A stretch of 64,000 nucleotides of DNA, taken from the NCBI RefSeq assembly GCF_001984175.1, contig NZ_MTQP01000066.1, positions 1 to 64,000 on the forward strand. Direction: 5' to 3'. Shown here in pieces: positions 1 through 64,000 of this stretch; position 1 is the stretch's first letter; each line of letters opens with the position of its first letter. The position numbers were made by a program, and so were the translations under genes. This stretch comes from Saccharothrix sp. ALI-22-I (lineage in GTDB: Bacteria > Actinomycetota > Actinomycetes > Mycobacteriales > Pseudonocardiaceae). The notes under the pieces are model-generated. The model had not been told where the DNA came from, ran no database searches, and saw only the letters and a program-made list of their open reading frames with translations.

Positions 1-76
1 AGTCCTTGGCGAACTCCTCGTCGCTCAGCAGGTTCTTGATGAAAGAGGTCAGCTTCTCGTAGGCATCGACGGCCAT
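1..76 (-). CDS. IniB-N-like small protein, N-terminus only (cut by window edge)
   Basis: Only the first 25 codons are inside the window. The ATG at 76 is preceded on the minus strand by GAGGAG at a normal distance, so the start is well supported. The visible residues begin MAVDAYEKLTSFIKNLL and continue with SDEEFAKD. This amphipathic pattern is typical of the N-terminal domain of IniB-like proteins, which usually goes on with a DP...L segment that would lie outside the window. The next gene on the same strand is an IniR-like regulator, and IniB and IniR co-occur in mycobacteria and relatives, which supports the call. Function in this organism is inferred from context. Confidence 0.55.
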   Translation of the reverse strand, partial: MAVDAYEKLTSFIKNLLSDEEFAKD

Positions 77-257
77 TTGTTGCTCCTCGGTTTCGGTGGG
101 GCCCGTTCCTCGTTGGGCGTGTCACAAGGTTGCGCCGGGTGGCCACATCCGGGCATCGGGGAGACCCCCGTCACGATGGGGGACCGCTAGGGGGAAGTCG
201 GTGATCGAGGTCGCGTGCGTCGAGGGGGCGCCGAAAAACCCGTGCGTGCCCGGACGG

Positions 258-2786
258 TCACGCTTGGTCAGCGAGGATCTCGCGGAGCGCGGCGAGCAGC
301 TCGGCCCGGGAGGCGGCGCCGAGTTTGGTCCGGATTCGCGCCACGTGGTGCTCGACGGTTTTGGGTGCGATGTAGAGCTGGGCGCCGATCTCGCGGTGCG
401 TGCTGCCGGCGAGGACGAGCTTCCCGACGGCGAGTTCGCGCTCGGAAAGCCCACCGGTCTGCACCGCGCCGTCCGTCTGGGAGTCCGGGTCGGACAGTTC
501 GCGGGCCCGTTCGAGGAGCCGGCGAGCGGTGACCGGGTCGGTGGTGTGGATGGCCGCCTGCCCGGCGAGTCGGGAGGCCTCCCACGGGAGCTGTGCGGCG
601 ACCAGTTGCTCGGTGACGGCGAGGACCTGGTCGGGTGGGACGGGGGTGCCGGCGAGCACGGCGGACCAGACGGTGGCGGCCGCGCACTGGGCCGCGGCCC
701 GGTGCCCGATCGGCCCGGTGTCCGCGGCGAGCCGCCCGAGCTGGTCCGCGGCGGCGAGCTCCGCGGGGTCCCTGGCCTCGCCGAGCCGGTCGAGTCGGTC
801 CGCGGCCGGGTGCCCGGACTTCTCCGCCGGCGCGTCAGTGGCGGGTTCTCCTGGTCGCGGGGCCGGGCCGGCGGCCATCTCCCCCCGCCGCCGGGCCTGC
901 GCCGTGATCTCGGCGAGCCGCCGGGCCTGGGCCGCCGCGGTGTCCTGGTCGTCGCCGGCGACGGCCACCTGCACCCGGAGCCAGCCGAGCGCCGCCGCCC
1001 ACGCCGGTGGCCGGCCGAGCTGGTCGACGATCCGTTCGAGCAACTCCAGGATCGGCTCGATGCGCCGCCCCTGCCGCAGCCGCGCGGCGGCGACCAGGAG
1101 TTCCTCCACGGGTTCCAGCTGCCAGAGATCGACGGCCCTGCGGGCGAGCACCGGCTCCACACCACCCCACACCGCCCGCAGCCCGGCGATGTCCCCGCGC
1201 CTGCGCGCCGCGCCCGCGGCGATCGCCGCGCGCAACAGCCGCTCCCGGGCGGGCAGCTCTCCGCTGACGGGCCGTGCCAGCTCGGCGAGTGCGGTGTCGT
1301 AGCGGCCGGCACGCATCCGTGCCCAGGCGAGCAGCAGCCGGTGACGTTCGACCGCCGCCGGCCCTCCGATACCCGCGCGAGCGGCCCGGTCGAGGAGGTG
1401 CTCGGCGGCCGCCGTGTCCCCGGCGAGCACGGCGACGACAGCCCCGATGGCGTGCGGCGTGTCCGGGAGCACGGCGACCGGCGTGGCGCGTTCGGCCACC
1501 TCGGCCGCCTCTATCAGCAGCGGCACGGCGGCGTCGGGGTCACGAACCGCGGTGAGCACGGCCTCGGAGAACCGCAGCGCCGCCGGTGCGCCGTCGGGTC
1601 GGCAGGTGGCCGTCCGCGCGTCCGCCAGCCGACCGGTGCCCACCAGGACCGGCACGGCGAGCAGCGGTCCCGGCGGCGGCGCGGCGAACAGCAGGTCGGC
1701 GGCGCGGTCCGCGCGGCCGTCGTGGGCCGCGGCCGCGCCGGCGAGGCAGGCCACGCGGGCCTCGGCGCCCGGCGGCGCCGGCAGGTCGGCGTCGGGTGGC
1801 AGCCCGAGCAGCGTGCCGGCCTCGGCCCGGCCGGCGGCCACCGCGGACGGCTCGGCGCCCGCCTCGGTCGCGTCGTCGAACCAGGCCAGGGCGGCCGCCG
1901 GGTCGGCGAACCGGGTGAGCTCCCCGGCCTGCCGGTACACCTCGGCGGCGGCCGGGGTACGCACTCTCGCCGCCCGCAGTTGTGCCGCGGTGATCAGCGG
2001 ATCCGCCCCCGCCGCGGCGAGCGCCCCGGCCGCGGCGTCGTGCAGGCGGCGGCGCTCGGCCGAGGACAGCTCGCCGAGCACCGCGTCGGCCATCGCCGGG
2101 ATCATCCGCTCGCCGTCGGGCACGAGCATCCCCTCGTCGCGCAGCACGCGCAGGACGCCGGGCAGCTCCTCGGGCGGGATTCCGGCCGCGGCGGCCAGCA
2201 CGTCGTCGGACAGTCCGAGCCGCAGCGCCAGCACCCGTGCCACCGCCCCGACGTGCCGCGGCAGCACCGCGAACCGCCGCTGTACCCGGGCCAGCAATGC
2301 CGGCGCCGGGACGCCGGACGCGGCACGGCTGGTGCCGGTCAAGGTGGAGGCCACCGCCGCCGCCACGACGGGCAAGCCCGCCGACATCTCGTGCACCGCC
2401 GCCGTGACCACCGGGGATGCCGGGTGCCCGGTGACCGCGGCCACCAGCGCGCCCACCCCGTCCCGATCCAGCGGCCCCAGAACCTCCACCCCGTCGGCGG
2501 CCGCCGCCTCGTCCAGGTCGGCCAACTCCGGGCTGCCGATCGTCGGTCTGCGCGCCACCAGCACCTGAACCCCGGATCGCGCCGCGGCCGTCAGGGCACG
2601 CAACACCTCCGGGGAGAGCCGGTGCGCGTCGTCCGCCACGACCGGGGTCCCGGCTTCCCGTGCGGCGTCGAGCCCGGTGGCCAGGTCACCGGAGCCGACC
2701 CACCACGCCCGCGTGCCGGAGGCGTTCACGAGTTGACCGAGGCGATAAGTCCGCCCGGAACCGTCGACACCCACCACCACGGTCAC
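258..2786 (-). CDS. iniR: IniR-like ATPase / LuxR-family transcriptional regulator
   Basis: An 842-residue protein from a GTG start. The N-terminus (MTVVVGVDGSGRTYRL) lies where a P-loop is expected but has Arg instead of the Walker A Lys. A Walker B-like stretch, PVVADDAH, follows near residue 50. The middle is an Ala-rich helical TPR-like region. The last 65 residues are a clear LuxR-type helix-turn-helix (LSERELAVGKLVLAG, then the recognition helix in TVEHHVARIRTKLG). Large ATPase-LuxR proteins next to iniB are the IniR family, which in mycobacteria controls the isoniazid-inducible ini genes. The neighbouring IniB-like gene lies 181 bp downstream on the same strand, so control of that gene is the natural inference. 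The missing Lys makes active ATP hydrolysis uncertain. It could also be a general MalT/LAL-type regulator. Confidence 0.7.
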   Translation of the reverse strand: MTVVVGVDGSGRTYRLGQLVNASGTRAWWVGSGDLATGLDAAREAGTPVVADDAHRLSPEVLRALTAAARSGVQVLVARRPTIGSPELADLDEAAAADGVEVLGPLDRDGVGALVAAVTGHPASPVVTAAVHEMSAGLPVVAAAVASTLTGTSRAASGVPAPALLARVQRRFAVLPRHVGAVARVLALRLGLSDDVLAAAAGIPPEELPGVLRVLRDEGMLVPDGERMIPAMADAVLGELSSAERRRLHDAAAGALAAAGADPLITAAQLRAARVRTPAAAEVYRQAGELTRFADPAAALAWFDDATEAGAEPSAVAAGRAEAGTLLGLPPDADLPAPPGAEARVACLAGAAAAHDGRADRAADLLFAAPPPGPLLAVPVLVGTGRLADARTATCRPDGAPAALRFSEAVLTAVRDPDAAVPLLIEAAEVAERATPVAVLPDTPHAIGAVVAVLAGDTAAAEHLLDRAARAGIGGPAAVERHRLLLAWARMRAGRYDTALAELARPVSGELPARERLLRAAIAAGAARRRGDIAGLRAVWGGVEPVLARRAVDLWQLEPVEELLVAAARLRQGRRIEPILELLERIVDQLGRPPAWAAALGWLRVQVAVAGDDQDTAAAQARRLAEITAQARRRGEMAAGPAPRPGEPATDAPAEKSGHPAADRLDRLGEARDPAELAAADQLGRLAADTGPIGHRAAAQCAAATVWSAVLAGTPVPPDQVLAVTEQLVAAQLPWEASRLAGQAAIHTTDPVTARRLLERARELSDPDSQTDGAVQTGGLSERELAVGKLVLAGSTHREIGAQLYIAPKTVEHHVARIRTKLGAASRAELLAALREILADQA

Positions 2787-3087
2787 TGCGCCTCCCGGAG
2801 ACCGGGTTGGTGCCGGAACCGTACAAACCCGTCACTGCTGACCGGTCCGTGCGCCACCGTAGGCACTGACTCAACCAAGCATCGAGCTTGCGGCATCCCG
2901 GTAGACCCGGCAAGCCGAGGCCGCCGGTGGGGTGCCGAAGTGGGCGAGACATACCTAAGCGGCTGTGTTGCGAGCAGCGCCCACACGAACTGACTAACTA
3001 AGGTAGCCCGTTCAGGTGACAACGTGCGGATTCGTCACTCGAAGTAACGTGAGTGCGAGAACGTTCGATAACCGATCATGCGAAGCG

Positions 3088-3116
3088 TTCGAAGCCGGAC
3101 ATCACCGCTGTAGCAT
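3088..3116 (+). promoter_or_regulatory. Candidate promoter in the 408-bp gap 2787-3194
   Basis: The gap between the minus-strand regulator and the plus-strand gene at 3195 holds no supportable gene. A TAGCAT hexamer (3111-3116) lies 17 bp after TTCGAA (3088-3093), a weak sigma-A-like arrangement. A short inverted repeat CGAA-GCG-TTCG (3081-3091) overlaps the -35. The region must also carry the promoter for the minus-strand regulator, which I cannot place. Confidence 0.3.
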
Positions 3117-3194
3117 TGCCGACCTGTCGGTAAGCAGGAAGCTTCAGCCCACCACGCCAGCAGATCGACACCGCTTCACCGAATGGAGACATGC

Positions 3195-4160
3195 ATGCCG
3201 TTCTCGTCGGCCGACCTCGCGACCGAGCTGCGCACGCTCCGGAAGGGCCGCGGCATGCAGGCACCTCGAATCGGCGACGAGGTGGGCCCGGCGTTGCGCG
3301 AGCTGTGCGCGATCACCGAATCGGACTCGCACGCCTCGATCAGGGACAAGGTCGGCAACAAGCTCCACACCCTCAGCGAGAAGCTCCCGGACGACCTGCG
3401 CACGATCTTCCGCACCACTCTCGCACTCCACGGCGACACCCAAGGTCAATTCCTCAATGACCGGGTCAAGCTCCTCGCCAACAAATTCACGCGCGATGTC
3501 CGCACAATCCGCCGGAGAATGGACGAGGCGTTCGACCTGCTCGCCGAGAACGCGATCGCGACCGAGCCGCGCGGGCAGCGGTCGTCAGCGGGTCACGACT
3601 GGTACGTCCAGCGGTTCGAGGCCGTCCTCCGCCTGGACCGGACGACGCCGGAGTGCTTCGAGCGGCGCACGATCGTGGCCGAGCACGACGGGCTGGACCG
3701 GATCCGCGTGTCGATCACCCTGCCCCTGCCCACCGGGACGCACGGTCACGGACTGCCCGAGCTCCACGTCGAGCCGTACTTCGGCGCCGAACTCATCGGC
3801 AGGCAGCGACACCCGGGCAACAGGTTCGTCTTCGAACTCCGCCTGCCGGTGACCCTGTCCGCGGGCGAGAGCCACGAGTACGGGTTGGTCATGCGCCTTC
3901 CCGACGGCCAGGGCATGCGGCCCCACTACGTCTTCTTCCCGGAACGCCCGTGCGAGGCGTTCGACCTCCGCGTCCGGTTCCCGCTCACGAACACACCCGC
4001 CGAGGTGCAGTTGGTGCCGGGCGTGTTCCACCGGGCGATCGACGATCCGGCGTCCTCCGGCGGCACCGTCCCGGTCGACGCGGTGCACGAGGTGCACGTG
4101 ACGTTCTCCAACCTCATGTCCGGCTACGGGTACGGCCTGCGCTGGGCCGAGTACGCGTGA
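3195..4160 (+). CDS. Unrecognised two-part protein, helical N-half and beta-rich C-half
   Basis: A 321-residue protein. I chose ATG 3195 because GGAGA (3185-3189) sits 5 bases upstream; an in-frame ATG at 3183 has no such site. The first 130 residues are helical and charged. They start like a small DNA- or protein-binding helical bundle (LATELRTLRKGRG, RIGDEVGPALREL) but show no convincing HTH consensus. Residues from about 145 to the end are beta-rich (RIRVSITLPLPTGTHGHG, HEYGLVMRLPDG) and end in GYGYGLRW. There is no signal peptide or TM. I do not recognise the family and assign no function. The gene is monocistronic: its own promoter region lies upstream and a strong terminator follows the stop directly. 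It faces the island of TIR, CHAT and kinase genes. Confidence 0.75.
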   Translation: MPFSSADLATELRTLRKGRGMQAPRIGDEVGPALRELCAITESDSHASIRDKVGNKLHTLSEKLPDDLRTIFRTTLALHGDTQGQFLNDRVKLLANKFTRDVRTIRRRMDEAFDLLAENAIATEPRGQRSSAGHDWYVQRFEAVLRLDRTTPECFERRTIVAEHDGLDRIRVSITLPLPTGTHGHGLPELHVEPYFGAELIGRQRHPGNRFVFELRLPVTLSAGESHEYGLVMRLPDGQGMRPHYVFFPERPCEAFDLRVRFPLTNTPAEVQLVPGVFHRAIDDPASSGGTVPVDAVHEVHVTFSNLMSGYGYGLRWAEYA

Positions 4161-4197
4161 GGGTGGGCCCGGCACCCCTCGGCCGCCGGGCCCACCC
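4161..4197. terminator. Strong intrinsic terminator, probably bidirectional
   Basis: GGGTGGGCCCGGC (4161-4173) and GCCGGGCCCACCC (4185-4197) form a perfect 13-bp stem with an 11-base loop. It begins one base after the stop of the gene ending at 4160. It also lies just beyond the stop of the minus-strand 19-residue ORF, so it can end transcription from both sides. There is no clear T-run, as is common in high-GC actinomycetes. Confidence 0.85.
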
Positions 4198-4204
4198 GTC
4201 CCAC

Positions 4205-4264
4205 TCAGCCCGCCAACGCGGTCAGGGCGAAAAGCAGCAGCGTGACGATCAGGTGCGGCTCCAT
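4205..4264 (-). CDS. 19-residue hydrophobic peptide
   Basis: The ORF encodes MEPHLIVTLLLFALTALAG. The ATG at 4264 is preceded by GAGGAGGTGA at about 7 bases, one of the best ribosome binding sites in the window, which is the main reason to believe it is translated. Apart from the first four residues the peptide is one hydrophobic helix, so it would sit in the membrane. It lies 55 bp downstream of a second small hydrophobic ORF on the same strand and ends next to the 4161-4197 terminator. Possible roles are a type I toxin, a membrane signal peptide or a regulator of a membrane complex; nothing in the sequence decides between them. Confidence 0.55.
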   Translation of the reverse strand: MEPHLIVTLLLFALTALAG

Positions 4265-4319
4265 TGTCGGTCACCTCCTCCTCGGCTAATCCGCGAACAC
4301 CGGCCGCACGGAACGGGCA

Positions 4320-4430
4320 TCAGCCGCCGACGATCTGCGCACCGAGGCAAAAACCGGTCATGACGCCGATCGCCAGGCACGCGGCAACCGTCTTCACCGC
4401 AGCGGAAAAAGAGCAGAAGAAACTCATCAT
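4320..4430 (-). CDS. 36-residue membrane peptide
   Basis: The ORF starts at ATG 4430 (a second ATG follows directly at 4427), with AGAAGGATGGGA upstream as a Shine-Dalgarno site. It reads MMSFFCSFSAAVKTV and continues with a hydrophobic segment containing LAIGVMTGFCLG, ending AQIVGG. It has three Cys residues and one predicted TM helix. It is followed on the same strand by the 19-residue peptide at 4205-4264, suggesting a two-peptide transcript. It lies divergently upstream of the XRE-TIR pair, about 320 bp from that start. No homologue is recalled; function unknown. Confidence 0.5.
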   Translation of the reverse strand: MMSFFCSFSAAVKTVAACLAIGVMTGFCLGAQIVGG

Positions 4431-4469
4431 CGTGTTCCCATCCTTCTGACGCTTCAGAAACAGGTTGAC

Positions 4470-4523
4470 GCCGGCGACTGAATCGACGACCGTTCCGCAC
4501 TCAATCGATCATCAGTCGCCGGC
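4470..4523. repeat. 12-bp perfect inverted repeat in the 318-bp gap 4431-4748
   Basis: GCCGGCGACTGA (4470-4481) is repeated as its exact complement TCAGTCGCCGGC (4512-4523), with 30 bp between the arms. It lies 40-90 bp upstream of the minus-strand 36-residue peptide and over 200 bp upstream of the plus-strand XRE regulator. It could be an operator for the XRE protein or a long-loop hairpin in a transcript leader. The rest of the gap shows no gene. Confidence 0.5.
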
Positions 4524-4748
4524 AGGCTCACGAGAAGGTGTTGCCAACGTGACGGAAGGGCTGGAAACAGGAAACGGAACCACCGCGCACCGGAATCGGG
4601 TCGACCGGGATCCGGCACCCACCTGTCCACGGTCCGCAGTTTTGCGGGTTGCCCGTTGCCAACCGGTCGCCACGCCTTGCCCGGCGCCCGGCAATCGTGT
4701 GCACTGGCGCTGGAACCCCTTTGGCGAACGATTTCCACAGGAGCCGAC

Positions 4749-6053
4749 ATGGACAACGGAGAACCGTTCGGCTCGCTGTTGCGCACGCTGCGTATGGCCA
4801 GGGACGTGTCTCTGGGTGAACTGGCGCGCCGGACGCACTACAGCAAGGGCTACCTCAGCAAGGTCGAGATGGGACTGCGGCCGCCGTCGGAAGGCCTGGC
4901 CAGGCAGTGCGACGCGGCGCTCGACGTGGAGGGCAGGTTGATCGCCGCGGTCGCGGACCGGAGGACCACGTCGTCATCGGGCCGCCGCGACCGCGACGAC
5001 CAGGACGAAGGGCGTTGGGTGATGCAGATGGACGACGACGGCTCGGTGTGGTTCCAGCCGGTGGACCGCAGGTCCGTGCTGGCCCTCGGCGCGACGTCGC
5101 TGCTCGCGCTGCGCACGGGCGGTCGGTCGCCGGTGGGCAACGCGCGCCACGAGGCGGCGCTGACCACGTTCGGCGAGCTCTTCCCCCAGCTCCGGCAGCT
5201 CGGGCAGCAGGCGTCGCCGGAGATCATGCTGCCGACCCTGATCACCCAGACGCAGACGCTCCAGCAGATCGCGACGGGCTCGGGCGGGCGCACCCGGACC
5301 GCCGCGTTCACCCTGGCCGCCCGGTACGCCGAGTACACCGGGTGGATGGCGCAGGAGTCCGGTCAGGACCCGGCCGCGCTGTGGTGGACCGAGCGGGCGG
5401 TGCGGCTGGCAGCGGAAGGCGGCGACGCGGAGCTGGCCGCCTACAGCCTGGTGCGGCGAGCGCTCATCACCCTCTACACCCGCGACGCCCAGCAGACCGT
5501 GGAACTGGCACGGCAGGCCCAGCGGCACCCCGGGGCCGGCGCGCGCGTGCGTGGTCTGGCCGCGCAGCGCGAGGCGCAGGGACACGCGCTGGCAGGCTCC
5601 GCGACGGCGTGCCTGCGCTCGTTGGAGAAGGCCCAGGCGCTGCTGTCCGCGGACGAGCCCAAGCAGGCCGGGCCGGTGCTCGGCTCCGGCACCGTGCGCA
5701 ACCCGGTCGGTCTGACGACGGCGTGGTGCCTGCACGACCTCGGCCGGCCGGAAGAGGCGGCGGCGGCGTTCGAACGCGAACTCCGCGCGGTGCCGCCCGC
5801 CTCCCGCCGGTTCCAGCTCCGGTGGCGGGTGCGGCAAGCGCTGTCCTACGCGACCTCCGGCGAGGTCGACCAGGCCTGCCTGCTCACTTGGGACCTGCTC
5901 GGCGACCTCGCGTCGGTCGACTCGGCGACCTCGCGGTCGGACCTGGTCGCGCTGGCGCGGACGCTGTCGAGGTGGCTGTCCCACCCGCGGGTGCGGGACC
6001 TCTACCCGGCGCTGTCGGCCGCGCTGCACCCCGGCGCAGGCAGGCCCGCCTAG
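4749..6053 (+). CDS. XRE-family regulator with C-terminal TPR-like region
   Basis: A 434-residue protein. ATG 4749 is chosen because AGGAG lies at 4738-4743 and the HTH begins right after (FGSLLRTLRMARDVSLGELA). Residues 8-62 form an XRE helix-turn-helix with recognition helix SKGYLSKVEMGLRPPS. A short linker contains DRRSVLALGATSLLAL, a hydrophobic stretch often seen in this actinomycete family. Residues 150-430 are repeated helix pairs of TPR type. Such proteins are thought to be repressors or activators tuned by a bound ligand or partner. Only 3 bases separate its stop from the GTG of the TIR-NB-ARC gene, so the two are almost surely co-transcribed and translationally coupled. The regulator may control the pair, or form part of the sensor. 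Confidence 0.85.
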   Translation: MDNGEPFGSLLRTLRMARDVSLGELARRTHYSKGYLSKVEMGLRPPSEGLARQCDAALDVEGRLIAAVADRRTTSSSGRRDRDDQDEGRWVMQMDDDGSVWFQPVDRRSVLALGATSLLALRTGGRSPVGNARHEAALTTFGELFPQLRQLGQQASPEIMLPTLITQTQTLQQIATGSGGRTRTAAFTLAARYAEYTGWMAQESGQDPAALWWTERAVRLAAEGGDAELAAYSLVRRALITLYTRDAQQTVELARQAQRHPGAGARVRGLAAQREAQGHALAGSATACLRSLEKAQALLSADEPKQAGPVLGSGTVRNPVGLTTAWCLHDLGRPEEAAAAFERELRAVPPASRRFQLRWRVRQALSYATSGEVDQACLLTWDLLGDLASVDSATSRSDLVALARTLSRWLSHPRVRDLYPALSAALHPGAGRPA

Positions 6054-6056
6054 CCG

Positions 6057-8384
6057 GTGAGCGCGATCTTCGTGAACTTCCGCAACGGCGACGACAACTA
6101 CGCCGCCGCGCTGCTGTACGACGAGTTGGCGACCCGGTTCGGCGCCGACCGGGTCTTCCGGTCGACCAACTCGCTGCGCCCCGGTGAGGACTTCACGGTG
6201 GTGCTGCTGGAGAAGCTGCGGCGCTGCCGGGTGGTGCTGGTGGTCATCGGTCCGCGCTGGCTGGGGTCGACCGACAGCGCGGGGCGCCGCCGGCTGTGGC
6301 AGCGGAACGACTGGGTGCGGCGCGAGATCATGTTGGCGTTGCGCGAGGACAAGCACGTCATCCCGGTCCTGCTGCACGACCTGCCGAGGCTGGAGCCCGG
6401 ACAGCTGCCACCGAGCATCCGCCCGCTGGCCAAGCGGCAGAGCGTCAAGCTCGACCACCGCAGCCTGCGCGCGGGCCTGACCGCGCTGGTGCGCGACCTG
6501 TCGGAGCTCGATGAGCTCGCACCACCGCGGCCGAGCCGGACCTCCCGGCTCCCGGTGCGGCTGTGGGGAGCGGTCGACCGGCCCGCGTTGCTCGCACGGG
6601 TGGACGACGCCATGGCCGACGGAGCCGTCGTCGTCCTGCACGGCAGGGCCGGCGTGGGCAAGACGCAGCTGGCGGCCGAATACGCCCACCGGCACGCGCA
6701 CGAGCACCACACGACCTGGTGGGTGTCCGGCGAGCGGCCCGAGCTGATCACCGAGCAGGTCGGCGAGCTGGCACGAGCGGCCGGTCTCGACCCCAGGTCT
6801 GGCATCGACCACCTGTGCCGCGAACTCAACCGGCGCGGGAGGTGGCTGCTGGTGCTCGACGGCGTCGACGACGTGCACGCGCTGGGCGACGTGCTCGCCG
6901 GGTGCCCGGACCGCGTGCTGGTCACCTCGCGCGACCACCGCTGGGCGCCACCCGCCGTCGTGGTGGACACACCGGGCCTCACCAGATCGGAGTCCGTGCG
7001 GTTGTTGACCGAACGGCTCGACCACCTGCCCGAGGCGCAGGCGAGCGAACTCGCCGAGGCGCTGGACGACCTGCCGCTGGCGGTGGCGCAGGCGGCCACG
7101 TTCCTGCGCGGGTCGACCATCGGCGTGCGGCGCTACCTGGAGTTGCTCGGCACCCGCGTCGGCCCGCTGCTCGACCGCGGCGGGTCTCCCACGTACCCCC
7201 GGACGTTGGGCGAGGTGTGGTCACTGGCGCTGGAGTCGCTGGAGTCGACCGACCCGGCGGGCGCGGAACTGGCGCGGCTGTGCGCCTTCTTCGCGGCCAC
7301 ACCGATTCCCGTCGACCTGTTCGACGCGGCGGCCACCGCTCTCGCGACGCCGCTGCGGGAAATCGCGACCGACCCGATCCGGCTGGACGACGCGGCGGCC
7401 GCGGTCGCCAGATCCGGATTGGTCGACGTGCGGACCGGGCACCTGCGCCCGCACCACCTGTTCCAGTCCTACGTCCGCGACCGGATGACAGCGGAGCAGT
7501 CCGCGCGCACCCGTGACGCCGCGCGCCAGGTGCTCGTGGCGCGCCACCCCGGGGACCCGCGCTCGGCGGAGTCCTGGGGGCGGTACGCCGTCCTGCTGCC
7601 GCACGTACTCGCGCTCGACCTCGTGCGCGGCGCCGATCCCCGGTGCCACCGGCTCGTGCTGGATGCGTCGCACTACCTGGTGGTGCTGGGTGACGCGAAA
7701 ACCGCGCGGGACCTCGTCTCCGCCGCCCTCGCGCACTGGACGGCCGAGTTCGGCGAGCGACACCCGACCGTCCTGGCGGCGACCAGCCAACTGGCCGGCG
7801 CGCACTTCCGGCTCGGCGACTACGACTCGGCACGCGAACTGGACGAGCGCGTGCTGGCGCACCGGCGGCAGGCACTCGGACCGGACCACCCGGACACGCT
7901 GGCCGCCGAGCACGACCTGGCCGCCGTCGCGTGGGCGCTGTCCCGGCAGGACAGCAGGCACCGGCACGAGGAGGTGCTGCGCCGCCGTCGCGAGATCCTC
8001 GGCGGCGACCACCCGGACACGCTGCGCACCGCGCACAACCTCGCGGTGCACCTGCGCACGGTGCGGTCGGTCCGGGAGGCGTTGGCGCTGGACCTGGACA
8101 CCCGCGCGCGGTTCGCGCGGGTGCTGGGCGAGGACCACGTCGACACCCTGCGATCGACCCACGCCCTGGCCGTCGACCTGCGGCTGCTGGGCTCGGCGGC
8201 CGAGGCCAGGGCGTGGAACGAGGACACGCTCGCCCGCTGCCGACGGGTGCTCGGCGAGGACCACATCGAAACGTTGCGGTGTGCGAACAACCTCGTGCAG
8301 GACCTGCGCGCGCTGGGGGCGCACGCCGAGGCGGACCGGCTGGAACAGGACAACAACGCCCGGCTGCGCCACCTGCCCGGCTAG
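6057..8384 (+). CDS. TIR-NB-ARC-TPR STAND protein
   Basis: A 775-residue protein starting with GTG 6057. Residues 1-150 form a TIR domain (AIFVNFRNGDDNYAAAL, then VVLVVIGPRW). In NDWVRREIMLAL, Glu90 is in the place of the catalytic Glu of NAD-cleaving TIR domains. Residues 170-480 are an NB-ARC/STAND ATPase with Walker A GRAGVGKT (196-203), a Walker B-like LLVLDGVDD and a sensor region VLVTSRD. Residues 560-770 carry tetratricopeptide repeats of the kinesin-light-chain type (repeated GPDHPDTL / GEDHxDTLR). STAND proteins of this plan oligomerise on ligand binding to the repeats and then fire the effector domain, here probable NAD+ depletion. It is coupled to the XRE gene upstream and convergent with the CHAT operon. 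NADase activity is inferred, not shown. Confidence 0.9.
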   Translation: MSAIFVNFRNGDDNYAAALLYDELATRFGADRVFRSTNSLRPGEDFTVVLLEKLRRCRVVLVVIGPRWLGSTDSAGRRRLWQRNDWVRREIMLALREDKHVIPVLLHDLPRLEPGQLPPSIRPLAKRQSVKLDHRSLRAGLTALVRDLSELDELAPPRPSRTSRLPVRLWGAVDRPALLARVDDAMADGAVVVLHGRAGVGKTQLAAEYAHRHAHEHHTTWWVSGERPELITEQVGELARAAGLDPRSGIDHLCRELNRRGRWLLVLDGVDDVHALGDVLAGCPDRVLVTSRDHRWAPPAVVVDTPGLTRSESVRLLTERLDHLPEAQASELAEALDDLPLAVAQAATFLRGSTIGVRRYLELLGTRVGPLLDRGGSPTYPRTLGEVWSLALESLESTDPAGAELARLCAFFAATPIPVDLFDAAATALATPLREIATDPIRLDDAAAAVARSGLVDVRTGHLRPHHLFQSYVRDRMTAEQSARTRDAARQVLVARHPGDPRSAESWGRYAVLLPHVLALDLVRGADPRCHRLVLDASHYLVVLGDAKTARDLVSAALAHWTAEFGERHPTVLAATSQLAGAHFRLGDYDSARELDERVLAHRRQALGPDHPDTLAAEHDLAAVAWALSRQDSRHRHEEVLRRRREILGGDHPDTLRTAHNLAVHLRTVRSVREALALDLDTRARFARVLGEDHVDTLRSTHALAVDLRLLGSAAEARAWNEDTLARCRRVLGEDHIETLRCANNLVQDLRALGAHAEADRLEQDNNARLRHLPG

Positions 8385-8397
8385 CCGGCTCCGCTGC

Positions 8398-8553
8398 TCA
8401 GTCGTCCTCGCGGATCGGGGTGCCTTCGCCGTCTCCGGGGAACGCCGGGTCGACCGCCCACCGCTCACCGTCGAACACCAGGACCACGCCCTTGTCGGTG
8501 AACCTGCGATCGCCCGGCTCGGGCGGCCGCTCGTGCTCAGCCTCGGCCGTCAC
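8398..8553 (-). CDS. 51-residue acidic protein at the end of the CHAT operon
   Basis: GTG 8553 overlaps the 3' end of the hydrolase gene by 17 bases. The product runs VTAEAEHERPPEPGDRR, then FTDKGVVLVFDGERWAVDP, ending in GTPIREDD. The codon pattern is that of a coding frame, and the middle looks like a small beta hairpin. It has no TM or signal. As the last gene of a CHAT-hydrolase operon it might be an adaptor or an inhibitor of the hydrolase. No family is recognised. Confidence 0.5.
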   Translation of the reverse strand: MTAEAEHERPPEPGDRRFTDKGVVLVFDGERWAVDPAFPGDGEGTPIREDD

Positions 8554-9631
8554 CGCACCCGGCTCCCTTCCCGAACACCTCGTCCAGCACCCGCAGGAAG
8601 TCGTGGGAGCGCCAGTACACCGAATGCGTCCACAGACCCCAGGTCGCCAAGTGGTCCAGCGCCACGTTCCTCGGCGCGGAACCGTCGTGCAGCAGGTAAC
8701 GGTCACCGGTGACGAAGGCCAGCGGGTCCAGCGGCTCCCACACGTTCGTCCACCCGCCGACCGCCGGGGGCAGCACCACCGGACCCGTCTCGCGGTGTGC
8801 GGAGAACCGCGGGTCCACGAGGTCGAACAGCGGCCACTGGCTGCCGAACGTGACCAGCGACCGGACCCACACGGGCACGGGCGCGGTCGCGAGGTCCATC
8901 GCGATCACGCCGCCGAGGCTGTGCGCGAGCACCCGGACGGGATCGCCCTCGCCGCCGAGCGACCGGCCAGCCGACCCGATCACGTCGCGGACCCGCTGCT
9001 GGATCGCCGCCTGATGTCGTTGGTACACCAGGACGTCACCGAGGAACCGGCCGATGCCGGGCAGCAGGTGCGCCCGCAGCGAGGAGTTCATCCGCCCCGC
9101 GGTCGCCGTCTGGGTGGCTCCCACCAACCGGTCGAACCGGCGCAGGCAGCGCGCCAGCACCCGCCGGTCGAGCCCCCGCAGGTAGCCGTCGGGCGACAGG
9201 TCCACCACGAGGTCGGCGATCGCCTCGCCCACCTCGGTCAGCACCACCACGTCGTCGACCCGACGGAGGTTGTCCGCCTCAGGCCAGCACTCCTGGACCT
9301 GTGCCAGCAGCAGCGGCGCCCACCGGGTCGAGCCCACCTCCTCCAGCCTGCGCAGGACACCGGCCTCGACCGGGTCGAGGCCGCGGTCGAGGTCGACGCC
9401 TCCCCGGTGCCACTGCGGCGCGTCGGGGTCCTCGTCGTCGCGCAATCCTCCGCGCCCACTCGTCGACGGCACGACCGACCGGACGGTGGCCTCCCGTGCC
9501 GCGAGATCTCCCCAGAACACCGGGTGCAGCGCCAAGCCCGACGCGTCGGCCAGACCGGCGACGACCGCACCGAAATCGTCCTCGCGCCCCCGGTAACCCA
9601 CTCCGTGCAGCACGAAGACCAGGTCCGTCAC
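8537..9631 (-). CDS. Alpha/beta hydrolase (lipase/esterase-like) in the CHAT operon
   Basis: A 364-residue protein. GTG 9631 is chosen because it forms a 4-base GTGA overlap with the CHAT stop, and the protein then begins with the fold's first strand, TDLVFVLHGVGYRG. The nucleophile elbow is AHSLGGVIAMDLA (GxSxG-type, Ser in AHSLGG). A C-terminal His candidate lies in WTHSVYW, and Asp candidates in DPLAF. A large helical cap of about 150 residues sits between the first strand and the nucleophile. No signal peptide, so it should be cytosolic or membrane-associated. Known family role: ester or lipid hydrolysis. In this setting it could be an effector released or activated by the two CHAT proteins upstream; that is inference. 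Confidence 0.8.
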   Translation of the reverse strand: MTDLVFVLHGVGYRGREDDFGAVVAGLADASGLALHPVFWGDLAAREATVRSVVPSTSGRGGLRDDEDPDAPQWHRGGVDLDRGLDPVEAGVLRRLEEVGSTRWAPLLLAQVQECWPEADNLRRVDDVVVLTEVGEAIADLVVDLSPDGYLRGLDRRVLARCLRRFDRLVGATQTATAGRMNSSLRAHLLPGIGRFLGDVLVYQRHQAAIQQRVRDVIGSAGRSLGGEGDPVRVLAHSLGGVIAMDLATAPVPVWVRSLVTFGSQWPLFDLVDPRFSAHRETGPVVLPPAVGGWTNVWEPLDPLAFVTGDRYLLHDGSAPRNVALDHLATWGLWTHSVYWRSHDFLRVLDEVFGKGAGCGDGRG

Positions 9632-11310
9632 GACGTCTCCGACCGCTCGACCGCTGCGGACGGGTTGCCGTAGACGGTGTAGGCGAGCCAGGTCGGGTCG
9701 CCCTCGTCGACCATCACGGACTCCCGCGCGGTCATCGACGCCCTCCCCAACGGCTGCCCGCCGAGCAGCGCGTCGTAGAACGACTCGGCGAAGACCCGCG
9801 CGGAGGAGGACCGGACCGCCCACAGCGCGCCGACGAACGCGCCCGCACCCGCTCTCATGAACCGGGTGGCCCACCCGCTGGTGCTGGTGAGCGTGCGCGC
9901 TTCACCCGCGCTGCGACAGGCGTTGAAGAACACCAGCGGCCCGGTCGCCGCCAACACCCTGCGCTGCACGCAGACTTCGAGATCGACCGGCCGGAACGTG
10001 CCGCCCAGCAGCTCCAGCGCGGAACCGCTGTCGACGTCGAAGGTGTTGTGGCAGGCGAAGTGGAGCAGGTCGAAGCCGCCGTCGACGACGAGATCGCTGA
10101 GCTCGCCCCACTTCTCCACCACACCCCGGTCCGCGACCCGGGGACCGAGCTTCGCGCGGATCGCCGCGACCTCGGCGTGCGCGTCGTCGGGCGACGTCGG
10201 CGGCACCACGTACCCGGCGTTCGACAGTCGCAGCGTGCGCGGGTGTTGGTCCTGGCCGTTCACCCGGCGCACCACGGGGAACCACTCGACCAGGAACTTC
10301 CCCCGGTCCTGGTCCACGGGGTGCAGCAATTCCCAGGGGGTGGTGTCCAGGTCGCTGATCACCGACAACGAGGTGATGCTCGGCAGTTGCGCCCAGAACT
10401 GCTCCCGGATCGCGGACGGCACCGCGTCGACCCACAGACTCGCGCCGAGGCCGACCAGCCGTCGACGCACGTGCTTCGGGTCCTCGAAGGCCGACCTCCG
10501 CCCGGCCAGGTTCCGGATCTCCGCCGCGACGCGCTCGGCGACGACGCTGACGTCGTCGCCCAGCCTCCGGGACACCACCCGCTCGTACGGGACGTCGCAG
10601 ACCAGCCGGAACGAGTAGCCGTCGGCGCAGGGTCCCACTTCGAGCGTCACCTCACCGGGCTCGCGCACGATCTGCCGCAGCTCCGCGCCGCGGACGCCGA
10701 GGTCCTGGGTCGGCACGTCCCGCTCCACGGAGATCTCGGCGCGGAACTCGCCGAGGCACGACCCGCCGAGGAACGCCCGGACGAACACCTCGTGCAGGCC
10801 GGGCGCGACGAGCACGAAGGCGAACCGGAGCTGGTCGGAGTCGGCCGCCACCGGCAGCAGGAGGTCCTGGTCGAGGTCGCCGATCCCCTGCAGGCCGGGA
10901 CCGGCCGACACGCTGATGCTCAGCGTCTCCGGCTTGGTCAGCACGAAGGACCGCAACGGCGACGAGCGCCCGTCCACCGGCGCGCGGACCACTTGGACGA
11001 TCATCGGGATCCGGGCACCGAGCGCGGCCCGGCCGGGGAAGTCGACGGCGAGGTGGCGCTGCGCCGAGGTGGTCGGCTGGTGGGCGACCCGGTACCCGTC
11101 GCGGCGCGCGTCACGCTGCCGCTTGACCCACGTCCGCAATTCCTGGTGGCCGACGATGATCCGCCGCAGCTCGCTCTTCGCCCGCTCCGGCGGCAAGGCC
11201 AGCGCGGCCGCCAACTCGCGCTCGACGGCCGCCGCCTCGACGGCACCCAGCAGCGTGCGCAGGTGCGGCGCGACGGCCACCGCCCACTCCCGCCACTCCC
11301 GTTCGTCCAC
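9628..11310 (-). CDS. CHAT-domain (caspase-like) protein with N-terminal extension
   Basis: A 560-residue protein. The first 75 residues are a small helical domain, and about residues 85-250 are beta-rich (PMIVQVVRAP, FAFVLVAPGLHEVFV, ISVERDVPTQD). The C-terminal half is a CHAT peptidase domain: the His in LLHFACHNTF is His421 and the Cys in VFFNACRSAG is Cys465, the expected catalytic dyad. PWELLHP, common at the domain entrance, is also present. CHAT proteins are Cys proteases of the caspase/separase clan, as in the Craspase component. It shares a 4-base overlap with the downstream hydrolase and is 24 bases from the upstream CHAT gene. It lacks its own TPRs; these are on separate genes here. 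Confidence 0.88.
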   Translation of the reverse strand: MDEREWREWAVAVAPHLRTLLGAVEAAAVERELAAALALPPERAKSELRRIIVGHQELRTWVKRQRDARRDGYRVAHQPTTSAQRHLAVDFPGRAALGARIPMIVQVVRAPVDGRSSPLRSFVLTKPETLSISVSAGPGLQGIGDLDQDLLLPVAADSDQLRFAFVLVAPGLHEVFVRAFLGGSCLGEFRAEISVERDVPTQDLGVRGAELRQIVREPGEVTLEVGPCADGYSFRLVCDVPYERVVSRRLGDDVSVVAERVAAEIRNLAGRRSAFEDPKHVRRRLVGLGASLWVDAVPSAIREQFWAQLPSITSLSVISDLDTTPWELLHPVDQDRGKFLVEWFPVVRRVNGQDQHPRTLRLSNAGYVVPPTSPDDAHAEVAAIRAKLGPRVADRGVVEKWGELSDLVVDGGFDLLHFACHNTFDVDSGSALELLGGTFRPVDLEVCVQRRVLAATGPLVFFNACRSAGEARTLTSTSGWATRFMRAGAGAFVGALWAVRSSSARVFAESFYDALLGGQPLGRASMTARESVMVDEGDPTWLAYTVYGNPSAAVERSETS

Positions 11311-11334
11311 CCTCGGACTCCTCTCCGCGCCCGA

Positions 11335-12600
11335 TCACGCGCCGATGTGCTGAAAGGCCGCCCACGCGTGGACCGGCGACTCGTCCCGGTGCCGCGGTTC
11401 CCGCAGGGACAGCTCGTCGTCGAGGTGCTCGACGAGTTCCGCGGGCAGGCCCTCGGCGGCCCGCCACGCCGAGGCTTTCTCCGCGTTGGTGCTGTCGCGC
11501 ACCCACCGCTGCGCTTGCCGGAGCGCCTGAGCCGGAGACAGCTCTCCGCCCGCCCATCTGCGGTGGAACTCCACCATCAGCATCGTGGTCGACAGGTCGT
11601 GCACCGCCCAGAGCGAGGCCACCACGCCCGCCGCGCCCGCCTGCAGCAGTCCCATCGGCAACCCCAGCGCCTCGTCCGGCAGGTCGGTGCCCGGCATGGC
11701 GGTCTCGCACGCCGACAGCACGGCCAGCCGAGCCGTCACCTTGAGCGCCAACAGATCCCTCAACGTCAGCGACTCGCCGTCCGCCAGCGCCAGCCGACTG
11801 TCCACAGGGGACAGCAGGTCCGCGATCCCGTGACAGGCGAAGTGCAGCACCTCGGCCGTCCGCAACCCGTCGCGGACCCGGTCGGCGGTCGCGTCCGAGC
11901 CCGCCAGGACCGAGGTCGAACCGGCCGACATCGCCATCGCCTCGAACCGCGCGGAGGGCAACGGTTCCAGGCCGGTCGACGTCGGGTCGGCCACCACGAG
12001 GGCCTTGCCGTAGCCGGCGCGCGCCGCCCGCTCCCGCGCGGTGGTGAGCGACCGCGCGTTCGGGACGTAGCTGATCGCCGCGCTGTCCACCGCGTAGTGC
12101 CTACCCGTGGCGGTCGAACTGTCCGGGCACCACGCGGCGTGCAGCGGGAGCAGACCGAGCAGGCCGCCCGCGACGACGGTGATCTCCTCCACGGCCCCGA
12201 TCCGGTCGAGCACCGGGCCCATCACCGCGTCCCACAGCCACCCCGTCCGTGCGTCGAGGTCGGCGGCCCACCCCTCGAAGGCCGCTCCCCCGCTCGCCCG
12301 GAAGGCGTGATAACCGCCGAGGTGCGCGGAAACCGCGTCGTGCACCGCCGGTGCGCCCAGGCCGGGCAGCGCGACGTGGTCCACCTCGCCGTCCCGGACG
12401 ACGAAGGCCGAACCGCCGTCGTCGGCCGCCGCCAGGTAGCACAGCGGCTGATCGGTCGCGGCCCGCGCGATGTCGTCGAACCGGGGCTCGGTCAAGAAGT
12501 CCCGGTACCCCGGCACCGCGCGGATCTCCGCGACGACGTCGTCGAACTCCCGCCGCGCGGCCCGCAGGTCGTCGAGTGGACTGCCGTGCACCGTGCTCAT
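11335..12600 (-). CDS. Second CHAT-domain (caspase-like) protein
   Basis: A 421-residue protein. ATG 12600 overlaps the TPR gene's stop (ATGA). Nearly the whole protein is a CHAT domain: an N-terminal helical part (DDLRAARREFDDVVAEIRAV), ITVVAGGLLGLLPLHAAW, then the dyad His257 (VLHFACHG) and Cys298 (AVLSACETA), followed by LLQAGAAGVVASLW and LRQAQRWVRDST. This is the form normally found fused behind TPR repeats. Here the TPR half is the separate upstream gene, so the two together rebuild a classical TPR-CHAT protein. The active site is intact. Substrate unknown; the neighbouring CHAT protein or hydrolase are candidates. Confidence 0.9.
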   Translation of the reverse strand: MSTVHGSPLDDLRAARREFDDVVAEIRAVPGYRDFLTEPRFDDIARAATDQPLCYLAAADDGGSAFVVRDGEVDHVALPGLGAPAVHDAVSAHLGGYHAFRASGGAAFEGWAADLDARTGWLWDAVMGPVLDRIGAVEEITVVAGGLLGLLPLHAAWCPDSSTATGRHYAVDSAAISYVPNARSLTTARERAARAGYGKALVVADPTSTGLEPLPSARFEAMAMSAGSTSVLAGSDATADRVRDGLRTAEVLHFACHGIADLLSPVDSRLALADGESLTLRDLLALKVTARLAVLSACETAMPGTDLPDEALGLPMGLLQAGAAGVVASLWAVHDLSTTMLMVEFHRRWAGGELSPAQALRQAQRWVRDSTNAEKASAWRAAEGLPAELVEHLDDELSLREPRHRDESPVHAWAAFQHIGA

Positions 12601-13943
12601 CTCCTGCCTGTTCCCGATCGGGGTCTGGTGAGTGCGACGAGCCGGTCGACGCCCACGCGGTAACGCTCGGCGAGGTCGGCTCGCCCCTCGTCCGCGAGCC
12701 CGTCGAGCTCGGCCGACTCGCGCGCCAGCGCCTCGGCCAGCACGAGCGCCCTGCCCTCCTCCAACGCGAGCACCGCGTCCCGGAGGTCGCCCATCCGCAG
12801 GCTGGTCACCGCGCTGTCCACGGCGAGACCCCTCGCCTGCCGCAGCCAGTGCTCCTGGTGCCGGCCGCGGTTCCGCGTGGCGGACAGGTGCAGCGCGGCC
12901 GCCCTGCCGAACCCGTGCGCCTGCGCCGCCTCGGCCCACGCGGCGCGGCCCATCGCCCACTTGCCCCAGTTGCGCGCGGCCAGCAGGCTCCACCGGATGT
13001 CCGCGACCGCGCCGGACTCGCACGCGGTCCGGAACACGGCGGTCGCCTCGGCCAGGTCCGCCGCGTCGGCGCGGACCCGGTACCTGTCCCCCAGCGCCAC
13101 CGCGAGGTTGTTGGACCACCGGGCTCCACCGGCCACGTCCGCTTCGACCACCTCGCGGAGGATGTCCACGACGGAGTCCAGGTCGCGCTCGTCGCCGTGC
13201 TCGATCCAGCGGTGCCACAGCGCGCCCGCGAGGTTCGCGCGCACACGCGGGTGGTCGGGCGAGATGGCCAACGCGACCGAGAACGTGTCCACCGCGCGGT
13301 CCAACTGGGTGAGGTCGTCGTCCACGCGGTACCTGTCGATCAGGCAGTTGGCGAGGTTGTCGAGGTAGGTCGCGCGTTCGGGGGCGGTGGTGGCGCCGCA
13401 GTCCAGCGCGAGTCGGAACGCGGTGGTGGCCGACTCCAGGTCGGTGGACCGGCCGGTGAGCTCGAACCGCGCTCGCAGGCAGTTCCCCCGGGTGTTGAGC
13501 AGCCCGGCACGGGCGGGCGCGCCGGGTGGCGTCTCGGCCACGGCCTGCTGGAGGAGCGCGAGCGCGGTGTCCACATCGGACGCCTCTCCGTCGCGTTCGA
13601 ACCGGTCGAGCAGCAGGCACGCGTGCTCGCCCCGGTACTCGGCGCGGATCGGCCCGGTGTCGTCCGCCAACGCGGCGACGCGGTCGAACAGGGCCAGGCC
13701 CTCGTCGAGGTCGGCGGGGTCACCGGTGCGGTCGTGGCGCAGTCGCACGGCCCGCGCGAGGTTGCCGAGGTAGCGCGGCAGGTCGGGTGAGCGCGGGGTG
13801 GTCAGCCGGACCGCGTCGCGGAGGTGTTCGACAGCGCGCGCGAGATCCGCCGGGTCGCCGCTGCGCTCGTAGCGGTCCCTGAGCGCCACGCCGAGGTCGT
13901 TGGACGCCACGGCCCTCGACGACGTGTCAACTCTTTCGATCAC
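12597..13943 (-). CDS. TPR-repeat protein, sensor half of a split TPR-CHAT
   Basis: A 448-residue protein from GTG 13943. It is built of helix pairs with the signature A..L..RY..sGd.aDL..A (VALRDRYERSGDPADLARAV, VRLRHDRTGDPADLDEG), six or more repeats through residue 330. It ends with the region that leads into CHAT domains in fused homologues (WLRQARGLAVDSAVTSLRMG, AVLALEEGRALVLAEALA). The protein stops there and the CHAT domain begins in the next gene, with a 4-base overlap. It is the first gene of the minus-strand operon and starts 13 bases from a 7-bp inverted repeat. Likely role: ligand or partner sensing for the CHAT proteases. Confidence 0.85.
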   Translation of the reverse strand: MIERVDTSSRAVASNDLGVALRDRYERSGDPADLARAVEHLRDAVRLTTPRSPDLPRYLGNLARAVRLRHDRTGDPADLDEGLALFDRVAALADDTGPIRAEYRGEHACLLLDRFERDGEASDVDTALALLQQAVAETPPGAPARAGLLNTRGNCLRARFELTGRSTDLESATTAFRLALDCGATTAPERATYLDNLANCLIDRYRVDDDLTQLDRAVDTFSVALAISPDHPRVRANLAGALWHRWIEHGDERDLDSVVDILREVVEADVAGGARWSNNLAVALGDRYRVRADAADLAEATAVFRTACESGAVADIRWSLLAARNWGKWAMGRAAWAEAAQAHGFGRAAALHLSATRNRGRHQEHWLRQARGLAVDSAVTSLRMGDLRDAVLALEEGRALVLAEALARESAELDGLADEGRADLAERYRVGVDRLVALTRPRSGTGRR

Positions 13944-13956
13944 GGCTACAGTCTCT

Positions 13957-13975
13957 CCGCCAAATGGATTGGCGG
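13957..13975. promoter_or_regulatory. Inverted repeat CCGCCAA-N5-TTGGCGG upstream of the TPR-CHAT operon
   Basis: A perfect 7-bp inverted repeat with a 5-bp spacer lies 13 bases before the minus-strand GTG at 13943. It is either an operator or a 5' UTR hairpin close to the ribosome binding region. Confidence 0.55.
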
Positions 13976-13998
13976 TACCGGGCGGAACGTATTGACAA

Positions 13999-14020
13999 TC
14001 AGTTGTCCATCAGTTGTCCA
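13999..14020. repeat. Tandem 11-bp repeat between divergent operons
   Basis: TCAGTTGTCCA occurs twice head to tail (13999-14009 and 14010-14020), in phase with about one helical turn. An ATTGACAA just before the first copy is nearly its reverse complement. This looks like a cooperative regulator site shared by the divergent CHAT and kinase operons. Confidence 0.5.
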
Positions 14021-14063
14021 ATCCACCCGACAATGCCCGTGAATTGACTACTCGACCAAGGCT

Positions 14064-14100
14064 CGCACACTTGTGCGCAATGCGCGGGCGTACCTAGACT
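14064..14100 (+). promoter_or_regulatory. Promoter of the kinase operon with an overlapping inverted repeat
   Basis: TTGTGC (14072-14077) and TAGACT (14095-14100) are spaced by exactly 17 bp, a good sigma-A-type promoter. The perfect repeat CGCACA-CT-TGTGCG (14064-14077) covers the -35, so a bound repressor would block polymerase. The first gene starts at 14154. Confidence 0.55.
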
Positions 14101-14153
14101 CGGTCATCCTTCTCACCGGTCCGACGAATGTCCACTTCGCCGAGGAATACCCC

Positions 14154-16088
14154 ATGTCAGCAGGTGCACCCGTTCCGTCGCTCCAGTCGTACTTCCCCGG
14201 CGACCAGGTCGACGAGCAGGTCCGCGCGGCAAGGGAAGCGCTGGTGAAGGCCGGCTCGAACCGGTCGAGGCGGGTCGAGGGGCTGATCTACCTGGCCGCC
14301 GCGCTGTACGGGCGACACCAGTACACCCATCAACAGGCGGAAGTCGACGAAGGCGTCGAACTGCTTCGCCAGGCGATTTCACTGACACCGGCTCGACACC
14401 AGCTCCGGGACAAGGCGGAACGGGTACTCGCTTTGCTGCTGTGCGTTCGGATGACCCCGGACGCGGTCGCCGAGTCGATCACCCTCACCGCCGGGTTGCT
14501 GAACCGGAGGGCACTGGAGTCGACGCAGGACGCGATGCTGCTGGTCCAGCTGGGAATGGCGTTGACGGCCGCGTCCAACCACGGGGGCAGCACCGGGCTG
14601 CTCGACGACGGGGTCGCCCTGCTCGAACGGGCGGCCGACACCACGACCACCGCCGGGTCCGCGATCAAGCGGCTGAAGGCCGATCTCGCGCGGTTCGCGC
14701 TGGCGATCGCGCTGACCGCGCGGTACTCGGTCCGGTGGTCGACCGACCCGAGGGACGCCGAACGTGCGGGCGAGCTGCTCGAAGGGCTGGACGTGGACCG
14801 GGTCGAGCAGACGCTCCCCGGCTTCGAGGACCTCCTCCGGCAGATGAAGCACGGGCTGGCGGCGGTCCGCGCGCAAAACGGCGGTGCCCCCGGGCAGCCC
14901 TCGCCCGACCCGGTGGTGGTGCCGAGAGCCACCTCCGGCCCGATGTCGGGGGCCATGGGCAAGTCCCTGCACACCACCAGGTCGCTCCTGGACGCCGGGA
15001 TCGCCTACGGGATGACGAGCGACCTCGCCTCGTTCGACGCGTGGCTCGCCGACCTCCGCGAGGAGCTGCACGGCCTCGCCGACGACTCGCCCCTGCGGGA
15101 GAGTCTTCTGGTGTGCCTGGCGCAGGTGCACTCCCTCCGCTTCCGCAACCGGCAGCTCGCCGGGCTCGCGGACGCGCGGTGGGACCTGGACCAGGCGCTG
15201 TCGTTCGCCAGGGAGGCAGTCGCCCTGCCGGTCCGCGACGTGGACAGCATGGCCGACGGGGTGCTCGCCGTGTGCCTGCTCGACCGGTACATCCTCGGTC
15301 TCGGCACCAAGGCGGACCTGGAGGAGTCCGTCGAGTTGTTGCGCCACGCGATCGCGAGGTGCCGCGCCGACTCGCGCAGCGCGCTTGCGGTGAGCGGCAC
15401 GCTCGCCGAGGCGCTGGTGGCGCGCGGCGCGGCCAACCACAGCCTGGAGGACATCAACGAGGCCGAGGACGTGCTCGTCACCTTCTACGAACGCCTCGCC
15501 CCGCAGTCGCCCGTCCGGCCGATAGCCGCGGTGCGGCTGGCGGTCTTCCTCCAGCACCGCTCCGCGCTGACCGGGGACACCGAGGACGTGCTGCGGGCAT
15601 CGGCGGCGTCGCGTACAAGCATGGCAGCGGCTGCGGAGACCAGCATCGTCTGGGCCTACGACGCCGCGCTGCACTGGGCGCACTGGACGTGGGACTACGG
15701 GCCCGCGGCGGAACGGGCCGACGCCTACCAGCAGGTGGTGCGATTCCTGTACCGGCTGGCCAGGGCGCAGAGCGACCGCGGCCACGCGGAGTTCGCCCTG
15801 CGCCGGAGTTCGCAGGGGGTGCTCGCCCGCGCCATGCGGGCGCTCGCCGCCGACGGCCGGTTCACCGACGCCGTCGTGTCCGCCGAGACCGGGCGCGCGG
15901 TGCTGCTGTCCGCCGCGCTGGAGCGGGACGGACCGGCGCTGGACGACGCGATCCCCGCCGAGCTGCGGCAGCGGTTCTCGGACGCCGGCGAACGGCTGCG
16001 CGCCGCGGAGTCCGCCGCCGCCCAGGTCGCGGCCAACCAGCTCACCTCCGACCAGTTCCCGACCGACACGGCGAGGAGACGACCGTGA
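14154..16088 (+). CDS. TPR-like repeat protein, first gene of the kinase operon
   Basis: A 644-residue protein. ATG 14154 is chosen because GAGGAA (14142-14147) lies 6 bases upstream. It consists of helical repeats (REALVKAGSNRSRRVEGL, VDEGVELLRQAI, DLEESVELLRHAI, DINEAEDVLVTFYERLA) similar to the sensor halves of TPR-CHAT proteins, but ends without a CHAT domain. The end contains RRSSQGVLARAMRALA and AVVSAETGRAVLLSAALER, the segment that precedes CHAT in fused proteins, so it looks like a CHAT sensor arm that lost or never had its protease. It overlaps the kinase GTG by 3 bases. It may present ligands to the kinase. Confidence 0.75.
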   Translation: MSAGAPVPSLQSYFPGDQVDEQVRAAREALVKAGSNRSRRVEGLIYLAAALYGRHQYTHQQAEVDEGVELLRQAISLTPARHQLRDKAERVLALLLCVRMTPDAVAESITLTAGLLNRRALESTQDAMLLVQLGMALTAASNHGGSTGLLDDGVALLERAADTTTTAGSAIKRLKADLARFALAIALTARYSVRWSTDPRDAERAGELLEGLDVDRVEQTLPGFEDLLRQMKHGLAAVRAQNGGAPGQPSPDPVVVPRATSGPMSGAMGKSLHTTRSLLDAGIAYGMTSDLASFDAWLADLREELHGLADDSPLRESLLVCLAQVHSLRFRNRQLAGLADARWDLDQALSFAREAVALPVRDVDSMADGVLAVCLLDRYILGLGTKADLEESVELLRHAIARCRADSRSALAVSGTLAEALVARGAANHSLEDINEAEDVLVTFYERLAPQSPVRPIAAVRLAVFLQHRSALTGDTEDVLRASAASRTSMAAAAETSIVWAYDAALHWAHWTWDYGPAAERADAYQQVVRFLYRLARAQSDRGHAEFALRRSSQGVLARAMRALAADGRFTDAVVSAETGRAVLLSAALERDGPALDDAIPAELRQRFSDAGERLRAAESAAAQVAANQLTSDQFPTDTARRRP

Positions 16089-18544
16089 CCGACGCGGCCC
16101 CCACCCGCCGGGACCCGCCGCGGCAGTCCGCGGCGACCCGCCGCGACGTCGCCGACCCGCGGGCCACCCGACGGGACCAGCCCGAGGCGCCGGATCCCGC
16201 CGTGGAGACCGGTGGCCTGCCCGCACCGCTGTTCGAGGAGTACGAACCGGTCAGCGGTATGCCGGCCGGCGGCGAGGCGCACCTGGTGATGCGGGTCCGC
16301 CACCGCGCGGACGGCTCCGACCACGTCGTCAAGCTCTACGGCAGCGCCATCCGACCCGATCCGGAGCTGCTGATGGCGTTGCAGCGGGCCGATTCCGATC
16401 ACCTGGTCCGGATCACCGGCTGGGGCGAGCACACGGACCGCTTCGGCAACTCGACGAGCTGGGAGGTGCTGGAGCACGTCGCGGGTGGCTCGCTGCGCGA
16501 CCTCGTCCGGACCGAAGGTCCCCGGCTGCCGGAGGCGCGCGTCCGCGAGATCCTGGTCGAACTCACCAACGCGCTGGAGCACCTGCACACCGGCGTCCGG
16601 CACGGGTCGTCCACCGGACTCGCGCACCGCGACGTCAAACCGGAGAACATCCTGGTGCGCACCAGGGAGCCGCTCGACCTGGTGTTCTGCGATTTCGGGC
16701 TGGTCGCGGAGATCAGGACGACCAGGATGACCACCCGCCAGGCGGGCACGGCCGAGTACCAGGCGCCCGAGACGTGGCTGCGCCGCAGCCGGGACGCCGA
16801 GCAGGACTGGTGGGCGCTCGGGGTCGTCATCACCGAGTTGCTGATCGGGCGCAACCCCAACTCGGGCATCATGGACGAGGCGATCGACGACGCGCACACG
16901 CTGTTCGAGCACCTGACCCAGCACGGCGTCGACCTCTCCGAGGTGACCGATCCCCGGTGGCGGATGCTGTGCGCCGGTCTGCTCACCTTCGCGCAGGACT
17001 ACCGGTGGGGCGCGGCCGAGATCCGCTCCTGGCTCGCGGGCGGGTCACCCGCGGTCCACAGCGGACGCTTCGAGGAGCGGGCCGCCGCCGAGCCCGCGAC
17101 GTCACCGATCGAGGTGGCGGGCCGCGCGTGCCGTGAGCCCGCCGAGGTGGCGCTGGCCATCAGCGAGAACTGGTCGGCCGCGACCCGGCTGTTCGAGTCG
17201 CGCGACCAGCGGCTGGACCTCGACGGGTGGCTCCGGGACAACTTCGCCGATGTCGTGCTGCCGAAGGACTTGTTCGCCAGGGACCCGGCGAGCCGGACGG
17301 AGGCGGCGCTGCGCGCGGCCCGCTTCATCTCGTGGGTGGCGCCCGAACTCCGGCCCAGCTTCCAGGGTCGGGCGGCGGATGCGGACGGCATCGCCGCGCT
17401 GGCCGCGTCCGCCGTCCACGACCCGACCGCCGCGACCCTGCTGGCGCAACTGGACGCCGCGGCGCTGAGGGTGTTCGGCAGACATCGCTGCACCGCGCAC
17501 CCGCGGTGCGGCGACCGGTGCGAGGTGCTCGAATCCGCCGCGGACCGGTGGGACTCCGCCCGGCGCGCCCTCGACCTGCGTGCGCAAGCACTCGCGCCCC
17601 GACTGCGCCCCGCGCCGCTGTCGCCGTTGACCGGCGAGGAGCTGGCCGACGCACAGGCCACGCTGGTCCGCACGCTGGTCGACCCGGCGTTCGTCGACGG
17701 GTTGCGCCGGGAACTGGTGCGCGACCAGCAGGCGACCGGAGCCTCCTGGTGGCGTCAGCTCAGCACCGACGCGCGCCAGGGCACCTCGCCCGACCAGTTG
17801 GCGGCCCTGGTGCTCGCGGCGGCCACCACCGGTCGGGCACGGGCAGCGATGGCCGCCACGAGAGCGGCCGAAGCGGTCAAGGCCAAAGCGGCGGCGGACG
17901 CCGCCCGCGACGCCAGGCGGGAGTCGATCCGCCGGGCGACGGCGCGCCTGCGGCCGATCTCACGGGACCTGCTCGCCCTGCTGATGGCGCTCGTGGTCGC
18001 GTACTTGGCGACCTTCGTCGCGGTGCAGGGTTTCGTCCTGATCGACCAGGGCACCACGACCGACCCGACCGAACTGCAGGTCCGACTCGCGTTCCCGGTC
18101 GCCGTCCTGCTCGCCTGCGCGCTGATCAGACCCCGCGCCCCGGCGTCGGCGGGCAGGCGCGCCGTGCAGATCGCGCTGGGCTCCGCAGTGGTGCTGGCGG
18201 GCGCGCTGCCGACCGGCCAGCTCCACGTGCTCGTCTTCCCGATCGAGTGGCGAACCGGTGTGGCGGACGGACTGGTCGCCCTCAACACGCTGTTCACCGG
18301 CAACGCCGAGTCGATGCCCGTCACGCTCGGGATCGCGGCACTGGCTGCACTGGCGCTGTCCGGCTGGACCGTCGCCGTCGCCAGGCGCGGCGTGCGCAGC
18401 GATCTCCCCGGTGTGCGGGCGACCAAGCGGGCCCTCGTCTTCGCGGTCGTCGCGCTGTTCGCGCTGCGCGCCGCGCACCTGTGGTTCCACTGGGAGGTGC
18501 CGACGTGGCTGCCGTCGCCGATGTCCGTCTGGCTGACCATCTGA
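16085..18544 (+). CDS. Membrane-anchored Ser/Thr protein kinase
   Basis: An 819-residue protein from GTG 16085. The N-terminal 40 residues hold three TRRD motifs (Thr7, Thr18, Thr28). The kinase domain spans about residues 50-345: VVKLYG (Lys83), HRDVKPEN (181-188) and DFG (203-205), with an intact APE-like QAPET and DWWALGV, so it should be active. Residues 360-620 are an unrecognised helical region with a Cys/His cluster (HRCTAHPRCGDRCEVLE) that may bind metal. About five hydrophobic segments follow in the last 190 residues (LLALLMALVVAYLATF onward). Known family: Hanks-type kinases that signal by Thr phosphorylation. An FHA reader and a PP2C phosphatase lie downstream in the same operon, forming a write-read-erase set. 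Confidence 0.9.
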   Translation: MTDAAPTRRDPPRQSAATRRDVADPRATRRDQPEAPDPAVETGGLPAPLFEEYEPVSGMPAGGEAHLVMRVRHRADGSDHVVKLYGSAIRPDPELLMALQRADSDHLVRITGWGEHTDRFGNSTSWEVLEHVAGGSLRDLVRTEGPRLPEARVREILVELTNALEHLHTGVRHGSSTGLAHRDVKPENILVRTREPLDLVFCDFGLVAEIRTTRMTTRQAGTAEYQAPETWLRRSRDAEQDWWALGVVITELLIGRNPNSGIMDEAIDDAHTLFEHLTQHGVDLSEVTDPRWRMLCAGLLTFAQDYRWGAAEIRSWLAGGSPAVHSGRFEERAAAEPATSPIEVAGRACREPAEVALAISENWSAATRLFESRDQRLDLDGWLRDNFADVVLPKDLFARDPASRTEAALRAARFISWVAPELRPSFQGRAADADGIAALAASAVHDPTAATLLAQLDAAALRVFGRHRCTAHPRCGDRCEVLESAADRWDSARRALDLRAQALAPRLRPAPLSPLTGEELADAQATLVRTLVDPAFVDGLRRELVRDQQATGASWWRQLSTDARQGTSPDQLAALVLAAATTGRARAAMAATRAAEAVKAKAAADAARDARRESIRRATARLRPISRDLLALLMALVVAYLATFVAVQGFVLIDQGTTTDPTELQVRLAFPVAVLLACALIRPRAPASAGRRAVQIALGSAVVLAGALPTGQLHVLVFPIEWRTGVADGLVALNTLFTGNAESMPVTLGIAALAALALSGWTVAVARRGVRSDLPGVRATKRALVFAVVALFALRAAHLWFHWEVPTWLPSPMSVWLTI

Positions 18545-18569
18545 CACCCACCACCGGAAGGGACTGGCG

Positions 18570-19799
18570 TTGAGCGGAATCACCGCGGTCACGTACGTCG
18601 TGGAGAGCAAGGACGAACAGCGCCGTCGTCGGCAGCGCGAGGAGTGGGAGCGCTACTCGGCGCGACGGGCCGAGCTCAGCGCGCTGCGCGCCGAGGCCGA
18701 CGCGTACCGCACGGTGTTCGGCGCCGAGGTGGCCAAGATCCCCGCGGCGCCTCGGGCCCGCCCCGGCTCCGCGCCCGAACGGATCGCGGCAGCCGCCGAG
18801 GAGACCGGCGAACTGGTCGCGAAGCACCGGGAGCGGTTGCGGGAGTCGGTGGCTGTCGCGGCGAAGCGGGAGGCGCTGCGCACCGTCGCCGCCGCCGTGC
18901 CGGTCCCGGCCGCCGACCAGGGCGAGCGCGTCGCCACCGGCAAGTTCACCCGCAAGCCCACAGCGGACGAGGAACGGGAACGCGAACTGCGCGCGCGTTC
19001 GGAACGGGTGCGCCAAGGGCTGGTGGACAAGGCGACCGAGCAGCTGGCGCGCCTGCCCGCGTACGCGCCGGAGCAGACCCGGATCGCCTGCACGCAGGCC
19101 GTGGCCGAGCTGTCGACCACCCCGTCCGAGGCCAGGGCACGACTGCTCCTCGCGGACCTCGTCGGCCGGGTGCGCCGCGAAGTCGAGGCGGAGCAGGACG
19201 TCCAGGAGACGCACACCGCGTTGGAGGCGCTGTCCGCGAGGTTGGAGGCGGTCGCACCGGCCGACTCGGCCGGCCTGCGCCAGGAGATCGCGGCCCTGCT
19301 GCGGGCCCGCGCCCGCAAGGTGCCGGAAGCGTTGCCCGGCCGGGTCACCGCGCTGGTGGACGCCGCCGACCGGGCGCACCGCCGCAAGCAGGTCGCCGCC
19401 GCGCTGCGGTTGAGCCTGGAAGACCTCCAGTACCAGGTGACGGAGGGGTTCGAGACCGTGCTGGCCGCCGAGGGCTTCGCCTACGCCAGTCTGCCCGACC
19501 GACCCGGCTACGGCGTCAAGCTCCTGCTCGACGCGGGCCAGGACAAGATCCGGACGCAGGTCGTGCGGTCGGAGCGGCTGCGACCGGACGGGACCGCGGA
19601 CGCCGACGCGGAGCAGGGCTTCTGCGCGCAGTACCCGACCCTGCTGAGCAGGTTGCGCAAGCACGGTGTCGAACCGGGCGACCCCGGCCTGCGTCCGCCC
19701 GGCCAGGGCACGGTCGCACCGGTCGCCGAAGAGCTGATCCCGGCCGCCGAGACCGGCCGGCACGAGTCCCACCAACGCCGGCAGGAGATGCGGTCATGA
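18570..19799 (+). CDS. Charged coiled-coil protein of unknown function
   Basis: A 409-residue protein from TTG 18570, with GGAAGG upstream. It is very rich in Arg, Glu and Ala (KDEQRRRRQREEWERYSARR; ERERELRARSERVRQGL) and mostly long helices likely to form coiled coils. The last 110 residues (LQYQVTEGFETVLAAEGFAY, GYGVKLLLDAGQDKI) appear to form a small alpha/beta domain. No TM. Its stop overlaps the AAA+ gene start by 3 bases, so it probably acts with that ATPase, for example as an adaptor or scaffold. I do not recognise the family. Confidence 0.75.
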   Translation: MSGITAVTYVVESKDEQRRRRQREEWERYSARRAELSALRAEADAYRTVFGAEVAKIPAAPRARPGSAPERIAAAAEETGELVAKHRERLRESVAVAAKREALRTVAAAVPVPAADQGERVATGKFTRKPTADEERERELRARSERVRQGLVDKATEQLARLPAYAPEQTRIACTQAVAELSTTPSEARARLLLADLVGRVRREVEAEQDVQETHTALEALSARLEAVAPADSAGLRQEIAALLRARARKVPEALPGRVTALVDAADRAHRRKQVAAALRLSLEDLQYQVTEGFETVLAAEGFAYASLPDRPGYGVKLLLDAGQDKIRTQVVRSERLRPDGTADADAEQGFCAQYPTLLSRLRKHGVEPGDPGLRPPGQGTVAPVAEELIPAAETGRHESHQRRQEMRS

Positions 19800-21634
19800 C
19801 CACTTCGGACGACGAACGCCCCGCCTGGCTGCGCGAGGTCGAGCTGGCGCTGTGCGCGCACCCGCAGATCGTCCTCACCGGCAACGTGCACGACCTGCAC
19901 CGGCTGCCCGACCCGGCCAACTCCGGCGCGGTGCGGTTCATGAACCTGGTGGAAGGCCTGTGGAGCGTCGCGCGGACCCGCGGGTTCGGGGCGATGCTCA
20001 CCTATTCGACCGGCGTCGGCGTGCAGCTGTTCGCCGCGAGCAAGTCGCCGCAGCCACCCGAGGTCGCCGCCGTGCTGCGCACCGCCGGGGTGGAGCTGGG
20101 CCGCCAGCTCCCGCTGTCGATGGTGCGCGACGTGCTGACCGCGGTGGTGGACCCGCAGCGGCAGCGCGCGGACCTGCCGCCGGTCGCGCTGGTGCTCACC
20201 GACGCCGCGCGGCTGTTCTTCGGCGAGATGCTGTCACCGGAGGAACGGCTGCTGATGTCCGCCGCGGACCGGTTGGCCTACGCGGCGACGCCGGTCGGCG
20301 CGGCCTACAACACGGTGTTCTGGGTGCTGGACCGCAAGCACGACCTGCCGTCCTGGTTCGTCACCGGCAACCACACGCTGCGCATCACCGCGATTCCGGA
20401 ACCGGATCTGGAAACGAGGCAGCGCATGGCCGGGGACCTCGTCGAAATGTTGCCCGGTGTTCCGGACGACCCCGACGCGCGGAAGCTGCTGGCGAAGCGG
20501 TTCGCCGACGCCAGCCACGGGATGCGGTTGCGCAGCATGCGCGACGTCGTGCGGCTGGCCAACGCGTCGGGCATCACGGGCGACCGGGTGGAGGACGCCA
20601 TCCGCGCGTACCGCGTCGGCGTGCCGGACAACCCCTGGCAGAGCGCCGCGTTGCGGACGCGGCTGAAGGGGGCCGAGGAGTACCTGGGCGACCGGGTGCT
20701 CGGCCAGCCCGACGCCGTGCACCGCGTGCTCGACATCCTGGCCCGCTCGGTCACCGGACTCGCGGGCGCGCACACCGGCAGCCGGAACGCGCCACGCGGT
20801 GTGCTGTTCTTCGCGGGCCCCACCGGCGTCGGCAAGACCGAACTGGCCAAGGCGTTGGCGGAACTGCTGTTCGGCGACGAGAACGCCTACCTCCGGTTCG
20901 ACATGAGTGAGTTCGCGGCCGAGCACACCGAGGCACGGCTGATCGGCGCCCCGCCGGGATTCGTCGGCCACGACGTGGGCGGCGAACTGACCAACGGCAT
21001 CCGCCAGCAGCCGTTCCGGGTGGTGCTGTTCGACGAGATCGAGAAGGCGCACCCCCGGCTGCTGGACAAGTTCCTGCAGATCCTCGACGACGGCAGGCTC
21101 ACCGACGGCCAGGGCGGCACGGTGTACTTCACCGAGGCGCTCATCGTGTTCACCACCAACCTGGGCATCATCGTCCGCGACGAGGACGGCAAGACCGTCG
21201 AGAACGTCAGTCCCGATTCGGAGCTGCCGGAGATCGAGGAACGGGTCCGGGCGCACATCGAGGCGTTCTTCCGGCACCTGCTCGGCCGGCCGGAGCTGTT
21301 CAACCGGGTGCAGCAGAGCATCGTGGTGTTCGACTTCCTCCGCGAGGAGGTCGCGGGCCTGATCAGCGACCGCGCGGTGCAGCGGGTGGTCGACACCGTC
21401 GCGCGCCTGTTCGAGACCACATTGGCCTTCTCCGACGAGGCCCGCGACGAACTGCGCGACCACGCCACGTTCGACCTGTCCAACGGCGGCCGGGGCATCG
21501 TGTCCGCGATCGAGAAGCACCTGGTGAACCCGTTGGCGCGCAGGCTGTTCCTCAACCCGCCCCAGCCCGGCGACACGGTCGTGGTCAAGCGGTTCGAGCA
21601 GGAGGGCCAGAACTGGAAGGTGGTGGTGGAGTGA
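19796..21634 (+). CDS. AAA+ ATPase: degenerate N-terminal module plus ClpB-type module
   Basis: A 612-residue protein. Residues 20-280 look like a worn AAA module (HPQIVLTGNVHDLHRL, VALVLTDAARLFFGE in the Walker B place) without any Walker A. Residues 290-612 match the second AAA module of ClpA/ClpB: GPTGVGKT (341-348), LFDEIEKAHP (from 411), a sensor FTTNLG, LFNR near the Arg finger and a C-terminal small domain (GRGIVSAIEKHLVNPLARRLF). There is no ClpN domain and no ClpP-binding loop that I can see. It is probably a remodelling or switch ATPase rather than a general chaperone. It is coupled to the coiled-coil gene before it and the radical SAM gene after it. Confidence 0.88.
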   Translation: MTTSDDERPAWLREVELALCAHPQIVLTGNVHDLHRLPDPANSGAVRFMNLVEGLWSVARTRGFGAMLTYSTGVGVQLFAASKSPQPPEVAAVLRTAGVELGRQLPLSMVRDVLTAVVDPQRQRADLPPVALVLTDAARLFFGEMLSPEERLLMSAADRLAYAATPVGAAYNTVFWVLDRKHDLPSWFVTGNHTLRITAIPEPDLETRQRMAGDLVEMLPGVPDDPDARKLLAKRFADASHGMRLRSMRDVVRLANASGITGDRVEDAIRAYRVGVPDNPWQSAALRTRLKGAEEYLGDRVLGQPDAVHRVLDILARSVTGLAGAHTGSRNAPRGVLFFAGPTGVGKTELAKALAELLFGDENAYLRFDMSEFAAEHTEARLIGAPPGFVGHDVGGELTNGIRQQPFRVVLFDEIEKAHPRLLDKFLQILDDGRLTDGQGGTVYFTEALIVFTTNLGIIVRDEDGKTVENVSPDSELPEIEERVRAHIEAFFRHLLGRPELFNRVQQSIVVFDFLREEVAGLISDRAVQRVVDTVARLFETTLAFSDEARDELRDHATFDLSNGGRGIVSAIEKHLVNPLARRLFLNPPQPGDTVVVKRFEQEGQNWKVVVE

Positions 21635-22275
21635 AGCTGCGACTGTCGCGCGTGCACCACCCGGTGACCGCGCTCGGACCGGGCACCCGCATCGGCATCT
21701 GGACCAAGGGCTGCGCCATCGCCTGTCCCGGCTGCGCGTCCCGCGACACCTGGGACGCCGACGAACAAGACGAGGTCGACGTCGCGGACGTGCTGGCCTG
21801 GTGCGCCACCACGGACCCGACCCTGGTGACCGGGGTCACCATCACCGGCGGCGAACCGTCCGAGCAGCCGGAGGCGCTCACCGCGCTGGTGACCGGACTG
21901 GACGCGTTCCGCTGCGACCACGACTGGGACGTGCTGTGCTACACCGGCGTCGAGCACGACGAGTTCGCCGCGCGCTGCCCCGACGTGCCGGGCCTGATCG
22001 ACGCGCTCGTCACCGGGCCCTACCGCGCGGGACGGCCGACCGACCTGGTGTGGCGCGGCTCGGCCAACCAGCGGCTGATCCCGCTGGGCGAGCGCGGGCA
22101 CGACCGCTACCAGCGCTGGGTGGACGCCCGATCGGACCGGCCGTCGCTCCAACTGCACGTCGAGGACGACCGGGTGTGGCTGATCGGGGTACCGCGCGCG
22201 GGCGATCTCGCCCGGTTGCAGCGCACCCTCGGCAGGCGTGGAATCGCATTGGAGGGTCCGTCATGGCGACCTTGA
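21631..22275 (+). CDS. NrdG-like radical SAM 4Fe-4S protein
   Basis: A 214-residue protein; GTG 21631 overlaps the AAA+ stop. The motif TKGCAIACPGCAS gives CxxxCxxC for the 4Fe-4S cluster, and TITGGEPSEQPEAL is the GGE SAM-binding motif. Size and order fit anaerobic ribonucleotide reductase activase-type proteins. There is no NrdD gene nearby, so it is unlikely to serve deoxynucleotide synthesis. Similar orphan activases are known in actinomycete conflict loci. In this operon it may modify a partner protein through a glycyl or other radical, or make a nucleotide-derived signal; this is inference. Confidence 0.85.
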   Translation: MKLRLSRVHHPVTALGPGTRIGIWTKGCAIACPGCASRDTWDADEQDEVDVADVLAWCATTDPTLVTGVTITGGEPSEQPEALTALVTGLDAFRCDHDWDVLCYTGVEHDEFAARCPDVPGLIDALVTGPYRAGRPTDLVWRGSANQRLIPLGERGHDRYQRWVDARSDRPSLQLHVEDDRVWLIGVPRAGDLARLQRTLGRRGIALEGPSWRP

Positions 22276-22799
22276 GCTGCCCGGTGCACGGCCCCCAGGA
22301 GGACACCGGGCAGAAGTTCTGCCCCATCTGCATGGAGTTCCTGGTTCCCTGCGTGGAACCGCTCGCTCAGATGGCGTCGGCCGTGTGCGGTGAGCCGGGC
22401 TGTGGGATGCCGCTGGCGGACGGGCTGTGCCCCGTGCACTCGCTCGACGACTCCCCTCAGCCGCGCCGCACCACGCGTGATCCGGGCGTGGACAGTGCGA
22501 CCGTGCTCTTCCCCTGGGGGCCGGTGGTGGTCGACGGCGAGGTGTGGATCGGCCGGGCGCCGGAGTGCGGCGCGCTGGCCGACCGGGTGGACCGGTACGA
22601 CAACGTCTCGCGCAGGCACGCGGTGCTGCGACGCGAGGGCGCGGAGTTGACCGTGCGCGACCAGGACTCGCTCAACGGCACCTTCGTCAACGACCGCCGG
22701 CTGGAGCGAGGGGAAGCCAAGCGGCTCCGCGACGGCGACGTGGTCCGGTTCGCCGCGGACCTGACCGGGACCGTCCACCTGGGATCGGAGCGATCATGA
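22263..22799 (+). CDS. FHA-domain protein with N-terminal zinc-ribbon-like Cys motifs
   Basis: A 178-residue protein. ATG 22263 overlaps the radical SAM gene by 13 bases. The first 65 residues contain paired Cys/His motifs (CPVHGP, FCPICMEF, CGEPGCGMP, LCPVHS) that look like two zinc-binding knuckles. Residues 90-175 are an FHA domain with the conserved GR (VWIGRAPE), SRRHAVL and NGTFVNDRR. FHA domains bind phosphothreonine peptides. The operon's kinase carries three TxxD sites in its N-terminal tail, a good match for an FHA ligand. The protein therefore probably links the kinase to another component. Confidence 0.9.
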   Translation: MATLSCPVHGPQEDTGQKFCPICMEFLVPCVEPLAQMASAVCGEPGCGMPLADGLCPVHSLDDSPQPRRTTRDPGVDSATVLFPWGPVVVDGEVWIGRAPECGALADRVDRYDNVSRRHAVLRREGAELTVRDQDSLNGTFVNDRRLERGEAKRLRDGDVVRFAADLTGTVHLGSERS

Positions 22800-23542
22800 A
22801 CCTGGTCCGCGCGATGGCGCTCACCGGACGCGGCCTGGTCCGGTCGGCCAACGAGGACGCGGTGCTGGTGTTCGAATGGCTCAGCCAGGCACCGCGGCCG
22901 CACCTGGTGGAGCTGAGGACACCGAGCACGCCGCCGCTGGTGTGCGCGGTGGCCGACGGCATGGGCGGTCACGCCGCGGGCGAGGTGGCCAGCGCCCTCG
23001 CCCTCGCCGACGTGGCGGGGCGGTATCCCGGCTGGACCGACGCGGCGACCACGCGCGCGGGCCTGCTGTCGGTCAGCCAGGGCATCCACGACACCGCCGC
23101 CCGCGATGTCGAGACCGCGGGCATGGGCACGACCGTCGCCGGAGTGCTGCTGCTGGACGGGAAAGCGTTGTGCTTCAACGTGGGCGACAGCCGTGTGCAC
23201 CGGATCACGGACGGCTACGTCGACCAGCTCAGCACCGACGACGCCGCGATCGGCCCGGACGGGGTGGCGACGAACATGCTCACCCAGTCGATCGGCGACC
23301 CGTCGGGACGGCTGGACCCGCACGTCGTGGAGGTGCCGCTGGACGGCGACCCGACGCGGTTCCTGCTCTGCACGGACGGCGTCACCTCGGTGCTGGACGC
23401 CGCCGCGTTCCGCAAGCTGTGCCGGGCCGACGAGCTCGACGAGCTCGTCATCGGGCTCCGGGACGCGGTGTACGAGGCGGGCGCCGACGACAACCTGTCG
23501 ATCATCGCGATCGACGTGCCGGGACGCGCGACCGGCGAGTAG
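22796..23542 (+). CDS. PP2C-family Ser/Thr protein phosphatase
   Basis: A 248-residue protein; ATG 22796 overlaps the FHA stop by 4 bases. PP2C motifs are present: SANEDA, CAVADGMGGHAAGE (metal-binding Asp), GMGTTVAGV, FNVGDSRVHRI, LLCTDGVTSV and ADDNLSIIAI. It is a single catalytic domain with no TM, so soluble. As the last gene of the operon it would reverse the action of the kinase at 16085-18544. It ends 15 bases from the end of the convergent minus-strand operon. Confidence 0.93.
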   Translation: MNLVRAMALTGRGLVRSANEDAVLVFEWLSQAPRPHLVELRTPSTPPLVCAVADGMGGHAAGEVASALALADVAGRYPGWTDAATTRAGLLSVSQGIHDTAARDVETAGMGTTVAGVLLLDGKALCFNVGDSRVHRITDGYVDQLSTDDAAIGPDGVATNMLTQSIGDPSGRLDPHVVEVPLDGDPTRFLLCTDGVTSVLDAAAFRKLCRADELDELVIGLRDAVYEAGADDNLSIIAIDVPGRATGE

Positions 23543-23544
23543 GG

Positions 23545-23567
23545 GGTGCCACGGCGGTCACGGCACC
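23545..23567. terminator. Candidate bidirectional terminator between two convergent operons
   Basis: GGTGCC (23545-23550) pairs with GGCACC (23562-23567), with an 11-base loop. It follows the PP2C stop and overlaps the last codons of the opposite GAP1-like gene. A modest stem, but the position between two ends fits. Confidence 0.45.
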
Positions 23568-25390
23568 TCCACGGGGATACCCCAATCGTTCTCCCACTGG
23601 ATCTTTTGGCCGGCCGCGGCGGTGTCGTCCAGCCTGCGGAGGTCTTCCCACGGCACCACGCCGGCCACCAGCTCGGACTTGGACCCGGGCTTCTCGGCCG
23701 GGTAGCTGTAGCTGATCTGCGCACACCACCACTGCTTGCGGGCGCCGTCCTCCTTTGGCACGCACGACTGCTGTGGGTAGTACGACCCGTCAACCCGGAC
23801 GAACGCGTAGAGCTGGCGGTTCGCGTCCACTGTGGTCACCGGCACCGCGCGGCCTGTCGGCTCTGGCGAATCCGTCGGCTCCGGCGGCAACGCCACGGCC
23901 GACGTGACCTCGGTCGTCGACGCGGTCGGGGTCTGCTGAGCCGACTCGGGCGTGCCCATCGTGTAGCCGAGCGCGAACATCCCACCCAGCACGGCGAGCA
24001 CCACCACCGCGGCCGCGATCGCGAGGGGCTTGTTGACGTCCACCCGTCCGAGCGGTCGCCCCGCTCGCCCCAGCTTGGACCGACGGTACCGGCCACGTCC
24101 GGGTTCCCACCGATCGATCGCGGCTACCGCGATCCCCGGCTCGCCGATGTCCCTCGCCGCCAAGCCGACGATCTTCGCGAGCTGCCCGGACTTGCTCTTC
24201 TTGATGAGATCCACCGCGTGCCGCTGCGCGTCTTTGTTGTGCCGGAGATCCTCAAGATCCGGCCCGTACACCGCGTGGAGCACGCCCCGCAGGCTTTCCT
24301 CGGCAGCGGCCTCCATCTCGTGCGCGATCTTGTCCAGCAGTTGCACGCCGACTTCCGCCCGCACCTCCCCGCGGACCCCGGGTCCCTGCATCGACAGCTG
24401 GCTCAATTCGGTCCGAAGCTTGTCGAGGGAGCCGGCGCTGTCGATCAGCCGCTTGCCCCATTGCTTGCCAAGGCTCTGCACCTCATGTCCGCTCCGCGTG
24501 CCCTCGACCGACACCGGCCGGCTCGGTCGCACGCTTTCACTCGGCTGGGGCCAGGGGCCGGCGCCAGCATTGTCGGTCACTGGGGGCGTCGGTGCGGGAA
24601 CCGGGGCACCGTGCAGCAAGGCGTCGACGAGCCGGCACGCCAGAGTCCTGGACGGGCTGTCCTCAGGTTTACGGCGGAGATCGACGACCGTGCGGCGGGC
24701 GACCCCTCGCCCCGGGATCTCCGGCAGGAACACGATCTCCGGCAGGTCCTGGACGGTGTTGTCGTGGCGGTGCTCGTACGTCGAGTACGACCAGGCCCGC
24801 GGCCACCCTGCCAGCCGCAGGTGTTCGTCGGCCGCCGCACGGAGTCCCCACACCATCGCCAGCCGGTTCTCGTCCGGACAGCCGATGATGCTCAGCGGGA
24901 CGGTGGGGTGGTCGAGCAACCGGGCGAGCACCTCGACCAGCTGGTCCTCCATCGGCTCGACCTGCTCCGCCGACCACCGCGCCCGGCGGGCGACCTCGGC
25001 GAGTTCCCGAGCGTTGATCGGGGCCATCGGCCCGGGAGGAGTGTCGGTCCGCCACCCGTCCCAGTCCGCCAGGCCGAGGGAAAGGGACACGTCGAGAACG
25101 GCGGTCGATCCGATCAGCACGTGCACGTTCCCGCGCCCTTCGGAGTGCCCGCGGGTGACCCTGCGCAGGAGCGCCGCCGACCCGTCCGGGAACTTGAGGT
25201 ACGACAGGGCGCTCGACGGCAGCGCTCCCCCTTGGATCGGTTGGAGCCGGGCGTGCTCCTGGAGTCGGGCACGCCATTTCCTCACCTCGGGCTCGTAGAA
25301 CGAGCAGGCGACGATGGTGTGCTTGTTCTCTCCGTAAACCACGCCGAAAAAGGCTTGGTGGACGTTTTCGTCCGGTTGAACCCCGGTCAT
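23558..25390 (-). CDS. GAP1-N2-like GTPase-associated membrane protein
   Basis: A 610-residue protein; ATG 25390 overlaps the GTPase gene by 4 bases. The N-terminus (VHQAFFGVVYGENKHTIVA, SYLKFPDGSAALLRRVTRG, GRGNVHVLIG) has the layout of the GAP1-N domains that accompany DO-GTPases. The middle is helical (RTELSQLSMQGPGVRGE). One TM helix (LAIAAAVVVLAVLGGMFALG, about 452-475) is followed by a Pro/Thr-rich linker and a small domain of about 90 residues with two Cys (QQSCVPKE, WWCAQISYSY) that should lie outside the cell. It is the last gene of the minus-strand operon. The GAP1 assignment is by pattern and neighbourhood. Confidence 0.6.
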   Translation of the reverse strand: MTGVQPDENVHQAFFGVVYGENKHTIVACSFYEPEVRKWRARLQEHARLQPIQGGALPSSALSYLKFPDGSAALLRRVTRGHSEGRGNVHVLIGSTAVLDVSLSLGLADWDGWRTDTPPGPMAPINARELAEVARRARWSAEQVEPMEDQLVEVLARLLDHPTVPLSIIGCPDENRLAMVWGLRAAADEHLRLAGWPRAWSYSTYEHRHDNTVQDLPEIVFLPEIPGRGVARRTVVDLRRKPEDSPSRTLACRLVDALLHGAPVPAPTPPVTDNAGAGPWPQPSESVRPSRPVSVEGTRSGHEVQSLGKQWGKRLIDSAGSLDKLRTELSQLSMQGPGVRGEVRAEVGVQLLDKIAHEMEAAAEESLRGVLHAVYGPDLEDLRHNKDAQRHAVDLIKKSKSGQLAKIVGLAARDIGEPGIAVAAIDRWEPGRGRYRRSKLGRAGRPLGRVDVNKPLAIAAAVVVLAVLGGMFALGYTMGTPESAQQTPTASTTEVTSAVALPPEPTDSPEPTGRAVPVTTVDANRQLYAFVRVDGSYYPQQSCVPKEDGARKQWWCAQISYSYPAEKPGSKSELVAGVVPWEDLRRLDDTAAAGQKIQWENDWGIPVEVP

Positions 25391-26463
25391 GGCATGCCAA
25401 CCTTCCTCGCCTCGGGACCGGTGATCATCCCGGTCATCGCGAGGATCGACACCAGGGGTTCGAGCACCCTGGTCGGGTGAAACCCGTGCGGGAAGTGCTT
25501 CTTCGACGGGACCTTCGGGTCGATGGGGACCGCGTCGCCCCCGCTCGCCGAGACGAAGTGCAGCGTGCACCGCGAGAACTCGTCGAACGGGCGCAAGGAG
25601 GCCGCGGCTCCGACGTGGTGCAGGTAGGCGTACACGTCCCTGGTCTCGGCGCGGATGCGGTCCGCGTTCAGGTCGGTCTCGTCCCCCCGGTGCAGCCAGC
25701 GCTCGGCCGGCGGCACGTACCTCAGCCGGTCGGACTTCGTCACCGCGATCACCGCGGGCAACTGGTTGCCGGACAACTGGCCGATGGCCTGCTCGAACGA
25801 CCCGTTCTCGCTCGCCGCCGACGACTGCCCGGTCTCCAGCGGGTCCTCCGAGGCGTGGACGAAGATCACCGCCGTCGTCGCGATCAGGAACCGGTTGACC
25901 CGTGGGTCGGTGCTCTCCAGGTCTTCGCCCGCGACGTCGAAGAACGTCACCGGACGCTGACCGCCCGGACCGCGCAACAGCAGGATGTCCGCGGCTTCGA
26001 CGATGCCGTTGCCCGTGCCCGCGAGCGCGTCACCCCGCTCGAACGGCACGATGAAGTCGTCGCGGAACGTCTTGTGCCTGCGGAAGTCCAGCGCGCTGAC
26101 GGTAACCCCGTGCGCCGTGAGCCCGTTGAGGTAGGCCTGCCGGATCATCGCGGTCAGCAGGTGGGTCTTGCCCGAGATCGGGGCGCCGACGAGGCCGATC
26201 ACCAGCGGATCACCGTAGTCGGCGTAGGTCGCCGGCAGGTAGTGCTCCGCGGTGTCCTCGGACGGGTTCGGGCACAGCCGATACCCCTTGCGCACCAGGT
26301 TGTCCCGCTTCGCCTGGGGCAACGCCGAGACGTCGACCACCTCGTAGCGGTCGTTGCGCTCATCGTGGAGCGAGATGAGGGGGTCGTCGGGCCACACGAA
26401 CTCGTCCGCGCAGACAGGGCAACGCATGTGCCGAGGGGGCCGCCCCCGGAGGGGAGCAGTCAT
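25387..26463 (-). CDS. DO-GTPase-type P-loop NTPase with N-terminal Cys motif
   Basis: A 358-residue protein; ATG 26463 overlaps the upstream gene. The N-terminus has CPVC (15-18) and a further Cys64, suggesting a small metal site. The GTPase core shows Walker A GAPISGKT (93-100), a G3 DVAGE (from 176) and TKSD (242-245) in place of NKxD. The arrangement (long insert between G1 and G3, VTFFDVAGED) is that of the double-GTPase family found in actinobacterial NTP-dependent conflict loci. Soluble. A GAP1-like protein follows and a pseudokinase precedes it, each with a 4-base overlap. Confidence 0.8.
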   Translation of the reverse strand: MTAPLRGRPPRHMRCPVCADEFVWPDDPLISLHDERNDRYEVVDVSALPQAKRDNLVRKGYRLCPNPSEDTAEHYLPATYADYGDPLVIGLVGAPISGKTHLLTAMIRQAYLNGLTAHGVTVSALDFRRHKTFRDDFIVPFERGDALAGTGNGIVEAADILLLRGPGGQRPVTFFDVAGEDLESTDPRVNRFLIATTAVIFVHASEDPLETGQSSAASENGSFEQAIGQLSGNQLPAVIAVTKSDRLRYVPPAERWLHRGDETDLNADRIRAETRDVYAYLHHVGAAASLRPFDEFSRCTLHFVSASGGDAVPIDPKVPSKKHFPHGFHPTRVLEPLVSILAMTGMITGPEARKVGMP

Positions 26464-27440
26464 GTCAACACCACCACTCCGATGATCAGCACGCTCACCA
26501 GGAACACCGCCGCGAACAACTGGAAGAACCGCTTCCCACGCCAACCCGGCGGCGTGGGTGCCGCCGGGGGTGACTCGTTCGCGGACACGGTCGGTCCGCG
26601 CTTGCGGGCGCAGACCCGTTCGAACAACGCACGGCCGTCGGCGAACCTGGCGTCCGGGTCGACGGAGGGCGGCACGTGGTTGTCGGCGTGCATGCGGCCG
26701 AGCAGGTCCGCGGCGGTCGGCCGTCGGTCCACCGGGTTGTCGAAGACGGGATCGAGGAGTTCCCGCAACCGCTGCGGGTCCCGGCTGCGGTCCTGCCGTG
26801 TCCCGCCGATGTGCAAACCCCTGATCAGGAGGGCGGCGCCCCACAGGTCGTCGCGTTCGTCCACGACACCCGTCCCGGCGGCCTGCTCCGGCGAGCGAGC
26901 CCCCGAGGCGCCCCCGCGCCGTGGCTCACCGACGCGTTCGGCGGACTCGAAGTCGACCAGCTGCACGTGCCCGTCGTCCCAGCGCACCGAGTCGACGGTC
27001 ACCGCGCCGTGCACGACACCCGCCTGCGCGGTCAGCTGCAAAGCCCGGAGCAGTCCGCTTTCGAACCGCCTGCGCTGGGTGTCGTCGAACCGGGTGATCT
27101 GCGGGGACGCCGGCGCTCCGACGTACTCGCGCAGCAGCACGAACGGTTCCTCGGCGTCGACGTTGTACGCCACGAGCTGCGCCAGCTCGGCCGGGTACCG
27201 CTCGGGGAAGACCTGGCCGAGCCGGGTGCCCGCACGGATCTCGTTGTGCAGCAGGTCGTACAGCCGGGGGTTGCGGCTGCCCGCCGCGCGCGAGACGTAC
27301 TTGCGCACGTACAGCCGCCCGTTCACCTTGACCAGCCGCTGTTCCAGCGCGGCTCCCGGCGTGACGAACTCGTTGAGGTCCTCGACCTCGATCTCGGCCA
27401 ACACGCCGGTCACGTACCGGCAGCGCACCACCTCGGTCAT
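26460..27440 (-). CDS. Kinase-fold protein lacking catalytic residues, with C-terminal TM
   Basis: A 326-residue protein. It has the order of a Hanks kinase: RLYVRKYV (Lys in the beta-3 place), VLLREYV hinge, GVVHGAVTVDSV where HRD is expected, VQLVDFES in place of DFG, and DDLWGAALLI for the DxWxxG helix. The catalytic Asp of HRD is absent and DFG is DFE, so it is most likely a pseudokinase. The tail (FFQLFAAVFLVSVLIIGVVV) is a single TM helix at the extreme C-terminus. It may be a membrane-bound scaffold or a decoy for the active kinase in the facing operon. Confidence 0.75.
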   Translation of the reverse strand: MTEVVRCRYVTGVLAEIEVEDLNEFVTPGAALEQRLVKVNGRLYVRKYVSRAAGSRNPRLYDLLHNEIRAGTRLGQVFPERYPAELAQLVAYNVDAEEPFVLLREYVGAPASPQITRFDDTQRRRFESGLLRALQLTAQAGVVHGAVTVDSVRWDDGHVQLVDFESAERVGEPRRGGASGARSPEQAAGTGVVDERDDLWGAALLIRGLHIGGTRQDRSRDPQRLRELLDPVFDNPVDRRPTAADLLGRMHADNHVPPSVDPDARFADGRALFERVCARKRGPTVSANESPPAAPTPPGWRGKRFFQLFAAVFLVSVLIIGVVVLT

Positions 27441-29648
27441 CTACCGCACACCACCCAACACCTGACGCACCGACTCGGGCCGCAACGGCAGCAGCCGCAC
27501 GGTGCCGACGAAGTCCCCGCCCTCGCTCCACACCACGCCCGGGTCGGCGACGAGCGCCTTGTGCGCGCCGTCGCGTTCGAGCACCTGCCGCAATCGCGCC
27601 GGAGCGAATCGGACCAGGCCCGGCTCGGTCACGGTGCTGAGGTAACCGAGCTGGCCGCTGCGGCACAGCTGCGTCATGTCGCTGCTCCCGTCGGAGCGCA
27701 GCGCGGCCAGCGCGACCGGCGACTCCGACCAGACGCGCCCCATCAGCGCGTCCCGCGGCCCCGGGTCGTGGCTGAACCTGGTCGCGGTCATCAGGCCGTT
27801 GCGCCGGACGTCCCCGCCGTACTCGGCGAGCAGCCGGTCCAGCCGCTGGGCGTACAGCCCTTGCGGCGTGGGCATGACCGCCGCCGCGGCCGGCCAGGCG
27901 GGTTCCAGCGCGCTGCGGCAGACGTCGACCAGATCGCTGCGAACGACGGCGTACAACTCCTGGGGAACCGGCCGCACCATCCGGGCGTGATCGCCGGCCG
28001 AGACCTCCAGTGCCACGAAGAGCCGGTTGCCCGCGTCTCCGAGCGTGGTGGCGATCTCCTCCAGGCCGCCCGCGACCTCGGCGGCCGCGGCGGCGAGGGC
28101 CCGCCTGCGCTGCATCGGCAGCCACTCGCGTGCCGTCACCTCCTCGGCGGTCCGGGTCAGGTCACCGACCGCGGCGCGCAGTTGCGCCACCCTCAGTCGA
28201 CCGCGCCAGTCCTGCACCGCCGAACGCCAGCTCAGCACGACGACCGCCGCGCTGAGCAGGACGGTGAGCACGGCGGCGACCGGGGTGACCCACGGCGGCA
28301 CGTCCACCAGCCACCCGGCCAGCTGCACGGCGAACATCTGCCCCACGACGATTCCGAACACCGTCCCGAGAACGCCGGCGACCCCGTACGTGATCACGGC
28401 CGGGGGCAGTGCGGCCTCCAGACCGCACTCGGCCTCCGGTCCCGGCCGCCGCGCCAGCAGCAGCCAACCCGACCCGAACCACCCCGCGGCGAGCAGGCCG
28501 CCCGCCACCCAGCCCAGCCAGCCGGACCCGATCAGCAGGGTCAGCAGGGCACAGGCCACGAAGATCAGCGGCAAGGTCACCAGCGGGAGCGGCCAGGTGC
28601 GGAACCGCGGCATCTCCAGGCTCAGCGGGCCGCGCCGCTGCACCTCGTCCACCGCCGCCGTGCACCCCTGCGGACCGCTGTTCACGGCCACCAGCCGCAG
28701 GTCCTGTGCCAGCGCGGAAAGCGCGGCCCCCGCGTCGAGCCTGGCGTCGACGGCCTGCTTCAGATCCGCCGCGATCTCGCCGCCGTCGACCTCGCGGGGA
28801 CGCGGCACTCCGAGCGCCACCACCTCCTCGAACGACGGACGCCCGACCTGGAGGTGGCCGTCCATGCGGTTGAGCAGCTCGGCCACCGCGCGGCGGTAGT
28901 TCTCCACCGCCTGACCCGCCCAGACCACCTGGCTGCCCAGTCGTTCGGTCGAGCGGGGCGAGTAGAGCAACGCCTTCGTCGTCCCGAGCGTGCGGGCCAA
29001 CTCGGCGACTTGGTCCAGCCGCCGCAACGCCTCCGTCCGCGAGGTCTGCACCGGCCCGGACAGCACCGCGCCATCCCGGCTGCTCGGCAGGTAGGAGCGG
29101 CCGATCGACGCGCCGAGGTCGTGCGGCACCGAGTGCTCCGGCGCGCACAGCGACGCGACCGCCGCGGCCCGCGCTTCGGCGAGCTCCACCGGGTCGGCGG
29201 CGCTGGACACCAGCCGGATGCCGGGGTTGACCGCCGCACTGGACAGCCCCTCCGCCACCGCGACCACCTGGTCGAACAGTGTCGGCACCCGCAACGCGGC
29301 GACCAGGCTGTCCAAGGCGTCACCCGGCTGTTCGACCGGCCGCGGGACCGATCGCTCCGGCGCCCAGTCCACGCCCTGGGTGTCACCGACCCACAGGACG
29401 GTGGCGTGCCGCAGTGCCGGCGGCACGGAGAGCACCACCCCGTCGAGCGGGTTCTCCGTGCTCGCCTCGCCGACCGCGACGCACACGACGGCCGTCACCA
29501 TGTCCTCGGCCAGCAGCGACAGGTAGGTCTCCGCGTGCTCCACCAGAGCACTGGCGTGGTCGATGACCACGACACCGCCGGCCACCACGTCCGGTGGCTC
29601 GGCATCCGGGTCGCGCAGGTCGACCAGAACGATCCTCGACGTGTTCAT
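27441..29648 (-). CDS. Large membrane protein of unknown function
   Basis: A 735-residue protein; ATG 29648 overlaps the tubulin-like stop, and its own stop is directly followed by the next start. The N-terminal 360 residues are soluble alpha/beta (VVVIDHASALVEHAETYLSL, ATVLWVGDTQGVDW). Four to six hydrophobic segments lie about 365-510 (PLPLVTLPLIFVACALLTLL, VGQMFAVQLAGWLVDVPPW). The C-terminal 220 residues are soluble and helical, ending in a beta-rich stretch. No enzyme motif seen. The N-half resembles a Rossmann-like or vWA-like module without a MIDAS. Its place between the tubulin-like and GTPase genes suggests a membrane platform. Confidence 0.7.
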   Translation of the reverse strand: MNTSRIVLVDLRDPDAEPPDVVAGGVVVIDHASALVEHAETYLSLLAEDMVTAVVCVAVGEASTENPLDGVVLSVPPALRHATVLWVGDTQGVDWAPERSVPRPVEQPGDALDSLVAALRVPTLFDQVVAVAEGLSSAAVNPGIRLVSSAADPVELAEARAAAVASLCAPEHSVPHDLGASIGRSYLPSSRDGAVLSGPVQTSRTEALRRLDQVAELARTLGTTKALLYSPRSTERLGSQVVWAGQAVENYRRAVAELLNRMDGHLQVGRPSFEEVVALGVPRPREVDGGEIAADLKQAVDARLDAGAALSALAQDLRLVAVNSGPQGCTAAVDEVQRRGPLSLEMPRFRTWPLPLVTLPLIFVACALLTLLIGSGWLGWVAGGLLAAGWFGSGWLLLARRPGPEAECGLEAALPPAVITYGVAGVLGTVFGIVVGQMFAVQLAGWLVDVPPWVTPVAAVLTVLLSAAVVVLSWRSAVQDWRGRLRVAQLRAAVGDLTRTAEEVTAREWLPMQRRRALAAAAAEVAGGLEEIATTLGDAGNRLFVALEVSAGDHARMVRPVPQELYAVVRSDLVDVCRSALEPAWPAAAAVMPTPQGLYAQRLDRLLAEYGGDVRRNGLMTATRFSHDPGPRDALMGRVWSESPVALAALRSDGSSDMTQLCRSGQLGYLSTVTEPGLVRFAPARLRQVLERDGAHKALVADPGVVWSEGGDFVGTVRLLPLRPESVRQVLGGVR

Positions 29649-32600
29649 GCCGATGCGTCACCGCCCAGGCCTTCCGCGAAGTCCACCTGTTCGCGCAGGT
29701 CGAGCAGGTTCTTCGCGGTGGCGCCGACGTGCTGGTGCAGCGCGGCCGGTAGCGTCCTTGACCAGAACTCCCGGAAGACGGCGAGCTGCGGGTCCTGGCT
29801 GAGCACCCGGTTCTGCTCGGCTTCCTTGATCTTGAGCAGCTCCGGCCCGGCGAGGTCCACGATCGCGGCGAACTCCGGTGCGGGCGGCGACGGCGACCGG
29901 TCGGCCTGGGCAGGGATCGTCGACATGAGCCTGGACGCGAGACCGCGCCGGGTCGGGTTGTCGTCGGTGAGCACCCAGCGCTCGTAGGCCTGCAACACGC
30001 TGGCCCACGACGACAGCGCGCCGATCGGCGTCAGCTCCAGCTTCATCGACACCGCCTCCCGGCTGCCGATCAGCACGGTGATGTGGCGCGGGCTGGCGGG
30101 ATCGCCGGAGACGAAGACCTTGCCGTCCCACGCCGCGCAGAGCAGCCGGTGCAGCACGTGCTGCCGGTCCTGCTCACCCATGAGCAGGTAGTCGCTGTCC
30201 TGGCTCAGCCTGCGCCGCCAGGCAAGGCTGTCCTGCGGCTGCGGGTGGCGCTGCGCCTCCGCCCAGAGCTTGATGACCCGGCGCAGCTCGGGCACCTCGG
30301 TGATGCCCATCGAACTGCGGTTGAGCACCACGATCATCGAGTCGGCCTGCACGGCGCGGAACTCCGGCTCACCGACCATGTCGATCGGCAGCGAGACCTC
30401 GCGGCGCAGGAACCGCTCGATGTCCGCGTTCTCCTGCGCGGACGGGTAGGTGAACAGCGCCTTGAGCGGCGCGTGCCCGTCCGGCGCGAAACCACCGGGC
30501 ACCAGCTCCGCCAGCTTCTGCCGGAACCTGTTCAGATCCGGCTCGGCGACCGTGTTGTTGTCCCGCCGCTGCACGGCGTTCGCCAGCAGGTCCTCCATCC
30601 GCGGCACCAGCGCGGGCCGGGTGCGGTCGCTGGGACGCACGCGTTCGGCGACGGCCTCCTTGATCCGCTGGCGGACGCGCGCGACCGCGGCCTCCGGGTC
30701 CTTCTGGCCCGCGTCGAACGCCTCGGTCCAGCCGTCCCGCCCGAGGATCAGGTTGAGCAGGTGGCCCTCGTGCGCGTTCGGGCCGAGGTGCTGCGAGAAA
30801 TCCTCCTTCAGCCGCAACAGCACCGTCTGGTAGAAGCCCTCCAGGCCGCGATCCTCCTGCGGCAGCAGGTAGGTGACGCCGACGCGCGACTTGTAGAGGT
30901 CCTGCGACCGCAGGTCGAACTGCGCGGGGTCGTTGCGGGCGTGCGTGACGAACGCGTCGTGGATCGCCCGGAACTCCTCGATGAACGCTTGCCACGGCCG
31001 GTCCCACAGCCGGTGGCTGTCGTTCCACGCCGCGTTCCAGATCCGCCGCGACTGCCAGGCGTACCAGGCGTCCTGCTGCCGCATCACGGCCTGCACGGGC
31101 TCGTCGGCGATCCGCAGCCGTTGCATGAACTTCTTCTGCAGGTTGTTCGGCAGCGGGGCGGAAGCGGAGTTCAGCCCCGGCGGTGCCGCGGGCGGCACCC
31201 GCCACGTCTCCAGCAGCGAGCGGAACCCGCCCTTGTCCAACGGGTCGGCGAGGTCGCGGTGGCCGAAAACGGTGCGGTGCAACCGGAACAGGTCCAGCTC
31301 CCGGAACAGAACCCTGGCGGCGGCCGACGGGTTGAACTCCTGCGCCAGCGTCGCGACCGGCCCGCCGAGTTTGTCCTTGTCGCGGTCGATGTTGGCGCCG
31401 ATCGCGTTGGCGCGCTCGGTCAGCGCCGCGATCACCGGCCCGTAGCCGACCGGGTTGCCCTGCGGCGGGATTCGGGCGGGCGTCGCCTCCAACAACCGGT
31501 CCAGGCCCGCCGCGCTGATGAACTGCCGGATGTGCGCCTTGTTCGTCTCGGCGGCGCCCGGCGGCACGAGCAGCTCGTTGACCGCGTTGGCGAGCAGGTG
31601 CGAGCTGACCACGTCGGTCAACTCCAGCACCGGCGTGGTCAGCGCGGCCACCGCACTCGTGGTCACACCCCGGCGGCCGACACCGGTGTCCGCGGTGGCG
31701 TGGCGGTCCACCTTGCTGTTGATGAAACCGTCCGCGAAGGACTGGTAGGGGCGGTTGGCGCCGTCCTCGTCGTCGTCCTGCTCGGTGGGGCCCGCGCCGA
31801 TCAGCGACGTCATCAACGAGACCATCGACCGGTTGAGGTCGTCGCGGCGCACCCCGCCGACCGGGCGGCCGAACAGGAACGCGGTCTGCACCGTGTTCGG
31901 CGCCAGCTGCACCTGGTCCAGCTTCGGGTAGCGCACGGACACGGCGCCGTGCGTTCCCTTGTGGTCCAACGCGTCCGGTGAGCCTTGCGCGTTCTGGTCG
32001 TCGATCAACCGGAACAGGTCGACCAGCGCGGAGCCCGCGTTGAGATCGGCCGGACGGCCGCCGCCCTGCCCGTCGTCGAACGCCGACGGCATGAGCACCA
32101 GCGGGTAGATCTCGGCCTGCTTCCCGCCGCGCTGCATCAGGTCGCCGATCAGGTGCAGGTAGTCGTAGAAGATCCCGCTGCCGGTGCCACCGGCCACCGA
32201 GAACACCACGAACACGATCACCGTGTCGACCCGCTGGGTGCGCTTGCCGCTCACCACGTAGAGGTCGCCGGCGGACTCGTTGATGTCCGCCAACGCGGCC
32301 TTGATCCCGAGCAGCGCCGTGTCCGGGTTGCGCCGGATCGTCTCGAACAGCACGCCGCGCCCGACGGTCGGCAGCTGGCCCGCGCCGCGCACCAGCGGAC
32401 CGATCCGCGGGTCGCTCTCCTTGGAGGGCAACCAGCGGATGGCGTCCTCGTCGATGTTGATCCGCAGGCTCTGCGCCACGTCGGCGGAGTTGCCCAACCG
32501 GGCCGGCACCAGGTCGGCGATCTGGTGCATCGTCTTCTGCGCCGCCTGCTCGTGCTCCCGTCCGGGGACCACCTCCCGCCGGACGCGTTGCAGCTCGTTC

Positions 32601-32797
32601 GCGCTGAGGTCGGCGTACACGAACTGCAGGCACGACGGCAGCTGGTACGGCAGGAAGTTCGGGTTCTGGATGTCGGCCAGCAGCCTGGTGCCGTCCGGAC
32701 CGCAGAGCTCCTCGCGCAGGCGCTTCTCCAGCTCGGCGCCGACCTTGCAGCCCGTCCCGCCGAGTCCGACGAACATCATCGGTTGATAGATCCTCAT
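29645..32797 (-). CDS. Tubulin/FtsZ-superfamily protein (Tubulin_2 type)
   Basis: A 1050-residue protein from ATG 32797. It opens with MRIYQPMMFVGLGGTG, the first GTPase loop, and has the tubulin signature GGTGSG (203-208) in VVFSVAGGTGSGIFYDYL. These are the features of the tubulin-like family seen in actinobacterial conflict operons, not of cell-division FtsZ, which is about 400 residues. The remaining 750 residues are mainly helical (KEAVAERVRPSDRTRP, VSLPIDMVGEPEF) and may form an oligomer or sensor arm. No TM. It should bind GTP and polymerise or act as a switch; this is family knowledge. Confidence 0.85.
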   Translation of the reverse strand: MRIYQPMMFVGLGGTGCKVGAELEKRLREELCGPDGTRLLADIQNPNFLPYQLPSCLQFVYADLSANELQRVRREVVPGREHEQAAQKTMHQIADLVPARLGNSADVAQSLRINIDEDAIRWLPSKESDPRIGPLVRGAGQLPTVGRGVLFETIRRNPDTALLGIKAALADINESAGDLYVVSGKRTQRVDTVIVFVVFSVAGGTGSGIFYDYLHLIGDLMQRGGKQAEIYPLVLMPSAFDDGQGGGRPADLNAGSALVDLFRLIDDQNAQGSPDALDHKGTHGAVSVRYPKLDQVQLAPNTVQTAFLFGRPVGGVRRDDLNRSMVSLMTSLIGAGPTEQDDDEDGANRPYQSFADGFINSKVDRHATADTGVGRRGVTTSAVAALTTPVLELTDVVSSHLLANAVNELLVPPGAAETNKAHIRQFISAAGLDRLLEATPARIPPQGNPVGYGPVIAALTERANAIGANIDRDKDKLGGPVATLAQEFNPSAAARVLFRELDLFRLHRTVFGHRDLADPLDKGGFRSLLETWRVPPAAPPGLNSASAPLPNNLQKKFMQRLRIADEPVQAVMRQQDAWYAWQSRRIWNAAWNDSHRLWDRPWQAFIEEFRAIHDAFVTHARNDPAQFDLRSQDLYKSRVGVTYLLPQEDRGLEGFYQTVLLRLKEDFSQHLGPNAHEGHLLNLILGRDGWTEAFDAGQKDPEAAVARVRQRIKEAVAERVRPSDRTRPALVPRMEDLLANAVQRRDNNTVAEPDLNRFRQKLAELVPGGFAPDGHAPLKALFTYPSAQENADIERFLRREVSLPIDMVGEPEFRAVQADSMIVVLNRSSMGITEVPELRRVIKLWAEAQRHPQPQDSLAWRRRLSQDSDYLLMGEQDRQHVLHRLLCAAWDGKVFVSGDPASPRHITVLIGSREAVSMKLELTPIGALSSWASVLQAYERWVLTDDNPTRRGLASRLMSTIPAQADRSPSPPAPEFAAIVDLAGPELLKIKEAEQNRVLSQDPQLAVFREFWSRTLPAALHQHVGATAKNLLDLREQVDFAEGLGGDASA

Positions 32798-32844
32798 TAC
32801 GGCATCGTCCTCACGGTCGCAGGCCGGACAACTGTGTTGGTCAT
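32797..32844 (-). CDS. 15-residue bridging ORF
   Basis: ATG 32844 overlaps the upstream gene's stop by 4 bases (ATGA) and its own TAA shares one base with the next ATG (TAATG). It encodes MTNTVVRPATVRTMP. A GGGGGAAGAG sequence precedes it. Its tight fit between two genes suggests it carries ribosomes across to the tubulin-like gene, whatever the peptide does. Confidence 0.45.
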   Translation of the reverse strand: MTNTVVRPATVRTMP

Positions 32845-33908
32845 TGGCTCTTCCCCCGACTCTCGATCACTTCCAGCAGACGACGGACGGACTCGGTGAC
32901 CTCGTGGAAGAGGCCGTCCTCTGTGGACGGGGCGGTCCGTTCGACGCCCGTGCCGAACACCCGCATGCCGAACGCGCGGCGCAGTTCCTCCCCGGTGTCG
33001 CCGAGCGAGTCGGCGTAGTCGGGCAACGAGCGCATCTCGATCGCGAGCTCGTGCGCCCACTTCGCGGACAACCGGTGCTTGGACGACTCGCGCGCGAGAT
33101 ATCCGGCCAGCACGGCGATCGGGATGGTCACGGACAGCCTGAGCAGCTCGGCGGCAACGGAAGCGGCGTCGCCGAGGAGGTTGATCACGATGCCGGCGCC
33201 CGCGATGAGCACGAGGAGTCCGGCTACCACGACCCGCAGCAGGTCCGCTCTCTTGGTCTCGTTCTCACCGTGGTCGGCGTAGTAGCGACCGAGCTCCTTG
33301 AGCGCGGCATTGCCGGCGGCCTTCCGCTGGTCCGCGCGCACCCGCTTGACCAGCGCCCGCTCGGTCTGCTCGAAGAGCTTGCGGGCCTTGAGCTGACGGG
33401 ACGCGTCCTTCGCGACGAGCAGTGCGTTGGCCCGCGCCTTCGCGTGGCCGGGGTCACCGGCGGTTCGTTCGACCACGGCGACGAACGTGTCGACGGCCTT
33501 CTCCAGGTCCTGCCGCAGGGTGCTCGCCAGACCGGTCAGCCGGTCCACCAGGTGGTCGACCGATCCGCTTCGCTCCTCGTCCGGTGACCCCACTCTGTCG
33601 ATGGCGACCATGCACGCGCCGAAGTCGTCGATCGTCGAGTGGATGCGGGCGAAGGCTTCGACGTACGTCTTGTCCTTCCGCACCGCCGCACTGACCACCT
33701 CGGCCACCTCGGTCTTGCGCAGGCACCGGTAGACGAACTCGGCGACCAGCCCCACGTCGCCACAGGCCAGCTGCACGCGTTCGTCCGGCACCGTGCTCCA
33801 GTCGGCACGGATGCGGGCGTCGAGCTTCTCGACCGCGTCCGCCGCTTCGCGCAGGGTCCTGGCCCAGGAAAGGCTCGGATCGGCCGGGTCGCCGCCGTTG
33901 GGCGTCAT
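32841..33908 (-). CDS. Two-TM membrane protein, function unknown
   Basis: A 355-residue protein. The first 210 residues are helical and charged (SWARTLREAADAVEKLDARI, HLVDRLTGLASTLRQDLEKA, ALVKRVRADQRKAAGNA). Two adjacent TM helices follow (LLRVVVAGLLVLIAGAGIVI and LSVTIPIAVLAGYLA), then a 100-residue soluble tail. The hairpin layout puts both soluble parts on the same side. No known domain. It is followed by the bridging ORF and the tubulin-like gene, so it may anchor the tubulin-like protein to the membrane. Confidence 0.7.
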   Translation of the reverse strand: MTPNGGDPADPSLSWARTLREAADAVEKLDARIRADWSTVPDERVQLACGDVGLVAEFVYRCLRKTEVAEVVSAAVRKDKTYVEAFARIHSTIDDFGACMVAIDRVGSPDEERSGSVDHLVDRLTGLASTLRQDLEKAVDTFVAVVERTAGDPGHAKARANALLVAKDASRQLKARKLFEQTERALVKRVRADQRKAAGNAALKELGRYYADHGENETKRADLLRVVVAGLLVLIAGAGIVINLLGDAASVAAELLRLSVTIPIAVLAGYLARESSKHRLSAKWAHELAIEMRSLPDYADSLGDTGEELRRAFGMRVFGTGVERTAPSTEDGLFHEVTESVRRLLEVIESRGKSQ

Positions 33909-33911
33909 CGG

Positions 33912-34970
33912 CTACACACCACCTTCCCGCTTGAGGTACTCCGCGGCCGGAATCACGCCCTTGGCGCTGCGCTCATCCCATTCCGCCTGCTCGTTGATCA
34001 GCTCTTTGAACGCGGGCAACTCGACCGGACCGCCGCACACACGTCGGACCACCCACTGAAAAGCCAGCACGTCGACCAGGAAGTAGGCGCCGAGCGTCCC
34101 GAGCGCCACACCGGCCGCTTGTTGCCGCTTGTGCTGATCGACCGAGGAGAACGCCGACAACTTCGTGCGCACCTGCGGGCGTGGGCCGAGCTGCTCCAGT
34201 TGATCCTCGATCTCACCGGCGCGCTTCTGGGCGTCGTTCCGCTCCCGGGTGAGGCGATCGAACTGTCCCTGCGCGGCGGTCCGCGCGTTCGCGAGCTCTC
34301 CCTCGGCCTTTCCGATCTCGCTCTCCAGCCGCTCCCGACGCCCTTTCTTCTCGCGGTAGGCGTCGCCTCGGCCCTCGTCCATGGTCCCGCAACTGCCGTC
34401 CAGCTCGCACAGCTCGTTGTCCCACGCCACCACGAGTTGGGCTCGCAGGTCGGTGAGTTGCTTGGTGAGCCGCTCCACTTCCGGGTCCCGCTCGGTCGGC
34501 CGCACCTCCCGATTCGCGATCTCCCGCACGCCGTCGAGCTCGTCGTGCAGACGACCGGACTCCTTGTCCCACTTGCCGGGCGCCTCCAGTCCCCGAGCCG
34601 CCTCGACGTCACTGCCGAACACCCACAAGGTCACCGAGAACGCCACGAAGAACGCCGCGCACAAGCCGAGCGCGCGCCGCGGACGCGGCATCTCCGGCGG
34701 TCGGACACCCCGGTGCATCCGGCCGACGGTCCAGCGGTTCAGCAGCCACAGCGCGACGAAGACGACGGGAATCGCCACCACCGAGACCCACAGCGGCGCC
34801 TGCAGCCCGTAGAAGATCGACAGACCCACCACGGCCGTCGAGACGAAGGCGAACAGGCGGGCGGATCGGCGCAGGGCCTTGAGCTGAGCGTGGGAACCCT
34901 GGCGCCTCCGGCCGGCCTCGGCCTCCTTCCTACGTCGGGCCGAGCCGCCGAACATTCGAGAGCTTCGCAT
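33912..34970 (-). CDS. DUF4407-like membrane protein with long coiled coil
   Basis: A 352-residue protein with GGGAG 10 bases before ATG 34970. A basic N-terminus (RRRKEAEAGRRRQG) precedes two TM helices (LFAFVSTAVVGLSIFYGL; VVAIPVVFVALWLL) and a third (LGLCAAFFVAFSVTLWVFG). A coiled coil of about 130 residues follows (EVERLTKQLTDLRAQLVVAW, LESEIGKAEGELANARTA), then a fourth TM and a short tail. This order (membrane bundle split by an extracytoplasmic coiled coil) resembles DUF4407 proteins. Two Cys in the coil (ELCELDGSCG) could form a disulfide. Probably a membrane sensor or scaffold. Confidence 0.65.
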   Translation of the reverse strand: MRSSRMFGGSARRRKEAEAGRRRQGSHAQLKALRRSARLFAFVSTAVVGLSIFYGLQAPLWVSVVAIPVVFVALWLLNRWTVGRMHRGVRPPEMPRPRRALGLCAAFFVAFSVTLWVFGSDVEAARGLEAPGKWDKESGRLHDELDGVREIANREVRPTERDPEVERLTKQLTDLRAQLVVAWDNELCELDGSCGTMDEGRGDAYREKKGRRERLESEIGKAEGELANARTAAQGQFDRLTRERNDAQKRAGEIEDQLEQLGPRPQVRTKLSAFSSVDQHKRQQAAGVALGTLGAYFLVDVLAFQWVVRRVCGGPVELPAFKELINEQAEWDERSAKGVIPAAEYLKREGGV

Positions 34971-34988
34971 GATCGCCGCACTCCCTGG

Positions 34989-37391
34989 TCACGCGAACGG
35001 GTTGTTCGGGTCGACGGAGGAGCTGCGGTCCGGCGCCGGTGTGTGGTTCGCCGTCCCGCCGGAAGGGCCGGCACCGAACGGGTCCGTCGGCACCGAGTGC
35101 GACACCGTCGGCGACGACGCGAACGGGTCGCTGTGCGAGCCACCGAACGGGTCGGGCGGTGGCACGGAGGACGGCGGCGAAGCGTTGACCCCCGCGAACG
35201 GGTCCGAAGTGGACGTTCCGAACACGTCGGTGGGCGGTCCGGCGACGGCACCGCCGACGGTCCCGAGCTCATCGGTGACGGAGACGGCCAAGTCCTTGCC
35301 GACGTCCCGGCGTTCGCCGATGGCCAGCAGCACCGGCCGCTCCCCCGGCGCGGTGAGGCTGATGTTCCGGCCGACGCGCCGCACCTCGTACACGTTCACC
35401 TCACCCTCACCGGCGTGCTGCAGCTGCAGCCCGGTGAAGTCGTCGTGCAGGACGAACCGGAACACCTTGCCGTTCGGGTCGCGCGGCGCCAGCTCCGAGG
35501 CGGGGAACCCGCCCTGCCACAGCTGGGCGAGCAACCCCCGCGCCTTGCCCGCCTCGCTGCGGGAGCGCAGCCTCAACAACAACCAGGCCGTCGCGACCAG
35601 CAGCAGCACCGCGAGTGGGATCCACAGCCAGAGGTACTTCTCCAGCAGCCCCGGCTCGGGCGTGACCTCGATGGCGAACAAGCGCTCGGCCACGGGCGCG
35701 TTCGCGGCGTCGACCAGGCGCAGCTTCGCGCCGCCGGCACCGAGCTTGGTGTCGGCGCCGAACCGCAGCGTGAACGGCATCTCGGTCTTGCCGGGGGCCG
35801 CCTCCACGGTGGCCGGGTCCACGGTCAGCGTGGTGTCGGGCGAGAGGTCGTCGATGTTCAGCCTCAGCCGGGCAGGCCGGCCGGAGTTGTTGGTGACCGA
35901 CACCGTGCCGGTCACCGTGCCACCCGGCGACACGGTCGCGCGGTTGCTGTCGAACAGGATCTGCGCCTGGACCTGCGCCACGCCGGCGAGCACCCTGGTC
36001 GACAGCACGCGGGTATCCCCGCCGACGCCGATGCCGGTGACCTGACCGGTGAAGGTGAGCTCACCCGACGCGCCGTCGGGCACCCTGAGCCGCCCGGCGA
36101 ACGTGCCGTCGCCGTCGGGATCGGCGAGCGTGACCCGCTGCTCCGGAAAACCCGAACCACCGGTCATGGCCGTGACGAACGTCAGGCCCTTCAGCGTCTC
36201 GGGGTCGATGACGGCACTTCCGCGCGCCCACACCTGCATGTCGACCTCGACCTCCTGCCCCGCCGCCGGCTGGGGCGGGGTGGCGGTCAGGTTCGCCTTG
36301 ACGGCGGCCTGGTAGACGACGGTGGCGGCCACTTCCTGCGCGGGAACGTCGGCCGAGGACAACCGGACGGTCCAGCGCCCCGGCTCCGGGTCGGTGATGC
36401 GCAACGACTCCGTCTCGGTCGACTGCCCCGCGAACTCGAAGTCCGAACCGCCCGCCTTCGGCGCGGGCTCGCTCGCGCTCGGCGCCCGGTATTCGACCTG
36501 CACTCGCGCGTCGCGCTTGTAGACGAGGATGGACGCGTCGCTGGCAACGGCCGGGATGTCGACCACGAGTTCGACCGAGCCGCCGGTGGGCAGGGTTCCG
36601 CCGACCGGCGGGTTGATCTTGACGCAGCTCGCCGAGCTGAGCGCGTTCGCGACCGCTGCCCTCAGCTCCGCGATATCGGGGACGACCCGTTCCTGCGGAT
36701 CGGGCGCGGCCGGGGTGCAACTCGCGCCCTTCGCGAAACCACGCAGGGCATTGACGTCGACGTCACCGAATCCGAGCGGCCACACCTGGGCTCCCGCTTT
36801 GTCCAGGTCGCCGAGCACTTCCTGGACTTTCGCGGCGGCCGCGCCATTGCGCCGGTCCGCTGTGTCACCCCAGGACGGGCTGCCGGAAACATCGAGCTTG
36901 CCGTCGGTCAGCAGGAAGACGACCTTCTTGGCCGGCTCGGCCGCCCCGACGAATGCCAGAGCCTGCTGCAACGCGGTGGCGTGGTCGGTTCCGTCGCCCT
37001 CGTCGTCTTTGCGCTTGCGCAGGTTGCCAATGCACTTCGCGAGTGAGTCGCGCTGCTGCCCCGAATCCAGTCTGGTCGGCTGGCACACGACGTCGACCGC
37101 GCTCTGCCCCGGCCGCTCGGAGCTGCCGAAGCCCACCACGGACACGACCGAACCCGGCGCCAACACGCTCGCCGCGATCGTCCTAGCAGCCTCTTTCTCC
37201 GCGACGACGTCCTCGTCATCGAGGCTGCCCGACTGGTCGACGAGCACGACGACCTGGAGCGCGGGCAGCGTGGCAGGCGAATCCTGTTGGGCCGCGGCAT
37301 CGGATGCCACAAACGGCGGCGTCAACGTGCAGATGCCGACCGCCGTCGCCAACAGAGCCCGTCGAAACGTGTTCTTCCCGCGATATTCCAT
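34989..37391 (-). CDS. Exported vWA-domain membrane protein with DPF/NPF-rich tail
   Basis: About 800 residues. ATG 37391 (MEYRGKNTFRRALLATAVG) has a GGCAGGG upstream and a good signal peptide; a GTG at 37409 is also possible. The vWA domain follows at once, with the MIDAS DQSGS near residue 52 (VVVLVDQSGSLDDED), then FLLTDGKLD. About 300 residues of Ig-like beta domains come next (VTGTVSVTNNSGRPARL), then one TM (YLWLWIPLAVLLLVATAWLL, about 590-612) and a cytoplasmic part with a beta domain (VFRFVLHDDFTGLQLQ). The tail repeats DPFA, DPFG, DPFA, DPFG and ends NPFA. First gene of the minus-strand operon. vWA proteins with MoxR/AAA partners are typical of such systems. Confidence 0.85.
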   Translation of the reverse strand: MEYRGKNTFRRALLATAVGICTLTPPFVASDAAAQQDSPATLPALQVVVLVDQSGSLDDEDVVAEKEAARTIAASVLAPGSVVSVVGFGSSERPGQSAVDVVCQPTRLDSGQQRDSLAKCIGNLRKRKDDEGDGTDHATALQQALAFVGAAEPAKKVVFLLTDGKLDVSGSPSWGDTADRRNGAAAAKVQEVLGDLDKAGAQVWPLGFGDVDVNALRGFAKGASCTPAAPDPQERVVPDIAELRAAVANALSSASCVKINPPVGGTLPTGGSVELVVDIPAVASDASILVYKRDARVQVEYRAPSASEPAPKAGGSDFEFAGQSTETESLRITDPEPGRWTVRLSSADVPAQEVAATVVYQAAVKANLTATPPQPAAGQEVEVDMQVWARGSAVIDPETLKGLTFVTAMTGGSGFPEQRVTLADPDGDGTFAGRLRVPDGASGELTFTGQVTGIGVGGDTRVLSTRVLAGVAQVQAQILFDSNRATVSPGGTVTGTVSVTNNSGRPARLRLNIDDLSPDTTLTVDPATVEAAPGKTEMPFTLRFGADTKLGAGGAKLRLVDAANAPVAERLFAIEVTPEPGLLEKYLWLWIPLAVLLLVATAWLLLRLRSRSEAGKARGLLAQLWQGGFPASELAPRDPNGKVFRFVLHDDFTGLQLQHAGEGEVNVYEVRRVGRNISLTAPGERPVLLAIGERRDVGKDLAVSVTDELGTVGGAVAGPPTDVFGTSTSDPFAGVNASPPSSVPPPDPFGGSHSDPFASSPTVSHSVPTDPFGAGPSGGTANHTPAPDRSSSVDPNNPFA

Positions 37392-37884
37392 GCGGCCCTG
37401 CCAATCCACACTCGTACTTGCGTCAACCGCGCCCTATCGGATACAGCCCAGATCGCGATGCGGTCGGTGACCGTTACACCAAAGTCAGCAGATACTCCGC
37501 CGAGAACGTAGTGCAGTCAGCCTACGGAACACAGCCGGCTGGATCAGCTGACAAAAAGTAGTCAAAGAGGACACCATTCTGACCAGTTTTTGACCACTCC
37601 GCGGTCGACGACTTCCCGGGACCCTAAAAATGCGGCCGCGCCGAAGGACTGCGGCGCCCGTGCTTGAAGTGTCGCGACAGACCTCCGGGCCGGTACGAGC
37701 TTCACCCGATCGGATCATTGATCGACGGTTCGGGCGGGGTTCGACGACACGGTGTCGACCACGCGGTCACAGCGCTTGATCGACAGATGCGGTCGTAACC
37801 CGGCTGACCGATGTGGAAGAGCGTCCCTCGAATTCCTCAAGCGGTAGAACCGAAGGAGGCGATGCCAAGCGCCACGCGTAGCGC
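37392..37884. other. Intergenic region upstream of the vWA operon
   Basis: No gene is supportable in these 493 bases. It must hold the promoter of the large minus-strand operon. Visible elements are a 10-bp palindrome CAGCCGGCTG (37532-37541), two TGACCA direct repeats 11 bp apart (37580-37585, 37591-37596) and TTGACT on the minus strand near 37560. None is paired with a convincing -10. The left boundary follows the chosen vWA start at 37391. Confidence 0.4.
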
Positions 37885-38457
37885 TCAGCGCATGAAGGCG
37901 AGGGCGTTGCGGATGCCCTGTTCGAGGACCTGGTCGGAGAGCTCCGGGTCGGCCAGGGCGCGCGACAGCTGCAACGATCCCACCACCATCGTGAACAGCC
38001 CCAGCGCCTTACCGTGCGCGGACTTCGGGTCGCCGGGAGCCAGATGGGCCGCGATCCCGTCCACGATCGTCCACGCGCCGTCGGTGTAAGCCCGCTTGGT
38101 CGCCGCCGTGCGACGCCCGATCTCGTCCAGCAGCGCGGCGGAGGGGCAGCCAGTGGCCGGGTTGTCCCGGTGCTCAGGCGTCAGGTACTGGCGCACGAAC
38201 TCCTCCAAGCCCGCCAGACCGGGCGCCAACGTCCCGTACTTCGCGGCCTGAGTGCGCAACTGATCCGCGACCACGGTGGCGACGAGATCGTCCTTGGACT
38301 CGAAATGCGCGTAGAACGCCCCGTTGGTCAACCCCGCATCCGCCATCAACGTCGCGACACCCGAACCGTCAATGCCGTCCTGCTTCAACCGACGACCGGC
38401 CGCCTCGACGATCCGCTGCCGCGTCGCCTCCTTGTGCTCCTTGCCGTAGCGCGCCAC
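37885..38457 (-). CDS. TetR/AcrR-family regulator
   Basis: A 190-residue protein. GTG 38457 is chosen because GGAGGAG lies just upstream and the protein then starts at the family's usual place (ARYGKEHKEATRQRIVEAA). HTH: GVATLMADAGLTNGAFYAHF, the canonical TetR recognition helix, followed by SKDDLVATVV. The C-terminal ligand domain is about 130 residues, with one Cys in PATGCPSAALL. A 14-bp palindrome 44 bases upstream of the start is a likely operator, giving autoregulation. The divergent partner gene it would normally control appears to be decayed (see 38530-38740). Confidence 0.9.
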   Translation of the reverse strand: MARYGKEHKEATRQRIVEAAGRRLKQDGIDGSGVATLMADAGLTNGAFYAHFESKDDLVATVVADQLRTQAAKYGTLAPGLAGLEEFVRQYLTPEHRDNPATGCPSAALLDEIGRRTAATKRAYTDGAWTIVDGIAAHLAPGDPKSAHGKALGLFTMVVGSLQLSRALADPELSDQVLEQGIRNALAFMR

Positions 38458-38500
38458 CCGACTCCTCCATCCGCCCCGGCAAGGCCATCGCCCCGCGCCC

Positions 38501-38514
38501 CAGACCATGGTCTG
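38501..38514. promoter_or_regulatory. Palindrome CAGACCATGGTCTG, candidate TetR operator
   Basis: A perfect 14-bp palindrome lies 44 bp upstream of the TetR start. An AT-rich stretch (ATAATATTAA, 38521-38530) directly follows and could supply -10 elements. Size and place fit a TetR-family dimer site. Confidence 0.6.
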
Positions 38515-38529
38515 ACGCACATAATATTA

Positions 38530-38740
38530 ACAAGGGCTGGGACCTGTGGCCCGTCCTGGTAGCGCTGCGCCAGTGGGGCGAGACGTACGCCCCGACCCCG
38601 AAGGCCCCGTGCTGGACGTCCGCCACACCGACTGCGACGCCCCGATCCGCGTCGTCGTCGAGTGCTCGGCGGAGCACTCCGCCCTCACCCCCGGGGACGT
38701 CACCGCCCGACCTGGACCGGGCGCCCGCCCGCGGTCGTGA
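38530..38740 (+). pseudogene. 5'-truncated, frameshifted HxlR-family regulator remnant
   Basis: Frame one, from 38532, encodes KGWDLWPVLVALRQWGETYA, the conserved end of the winged-helix domain of HxlR-type regulators (TxxGxDLxPVLxALxxWG). It then turns into low-quality sequence. In the next frame, from about 38589, the expected C-terminus appears: PDPEGPVLDVRHTDCDAPIR, then ALTPGDVTARPGPGARPRS and a stop at 38740. A one-base change in the C/A-rich run near 38580-38595 explains the switch. The DNA-binding half is missing: upstream is the TetR promoter region. So this is a decayed gene rather than a functional one. No start or ribosome binding site fits. Confidence 0.7.
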
Positions 38741-38771
38741 GACATCAACCGGCCCTACCCTGCACCCTCGT

Positions 38772-40139
38772 TCACGACCGTGCGGGGACGCCGTCCATGA
38801 CGTATCGGCACGGGAGTTCGAAGAACCAGTTCGTCGGCTCGTGATCCAGGCGGCCGACCGGGCTGCCCCCGGCGCATTGCGCCCGCGCCCTCGCGAGGCT
38901 GTCGTCCCACGGAATACCGGTCAGCACCACCGTGGCCGAGCGGAAGTGCAGGAGAACACTCGCGACCACGACGAGCGCGATCGTCGACCGGCCGGCCACC
39001 ACCGTCAGCCGCTCCCACCGCCGGGCGGGCACGGCATCGAGACCCACGGCGATCGCGGCGAACAGGAACAGGCACGGGGCGATGCTGTAGCGCTGCCCGG
39101 CCGTCACCACCGTCGGGTGCTGCACCTGCAGGACAGCGCTCCAGTTGGCGGTCAGGGACACGACTATGACGAGTGCGCTGTACCCCACACCGAGCAGCAC
39201 CAGCAGCCTGCCCGCCCGGTTGCCCCACCGCAGGCCCGCCGCGATCGGCACCGCGGCGAGCACGAGCGCGGCCAGGATCGGCAGGTTCCCGTACTCCGGG
39301 TAGATCCGGGCGACCTGTTCCGACCCGGTGAACGCCACCACCGGCACCCGCAGCAGACTCGCGAGCGCCACCTGCACCGGGTCGACCGCGTCTTGCGAGT
39401 ACGGGGTCCGCTCGGCGAACAGCATCGTCACGCCCTGCGCCAGCGTGCCCACGAGGAAGGCGATGGGCACCTCCTTGCGCGGCAGCGCGAACCGCAGCAG
39501 CGCGATGGGCGTCAACGCGAGCACCAGCGGGCTCGACACGGCCGCGAGGAACACGAACAGCATGACCGGCAGGCGTGGGGCGTTGCGCCACAGCAGGGCC
39601 CAGAACGCTCCGTAGAGCAGGAACCAGTGCAGGTTCGCCATGTTGTTCAACGGCTCGGAGTTGCCGGCGGGCAGCACGACCACCAGCGCCGCGAGTGCGA
39701 CCCGCAGTGGCATCGAGCGCAGGTACGCGCCGGAGGCCGCGAAGGAGATCAGGGCGACCACGGCGCGCAGCACGGCCGCCGCGACCGCGAAACCCGCGGC
39801 GGTCCACTCCAGCGGGAGCAGCGCGACCAGTTCGGCCACCAGCCGGGGGAACGTGTGCAGGTAGCCGCCGTAGGGCTCCACCAGGTTCGAGAACGCGGGC
39901 AACGTGACCGCGTCCACCATGAACCGTGCGCCGTCCTCGGCCCACAGGTGATCGAGCCGGGCCCAGCCCGCTGGGGTGAGGAGCAGAAACCCGAGCGCGG
40001 CGGCGAACCCGAGCAGGTAGCCCGCCGCGGTCCGCGACCGCGGCGCCGACTGTGCGGGCAGCAGGGGGAGCAGGCGGTCAGCGAGCGTGCGCAGCCTCGG
40101 TTCGCCGGCTCTCGCCTGGTCCTCGTTCGTCACCGTCAC
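38772..40139 (-). CDS. Multi-TM membrane protein, possibly GT-C-like
   Basis: A 455-residue protein from GTG 40139. It has about ten hydrophobic segments (TAAGYLLGFAAALGFLLLT, LRVALAALVVVLPAG, RSTIALVVVASVLLHF). Conserved-looking soluble pieces are LDHLWAEDGARFMVDAV and EPYGGYLHTFPRLVAEL in the first large loop and QRYSIAPCLFLF near the end. An acidic ED after the first TM and long TM content resemble polyprenol-dependent glycosyltransferases (GT-C), but no diagnostic motif is certain. It lies downstream of a small ORF and a lipoprotein gene in the same frame and strand, so probably one transcript of cell-surface genes. Confidence 0.75.
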   Translation of the reverse strand: MTVTNEDQARAGEPRLRTLADRLLPLLPAQSAPRSRTAAGYLLGFAAALGFLLLTPAGWARLDHLWAEDGARFMVDAVTLPAFSNLVEPYGGYLHTFPRLVAELVALLPLEWTAAGFAVAAAVLRAVVALISFAASGAYLRSMPLRVALAALVVVLPAGNSEPLNNMANLHWFLLYGAFWALLWRNAPRLPVMLFVFLAAVSSPLVLALTPIALLRFALPRKEVPIAFLVGTLAQGVTMLFAERTPYSQDAVDPVQVALASLLRVPVVAFTGSEQVARIYPEYGNLPILAALVLAAVPIAAGLRWGNRAGRLLVLLGVGYSALVIVVSLTANWSAVLQVQHPTVVTAGQRYSIAPCLFLFAAIAVGLDAVPARRWERLTVVAGRSTIALVVVASVLLHFRSATVVLTGIPWDDSLARARAQCAGGSPVGRLDHEPTNWFFELPCRYVMDGVPARS

Positions 40140-40280
40140 TCAGCGGCCCTCCCCCAACGCCGTGAACCGGGTAGCGGGAAAATACCCGTCCGCCGTCAGT
40201 GGCCGTGCGCCGGTGCCCCTGGTGTCCCCGGTGCCTTCCGGCGGTTCCTCGACCAGGTCGAGCGCCCCGATCACGGCCAT
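40140..40280 (-). CDS. Possible 46-residue ORF between lipoprotein and membrane protein genes
   Basis: ATG 40280 to TGA 40140, directly abutting the next GTG. It encodes MAVIGALDLVEEPPEGTGD, then TRGTGARPLTADGYFPATRF, ending TALGEGR. Codon use is mostly GC-ending, but no good Shine-Dalgarno is seen. It could be a real small gene or a leader. It is in the same frame as both neighbours, separated only by stop codons. Confidence 0.3.
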   Translation of the reverse strand: MAVIGALDLVEEPPEGTGDTRGTGARPLTADGYFPATRFTALGEGR

Positions 40281-40328
40281 CTGTGAGCCGCCGGCGCGGG
40301 ACTGCTCACGGCGAGAGTGCCGCGGGGA

Positions 40329-41831
40329 TCAGCCTGCTACGAGTTCCGACCGGCGCTTGTAGCGGGTCCACTGCTCCGCGGTCACGTGCTTGATCGGGGA
40401 CGAGTTCAGCGCCGCCACCTCGGCCGAGCCGACGATCCACAGCTCGTCGTCCAGCACCAGCCCGACCGCGCCGTCGGGGGCGCGCACCGCCTGCGCGCCC
40501 GCGGGCACGCGAACCGCAACCGGCAGCGAGTCCACCACGACCGGCCGTTCCTTCAGCACGCCGCGGGAGAACTTCGCGGCCACCGAACGGCGTTCGAAGC
40601 GGATCACCTCGTCGCCGACCACCACGTCGGCCGTGTTCTCCGGGGACGGCACGGCGTAGCCGTCCAGCGCGCTGGCCTCGGCCGTCGTGGCGCAGCCCCG
40701 CATGCCGACCGCGTCGAGGCCGAAGTGCCTGATGTCCGTCGGCGCGTTCGCGGCGCCGATCACGGTGGCGCGCAACACGTCCAGTGACACCCGGCCGCAC
40801 GGGTCGGTCGGGTGGATCGGCGCGTGGCCTTCGGCGGTGCGCACCAGACCCGGCCCCTCGCGCCACACGCCGGGGATCAGTACCGGGTCGAACGGCTGAC
40901 GGGTGAAGTCCTTGTCCCAGAACGTGATCGTGGTGCCCGCATCGGTCTCGTGGGCGATCGCGAACGCCGACACGGCGTCGATCCACATCCAGTCCGCGCT
41001 GAACGCCTCGACCACCGAACGGGTGCGTGGCTGGTTCGTCGCGGACACCGGTGCCATCCCCGCACTGCCCAGCGCGTCGACACCCTTGCCGAACAGGGGG
41101 TCGCGGGAGCGGAGCACGTACTGACCGGCGCCGTTCCGGTGGGACGCGCGGCCCGTGGTGTCGGTGAACATCAGGTAGAACCAGCCGTCGACGTACACGA
41201 CGGACTGCTGGCCCGCGCCGTAGGTGTTCTCGCGGATGACGTCATTGGACGGCACGACGATCGGCTGACCGTTGTTCGCGCGGGTCCAGGTGATGCCGTC
41301 CGGGCTGGTCGCGACACCGACGGCGCTGCCGTTGGCGTGGTTGTCCCGCGACGCGGCCGTGTAATACATGTAATAAGTGCCACCGACGCGGATCACCGAC
41401 GGGTCGCACACGTGCATCGCGTCGAACCCGCTGGAGCTGCCGGAGAAGACCGGGGACGCCGCGCTGAACGCCCCGTCCAGCGTCGACCCCTCGCTGTACA
41501 GGATGTCGTCGCCGCCCGGCTGCGCGATGCTCATCTGGCTGCACCACCACGCCCGGATCCGGCCGCCCTCGCTGAGCACGGAAGGCGCGTAGTTGTACGG
41601 CGCGTCCCCGGCGCCCTGCACCACGACGCCGGGACTCTGCCGCGGCTTGTCCACCGCGAGCACGAGCTTCTCCGGAGGTGGTACCGATGTCGGCGCCGGT
41701 GCCGGTGACGTGGTCTTCCGCACCGAGGTGGGGCCGACCGAGCCGCTCGCGACCGAGCTGTCGCACCCCGCAACCGCGCCGACGAGCACGGACGCAGCAA
41801 GCAGTACGGGTAGCCGTCGACTCGGGGACAC
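40329..41831 (-). CDS. Lipoprotein with five-bladed beta-propeller (glycosidase-like)
   Basis: About 500 residues. I take GTG 41831 as the start because it gives a compact lipoprotein signal (MSPSRRLPVLLAASVLVGAV then AGC); GTG 41840 is possible. The lipobox VAGC gives the lipidated Cys, followed by a Ser/Thr/Pro linker. The rest has the repeated strand patterns and aromatic-Asp motifs of GH43/GH32-type propellers (MHVCDPSVIRVGGTYYMYYT, VGVATSPDGITWTRAN, VVYVDGWFYLMF, YVLRSRDPLF). Catalytic residues cannot be assigned with certainty. It sits on the cell surface and may bind or cut glycans. Neighbour genes are small or membrane-bound. Confidence 0.75.
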   Translation of the reverse strand: MSPSRRLPVLLAASVLVGAVAGCDSSVASGSVGPTSVRKTTSPAPAPTSVPPPEKLVLAVDKPRQSPGVVVQGAGDAPYNYAPSVLSEGGRIRAWWCSQMSIAQPGGDDILYSEGSTLDGAFSAASPVFSGSSSGFDAMHVCDPSVIRVGGTYYMYYTAASRDNHANGSAVGVATSPDGITWTRANNGQPIVVPSNDVIRENTYGAGQQSVVYVDGWFYLMFTDTTGRASHRNGAGQYVLRSRDPLFGKGVDALGSAGMAPVSATNQPRTRSVVEAFSADWMWIDAVSAFAIAHETDAGTTITFWDKDFTRQPFDPVLIPGVWREGPGLVRTAEGHAPIHPTDPCGRVSLDVLRATVIGAANAPTDIRHFGLDAVGMRGCATTAEASALDGYAVPSPENTADVVVGDEVIRFERRSVAAKFSRGVLKERPVVVDSLPVAVRVPAGAQAVRAPDGAVGLVLDDELWIVGSAEVAALNSSPIKHVTAEQWTRYKRRSELVAG

Positions 41832-41989
41832 CCCGCCCACTCTAGTGGTCAACTAATCCATGTGGGTGAGGAACGATGTCACCAACCGTCTATGAGACCA
41901 CGAATTTCGATCTCGAACCAGGGTGTGACGGCCCGACCGGTCGACGGCGGTGGGCGAGACCCGGCCGATCGAGCAGTGCGTCTCACGGG

Positions 41990-42451
41990 TCAGCCGTCGG
42001 TGGCGATCCGGGCCAGCACGCGGTGGAACACCCGGGTCAGGACCTCGACTTCCTCGGTGGACATCGCGTCGAACACGTACCGCCGCACGGTCTCGACGTG
42101 CGCGGGGGCGGCGGATTCGATCGCGGCGCGGCCGGCGGGTGTCAGGCGCACCATCGAGCCCCGGGCGTCCTCCGCGCAGTCCTCGCGGGTGACCAGGCCG
42201 CGCTTCTCCATCCGGCCGATCTGGTGGGACAGCCTGCTGCGCTCCCAGCCGACCAGCGTGCCGAGTTCACGTGAGCGCACTACGCCGTCCGGCGCTTCGG
42301 ACAGGGGGGCCAGCAAGGCGTAGTCGGCGTTGGACAAACCCGCGTCGCGCACCAGCTGCCGCTCCAACGCGCTGTGCAACTCGCGGTTCACCGCGAGGTA
42401 GGACTGCCACACCCGCGCCTCCCGCTCGTCCAGCCATCGGGGTTCCTCCAT
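41990..42451 (-). CDS. MarR-family transcriptional regulator
   Basis: A 153-residue protein. MarR winged helix: LSNADYALLAPLSEAPDG, then RSRELGTLVGWERSRLSHQI (recognition helix) and the wing REDCAEDARGSMVRLTPAGR. N- and C-terminal helices form the dimer interface. It is divergent from the LLM monooxygenase at 42508 with only 56 bp between them. Two copies of GTTGACGTGTC lie in that gap, so it probably represses itself and the monooxygenase, released by a phenolic or similar ligand. Confidence 0.9.
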   Translation of the reverse strand: MEEPRWLDEREARVWQSYLAVNRELHSALERQLVRDAGLSNADYALLAPLSEAPDGVVRSRELGTLVGWERSRLSHQIGRMEKRGLVTREDCAEDARGSMVRLTPAGRAAIESAAPAHVETVRRYVFDAMSTEEVEVLTRVFHRVLARIATDG

Positions 42452-42470
42452 GCGCTCAAGCTAGCAAGAT

Positions 42471-42512
42471 GTTGACGTGTCATCAATCCCTGCGCTAGGT
42501 TGTTGACGTGTC
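42471..42512. promoter_or_regulatory. Pair of GTTGACGTGTC repeats, likely MarR sites
   Basis: GTTGACGTGTC occurs at 42471-42481 and 42502-42512, 31 bp apart (three helical turns) on the same strand. The first copy extends to TTGACGTGTCATCAA with TTGA/TCAA ends. The second covers the GTG start of the monooxygenase. Confidence 0.55.
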
Positions 42513-43575
42513 CACAAACGGAATGCAGCTCGGGGTCTACAGCTTCGGGGACCGGCACCCCGACCCTGTGACGGGCGAGCAGGTCTCGGTCGCCGACAAG
42601 CTGGCGCAGACGCTGGAGCGGATCAAGCTGGCCGACGAGCTCGGCCTGGGCTTCTACGGCCTGGGCGAGCACCACCTGCCGGACTACGCGATCTCCAACC
42701 CCGGCACGGTGCTGGCCGCCGCTGCGAGCATCACCTCGCGGATCACGTTGAGCAGCGCGGTCACCGTGCTCAGCACCGAGGACCCGGTGCGGGTGTACCA
42801 GCAGTTCACCACCCTCGACCAGCTCAGCCGGGGCCGCGCCGAGCTGCTGGCGGGGCGTGGGTCGTTCACCGAGTCGTTCCCGCTGTTCGGGGCGAGCCTG
42901 GAGGACTACGACGAGCTGTACGAGGAGAAGCTCGCGCTGCTGCTGCGCCTGGACCGCGAGGACCCGATCACCTGGTCCGGCAAGTTCCGCGCGCCGTTGG
43001 AGAACGCGCACGTCTACCCCCGTCCTTACGGGGAGCGGCTGCGGATCTCGGTCGGGACCGGCGGCAACCCGGAGTCGTCGATCCGCGCCGGACTGCTCGG
43101 ACTACCGGTGGTGTACGCGATCATCGGCGGCGAGCCGGAGCGCTTCGCGCCACTGGTGGACCTGTACCGGCGTGCGGGCGAGGCCGGTGGGCAGGACCCG
43201 AAGGACCTGAACGTGACGATGAGCGCCATCGGGCTGATCGCGCGTCGGTCGCAGGACGCCAAGGACGCGTTCTACCCGTACTGGCTGGAGACGATGAAGT
43301 ACGGGGCGCGGGCACGTGGGTGGGCGGTGCCGTCGCGTGGCGACTACGACGAGTGGACGCGTGGTGCGCGGTCGATCTTCGCGGGCAGCCCGGAGGAGGT
43401 CGCCGAGCGGATGATCTCGGTGGGCGGGTTGGTGAACGCCGACCGTTACGGGATGCAGATGGACTGGTCCGGCGTGCCGCACCGGTTGGTGATGGACGCG
43501 ATCGAACTGCTCGGCACCGAAGTCATGCCCTTGGTGCACAAGGAACTCGGCTCGACGGGCGTGGAGGGCGAGTGA
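42508..43575 (+). CDS. LLM-class flavin-dependent oxidoreductase
   Basis: A 355-residue protein. GTG 42508 has no leader to speak of, so the mRNA may be leaderless; ATG 42523 (MQLGVYSFGDRHPD) is an alternative. Bacterial luciferase-type TIM barrel: LGLGFYGLGEHHLPDYAI, AAAASITSRITLSSAVTVLS, DQLSRGRAELLAGRGSF, and the C-terminal AGSPEEVAERM. Family enzymes use FMNH2 or F420H2 supplied by a reductase to oxidise small molecules. Regulated by the divergent MarR gene. Substrate not predictable. Confidence 0.88.
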   Translation: MSTNGMQLGVYSFGDRHPDPVTGEQVSVADKLAQTLERIKLADELGLGFYGLGEHHLPDYAISNPGTVLAAAASITSRITLSSAVTVLSTEDPVRVYQQFTTLDQLSRGRAELLAGRGSFTESFPLFGASLEDYDELYEEKLALLLRLDREDPITWSGKFRAPLENAHVYPRPYGERLRISVGTGGNPESSIRAGLLGLPVVYAIIGGEPERFAPLVDLYRRAGEAGGQDPKDLNVTMSAIGLIARRSQDAKDAFYPYWLETMKYGARARGWAVPSRGDYDEWTRGARSIFAGSPEEVAERMISVGGLVNADRYGMQMDWSGVPHRLVMDAIELLGTEVMPLVHKELGSTGVEGE

Positions 43576-43765
43576 GCTGAAGGCGGTCAGGTTCTCCCCG
43601 TAAGGCGGCCCCGAGGCGGTGGAGGTGTGTGGACGACCGCTTGCGGTGTGCCGGAAGTCGTGTGACACGACCCACTTGGGGTGACAGTTGGGCGACGAGT
43701 GAGTGAATGACGGGTAAAGTCGCACGTCGGCGGTTTCGTGGTTGTGATCGCCGTCGGCTGCTTGA

Positions 43766-43780
43766 CCGGTCCCCGACCGG
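43766..43780 (+). promoter_or_regulatory. Short hairpin in the synthetase leader
   Basis: CCGGTC-CCC-GACCGG forms a perfect 6-bp stem 40 bp before the leader ORF at 43820. The 244-bp gap 43576-43819 otherwise shows no gene. Confidence 0.35.
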
Positions 43781-43819
43781 GTGCGGAGCAGCGATTCCCA
43801 CCCCTCGGAGGACTTCACA

Positions 43820-43852
43820 GTGCGTCTGCGTTCTACCGGTGCCCGCCGGTGA
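43820..43852 (+). CDS. 10-residue leader ORF coupled to the synthetase
   Basis: GTG 43820 has GGAGGA at 43807-43812, spaced 7 bases: the only good ribosome binding site before the synthetase. It encodes MRLRSTGARR, and its TGA overlaps the synthetase GTG by 4 bases (GTGA). The synthetase itself has no site of its own, so its translation likely depends on this ORF. The four Arg codons may make it sensitive to arginyl-tRNA, as in attenuators. Confidence 0.5.
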   Translation: MRLRSTGARR

Positions 43853-46800
43853 CTCTCGCTCCCTACACCGCTCCTGATAGCGCTTTTCCGGCGCTGGTCG
43901 AGGCTTCGGCGCTGTTTCGCGCCGGTGCGGCCGCGGCTGAGCGCACGCTTGTCGACGTGCTTGCCGACACTGCGCGCCTGCACCCCCACTCCCCCGCGTT
44001 GGACGACGGCACGACCTCGTTGACGTACCGGGAACTGCTGGACGAAGTCGGTACGCGGAGGCGTGTGCTGGCGGCGGCCGGTGTCGGCGTCGGCGACCGG
44101 GTCGGTATCCGTGTCCCGTCGGGCACGGTTGAGCTGTACGTGGCGGTGTTGTCGGTTCTCGCGGCCGGTGCGGCGTATGTGCCGGTGGACGCCGACGATC
44201 CGGATGGGCGCGCCGAGCTGGTTTTCAGCGAAGCCGATGTGTGTGCCGTGATCGGCGATGAGCTGCACATGCGTGGCACGCCTATGGGGCTGCTGGGGTC
44301 GCCCGGACCGGACGACGACGCGTGGATCATCTTCACGTCCGGGTCGACGGGCAAGCCGAAGGGCGTCGCGGTCTCGCATCGGGCGGCTGCGGCGTTCGTG
44401 GACGCGGAGGCTCGACTGTTCCTGCCGGACGAGCCGATCGGGCCGGATGACCGGGTGCTCGCGGGGCTGTCCGTCGCCTTCGACGCCTCGTGCGAGGAGA
44501 TGTGGCTCGCCTGGCGCAACGGCGCCTGTCTCGTCCCGGCTCCGCGTGCGTTGGTGCGCACCGGTTTCGACCTCGGCCCGTGGCTGGTCGAACGTGAGGT
44601 GACGGTGGTGTCCACCGTGCCGACGTTGGCCGCGCTGTGGCCGGTGGACGCGCTGGACGACGTCCGACTGCTGATCTTCGGCGGCGAAGCCTGTCCGCCT
44701 GAACTGGCCGAGCGGCTGGCCGTCGACGGTCGCGAGGTGTGGAACACCTACGGCCCCACCGAGGCCACTGTTGTGGCGTGCGCGGCACGTCTGACCGGTG
44801 AGGGTCCGGTGCGCATCGGGCTGCCGCTGGACGGCTGGGAACTGGCCGTGGTCGACGTGACCGGCACGCCGGTGCCGATGGGCGGTTCCGGTGAGCTGGT
44901 GATCGGTGGCGTCGGCCTGGCCCGCTACCTCGATCCGGCCAAGGACGCCGAGAAGTTCGCGCCGCTGCCCGCGTTGGGCTGGGACCGCGCCTACCGCAGC
45001 GGTGACCTGGTCCGCGCCGAACCCGAGGGCCTGCTGTTCCTCGGCCGGGCCGACGAGCAGGTCAAGTTGGGTGGACGGCGGATCGAGCTGGGTGAGGTGG
45101 ACGCGGCGTTGCAGGCGCTGCCCACTGTCGCGGGCGCGGCGGCGGCGGTGCGCACGACCAAGGTCGGTAACCAGGTCCTGGTCGGGTACGTGGTGGCGGG
45201 CGAGGGTTTCGACCAAGCCGACGCGTTGGCGCGGTTGCGGACGGCGTTGCCGGCGGCTCTCGTGCCGCTGCTCGCCGTGGTGGACACGTTGCCCACCCGC
45301 ACGTCCGGCAAGGTGGACCGGGCCGCGTTGCCGTGGCCGCTGCCCTCGCTGGACACGGGCGTGCCGGTGCAGGAGATGACCGGCACCGAGGCGTGGTTGG
45401 CCGAGCAGTGGTCGGAGTTGCTGGGCTCGCGGGTGAGCAGCACCGACGCCGACTTCTTCGGCCACGGCGGCGGCAGCCTGGCTGCGGCGCAACTGGTCTC
45501 GACGATCCGGACCCGTTACCCGAGCGGTTCGGTGAACGACATCTACCAGCACCCGACGCTGCGGGCGTTGGCCGCGCGGCTGGACGAGCTGAGCGGTCAT
45601 CACGGTGCGGCGCGCGAAGTCGTGCCGACGCCGCGGCGGGCCGGGGTGATCCAGTCGTTGCTGCTGGTTCCGCTGATGAGCCTGGTCGGCCTGCGCTGGT
45701 CGGTCGCGCTGGCGGCGGTCGGCAATGTCGTCGGTTTCACGACGCCGGTGTCGTGGTGGTGGGTCGCGGCCGGTTGGCTGGCGTTCGTCAGCCCGCCCGG
45801 CAAGGTCGTGATCGCGGCGGGCGGGGCGAGGCTGCTGCTGCGCGGTCTGCGTCCCGGCACGTATCCGCGCGGCGGTGGTGTGCACTTGCGGTTGTGGACC
45901 GCCGAACGGCTCGCCGAGTTCAGCGGTGCGACGAACCTCGCCGGGTCCTGGCTCACGCATTACGCCCGCGCGTTGGGCGCGAAGATCGGGCCGGACGTCG
46001 ACCTGCACTCCGCGCCGCCGGTCACCGGCATGCTGAAGCTCGGCAAGGGCAGCGCGATCGAGCCCGAGGTAGACCTGTCCGGGCACTGGGTGGACGGTGA
46101 CCGGCTGCACATCGGCCGCATCCGGGTCGGCGCGGGCGCGGTGGTCGGTGCGCGCACCACGCTGTTCCCCGGCGCACGGGTCGGCAAGCGGGCCGAGGTC
46201 GCGCCCGGTTCGGGTGTCACCGGTTCGGTGCCGACCGGGCAGCGGTGGGCGGGCGTGCCGGCGACGCGTGACGGCAAGGCCGGTCGTCCCGGTCCTCGTC
46301 CGCCGCGGTCGTTGTGGTGGAAGCTGGTCTACGGGATGACGACGTCCGCGCTGGGTCTGCTGCCGGTGGCGGCGGCGCTGCCCGCGTTGCTGCTGGTCGT
46401 GCGGGAGCCGTTGACGTTGGGGTCGGCGTTGCTCGCGGTGCCGTTGGCGACGGTGGTGTGGATGGGCGCGTACGCGCTGCTGGTCCTGGTCTCGGTGCGG
46501 CTGCTCGGTGTCGGGCTGCGGGCGGGGACGTACCCGATCCACAGCCGGATCGCGTGGCAGGCGTGGACCACGGAACGGCTGATGAACATCGCGCGGGTCG
46601 CCCTGTTCCCGCTGTACGCGAGTCTGTTGACGCCGGTGTGGCTGCGGGCGCTCGGGATGAAGGTGGGGCGCCGGGTCGAGGCGTCGACCGTGCTCGCGTT
46701 GCCGAAGATGACCACGATCGGTGACGGCGCGTTCCTCGCGGACGACACCATGGTGGCCTCGTACGAGTTGGGCGGTGGGTGGCTGCGCATCGCCGCGGCA

Positions 46801-47649
46801 CGGGTCGGCAAGCGGGCGTTCCTGGGCAACTCGGGGATGACCGCGCCGGGCCGTTCGGTGCCGAACCGGGGTCTGGTTGGTGTGCTGTCCGCGACGCCGA
46901 AGCGGGCCAAGGCGGGTAGTTCGTACCTGGGGATGCCGCCGATGAAGCTGCCGCGGGCGGCCGAGCAGGGTGACCAGAGCCGGACGTTCGCCCCGCCGCG
47001 GCGGCTGGTCGTGGCGCGGGCGCTGGTCGAGCTGTGCCGGATCGTGCCGGTGATGTGCCACGTGGCGCTGGTCGTCGGGGTGGTGTTCGCGCTGCGCGAG
47101 GTTGGGCCGTTGTGGGCGGGGCCGGTGCTGCTCACGGCTGGTGTGCTGGCGTGCGCGGTGTCGGCGTTGGCGAAGTGGCTGCTGGTCGGCCGGTTCCGGG
47201 CGCGGGAGCACCCGCTGTGGAGCGGGTTCGTGTGGCGCAACGAGTTGGCGGACACGTTCGTCGAGGTGCTGGCGGTGCCGTGGCTGGTCGGTTCGGCCGG
47301 TGGGTCGCCGGTGATGGCGTTGTGGCTGCGGACGTTGGGCGCGCGGATCGGGCGCGGCACGTGGATCGAGTCGTACTGGTTCCCGGAGTCGGACCTGGTG
47401 CGGCTGGGTGACGGCGCGACGGTGAACCGGGGGTGCGTGGTGCAGACGCACCTGTTCCATGATCGGATTCTGCGCATGGACCAGGTGGAGTTGGCGGACG
47501 GGGCCACGCTCGGCCCGCACGGGATCGTGCTGCCGGGTGCGACGGTCGGCGCGCACGCGACGGTCGGACCGGCGTCGTTGGTGATGCGCGGCGAGCACGT
47601 GCCTGCCGGTACGCGCTGGCTGGGCAACCCGATCTCCGCCTGGCGATGA
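43849..47649 (+). CDS. Pls/PosA-family non-ribosomal peptide synthetase (A-T-membrane LbH)
   Basis: A 1266-residue protein. GTG 43849 begins VTLAPYTAPDSAFPAL and overlaps the leader ORF. The adenylation domain lies about 50-510: FTSGSTGKPKG (from 163), WNTYGPTEATV, RSGDLVRAE, KLGGRRIELGE and the A10-like TRTSGKVDR. The thiolation domain carries FGHGGGSLAAAQL with Ser543 for phosphopantetheine. The last 650 residues alternate TM helices (LLVPLMSLVGLRWSVALAAV) with left-handed beta-helix hexapeptide segments (IGRIRVGAGAVVGARTTLF). This is the plan of epsilon-poly-lysine synthetase relatives, which join amino acids without a condensation domain. The amino acid is not predicted. An M1 peptidase is coupled downstream. 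Confidence 0.88.
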   Translation: MTLAPYTAPDSAFPALVEASALFRAGAAAAERTLVDVLADTARLHPHSPALDDGTTSLTYRELLDEVGTRRRVLAAAGVGVGDRVGIRVPSGTVELYVAVLSVLAAGAAYVPVDADDPDGRAELVFSEADVCAVIGDELHMRGTPMGLLGSPGPDDDAWIIFTSGSTGKPKGVAVSHRAAAAFVDAEARLFLPDEPIGPDDRVLAGLSVAFDASCEEMWLAWRNGACLVPAPRALVRTGFDLGPWLVEREVTVVSTVPTLAALWPVDALDDVRLLIFGGEACPPELAERLAVDGREVWNTYGPTEATVVACAARLTGEGPVRIGLPLDGWELAVVDVTGTPVPMGGSGELVIGGVGLARYLDPAKDAEKFAPLPALGWDRAYRSGDLVRAEPEGLLFLGRADEQVKLGGRRIELGEVDAALQALPTVAGAAAAVRTTKVGNQVLVGYVVAGEGFDQADALARLRTALPAALVPLLAVVDTLPTRTSGKVDRAALPWPLPSLDTGVPVQEMTGTEAWLAEQWSELLGSRVSSTDADFFGHGGGSLAAAQLVSTIRTRYPSGSVNDIYQHPTLRALAARLDELSGHHGAAREVVPTPRRAGVIQSLLLVPLMSLVGLRWSVALAAVGNVVGFTTPVSWWWVAAGWLAFVSPPGKVVIAAGGARLLLRGLRPGTYPRGGGVHLRLWTAERLAEFSGATNLAGSWLTHYARALGAKIGPDVDLHSAPPVTGMLKLGKGSAIEPEVDLSGHWVDGDRLHIGRIRVGAGAVVGARTTLFPGARVGKRAEVAPGSGVTGSVPTGQRWAGVPATRDGKAGRPGPRPPRSLWWKLVYGMTTSALGLLPVAAALPALLLVVREPLTLGSALLAVPLATVVWMGAYALLVLVSVRLLGVGLRAGTYPIHSRIAWQAWTTERLMNIARVALFPLYASLLTPVWLRALGMKVGRRVEASTVLALPKMTTIGDGAFLADDTMVASYELGGGWLRIAAARVGKRAFLGNSGMTAPGRSVPNRGLVGVLSATPKRAKAGSSYLGMPPMKLPRAAEQGDQSRTFAPPRRLVVARALVELCRIVPVMCHVALVVGVVFALREVGPLWAGPVLLTAGVLACAVSALAKWLLVGRFRAREHPLWSGFVWRNELADTFVEVLAVPWLVGSAGGSPVMALWLRTLGARIGRGTWIESYWFPESDLVRLGDGATVNRGCVVQTHLFHDRILRMDQVELADGATLGPHGIVLPGATVGAHATVGPASLVMRGEHVPAGTRWLGNPISAWR

Positions 47650-48917
47650 CCGGCCCGTACCTCCCGGACCACGGTGACGGCGGTTACCGGGTCACGCACT
47701 ACGAGCTCGACCTGGACTACAAGCCGCACACCGGTCGGCTGGGCGGGCGGGCGACGCTGTCCGGTGTCGCTTCGGCGCCGTCCACGCGGGTGGTGCTGGA
47801 CTTCGGTGCGCTGACCGTGAACCGGGTGTCGGTGGACGGCAAGCCCGCCCGTCACGCGCACGGTGGCGGCAAGCTGCGCGTCCGTCCGGCGCGTGCGGTG
47901 GACGGGCCGTTCACGGTCGAGGTCCGGTACTCCGGTGTTGCGCGGCCGATCCGGACGCGGCACTGGGGCGAGTTGGGGTGGGACCAGCTCGCCGACGGGG
48001 CTTTGGTGGCCAGTCAGCCGATCGGTGCGCCGTCCTGGTTTCCGTGCAACGACCTGGTGCGGGACAAGGCGACGTACCGGATCTCGGTGACGGCGCCGTC
48101 ACCGTACGCGGTGTTGGCGAACGGTGTGCTGGTCGATCGCCGTAGTGGTGGAAGCAGCACGACGTGGGTGTACGAGCAGGCCGAGCCGATGGCGACGTAC
48201 CTGGCGTCGGTGCAGGTCGGGCTGTACGAGCGGCTGCCGTTGGCCATCGGTCAGGACGTGGCCGCGCCCGCCCGCCTGCTGCGGGCGGCCCGGCACGACT
48301 TCGCGCGTCAGCCGCAGATGATGCGGGTGTTCGAGGAGCTGTTCGGCCCCTACCCGTTCCGGGCTTACCAGGTCGTGGTGACCGACGACGAGCTTGAGGT
48401 GCCGGTCGAGGCGCAGGGCATGTCCGTGTTCGGCGCGAACCACGTGGACGGTCGGCGCGGGCACGAACGGCTGGTCGCGCACGAGCTGGCGCACCAGTGG
48501 TTCGGCAACAGCGTCGGCCTCTCCGACTGGCGCGACATCTGGCTCAACGAGGGTTTCGCCTGCTACGCGGAGTGGCTGTGGTCGGAACGCTCCGGCGGCC
48601 CCACCGCCGCCGTCCTGGCCTCACGGGCGCACGCCCGTCTCGCCCGGTCACCGCAGGACCTCCGGATCGGCGACCCCGGCGTGGCCAACCTGTTCGACGA
48701 CCGGGTCTACAAGCGTGGCGCGCTGACGTTGCAGGGCCTGCGGACCCGCCTGGGCGACGCGGCCTTCTTCGCCACCCTCCACCAGTGGACCCACACCCAC
48801 CGCCACGGCACCGCGACCACAGGCGACTTCGTGGCACTGGCCCAACGCCACTCCCCCGACCCCCTGACCGCGTTCTTCCGCTCCTGGCTGGCCGAGCCAC
48901 GCCTGCCGTCGATGTGA
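47646..48917 (+). CDS. M1-family metallopeptidase (aminopeptidase)
   Basis: A 423-residue protein; ATG 47646 overlaps the synthetase stop. Zinc site HELAH (279-283) followed 18 residues on by Glu302 (LNEGFA), the HExxH-x18-E of M1 gluzincins. EAQGMS takes the place of GAMEN. The N-terminal beta domain (YRVTHYELDLDYKPHTGRL) is present, but the C-terminal helical arch of full aminopeptidase N is missing, giving a short form. No signal peptide. M1 peptidases are often found beside Pls/PosA synthetases and could trim or clear the polymer. Confidence 0.9.
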   Translation: MTGPYLPDHGDGGYRVTHYELDLDYKPHTGRLGGRATLSGVASAPSTRVVLDFGALTVNRVSVDGKPARHAHGGGKLRVRPARAVDGPFTVEVRYSGVARPIRTRHWGELGWDQLADGALVASQPIGAPSWFPCNDLVRDKATYRISVTAPSPYAVLANGVLVDRRSGGSSTTWVYEQAEPMATYLASVQVGLYERLPLAIGQDVAAPARLLRAARHDFARQPQMMRVFEELFGPYPFRAYQVVVTDDELEVPVEAQGMSVFGANHVDGRRGHERLVAHELAHQWFGNSVGLSDWRDIWLNEGFACYAEWLWSERSGGPTAAVLASRAHARLARSPQDLRIGDPGVANLFDDRVYKRGALTLQGLRTRLGDAAFFATLHQWTHTHRHGTATTGDFVALAQRHSPDPLTAFFRSWLAEPRLPSM

Positions 48918-48977
48918 CGCGCCGGTGATGTGACGCAGGGCACGCAGCACTCACCGCCCGGCGTCCTCATCCCTGGC

Positions 48978-49610
48978 ATGACAGAAGCTTCAACGGAGTC
49001 GATCGAGGTGTTGGCGTTGGACGACGCCCCCGGTGTCGGTCCACCTCCCGAGTCGGACGCCGAGCTGTGGCGCGCCATCGCGGCCGACGGGCCGGAGGCG
49101 CACGCCGCGTTCACCGAGTTGTTCCAGCGGCACGCCGAGGCGGTGTGGAACTACGCCTACCGGCTGACGGCGTCGTGGGCGCAGGCCGACGACCTGCTGT
49201 CGACCGCGTTCCTCAACGCCTGGCGCACGCGGGGCCGAGCGGTGCTGACGCGGGACTCCGCGCGCCCGTGGCTGTTCACCGTCACGGCCCGGCTGGCCCG
49301 GGACGAACGACGCACCGGCGCACGGCTGGCCGCGCTGCGGCAACGGCTGTCCCGCACGACCCCCGAACGCGATCACGCCGACGTGGTCGCCGATGGCGAC
49401 TTCGCCGAACGCCGGCTGCGCCGCGTCGTCCAGGCCGTCGACCGCCTGCCGCGCTCCGAGCGGGAAATCGTGCGGCTGTGCCTGCTCGGCGAGGTCTCCA
49501 CCGCCGACGCGGCCCGGCTGATCGGCATCGCCGAGGCCAGCGTCCGCGCCCGGATGTCCCGTGCCCGTGCCCGACTCCGTGTGCTGATCAAGGAGGACTC
49601 CGATGACTGA
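48978..49610 (+). CDS. ECF-family RNA polymerase sigma factor
   Basis: About 210 residues from ATG 48978; a GTG at 48930 would add 16 residues, and neither has a clear ribosome binding site. Sigma-2 region: FTELFQRHAEAVWNYAYRLT and ADDLLSTAFLNAWR. Sigma-4 region: RLPRSEREIVRLCLLGEVST then ARLIGIAEASVRARMSRARA. Overlaps the next gene by 8 bases. Such a pair usually means that the second protein controls the sigma factor. Target promoters not identified. Confidence 0.88.
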   Translation: MTEASTESIEVLALDDAPGVGPPPESDAELWRAIAADGPEAHAAFTELFQRHAEAVWNYAYRLTASWAQADDLLSTAFLNAWRTRGRAVLTRDSARPWLFTVTARLARDERRTGARLAALRQRLSRTTPERDHADVVADGDFAERRLRRVVQAVDRLPRSEREIVRLCLLGEVSTADAARLIGIAEASVRARMSRARARLRVLIKEDSDD

Positions 49611-50871
49611 CCTGGACCTGCCACCGAACAGCCCGCTGCCCGACGGGGTGCGTGCCGCCGCACTCACGCGCCTGCGGGCGGGGTTGGACGCTCCTCCCCC
49701 ACGTCACCTGCCGCTGAAGGTCGCCGCCGTCGCGGTGGCCGTGGCCACCGCGACGACCGTGGCCGTGCAGTTCACCGATCGTGGGGACGACACGGCGTCG
49801 ACCACGCCGAGCCCGACCGAGATCCCCGAACTGCGCCACCACGACGCCGGTCTGTTCTACAACGTGCGCGAGGGGTCCGCCCCGGACGGCGCGGCGCAAC
49901 GCTGCCAGGCCCGGTCGACCGACCTGCCCGCGCCCGAGCGGTGGACCGCGATCGCCACAGCATCCCGGCACCGGGTCGACCTGATGGCGTTCGAGACGAC
50001 CGCGGGGATCGTGTTCTGCGAGACGACCCCCATGTCGGTCACCGTGTCGTCGCCGCAGGCCGATCCCGGCACGCTCGCCGTGGCGTTCACCACGGCCACG
50101 GGCTCGATGGCGGGGTTCAACGGCGCCGACCCCCGCCCGTTCGCGCTCGCCGCCCGGACCGACGAGCCGGGCGAACGCGCGATCGTGGCGCGCTCGGGCC
50201 GGCTGTTCCTGATGCCCAACGGCTTCGTCTCCGACGGCGTGGTCGCCCAGCCGGAAGTGGCGTCCTCGGCCGAACTCGTGCAGAACTTCGAGCTGACCAC
50301 ACCTCCGCTCACCGGCACGGTGGTCGACCGACCGGTCACCCCCGAGGACCGCGACGGCGCCGAAGGGCGCAGGTTGGGCGAATGCCTCGCCGACCAACCG
50401 CAGCCGATCCCGGACCCCTCCGCTTGGCGGGCCGGGCAGGCGTCCGACCTGACCCCGACCGAGTCCGTGCAGTTGGGCCACTACGGGGACCTGTTGCTGG
50501 TGTGCCGGGAAGACCGGACCGTCGCGGTGTACGACTTCAGCCGGGCCGACGCCCCGCAGCGGCCCGGGATGCTCCTGCTCGGCAAGACGGTGCGCGGTGT
50601 GCGGGTGTATTACGACTTCGTCCAGGTCACCCAGGACGGCACCACGTTCACCAGCTCGGACACCGAAGCCCTGATCGCCGAGGTCACCGACGCGCGGGTC
50701 GCGACCGTGACCCTGGTCAGCACCGGCAACCCCGACATCACGGCCGCACCCGCGGCGGGCTCGGTGGTCCTGCCCGGCCTGAAGGCGAACGACCTGGGCG
50801 CACGGCAGGCGCGGATCGTCGTCCGGGACGCGTCCGGGACCGTGCTGGAGGAAGTGCCGCAGGAGTTCTGA
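49603..50871 (+). CDS. Single-TM extracytoplasmic protein, probable anti-sigma partner
   Basis: A 422-residue protein. The first 37 residues are cytoplasmic (DLPPNSPLPDGVRAAALTRL), followed by one TM helix (LKVAAVAVAVATATTVAVQF) and 360 residues outside. Two or three Cys (QRCQAR, IVFCETT, LLVCRED) may form disulfides. There is no zinc-binding HxxxCxxC anti-sigma motif, so it is a non-classical anti-sigma or co-regulator, assigned by the overlap with the sigma gene. The outside part looks like repeated beta domains. Confidence 0.65.
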   Translation: MTDLDLPPNSPLPDGVRAAALTRLRAGLDAPPPRHLPLKVAAVAVAVATATTVAVQFTDRGDDTASTTPSPTEIPELRHHDAGLFYNVREGSAPDGAAQRCQARSTDLPAPERWTAIATASRHRVDLMAFETTAGIVFCETTPMSVTVSSPQADPGTLAVAFTTATGSMAGFNGADPRPFALAARTDEPGERAIVARSGRLFLMPNGFVSDGVVAQPEVASSAELVQNFELTTPPLTGTVVDRPVTPEDRDGAEGRRLGECLADQPQPIPDPSAWRAGQASDLTPTESVQLGHYGDLLLVCREDRTVAVYDFSRADAPQRPGMLLLGKTVRGVRVYYDFVQVTQDGTTFTSSDTEALIAEVTDARVATVTLVSTGNPDITAAPAAGSVVLPGLKANDLGARQARIVVRDASGTVLEEVPQEF

Positions 50872-50872
50872 A

Positions 50873-50889
50873 CCGTGATTCGATCACGG
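50873..50889. terminator. Perfect short hairpin after the anti-sigma gene
   Basis: CCGTGAT-TCG-ATCACGG: a 7-bp stem with a 3-base loop directly after the stop at 50871 and 22 bp before the PfkB-family gene. It may be a terminator that ends the sigma operon, or an operator for the next gene. Confidence 0.5.
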
Positions 50890-50910
50890 CGGAACGGGTA
50901 GGTGTCCGTT

Positions 50911-51831
50911 ATGACGGGTCGAGTAGCGGTGTTCGCGCCGTCGCCGCAGTTGACGGTGACGATCGAGGAACTGGACGGGGCGCCGGACATCCACATCCAC
51001 GCGGGTGGCCAAGGGGTGTGGCAGTCGCGCATGATCGAGTCGCTGGGTGCGGAGGTCGTGTTGTGCGCGGCGCTCGGCGGGGAGACCGGGCAGGTGTTGC
51101 GGCACCTGATCGGGGTGGAGTTGAAGGTCCGTGAAGTGGCGGCCCGCAACGGTGCGTACGTGCACGATCGCCGTGACGGCGGGCGGGACCAGGTGGTGCG
51201 GATGGCGGCGGACCACCTGTCCCGCCACGAGTTGGACGACCTGTACCAGCTCACGCTGGTCGAGGCGCTGAACGCGGGTGTCGCGGTGCTCAGCGGCCCG
51301 GCCGAGCAGGACCAGCCGGTGCCGGAGTCCGTGTACGAACGGCTCACCAAGGACCTGAGCGGCAACGACTGCCAGGTGGTCGTGGACCTGTCCGGCGCAC
51401 GGCTCGCCGCCGCGCTCGCGGGCGGCCCCACGGTGGTGAAGGTCAGCCACGAGGAGATGGTCGAGGACGGTCACGCCGCGTCCGACGCACTGCCGGACCT
51501 GGTCGAGGGATGCCGGGAGATGGCGTCCTGCGGTGCCCGCGCGGTCGTGGTGTCACGGGCGGCGGAGGAGACGCTGGCGTTGGTCGACGGGACGCTGTAC
51601 CTGGTGGAGGTGCCCGCGTTGAGCCCGGTCGACACGCACGGCGGCGGTGACTCGATGACCGCCGGGTTGGCCGCCGGACTCGCGCTGGGCGGGTCGATCG
51701 AGGACTCGCTCAAGCTCGGCGCGGCGGCGGGCGCGGTGAACGTGACGCGGCACGGATTGGGCACCGGAAGCGGTGACGTGGTGCGGGAACTGGTCGATCG
51801 GGTGCGGCTGAAGCCGTGGGAGGACGCATGA
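50911..51831 (+). CDS. PfkB-family carbohydrate kinase (1-phosphofructokinase-like)
   Basis: About 306 residues; ATG 50911 (MTGRVAVFAPSPQLTVTIEE) is preferred over GTG 50902 because it follows GTAGG. PfkB signatures: HAGGQGVWQSRMIESLGAEV (sugar site) and HGGGDSMTAGLAAGLALGG (anion hole and catalytic Asp247; the usual GAGDS is GGGDS here). LSGARLAAALAGG and VKVSHEEM match 1-phosphofructokinase-like members, where KxNxxE is altered to KVSHEE. The substrate may be a phosphosugar or a nucleoside. It overlaps surE by 4 bases. Confidence 0.8.
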   Translation: MTGRVAVFAPSPQLTVTIEELDGAPDIHIHAGGQGVWQSRMIESLGAEVVLCAALGGETGQVLRHLIGVELKVREVAARNGAYVHDRRDGGRDQVVRMAADHLSRHELDDLYQLTLVEALNAGVAVLSGPAEQDQPVPESVYERLTKDLSGNDCQVVVDLSGARLAAALAGGPTVVKVSHEEMVEDGHAASDALPDLVEGCREMASCGARAVVVSRAAEETLALVDGTLYLVEVPALSPVDTHGGGDSMTAGLAAGLALGGSIEDSLKLGAAAGAVNVTRHGLGTGSGDVVRELVDRVRLKPWEDA

Positions 51832-52583
51832 GGGTGCTCATCACCAACGACGACGGCATCGACTCGCCGGGGCTCGTCGCCCTGGCGCGCGGCGCGGTGG
51901 AGCACGGGTGGACGACGGTGGTCGCCGCACCCGCCCACGAGTCCAGCGGCACCAGCGCCGGACTCACCGCCGCCGAGGACGACCGGCAGGTCAAGGTGGA
52001 ACGCCGTGACCTGCCCGGACTGCCGGACGTGCCCGGCTACGCGGTGGCCGCCCACCCGGGCCTCATCGCCCTGGTGGCGACCCAGGGCGCGTTCGGGGAC
52101 CCACCGGACATCGTGCTGTCCGGCGTGAACCGGGGCGCCAACATCGGCCGCGCGATCCTGCACTCCGGCACCGTCGGCGCCGCCCTGACCGCCGGCATCA
52201 ACGGCGCACGCGCGATGGCGGTGTCCCTCGACGTGGGGCTGGACCTCGCCGTCCACCACCACTGGGACACCGCCATCGCGGTCGCTTCAGGGCTGTTCGA
52301 CCGGCTCGCCGCACTGCCACCGGGCGCCGTGCTGAACCTCAACGTGCCCAACCGCACCGAGACGCGCGAAACCCGACGGGCGAGCCTCGCGGAGTTCGGC
52401 TCGGTGCGCAGCCGGGTGCAGAACTCCGACGACGGCACGATCGGCCTCACCGCCGTTCAGGTCGAGGGCGAGTTGCCACCGGGCAGCGACGCCGCGCTGC
52501 TGGCCGACGGTCACCCGACCGTCACTCCTCTGCGGTCGGTGACCGAGGACGTCGACCTCCCATTCGAACCACCCTGGTCCTAG
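51828..52583 (+). CDS. surE: SurE-type 5'/3'-nucleotidase
   Basis: A 251-residue protein; ATG 51828 overlaps the kinase stop. The family N-terminus RVLITNDDGIDSPGLVALA carries the metal-binding DD, followed by VVAAPAHESSGTSAGLT and the conserved DIVLSGVNRGANIGR, then SGTVGAALTAGINGARAMAVS. SurE removes phosphate from nucleoside monophosphates and short polyphosphates. The tie to a PfkB-family kinase suggests a kinase-phosphatase pair on one metabolite. Confidence 0.92.
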   Translation: MRVLITNDDGIDSPGLVALARGAVEHGWTTVVAAPAHESSGTSAGLTAAEDDRQVKVERRDLPGLPDVPGYAVAAHPGLIALVATQGAFGDPPDIVLSGVNRGANIGRAILHSGTVGAALTAGINGARAMAVSLDVGLDLAVHHHWDTAIAVASGLFDRLAALPPGAVLNLNVPNRTETRETRRASLAEFGSVRSRVQNSDDGTIGLTAVQVEGELPPGSDAALLADGHPTVTPLRSVTEDVDLPFEPPWS

Positions 52584-52720
52584 TCGTCGTCCGCGCGCTC
52601 GGCGGTGGCCGGCTCGCCCTGCTCGACGTTGGACCTGCCCAGCGCTTCCTCCGCGCCGTTCACCAGGTCGGGACCGCCCCACTGTCCGCCGTCTGCCTGG
52701 CCCAGTCGGTGCTTCGCCAT
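52580..52720 (-). CDS. 46-residue acidic protein, convergent with surE
   Basis: ATG 52720 follows GAGGGGAG at a good distance. The product is MAKHRLGQADGGQWGGPDLV, then NGAEEALGRSNVEQGEP, ending ATAERADDD. It is hydrophilic, with no TM, and looks disordered. Its stop overlaps the surE stop by a few bases. Family not recognised. Confidence 0.55.
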   Translation of the reverse strand: MAKHRLGQADGGQWGGPDLVNGAEEALGRSNVEQGEPATAERADDD

Positions 52721-52803
52721 GGTGTGCACTCCCCTCGATCGCCGGACAAGTACCCATTTCCGGGCGGTCTCACACGCGCGTATGCCATGTCATACGGAGA
52801 ATG

Positions 52804-52841
52804 CCGGTGGCCCGCTCCGAAAATTCCGAACGGGCCACCGG
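52804..52841 (-). terminator. Strong intrinsic terminator of the lyase gene
   Basis: CCGGTGGCCCG (52804-52814) and CGGGCCACCGG (52831-52841) pair perfectly over 11 bp around a 16-base loop. It lies 14 bp past the lyase stop. Confidence 0.8.
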
Positions 52842-52855
52842 ACGTCACCGCGTCA

Positions 52856-55087
52856 TCACCGGGCGTAGTACACATCCGGCCACGGCGGGGTCGCCATGCC
52901 GTTGCCGATGTGGAAGCTCGGGTGCGGCGGCTGGTTGTAGGCGGTGTTCTGCCACGCGATGGCGACGCGGTACATGGTGTCGTGCATCAACGTGGGGATG
53001 CGGCGGTCGGTCTGGTTGGGCGTGGAGTAGATGCGCAGCGCGGTGTTGTCCGAGGTCCGCCAGACGACCTCCTCGCGCCAGTCGCCGAACAGGTCGGCGC
53101 TCAGCGCGGGCGTGGCCTTGGTGCCGTTGTTCGAGGCCACCCCGGAACCGGTGAGCAGGCGGGTGTCGCCACCGGTGCCGTACTTGTCGATCCGGGTCTG
53201 GTCGAGCAGTTCCCGGGTCGGGTCGCCGTCCCACCAGGCCAGGAAGTTGATCGAGGACGGCTCACGGCCCAGCGCCGCGCCGGTGGTGCTGCGCAGGCTG
53301 GTGTCCATGGCCGACCACGATTCCGCGCCGGGGCTGCCGGCGTAGATGTCGCCCGCCACGCCACGCCCGTTGTCGCCGCCCGAGGCCGTGGTCCACAGCC
53401 GTGAACCGGTGCGCGCGTCGGCGAACCAGGAACCCGGCTGGCTGGTGCTCTCCGAGACCTTGAAGTACTCCAGGCCCGCCCGGGACGGGTCGAGGTCGCC
53501 CAGGTGCCCGGCGTCGCCGTGGCCGAGACCCGTGGTCCACAGGCCGCGCCCGTTGTCGTCGATGGTGGCCGCGCCGTAGACGATCTCGTCCCGGCCGTCC
53601 TGGTCCACGTCGCCGATGGACAGCGAGTGGTTGCCCTGGCCCGCGTAGCCGCCGTTGCCGGAGGCGTTGGAGTCGAACGTCCACCGCTTGGTCAACTGGC
53701 CGTTGCGGAAGTCCCACGCCGCGATCACCGCACGCGTGTAGTAGCCACGCGCCATGATCAGCGAGGGCCGGGCGCCGTCGAGGTACGCGGTGCCCGCCAG
53801 GAACCGGTCCACCCGGTTGCCGTAGGTGTCACCCCAGGAACCGACGTTGCCGCGCGGCGGGTCGTAGTTCACCGTGGACATCGCGGCGCCGGTCTGACCG
53901 TTGAACATGGTCAGGAACTCCGGGCCGGTCAGGATGTAGCCGCCGGAGTTGCGGTGGTCGGCGTTCGCGTCGCCGATCACCGTGCCCCGGCCGTCACGCG
54001 TGGCGTCGGCGGTCTTCATCGCGACCTCGGCCTTGCCGTCGCCGTCGTAGTCGTAGACCTGGAACTGGGTGTAGTGCGCGCCCGCCCGGATGTTGCGGCC
54101 CAGGTCGATGCGCCACAACCGGGTGCCGTCGATCCGGTAGGCGTCGATGTAGACGTTGCCGGTGACGCCGGACTGCGAGTTGTCCTTGGCGTTGTCCGGG
54201 TCCCACTTGAGCACGAACTCGTAGTCGCCGTCACCGTCCAGGTCGCCGACGCTGGCGTCGTTCGCCACGTACCCGGTGCCCGGCGACTGGATCGGCACGT
54301 CCCGGTAGCCGGCGCCGAACACGAGCGACGCCGGGGACGCCGGCTGCTCGGTGCCGTTCACCACGGCGCGCACGGTGTAGGACGCGTCCGCCGCCGCGCC
54401 GCTGTCCAGGTAGTTCGTCGAGGCCGTGACGGGCGAGGCGTTGACCTTGGTGCTGCCCCGGTAGACGTTGAACGACACGTTCTGCGGGTCACCGGCCAAC
54501 AGCCGCCAGCTGACCAGGTTGGCGCTGCCCGACCGCACGCTGATCACGCCGCGGTCCAACCGCTCCACCTGCTTGCGGCCGGTCGGGTCGGACGGACCGG
54601 GGCCCGGGTTCGAGGTAGTCGTGGTCGTGGTCGTGGTGGTCGTCGTCGACGTGGAGGTGGGGCTGACGCCGCCGGTGCAGGTGGTTCCGTTGAGCGTGAA
54701 CGTCGTGGGCACGCCTACCTCGGTGCCGGTCACCGTGCCGTTGAAGCCGAACGACGCCGTGCCGCCGGTCGGGACGGCCCGGTTCCAGTCCACATTGGAC
54801 GCCGTCACACTCGCACCCGAGGCGGCGAACGTCGCGTTCCAGCCCTCGGCGACGCGCTCGGAGCCGGGGAACGACCAGGTCAGGGCCCACCCGTCCACCG
54901 GGTCGCCGAGGTTGGTGATGGTCACGTTCGCGGAGAACCCGCCCTGCCACTTGTTCTGCACCACGTAATCGACCCCGCAGCCCGGAGCCGCGGAGGCCAC
55001 GCCGGCGACGACCAGGCCGCCGGTCAGTGCGCTGATCGCCGTGGCGGCAGCGATCGCCCGCACCCTGAACGAGTTGGTGAGCACCAT
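52856..55087 (-). CDS. Secreted CBM2-PL11 rhamnogalacturonan lyase
   Basis: A 743-residue protein. ATG 55087 follows AAGGAG. Signal peptide: MVLTNSFRVRAIAAATAI to VASAAPG. Residues 35-135 are a CBM2 (GCGVDYVVQNKWQGGF, DGWALTWSF, two outer Cys), a cellulose-binding module. A Thr-rich linker of about 15 residues is followed by a family 11 polysaccharide lyase: a long beta-propeller with Ca-binding loops DLDGDGDYE, DYDGDGKAE and DVDQDGRDE, and NHSLSIGDV. These enzymes cut rhamnogalacturonan I by beta-elimination. It is located at the end of the rhamnose cluster, so it would feed that pathway. It carries a promoter region with two operator-like sites. Confidence 0.92.
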   Translation of the reverse strand: MVLTNSFRVRAIAAATAISALTGGLVVAGVASAAPGCGVDYVVQNKWQGGFSANVTITNLGDPVDGWALTWSFPGSERVAEGWNATFAASGASVTASNVDWNRAVPTGGTASFGFNGTVTGTEVGVPTTFTLNGTTCTGGVSPTSTSTTTTTTTTTTTSNPGPGPSDPTGRKQVERLDRGVISVRSGSANLVSWRLLAGDPQNVSFNVYRGSTKVNASPVTASTNYLDSGAAADASYTVRAVVNGTEQPASPASLVFGAGYRDVPIQSPGTGYVANDASVGDLDGDGDYEFVLKWDPDNAKDNSQSGVTGNVYIDAYRIDGTRLWRIDLGRNIRAGAHYTQFQVYDYDGDGKAEVAMKTADATRDGRGTVIGDANADHRNSGGYILTGPEFLTMFNGQTGAAMSTVNYDPPRGNVGSWGDTYGNRVDRFLAGTAYLDGARPSLIMARGYYTRAVIAAWDFRNGQLTKRWTFDSNASGNGGYAGQGNHSLSIGDVDQDGRDEIVYGAATIDDNGRGLWTTGLGHGDAGHLGDLDPSRAGLEYFKVSESTSQPGSWFADARTGSRLWTTASGGDNGRGVAGDIYAGSPGAESWSAMDTSLRSTTGAALGREPSSINFLAWWDGDPTRELLDQTRIDKYGTGGDTRLLTGSGVASNNGTKATPALSADLFGDWREEVVWRTSDNTALRIYSTPNQTDRRIPTLMHDTMYRVAIAWQNTAYNQPPHPSFHIGNGMATPPWPDVYYAR

Positions 55088-55106
55088 TGCTCCTTCGTCG
55101 CTGATT

Positions 55107-55122
55107 CTGGGAGCGCTCCCAG
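55107..55122. promoter_or_regulatory. CebR/CelR-type operator upstream of the lyase
   Basis: CTGGGAGCGCTCCCAG is a perfect palindrome containing TGGGAGCGCTCCCA, the known operator of actinomycete cellobiose repressors of the LacI family. It is 20 bp before the lyase ATG. Confidence 0.85.
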
Positions 55123-55153
55123 ATGTGATCCGGGTAACGCCCTCGCCCGCCAC

Positions 55154-55199
55154 ATGACAGCACCGCGACAGAGCCGCCGTCAAGGCATGAAACGATTCA
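55154..55199 (-). promoter_or_regulatory. Candidate lyase promoter and LacI-type half-matched site
   Basis: Minus strand: TTGACG (55183-55178), 18 bp, TGTCAT (55159-55154). Directly upstream lies TGAAACGATTCA (55188-55199), which differs by one base from the rhaM operator TGAAACGTTTCA. The lyase may thus answer to both the rhamnose regulator and the cellobiose repressor. Confidence 0.45.
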
Positions 55200-55262
55200 C
55201 CACATCGCCGGCCGGGTGCCGGAAAGTGCTGTATCAGCAGGTCAAGCGGGAGCTGAAGCGGT

Positions 55263-56285
55263 TCAACGGCGACGTGCGCGCATGCTCGACTCGCGGACCA
55301 CCAGCTCCGGCGCGAACAGCACGTGCTTGTGCTCGTGTTCGGTCGGAGTCATCGTCTCGGCGATCACCAGCTCGGCGGCCGTGCGGCCGATCAGCTGGCG
55401 CGGCTGCCGCACCGAGGTGAGCGGCACGGCCGCGGCGGCGGCGAAGTCGATGTCGTCGTAGCCGACGATCGCGATCTCCTCCGGCACCCGGACGCCGGCG
55501 CGCACCAGCACCTGGAGCACGCCGAGCGCCAGCAGGTCGTTGGCGCAGAACACCGCGTCCGGCCGGACCGAGCGGGCCAGCAGCTGTTCGGCCGCGCGCT
55601 GCCCGGAGACCACGTTGAGCGCCGGGACCTTCAGCTCCTCCAGCACACCCTCGTCCCGGCCCGCCTTGCGCACCGCGTCCACCGCGCCCTCGTGCCGCTG
55701 GCGGGCCTGGTGGATGCGCGAGGGCCCGTTGACCATCACGATCCGCTCGTAGCCCTCGGCCAGCAGGTGGGTGACCGCCAGCTCGCCGCCCGCCCGGTCG
55801 TCCACGGCCACCGCGCACAGGGTCGGGTCCGTGGTCGGGTGGTCGAGCAGCACCACCGACATGCCGCGGTCGCGCAGTCTGCGCACGGCGGCAAGGTCCG
55901 TGTCCACCGGCGTGATCAGCACGCCGTGCACCCGCTGCTCGGCCAACAGCTCCACGTGCCGGGCCTCGCGCTGCGGCGACTCGTCGCTGTTGCACAGGAT
56001 CACCGCGTGCCCGGCCTCGCTCGCGGTGTCCTCGACACCGCGGGCGACGTCGGTGAAGAACGGGTTGCCCACGTCGAGCACCACCAGCCCGATGGCGCGC
56101 GGCGTGCCGGAACGCAGCTGGCGCGCGGCGTCGTTGCGGACGAACCCCAGTTCCTCGATCGCGCCCATGACCCGCTCCCGGGTCGCCGGGGCGACGACCT
56201 CGGGACGGTTCAGGACGTTGGAAACCGTGCCGACGGACACCTTCGCGCGTGACGCCACGTCGCGGATGCTCACCGGTGAAACCAC
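55263..56285 (-). CDS. LacI-family regulator, probably of the rhamnose genes
   Basis: A 340-residue protein. GTG 56285 has GGAGG 5 bases upstream. HTH and hinge: SIRDVASRAKVSVGTVSNVL then NRPEVVAPATRERV. The periplasmic-binding-like ligand domain (RAIGLVVLDVGNPFFTDV, GYDDIDFAAAAAVPLTSVRQ) is complete. It lies between the lyase and rhaD genes on the same strand. The perfect palindrome TGAAACGTTTCA at the rhaM promoter is a typical LacI-family site and its likely target. Confidence 0.9.
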   Translation of the reverse strand: MVSPVSIRDVASRAKVSVGTVSNVLNRPEVVAPATRERVMGAIEELGFVRNDAARQLRSGTPRAIGLVVLDVGNPFFTDVARGVEDTASEAGHAVILCNSDESPQREARHVELLAEQRVHGVLITPVDTDLAAVRRLRDRGMSVVLLDHPTTDPTLCAVAVDDRAGGELAVTHLLAEGYERIVMVNGPSRIHQARQRHEGAVDAVRKAGRDEGVLEELKVPALNVVSGQRAAEQLLARSVRPDAVFCANDLLALGVLQVLVRAGVRVPEEIAIVGYDDIDFAAAAAVPLTSVRQPRQLIGRTAAELVIAETMTPTEHEHKHVLFAPELVVRESSMRARRR

Positions 56286-56374
56286 CGCGCCTCCTCGGCG
56301 GACTGAAGGTGTTGGTAAAAACGGAGTCTATCGACCGGAACCGTTCGGCGGACCCGTATGACCGATCACCGTGC

Positions 56375-58399
56375 TCACCGCAGGAAGGCGGCGGCCACGC
56401 CCGCGTCCACGGGGATGTGCGCGCCGGTCGTGTGGGACAGTTCGCCGGCGGTCAGCGCGAACACCGCGTTGGCCACGTGCTCGGGCAGCACTTCCCGCTT
56501 GAGCAGCGTGCGCTGGGCGTAGAAGGCGCCCAACTCATGCTCCGGCACCCCGTACACGGCGGCACGCTGCGCGCCCCAGCCGCCCGCGAAGATGCCCGAC
56601 CCGCGCACCACGCCGTCCGGGTTGACGCCGTTGACCCGGATGCCGTGCCCGCCCAGTTCGGCGGCCAGCAGCCGGACCTGGTGCGCCTGGTCGGCCTTGG
56701 CCGCGCCGTAGGCGACGTTGTTCGGTCCGGCGAAGACGGAGTTCTTCGAGGCGATGTAGACGATGTCGCCGCCCATCCCCTGCTCGATCATCGCCTTCGC
56801 CGCCGCCTTGGCGACCAGGAACGAACCGCGCGCCATCACGCCGTGCTGGAGGTCCCAGTCGCGGGCGGTGGTCTCCAGCAGCGGCTTGGAGATGGACAGA
56901 CCGGCGTTGTTGACCACCAGGTCCACCCCGCCGAACGCCAGGCACGCCGCGCCGACGGCGGACGTGACCGCTTCCTCGTCGGTCACGTCCGCCACCACGG
57001 CCACCGCCGTGTCCGCGCCGAGTTCGTCGGCCACGGCCCGCGCCGCGTCCGCGTTGACGTCCGCCACGACCACGCACGCGCCCTCGGCGGCCAGCCGCAG
57101 CGCGATCGCCTTGCCGATGCCCGATCCCGCGCCGGTGACGAACGCGACCCGGGTGGCCAGCGGCTTGGGCGCGGGCATCCGCTGGAGCTTGGCCTCCTCC
57201 AGCGCCCAGTACTCGATGCGGAACTTCTCGGCCTCGTCGATCGGCGCGTACTTCGACACCGACTCGGCGCCGCGCATCACGTTGATCGCGTTGACGTAGA
57301 ACTCGCCCGCGACCCGCGCGGTCTGCTTGTCCTTGCCGTAGGAGAACATGCCGACGCCGGGCACCAGCACGATCGCCGGGTCCGCACCGCGCATCGGCGG
57401 CGAGTCGGGCGACGCGTTGCGCTCGTAGTAGGCGCGGTAGTCCTCGCGGTACGCCTCGTGCAACTCGCGCAGCCGGGCCGTCACCTCGTCCAACGGCGCG
57501 GTCGGCGGCAGGTCGAGCACCATCGGCCGCACCTTGGTGCGCAGGAAGTGGTCCGGGCAGGACGTGCCGAGCGCGGCCAGTCTCGGGTGCCCGTCGTGCG
57601 CCAGGAAGTCCAGCACCACGTCGGTGTCGGTGAAGTGGCCGACCTGCGGGCGGTCCGTGGACGCCAGGCCGCGCAGCAACGGGGCCAGAGCGGCGGCACG
57701 GGCCCGGCGTTCCTCCGCCGGCAACGGGTCGTGCAGCTTCGCGCCGAACGGGTCCGGCCTGCCGCGCGCGGCCAGGAACTCGGTGGCCCGCCGGATGATC
57801 TCCTGCGACCGCTCCTGGCACTGCGCCGAGGTCACGCCCCACGCGGTGATGCCGTGCCCGCCGAGGATCACGCCGATCGCCTGCGGGTTCTCCCGGGCGA
57901 TCGCGGCGATGTCCAGGCCGAGCTGGAAACCGGGACGCCGCCACGGCACCCACAGCACCCGGTCGCCGAACACCTCCTTGGTCAACGCCTCACCGTCCGC
58001 CGCCGCCGCGATCGCGATGCCCGCGTCGGGGTGCAGGTGGTCGACGTGCGCGGCGTCCACCAGGCCGTGCATGGCGGTGTCGATCGACGGCGCCGCGCCG
58101 CCGCGACCGTGCAGGCAGTAGTCGAACGCGGCCACCATCTCGTCCTCGCGCTCCACACCCGGGTACACGTCCACCAGAGCGCGCAGCCGGTCCAGCCGCA
58201 GCACGGCCAGGCCGCGTTCGGTCAACGTGCCCAGGTCGCCGCCGGAGCCCTTGACCCACATCAGCTCCACCGGCGCGCCGGTGACCGGGTCGGTCTCCAC
58301 GCCCTTGGCCGAGGTGTTGCCGCCCGCGTAGTTCGTGGTCGCCGGGTCCGAGCCCAGCTCGTGCGATCGCGCCAGAAGTGCGCTCACCTGGTCGTTCAC
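56375..58399 (-). CDS. rhaD: Bifunctional rhamnulose-1-phosphate aldolase / short-chain dehydrogenase
   Basis: A 674-residue fusion. GTG 58399 is chosen because it overlaps the rhaI stop by 4 bases (VNDQVSALLARSHELGSD). N-terminal half: class II aldolase with zinc ligands in DHLHPDAGIAIAA and GGHGITAWG, and NYAGGNTSAKG at the phosphate site. C-terminal half (from about 420): SDR dehydrogenase with TGAGSGIGKAIAL (Rossmann), VVNNAGLSISKPL and YGAAKAD (catalytic Tyr and Lys). The aldolase gives dihydroxyacetone phosphate and L-lactaldehyde; the dehydrogenase oxidises lactaldehyde. Fusions of this kind (RhaD/RhaE) occur in many soil bacteria. Confidence 0.93.
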   Translation of the reverse strand: MNDQVSALLARSHELGSDPATTNYAGGNTSAKGVETDPVTGAPVELMWVKGSGGDLGTLTERGLAVLRLDRLRALVDVYPGVEREDEMVAAFDYCLHGRGGAAPSIDTAMHGLVDAAHVDHLHPDAGIAIAAAADGEALTKEVFGDRVLWVPWRRPGFQLGLDIAAIARENPQAIGVILGGHGITAWGVTSAQCQERSQEIIRRATEFLAARGRPDPFGAKLHDPLPAEERRARAAALAPLLRGLASTDRPQVGHFTDTDVVLDFLAHDGHPRLAALGTSCPDHFLRTKVRPMVLDLPPTAPLDEVTARLRELHEAYREDYRAYYERNASPDSPPMRGADPAIVLVPGVGMFSYGKDKQTARVAGEFYVNAINVMRGAESVSKYAPIDEAEKFRIEYWALEEAKLQRMPAPKPLATRVAFVTGAGSGIGKAIALRLAAEGACVVVADVNADAARAVADELGADTAVAVVADVTDEEAVTSAVGAACLAFGGVDLVVNNAGLSISKPLLETTARDWDLQHGVMARGSFLVAKAAAKAMIEQGMGGDIVYIASKNSVFAGPNNVAYGAAKADQAHQVRLLAAELGGHGIRVNGVNPDGVVRGSGIFAGGWGAQRAAVYGVPEHELGAFYAQRTLLKREVLPEHVANAVFALTAGELSHTTGAHIPVDAGVAAAFLR

Positions 58400-59637
58400 G
58401 CGCCCCACCCCGCCTGCTCGCCGCCGACCCGCTCCGCCACGATCCGCTCGCCGTAGCCGGACCCCGCGTACGCCGCCATCGGGTCCGGGTCCAGCCCCAT
58501 GCCCTCGCGCACGGACGCCACCAGCGGCCGCACGTCGGTGTTGAAGGCGTCCATCAGCACGGCGTTCGCGCCCAGCACGTCACCGACCCGCTGTGCCGCC
58601 GCCAACGCGTCCCGGTCGACCAGCAGCGCCTTGGCCGTGGCCTCCTGCACGTTCATCACCGACCGGATCTGGCCGGGGATCTTCGGCTCGATGTTGTGGC
58701 ACTGGTCGAGCATGAACGCCACCCCCGAGGAAGCGTCGAGAGCGCCGCCCTGCACCACCTCGAACATGATCCGGAACAGCTGGAACGGGTCCGCCGCACC
58801 GACCATCAGGTCGTCGTCGGCGTAGAAGCGGGAGTTGAAGTCGAACCCGCCGAGCTTGCCCGCGCGCAGCAGCACCGCGACGATGAACTCGATGTTGGTG
58901 CCCGGCGCGTGATGACCCGTGTCGACCACGACCTGCGCCCGCTCGCCCAGCTCCAGGCAGTGCGCGTACGCCGTGCCCCAGTCCGGCACGTCGGTGGTGT
59001 AGAACGCGGGCTCGAACAGCTTGTACTCCAGCAGGACGCGCTGGTTGTCCCCCAGCCGCTGGTACGTCTCCTGCAAGGCCTCGGCGAGCCGGTCCTGGCG
59101 GGCCCGGATGTTGTCCTGGCCGGGGTAGTTGGTGCCGTCGGCGAACCACAGCTTCAGGTCGCGGGACCCGGTGGCGTCCATGATGTCGACGCACTGCAAC
59201 AAGTGGTCGACCGCCTTGCGGCGCACCGCCGGATCGGGCGAGCACACGCTGCCGAGCACGTACGCGTCGTCCTGGAAGACGTTGGCGTTGATCGTGCCGA
59301 TCGACACGCCCAGGTCTTCGGCGAACTTGGCCAGCTCCGCGTAGTCGGACACGCGGTCCCACGGGATGTGCAGCGCCACCGACGGCGCGACGCCCGTGAA
59401 CCGGTGCACGGTGGCGGCGTCCGCGACCTTCTCGTGCGGGGTGCGCGGCACACCGCGTTGCGCGAACACCTTGAACCGGGTGCCGGAGTTGCCGAACGCC
59501 CAGGACGGCAGCTCGATCCGCTGCCCCGCCAAGGCCTCCCTCACGTCACTGGCACTGGCACTGGCACTGGGTGATCCTGCGCCGGCTAATCCTGTCTGGG
59601 CAGATCCTGTCTGGGCAGATCCTGTCTGGGCGACCAC
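58396..59637 (-). CDS. rhaI: L-rhamnose isomerase
   Basis: About 413 residues. GTG 59637 is preferred because AAGGAG lies 6 bases upstream; GTG 59652 would place that site inside the gene. The first 30 residues are a Ser/Ala/Gly/Thr-rich stretch made by DNA repeats (QTGSAQTGSAQTG, then SASASAS) and are probably not part of the fold. The body is the TIM-barrel isomerase of the Pseudomonas/actinomycete type: VALHIPWDRVSDYAELAKFA, LLEYKLFEPAFY, VVVDTGHHAPGTNIEF and GGFDFNSRFYADDDL supply the metal ligands. It converts L-rhamnose to L-rhamnulose. Overlaps rhaD. Confidence 0.93.
   Translation of the reverse strand: MVAQTGSAQTGSAQTGLAGAGSPSASASASDVREALAGQRIELPSWAFGNSGTRFKVFAQRGVPRTPHEKVADAATVHRFTGVAPSVALHIPWDRVSDYAELAKFAEDLGVSIGTINANVFQDDAYVLGSVCSPDPAVRRKAVDHLLQCVDIMDATGSRDLKLWFADGTNYPGQDNIRARQDRLAEALQETYQRLGDNQRVLLEYKLFEPAFYTTDVPDWGTAYAHCLELGERAQVVVDTGHHAPGTNIEFIVAVLLRAGKLGGFDFNSRFYADDDLMVGAADPFQLFRIMFEVVQGGALDASSGVAFMLDQCHNIEPKIPGQIRSVMNVQEATAKALLVDRDALAAAQRVGDVLGANAVLMDAFNTDVRPLVASVREGMGLDPDPMAAYAGSGYGERIVAERVGGEQAGWGA
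59547..59630. repeat. In-frame tandem repeats in the 5' end of rhaI
   Basis: CACTGG is repeated four times (59547-59570). A 15-bp unit, CCTGTCTGGGCAGAT, occurs 2.7 times (59591-59605, 59606-59620, 59621-59630). Both unit lengths are multiples of three, so copy-number change would alter only the length of the protein's tail. Confidence 0.85.
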
Positions 59638-59655
59638 TTCGGACTCCTTCACTGC

Positions 59656-59976
59656 TCAGTCGAGGTGGAAGACCTCGGTCAGCGGCCTCATGGCCTCGTC
59701 GGGCTGCCTGCCGTCCAGCGCGGTGAAGAACTCGGCCATCTCGGCCTGCCACCGGTCGTTCACCTCGCGCTCGCGCATGCCCCGCTGAGCGGCGTCCCAG
59801 TCCGGGGTCTCCAGATAGCCGACGAGCAGCCCGTCGTCGGCCAGGAAGAGGCTGTAGTTGCCCCATCCGGTCTCGCGCAGTGCCTCCCGCATCTCCGGCC
59901 ACACCTCGCGGTGCCGCTCCCGGTACTCCTCCAACCGCTCCGGTCGCACCCGGAGCAGGAAGCAGACACGTCGCAC
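59656..59976 (-). CDS. rhaM: L-rhamnose mutarotase
   Basis: A 106-residue protein from GTG 59976, with GGAGG upstream. It has the family residues His22 (YRERHREVW) and Tyr41 (GNYSLFL), plus the LETPDWDAA segment and the C-terminal EVFHLD. RhaM interconverts alpha- and beta-rhamnose to feed the isomerase. It is the first gene of the rhaM-rhaI-rhaD unit, behind its own promoter and operator. Confidence 0.95.
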   Translation of the reverse strand: MRRVCFLLRVRPERLEEYRERHREVWPEMREALRETGWGNYSLFLADDGLLVGYLETPDWDAAQRGMREREVNDRWQAEMAEFFTALDGRQPDEAMRPLTEVFHLD

Positions 59977-59992
59977 GACGACCTCCGAAAAA

Positions 59993-60004
59993 TGAAACGT
60001 TTCA
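59993..60004. promoter_or_regulatory. LacI-type operator TGAAACGTTTCA at rhaM
   Basis: A perfect 12-bp palindrome with the central CG typical of LacI-family sites. It lies 5 bp after the -10 box of the rhaM promoter, where binding would block initiation. Confidence 0.8.
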
Positions 60005-60009
60005 CAAAG

Positions 60010-60039
60010 ACGCTATGGTTGCGGCACAAGGGTTGTCAA
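60010..60039 (-). promoter_or_regulatory. rhaM promoter
   Basis: Minus strand TTGACA (60039-60034), 18 bp, TAGCGT (60015-60010). A full-consensus -35 and a fair -10, immediately upstream of the operator at 59993-60004. Confidence 0.7.
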
Positions 60040-60061
60040 TGGTCTGGACTACTTGTCTGCG

Positions 60062-61900
60062 TCACGGCGTGTGCACGCCGTCGTAGAACGCCACCCGGAC
60101 CGCGATCTCCCGCTCCTCGCCCGGCTTGAGCACCACCGGCGCGTCCCACGCGAGAGCGGAGCCGATGCCCTGGTACTGGCCCACCCGCACGAACCACGGG
60201 TCGGTCGGCCCGGACACCACGGCCGTCCACGCCGGCTTGTCCGGGGCTCGCACCGGGTCGCCGACGACCACCGCCAGCCACGGCGCGGTCCGGCCGTTGA
60301 CCTCGTTCTCGCCCACGCCGTTCGGGCTGTGGACGTGCACGGACAGCGGGTCGAGCTCGGGCAGCCGCCAGAACCAGCCGCCGTAGCCCGCGCCCGCCCG
60401 GCCCTTGCTGCCGGGGCTGTGCAGCACCACGTCGTCCTCGGCGGTGAGCACGCTGGTCCACTCCAGCTCCCAGCCGCCGGTCACCATCCGGCGGCGGATG
60501 CGGCGGCGTTCGCGCAGCAGCACCGCGCCCGCCGAGTCGCACCACGCCAGTTCACCGGGACCGGACTCCTGGACCTGGCCCAGCTCGCCCGGCACGTACC
60601 CCTCGCCGGGCACGTAGTTCCGGCCGCCCCACAGGTTGACCCCGTTGACGTCGGGCAGCGCCAGTCCGATGCCCCGGTGCCACTGGTGGTCGTCCGGGTG
60701 CTCGCCGGTGACCACGACCCCGCCGAGCGTGCGCACCGGGTGCAGGGCCGGCCTCGGCACGACCAGCGGCAGCTGCACGCTGTCCCAGCCGTACCGGGCC
60801 ACGCCGCCCAGCGGCGACCACGGCACCTCCAGCTCGGCGAACGTGCGCAGGTGTTCGGCGGCCTTGGCCACCACGTGGTCCACGCCGTCCACGTCGACCC
60901 GCTTGCCGTTGCGGCGCAACCACGCCGGGTCGATCGGCACCGGGTCGGGCGCGGTGCGCACGGCCTCCAGGACCCGCATGAACGCACCGGTCTCGGCCAG
61001 CGGCGCGCACAGCGGCACGCCCGGGTCCTTCAGGTGGTCCAGCAGGTTCCGCAGCGGTGAGACGTTCCGGTACCGCTCCTCGATACCGTCGATCACCAGC
61101 CGGTGCTCGGTGTAGTGCAGCTCGGCGCGTTTGCGGCTGCCGTGCACGACGAGCACCGGTTCCCGCGCGACCTCGGCGCACAGCGTCACCGCGACCACGA
61201 TCACCGTGCCGTTGCGGGTGCGCAGCCGCAGGCACGAGGTGTCGTCGGCCTCGATGTCGCGGGAGCGCAGTAGCTCCAGCTCGATATCGTCCACGTCGTC
61301 CACACCCGTGCTGCCGTCCAGCGCCAACGCGGTGGCGATGCCGTGCGCGAACGGGTTGGTCAACGCGCCGTCCACCACCGGCACGCCGTCGAGCGTGCGG
61401 CGGCCCGCCCACGGCGCGCGGGTGTAGTAGCTGTCGTCGCGCGACCACGTGCCGCGCACGCCGATGCCCCGGATCTCGCCCAACGCGCCGGACCGCATCA
61501 ACTCGCCGAGCCGGCGCACCGCGAGCGAGCCCAGGCTCTGGAAGCCGACCTGGACCAGCCTGCCCTCGGACCGGTCGACCAGGTCCTGCCAGTCGGCCAA
61601 CGTCGGCGTGGGCGGTTTCTCCAGCACGAGGTGCGCGCCGGCGTCCAAGACCTTGTGCGCCAACGGCACGTGCGTGTGCATGGGCGTGGACACGATCCCG
61701 ATGTCCGCGCCGCGCGTCAACGCCGACAGGTCGGCATCCACCGGCCGGTCGCCGATGATCCTGCGCGCCTCGCCGTCCAGCGGGTTGACCTCGCACACGC
61801 CCGCCAACCGCACCAGCCCGTCGGCCTCCAGCGCCGCGATCTCCCGCAGGTACAGCCGCCCGTACCCGGCCGCCCCGGCGAGCACCACGCGCGGTGTCAC
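60062..61900 (-). CDS. Gfo/Idh/MocA oxidoreductase fused to a PmoA/DUF6807-like domain
   Basis: A 612-residue protein; GTG 61900 overlaps the upstream gene by 4 bases. N-terminal half: Rossmann fold VVLAGAAGYGRLYLREI and LVLEKPPTPTLADW (EKP motif, substrate Lys). C-terminal half (from about 345) is all-beta (ALHPVRTLGGVVVTGEHPDD, HQWHRGIGLALPDVNGVN), the PmoA-like/DUF6807 family often found with sugar operons. The fusion suggests a two-step action on an unsaturated or oxidised sugar. It is upstream of the rhaM promoter and downstream of a DUF624-like membrane protein. Confidence 0.85.
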   Translation of the reverse strand: MTPRVVLAGAAGYGRLYLREIAALEADGLVRLAGVCEVNPLDGEARRIIGDRPVDADLSALTRGADIGIVSTPMHTHVPLAHKVLDAGAHLVLEKPPTPTLADWQDLVDRSEGRLVQVGFQSLGSLAVRRLGELMRSGALGEIRGIGVRGTWSRDDSYYTRAPWAGRRTLDGVPVVDGALTNPFAHGIATALALDGSTGVDDVDDIELELLRSRDIEADDTSCLRLRTRNGTVIVVAVTLCAEVAREPVLVVHGSRKRAELHYTEHRLVIDGIEERYRNVSPLRNLLDHLKDPGVPLCAPLAETGAFMRVLEAVRTAPDPVPIDPAWLRRNGKRVDVDGVDHVVAKAAEHLRTFAELEVPWSPLGGVARYGWDSVQLPLVVPRPALHPVRTLGGVVVTGEHPDDHQWHRGIGLALPDVNGVNLWGGRNYVPGEGYVPGELGQVQESGPGELAWCDSAGAVLLRERRRIRRRMVTGGWELEWTSVLTAEDDVVLHSPGSKGRAGAGYGGWFWRLPELDPLSVHVHSPNGVGENEVNGRTAPWLAVVVGDPVRAPDKPAWTAVVSGPTDPWFVRVGQYQGIGSALAWDAPVVLKPGEEREIAVRVAFYDGVHTP

Positions 61901-62448
61901 CGTCGCTCCACCGCGACCGCGGCGAACACCAGCAGACCCGGCACCACGACGACGAACGCCGGTGCCTGCCCGATCACCAGCGCCGCCACCACCAGCGCGA
62001 CGACCAGGTACGCGTACCCGACCCAGTCGCGCGACGGCTCGGCCAGCAGCACGGCCCACCGGTCACCCGGGTTCCACCGCGCCGCCGTCCGCAGCAGCAC
62101 CAGCACCACCCCGGCCAGCGCCAGCCCGATCACCGGACCGAGCACGGACGCGCCCGGCAGCCCGCCCAGCAACGCCAGCACGTCCAGCACGCCGACCGCC
62201 AGCACCACCACCGGGACCGCGACCGCTACGGGGTCACGTACCGCTTGGCCCAGCAGCACGACGAACCGCCGCACGGTGGGCGTGCGGCCGTCGTCCACCA
62301 GCTCCCGCAGCAGCACCGCACCCGCCGCAGCGGCGGGCAACGCGGTCAGCACCGGCAGCGCCGCGACGCACACCAGCACGCCGATCAGCAGCACCTCGGC
62401 CAGCAGCGCCAACGGCCGCACCCACGGACTCATCTCCCGCGCGCTCAT
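61897..62448 (-). CDS. DUF624 (YesL-like) membrane protein
   Basis: A 183-residue protein; ATG 62448 overlaps the permease stop. Four to five TM helices (LLAEVLLIGVLVCVAALPVL, VAVAVPVVVLAVGVLDVL, LVVALVVAALVIGQAPAFVV). The GxLLRELVDDGRTPTVRRF loop matches YesL/DUF624 proteins, which go with ABC systems for pectin-derived sugars. Role unknown. Confidence 0.7.
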   Translation of the reverse strand: MSAREMSPWVRPLALLAEVLLIGVLVCVAALPVLTALPAAAAGAVLLRELVDDGRTPTVRRFVVLLGQAVRDPVAVAVPVVVLAVGVLDVLALLGGLPGASVLGPVIGLALAGVVLVLLRTAARWNPGDRWAVLLAEPSRDWVGYAYLVVALVVAALVIGQAPAFVVVVPGLLVFAAVAVERR

Positions 62449-63323
62449 CCCTTGATCCCGCTGGTCGCCACACCGTCCACCAGGAACCGCTGGAAAGCCA
62501 GGAAGAACAGGCCGATGGGCAGCAGCGCGAGCACCGACATGGCGAACATCGGCCCGAACGCCGACTGCGTCGCCTGGTCGATGAACAGCTGCAACGCCAG
62601 CGGCAGGGTGAACTTCTCCGGGTCGTTGAGGTAGATCAGCTGGCTGAAGAAGTCGTTCCAGGTCCAGATGAAGGTGAAGATCGCGGTGGTGATCAGGGCC
62701 GGCCGCAGCAGCGGCAGGATCACGTGCCGGAACACCCCGACCGGTCCGCAACCGTCCAGCGTGGCCGCCTCGTCCAGCTCACGCGGCAGCGTGCGGATGA
62801 ACTGCACCATCAGGAAGATGAAGAACGCGTCCGTGGCCAGGAACTTCGGCAGGATCAGCGGCCAGAACGTGTTCACCATGTCCATCTGCTGGAAGATGAC
62901 GTACTGCGGGATCAGCACCACGTGCTGCGGCAGCATGATCGTGATCATCATGAACCCGAACATCGGGCCCCGGCCCCGGAAGTGCAGCCGGCCGAACGCG
63001 TAGGCCGCGAGCGAGCACGACACCACGTTGCCGACCACCGCGCCCGCCGAGATCATCAGCGAGTTCCAGAAGTAGTGCAGCACGCCGAACTCGCCGACGC
63101 CGTCGAACACCTCGGCGTAGTTGTTCCCGGTGGGCTCCCTCGGCAGCAGCGCGAGCGTGGAGATCACCTCCGTCGCGGGCTTGAACGACGTGGAGATCAG
63201 CCAGATCACCGGGTACAGCAGCACCAGCAGCACGCCCAGGACCAGGACGTGCCACACCAGCTTCTTCGGCAGGGCCGACTTCTCGGACGAAGCTGACGAT
63301 GCCGACGATGTCAACGTGCTCAA
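62445..63323 (-). CDS. ABC sugar permease, MalG/CUT1 type
   Basis: A 292-residue protein from TTG 63323, which overlaps the preceding permease stop (TTGA). Six TM helices; EAA loop ELDEAATLDGCGPVGVFRH with the conserved G. The C-terminus (FLAFQRFLVDGVATSGIKG) is the typical end of the second permease of a CUT1 transporter. It probably imports rhamnose-containing oligosaccharides. Confidence 0.93.
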   Translation of the reverse strand: MSTLTSSASSASSEKSALPKKLVWHVLVLGVLLVLLYPVIWLISTSFKPATEVISTLALLPREPTGNNYAEVFDGVGEFGVLHYFWNSLMISAGAVVGNVVSCSLAAYAFGRLHFRGRGPMFGFMMITIMLPQHVVLIPQYVIFQQMDMVNTFWPLILPKFLATDAFFIFLMVQFIRTLPRELDEAATLDGCGPVGVFRHVILPLLRPALITTAIFTFIWTWNDFFSQLIYLNDPEKFTLPLALQLFIDQATQSAFGPMFAMSVLALLPIGLFFLAFQRFLVDGVATSGIKG

Positions 63324-64000
63324 CGGTTCTCCCCCGCGTAGAACACCCAGCGCCGGGCGCTGCGGAACACCAGTGCGGTCAGGATCGCGACCACGGCGAG
63401 CAGCACCCAGGCCATCGCCGAGGCGTAGCCCATCCGGAAGTCGGTGAAGCCGCGCTGGTAGAGGTAGAGCGGGTAGAGCAGGGTCGAGTCGCTGGGACCG
63501 CCGCGCCCGCTGCTCACCACGAACGCGCCGGTGAACGCCTGGAACGCGTGGATGGTCTCCAGCACCAGGTTGAACAGGATCACCGGGGACAGCATGGGCA
63601 GCGTGACGCTGAGGAACCGGCGGGCCGGGCCCGCGCCGTCGATCGCCGCCGCCTCGTACAACTCGCGCGGCACCTGCTTCAGCCCGGCCAGGAAGATCAC
63701 CATCGGCGCGCCGAACTGCCACGCGGCCAGCGCCACCAGCGTGAGCAGCGCGTACTGCGGCTGGTCGACCCAGCCGCCGGTGTCCACGCCGACCGAGGCG
63801 AGCACCCGGTCCACCGTGCCGTCGGTGGAGAACAGCGCCCGCCACGCCAGCGCGACGCTCACACTCGCGCCGAGCAGCGACGGCGCGTAGAACGCCGACC
63901 GGTACAGGCCGACGCCCGTGCGCTGCCGGTTGAGCAGCAGGGCCACCGCGAGCGCCAGTCCGAGCTTGAGCGGCACCGAGATGAACACGTACTTGGTGGT
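63320..64000 (-). CDS. ABC sugar permease, MalF/CUT1 type (5' end beyond window)
   Basis: At least 226 residues; the start lies to the right of the window. EAA loop ELYEAAAIDGAGPARRFL, and FYAPSLLGASVSVALAWRALF and YALLTLVALAAWQFGAPMVI are conserved in MalF-like permeases. It pairs with the next permease by a 4-base overlap. A binding protein gene would be expected further upstream. Confidence 0.92.
   Translation of the reverse strand, partial: TTKYVFISVPLKLGLALAVALLLNRQRTGVGLYRSAFYAPSLLGASVSVALAWRALFSTDGTVDRVLASVGVDTGGWVDQPQYALLTLVALAAWQFGAPMVIFLAGLKQVPRELYEAAAIDGAGPARRFLSVTLPMLSPVILFNLVLETIHAFQAFTGAFVVSSGRGGPSDSTLLYPLYLYQRGFTDFRMGYASAMAWVLLAVVAILTALVFRSARRWVFYAGENR

Follow-up and report, generated by a model that had tools for sequence, protein, structure and literature searches.

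Two convergent operons in Saccharothrix sp. ALI-22-I: a CHAT-linked AAA+/radical SAM gene set and a tubulin/DO-GTPase-like gene set

The region examined here raises the question of whether two facing operons, which bring together kinase, AAA+, radical SAM, FHA, PP2C, tubulin-like, DO-GTPase-like, and vWA genes, comprise one system, as the first-pass annotation of this DNA had proposed, or two, and what role each could perform. The stretch of DNA analyzed (64,000 nucleotides, hereafter the window, with 71.6% GC) belongs to the 10.3-Mb genome of Saccharothrix sp. ALI-22-I. Its best-matching named relatives were Saccharothrix, Actinokineospora, and Amycolatopsis, along with one strain filed as Nocardia.

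Layout and distribution of the two operons

Operon 1 is composed of seven genes on the forward strand (14154–23542, +) and operon 2 of eight genes on the reverse strand (37391–23558, −), and the two converge with 15 bases separating their ends at 23542 and 23558. Adjacent genes within the operons either overlap by 4–13 bases or lie at most 43 bases apart, which confirmed the two convergent and tightly packed units described earlier. Genes were called by codon bias, with three starts (14154, 26463, and 37391) re-set from the DNA, and hydrophobic segments were judged by eye. The count amounts to 15 genes and not 16, since the 15-codon ORF at 32844–32797 (−), previously taken for a bridge peptide, has no counterpart ORF in the relatives' junctions that were compared; instead, a GTGAGGACG-type Shine-Dalgarno stretch precedes the tubulin ATG in most of those junctions, and the ORF belongs to the tubulin ribosome-binding leader. 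Across both operons, Pfam matches were obtained for kinase (PF00069), AAA_2, Fer4_12 (radical SAM), FHA, PP2C_2, Tubulin_2, DUF4407, and vWA. The domains first named from the letters were in this way upheld by Pfam for the kinase, AAA+, radical SAM, FHA, PP2C, tubulin, and vWA genes; the DO-GTPase call received indirect support from an ortholog, and the pseudokinase call agrees by eye with the sequence.

The N-terminal part of the operon-1 AAA protein was used as the query for this operon because the full-length protein matched all 120 genomes via ordinary Clp proteins. Counting the window genome, this region was found in 8 of 394 genomes of the class and 27 of 390 of the family. The tubulin gene, counted in the same way, occurred in 19 of the 394 class genomes and in 10 of 120 genomes sampled from the family; a single class genome out of 394, that of the window, harbored both operons. 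Inspection of 28 operon-2 loci (12–23 kb) detected the operon-1 AAA, radical SAM, FHA, and PP2C genes in none and a kinase in one (L001). Out of the 30 other operon-1 genomes, 25 gave no tubulin match. A tubulin operon is present in the remaining five, the three closest relatives among them; its distance from operon 1 is about 40 kb in G667, about 550 kb in G625, and several Mb in both G615 and G665, and in G684 it lies on a different contig. As these five genomes carry the tubulin operon apart, a functional tie between the operons is possible and is not required. Co-occurrence within the family (5/23 vs 9/116, from different samples) did not reach significance (Fisher P 0.057), and adjacency of operons 1 and 2 was seen at none of the other loci examined. 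The co-occurrence search in relatives, which the first-pass annotation had suggested as a check, thus returned strong linkage within each operon and none between them outside the window, and this distribution does not support one combined 16-gene system. The two operons are separable accessory systems lying tail to tail, and the separability of the tubulin/GTPase operon guards against the description of a false 16-gene system.

The tubulin and DO-GTPase-like operon

Operon 2 starts with gene a (34989–37391, −), which encodes a vWA protein (PF13519, 5.1e-10) with a hydrophobic segment and a tail; its start, set from the sequence at 37391, adds a signal-peptide-like N terminus. Downstream lie gene b (33912–34955, −), DUF4407-like (PF14362, 5.8e-15), and gene c (32841–33908, −), bearing hydrophobic segments, both of which were seen in 6 of the 28 loci, those of a close clade. 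Gene d (29645–32797, −) encodes a Tubulin_2 protein (PF13809, 1.6e-53, residues 9–406 of 1050) with a long C-terminal region, and gene e (27441–29648, −) a protein of unknown family with hydrophobic segments. The putative pseudokinase encoded by gene f (26460–27440, −), whose position is conserved, has HGA in place of HRD and DFE in place of DFG, as well as a C-terminal hydrophobic tail, all judged by eye. The operon ends with gene g (25387–26463, −), DO-GTPase2-like with an N-terminal CxxC segment, and gene h (23558–25390, −), whose remotely GAP1-like product has a hydrophobic segment in its C-terminal part. The Pfam scan gave no matches for the products of genes e, f, and h.

The tubulin, DO-GTPase, and gene e families were found in all 28 distinct loci (12–23 kb), and vWA in 27, the sole locus devoid of it stopping at its contig end; the profiles behind these counts were drawn from most of the 28 loci on which they were scored. 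The pseudokinase had its own best match in 24 loci and shared one ORF with the GTPase in the remaining four, and the GAP1-like gene was detected in 20. Across five named relatives, identity was highest for the tubulin (80–85%) and amounted to 30–38% for the GAP1-like protein and 23–37% for DUF4407. Judged from these sequences, operon 2 has a constant core and ends that vary.

The two GTPase-related assignments required more distant comparisons. A 336-residue version of the window DO-GTPase with a truncated start scored 15.7 bits against PF19993, for which the cut-off is 27, and its L001 ortholog (69% identical) exceeded that cut-off with 31.6 bits; the DVAGE motif is present in the window sequence. 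With the start of its gene set at 26463, in a 4-base ATGA overlap, the window protein gains a CPVC segment at its N terminus. The gene h family, in turn, aligned with canonical GAP1-N2 proteins in a profile-profile comparison (hhalign E 1e-4, probability 57, colinear over 8-211/3-220), with E of 0.2–0.8 for eight other operon families and of 1 for five column shuffles. The identification of gene h as a canonical GAP1-N2 was rejected, since the GAP1-N2 model PF20013 had no match in the window genome at E 0.01 and the operon-2 proteins fail this curated model. Above-cut-off GAP1-N2 matches were located away from the tubulin locus in 9 of 20 tubulin genomes, and the eight of these loci that were fetched each contain a pair of DO-GTPase-like genes and gave no match for tubulin. 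At L047, DUF4231, presumably a SLATT-like domain, is fused to the C terminus of the protein in the GAP1 position.

Among the DO-GTPase/GAP1-N2 conflict systems, an actinobacterial tubulin theme has been described (Kaur et al. 2020, PMC7159879; here and below, comparisons refer to passages of that article). Operon 2 resembles it in the single tubulin with a long C-terminal region, in the vWA protein with a signal-peptide-like start, and in the succession of a DO-GTPase-like gene and a GAP1-like gene; the CPVC segment is similar to the zinc ribbons reported there, and the L047 fusion recalls its SLATT fusions of GAP1. In contrast to those systems, operon 2 failed PF20013, its genes gave no FNIII or HRDC match at E 1, and a pseudokinase and the gene e protein are added. 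The relation to NTP-dependent conflict systems suggested at first sight hence holds for this operon, which, going by sequence resemblance to the systems of PMC7159879, is best called a divergent relative and not a canonical member.

The AAA+/radical SAM operon and its CHAT neighbors

Operon 1 opens with gene a (14154–16088, +; start set from the sequence), which encodes a helical-repeat-like protein lacking CHAT that, by eye, resembles the N-terminal part of TPR-CHAT proteins; Pfam and NCBIfam scans gave no match for it, and homologs occur in all three closest relatives. Gene b (16085–18544, +) encodes a Ser/Thr kinase (PF00069, 4.6e-30) with HRD and DFG motifs and C-terminal hydrophobic segments recognized by eye. 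It is followed by gene c (18570–19799, +), predicted to encode a long-helix scaffold with a small C-terminal alpha+beta domain and a conserved Cys352 (AlphaFold pLDDT 89), and by gene d (19796–21634, +), encoding a Clp-type AAA+ protein with a degenerate first and an active-looking second AAA module and devoid of the Clp N domain. The remaining genes encode an orphan NrdG-like radical SAM protein with CxxxCxxC (gene e, 21631–22275, +; PF13353, 6.7e-24), an FHA protein (gene f, 22263–22799, +; PF00498, 9.8e-17) whose Cys pairs suggest a zinc-ribbon-like N terminus, and a PP2C phosphatase (gene g, 22796–23542, +; PF13672, 5.3e-13).

Kinase, AAA, radical SAM, and FHA genes co-occurred in all 31 operon-1 genomes and PP2C in the loci of 14, the window included; these counts leave aside G603, G708, and G709, with weak partial AAA matches, and rely on core profiles built from the very loci on which they were scored. 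The pairwise distances of these core families follow those of the AAA protein (Mantel r 0.73–0.94, with 0 of 2000 permutations as high), to which shared species history may contribute. A wider set of 34 loci adds three divergent ones to the 31 (G603, G708, and a second locus of G667), and CxxxCxxC of the radical SAM and Walker A of the AAA protein were conserved in all 34. Within aligned AAA sequences, Walker A was absent from all 40 first modules (none before residue 325) and present in all 40 second modules. The predicted AAA model (pTM 0.55; pLDDT 50–70 in parts of the second module) aligns over residues 6–612 with ClpB/ClpC D1+D2, so that it shares the Hsp100 fold in both AAA modules; unlike ClpB/ClpC, its first module has no Walker A, the Clp N domain is absent, and no equivalog cut-off was met (257 bits against ClpB, for which the cut-off is 1232).

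The scaffold retains a Cys near its C terminus in all 34 loci, the assignment at L040 being tentative and weak, and a second Cys in 10 of the 34 tails. The residue was scored by its distance from the C terminus because MAFFT did not align the Cys in one column. The Pfam scan gave no match for the window scaffold and one of 29 members matched DUF1542 at 0.0035; a sequence search of the PDB returned nothing, and fold searches against the PDB and viral models returned nothing at E 0.001. A profile search matched 17 proteins, of which those named in the source are all labelled hypothetical. An iterated version of the profile was discarded because it had strayed into coiled-coil stretches.

The first-pass annotation had called the radical SAM protein an orphan activase. 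Its orphan status stood, as NrdD was absent from all 31 operon-1 genomes in a search that was positive in 6 of 14 control genomes, which rules out the role of NrdD activase in these genomes; the protein is short, has no extra domains, and scores 79.3 bits against the NrdG equivalog TIGR02491, below the cut-off of 126.1. As to activation of another glycyl-radical enzyme, the window genome gave no Gly_radical match, and 5 of the 31 genomes have one elsewhere.

The CHAT genes, previously reported as lying alongside, are indeed there, and they appear to be more than neighbors. Divergently upstream of operon 1 lie CHAT1 (9628–11310, −; PF12770, 1e-18; ACHN..NACRS) and CHAT2 (11335–12591, −; PF12770, 1.2e-55; ACHG..SACET), both protease-like with an H/C dyad, and a TPR-like helical-repeat protein with sub-threshold TPR matches (12597–13910, −), a possible CHAT partner with homologs at L087 of G625, one of the three closest relatives. 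In all three of these relatives (G625, G615, and G665), operon 1 is accompanied by two CHAT genes and by the helical-repeat gene that lacks CHAT, in differing layouts. Because the two CHAT genes accompany operon 1 there, the operon-1 unit probably begins at about 9.6 kb, and operon 1 with the divergent CHAT/TPR genes (about 9.6–23.5 kb) is probably one unit. A 364-residue protein with weak, sub-cut-off alpha/beta-hydrolase matches (8537–9631, −) is a possible further member; its homolog (178 bits) lies among the CHAT genes of G625 (L087) only, out of the three.

Beyond the closest relatives, a large CHAT-bearing gene is located directly 3' of the kinase in G022, G684, and G686, and CHAT genes flank the operon-1 set on both sides in G558, G563, G676, G683, and others. 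Among the matches listed, at least 23 of 31 genomes had CHAT no more than 15 kb from the AAA match, against 0.67 expected by random placement; by group, these were at least 22 of 24 in the window's own family and at least one of seven outside it, related loci not being independent. A single CHAT profile run on the fetched stretches matched 19 of 31 operon-1 genomes (16–40 kb) vs 2 of 28 operon-2 loci, whose stretches were shorter (12–23 kb). CHAT is not obligatory, because among the matches listed G529 and G533, both of the window's family, have none nearby, and outside the family it is near in at least one of seven. The H/C dyad was kept in 22 of 28 aligned CHAT domains, both window copies included, whereas it is missing from the L039 copy and, where CHAT genes flank the set, from the second CHAT in all five aligned. 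Other neighbors include divergent GAP1-like and DUF4407 genes beside operon 1 in G066, G611, and G627 and TIR genes near operon 1 of G615, G022, G684, and G686. Such swapping of partners about a constant core is similar to the effector exchange of the Kaur systems (PMC7159879).

Two known groups come closest to operon 1 in these passages of PMC7159879. The "third theme" of GAP1-N2 systems, with an active kinase, PP2C, and vWA, shares with it a kinase, PP2C, and occurrence in actinomycetes; unlike in that theme, DO-GTPase and vWA genes are absent from operon 1, which carries AAA+, radical SAM, FHA, and scaffold genes instead. The MoxR-vWA ternary systems include an FtsH type that combines inactive and active AAA modules, with a radical SAM protein in a subset, and operon 1 is akin to them in its energy-gated logic, its inactive first and active second AAA module, and its radical SAM, but its AAA protein is of the Clp/ClpB type and not MoxR/FtsH, and it has no vWA match. 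Radical SAM is mentioned there once, for the FtsH-type systems, and the term did not occur in the passages of Kaur et al. (2021, PMC8195603) covered. PADLOC, run on ten proteins, matched no single system by several genes and gave no match for the radical SAM, FHA, PP2C, tubulin, or vWA proteins; its scattered single-gene matches (mad6, PD-T4-6, MkoA, PDC-M37B, DolB, mad8, and BovA) fell mostly on the kinase and AAA. The literature searched, whose scope excluded subscription papers and some preprints, held no account of the operon-1 gene set, in keeping with the earlier suggestion that the set may be a new variant, and operon 1 is the more novel part of the region and an apparently undescribed set.

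Proposed roles and competing explanations

The overall reading, which we regard as having about an even chance of being right, is that the region holds two separable accessory systems, a CHAT-linked phospho/AAA+/radical SAM unit and a divergent tubulin/DO-GTPase/GAP1-like operon, both energy-gated and conditional. By analogy with the families concerned, operon 1 likely acts as a phospho-gated AAA+/radical SAM switch over CHAT proteases. The kinase would sense an envelope or intracellular cue, and phosphorylation would gather the FHA protein and the helical scaffold onto the AAA+ machine; the radical SAM protein would make a licensing modification, or its FeS cluster would permit one, the conserved Cys of the scaffold being the candidate site. 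Remodelling by the AAA+ machine could then free or activate the CHAT proteases, leading to cleavage of host proteins, and PP2C would reset the switch. Each step of this scheme, from kinase input and FHA reading through radical SAM action on the Cys and AAA+ remodelling to CHAT cleavage and PP2C reset, is taken from what is known of these families. In operon 2, a surface vWA sensor might act through the membrane proteins and the pseudokinase on GTP-dependent tubulin assembly.

Both units would suit a response mounted under certain conditions, for instance phage defence or regulated cell death. We infer such a role in preference to housekeeping because of the patchy distribution and the CHAT/TIR neighbors. 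If this is true, operon 1 would represent an unreported modular, energy-gated switch in which CHAT (caspase-like) proteases are coupled to radical SAM chemistry and to a half-inactive Clp-type unfoldase, and it would add to the known cell-death-like systems of multicellular actinomycetes. It also offers precise tests, with an NrdG-like enzyme in genomes devoid of NrdD, one conserved partner Cys, and a defined minimal gene set. A stronger version, namely that operon 1 is a new conflict class in which the radical SAM protein modifies the scaffold Cys and thereby licenses AAA+-driven activation of exchangeable CHAT, TIR, or GAP1-like death effectors, is a tentative proposal that we consider doubtful as it stands.

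Kinase/PP2C/FHA sets and Clp-type unfoldases often act in stress and development, and the best-surviving alternative takes operon 1 for such a phospho-switch, with a protein-quality-control AAA+ and outside defence. The signature motifs of the window's own operon-1 enzymes appear intact, as this explanation would expect. Across relatives, crude strict patterns recovered the HRD-type motif in 27 and DFG in 25 of 34 loci, DxMGG in 10 and DDN in 2 of 14 PP2C sequences, and SxxHA in 26 of 31 FHA sequences; since the strict motifs fail in some relatives, some copies may be inactive, and these apparent losses count against the preferred reading, in that they speak against a uniform phospho-signalling role across operon-1 loci. 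The presence of operon 1 in only 27 of 390 family genomes, with three matches in the window's genus vs at least 20 genomes of it without, and its varying neighborhoods with CHAT, TIR, or GAP1-like genes speak against a stress or developmental switch, which we consider possible but on the unlikely side.

Less probable still is that both operons cooperate, the Clp-type AAA+ acting on tubulin polymers and the GAP1-like protein serving as a shared adaptor. The adjacency in the window, the tubulin operon in all three closest operon-1 relatives, and the 40-kb spacing in G667 would fit such cooperation, and the GAP1-like and DUF4407 genes of G066, G611, and G627 mean that such adaptors do accompany operon 1; against it stand the 25 of 30 other operon-1 genomes with no tubulin match and the adjacency absent from every other locus examined. 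That operon 1 instead makes a radical-SAM-modified peptide (RiPP), with the remaining genes for regulation or export, is very improbable: modification of a peptide effector has been suggested for the radical SAM of some FtsH-type systems (PMC7159879) and small ORFs without a known family occur at some loci, yet no precursor-like ORF was evident at the operon-1 junctions of the window, the radical SAM protein is short, NrdG-like, and free of extra domains, and the operon includes no exporter.

Type VI secretion uses a kinase, FHA, PP2C, and a ClpV-like AAA+, and a phosphorylation control arm of such a contractile or secretion machine would share these component classes with operon 1, but the AAA protein, with 197 bits against ClpV/TssH, falls far under the cut-off of 885, sheath and baseplate families had no match among the window proteins scanned, and the radical SAM and CHAT genes would be left unexplained, which makes this the least credible explanation.

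The operon-1 core can also be followed into a more divergent branch (L111–L113), which keeps the AAA, radical SAM, and scaffold genes together with a kinase-like gene; at L113, this core is accompanied by vWA, PP2C, and TPR genes.

TIR and CHAT genes near operon 1

Just past the two protease-like CHAT genes upstream of operon 1 (the kinase, scaffold, AAA+, radical SAM, FHA and PP2C unit), the window carries a TIR–NB-ARC–TPR gene (6072–8384, + strand), which is preceded by an HTH regulator (4749–6053, +). TIR genes were also found close to operon 1 of the relatives G615, G022, G684 and G686, and in locus L104 the TIR is present as a RES–TIR fusion. In an extended operon-1 type (L096, L097, L099–L102 and L105–L107), the operon is flanked on both sides by CHAT genes, one of whose products lacks the H/C dyad where aligned; this type also holds an OmpA-like ORF and several family-less ORFs.

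Divergent neighbors and divergent loci

Divergently from operon 1 in L041, L095 and L098 (genomes G066, G611 and G627) lie GAP1-like and DUF4407 genes, with a third gene encoding an unknown protein of 480–501 aa; the stretches read of these three loci contained no DO-GTPase match. More divergent AAA, radical SAM and scaffold genes were observed in L113 (178–12874), L111 (4047–12214) and L112, the first additionally encoding vWA, PP2C, kinase, TPR and dynamin-like GTPase proteins. L111–L113 hint at a wider AAA–radical SAM superfamily of systems.

Tubulin gene of G625 and other window genes

In the close relative G625, the tubulin match span (C1:4854617–4857757) contains one in-frame TGA according to the genome search, whereas the gene call on the fetched stretch (L115) gives a 1046-aa reading. 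Elsewhere in the window, a rhamnogalacturonan lyase with CBM2 (52856–55087, −) and a LacI-type regulator (55263–56273, −) are encoded, and a single-module AMP-binding/carrier/hexapeptide protein gene (43957–47649, +) is followed by an M1 peptidase-like gene.
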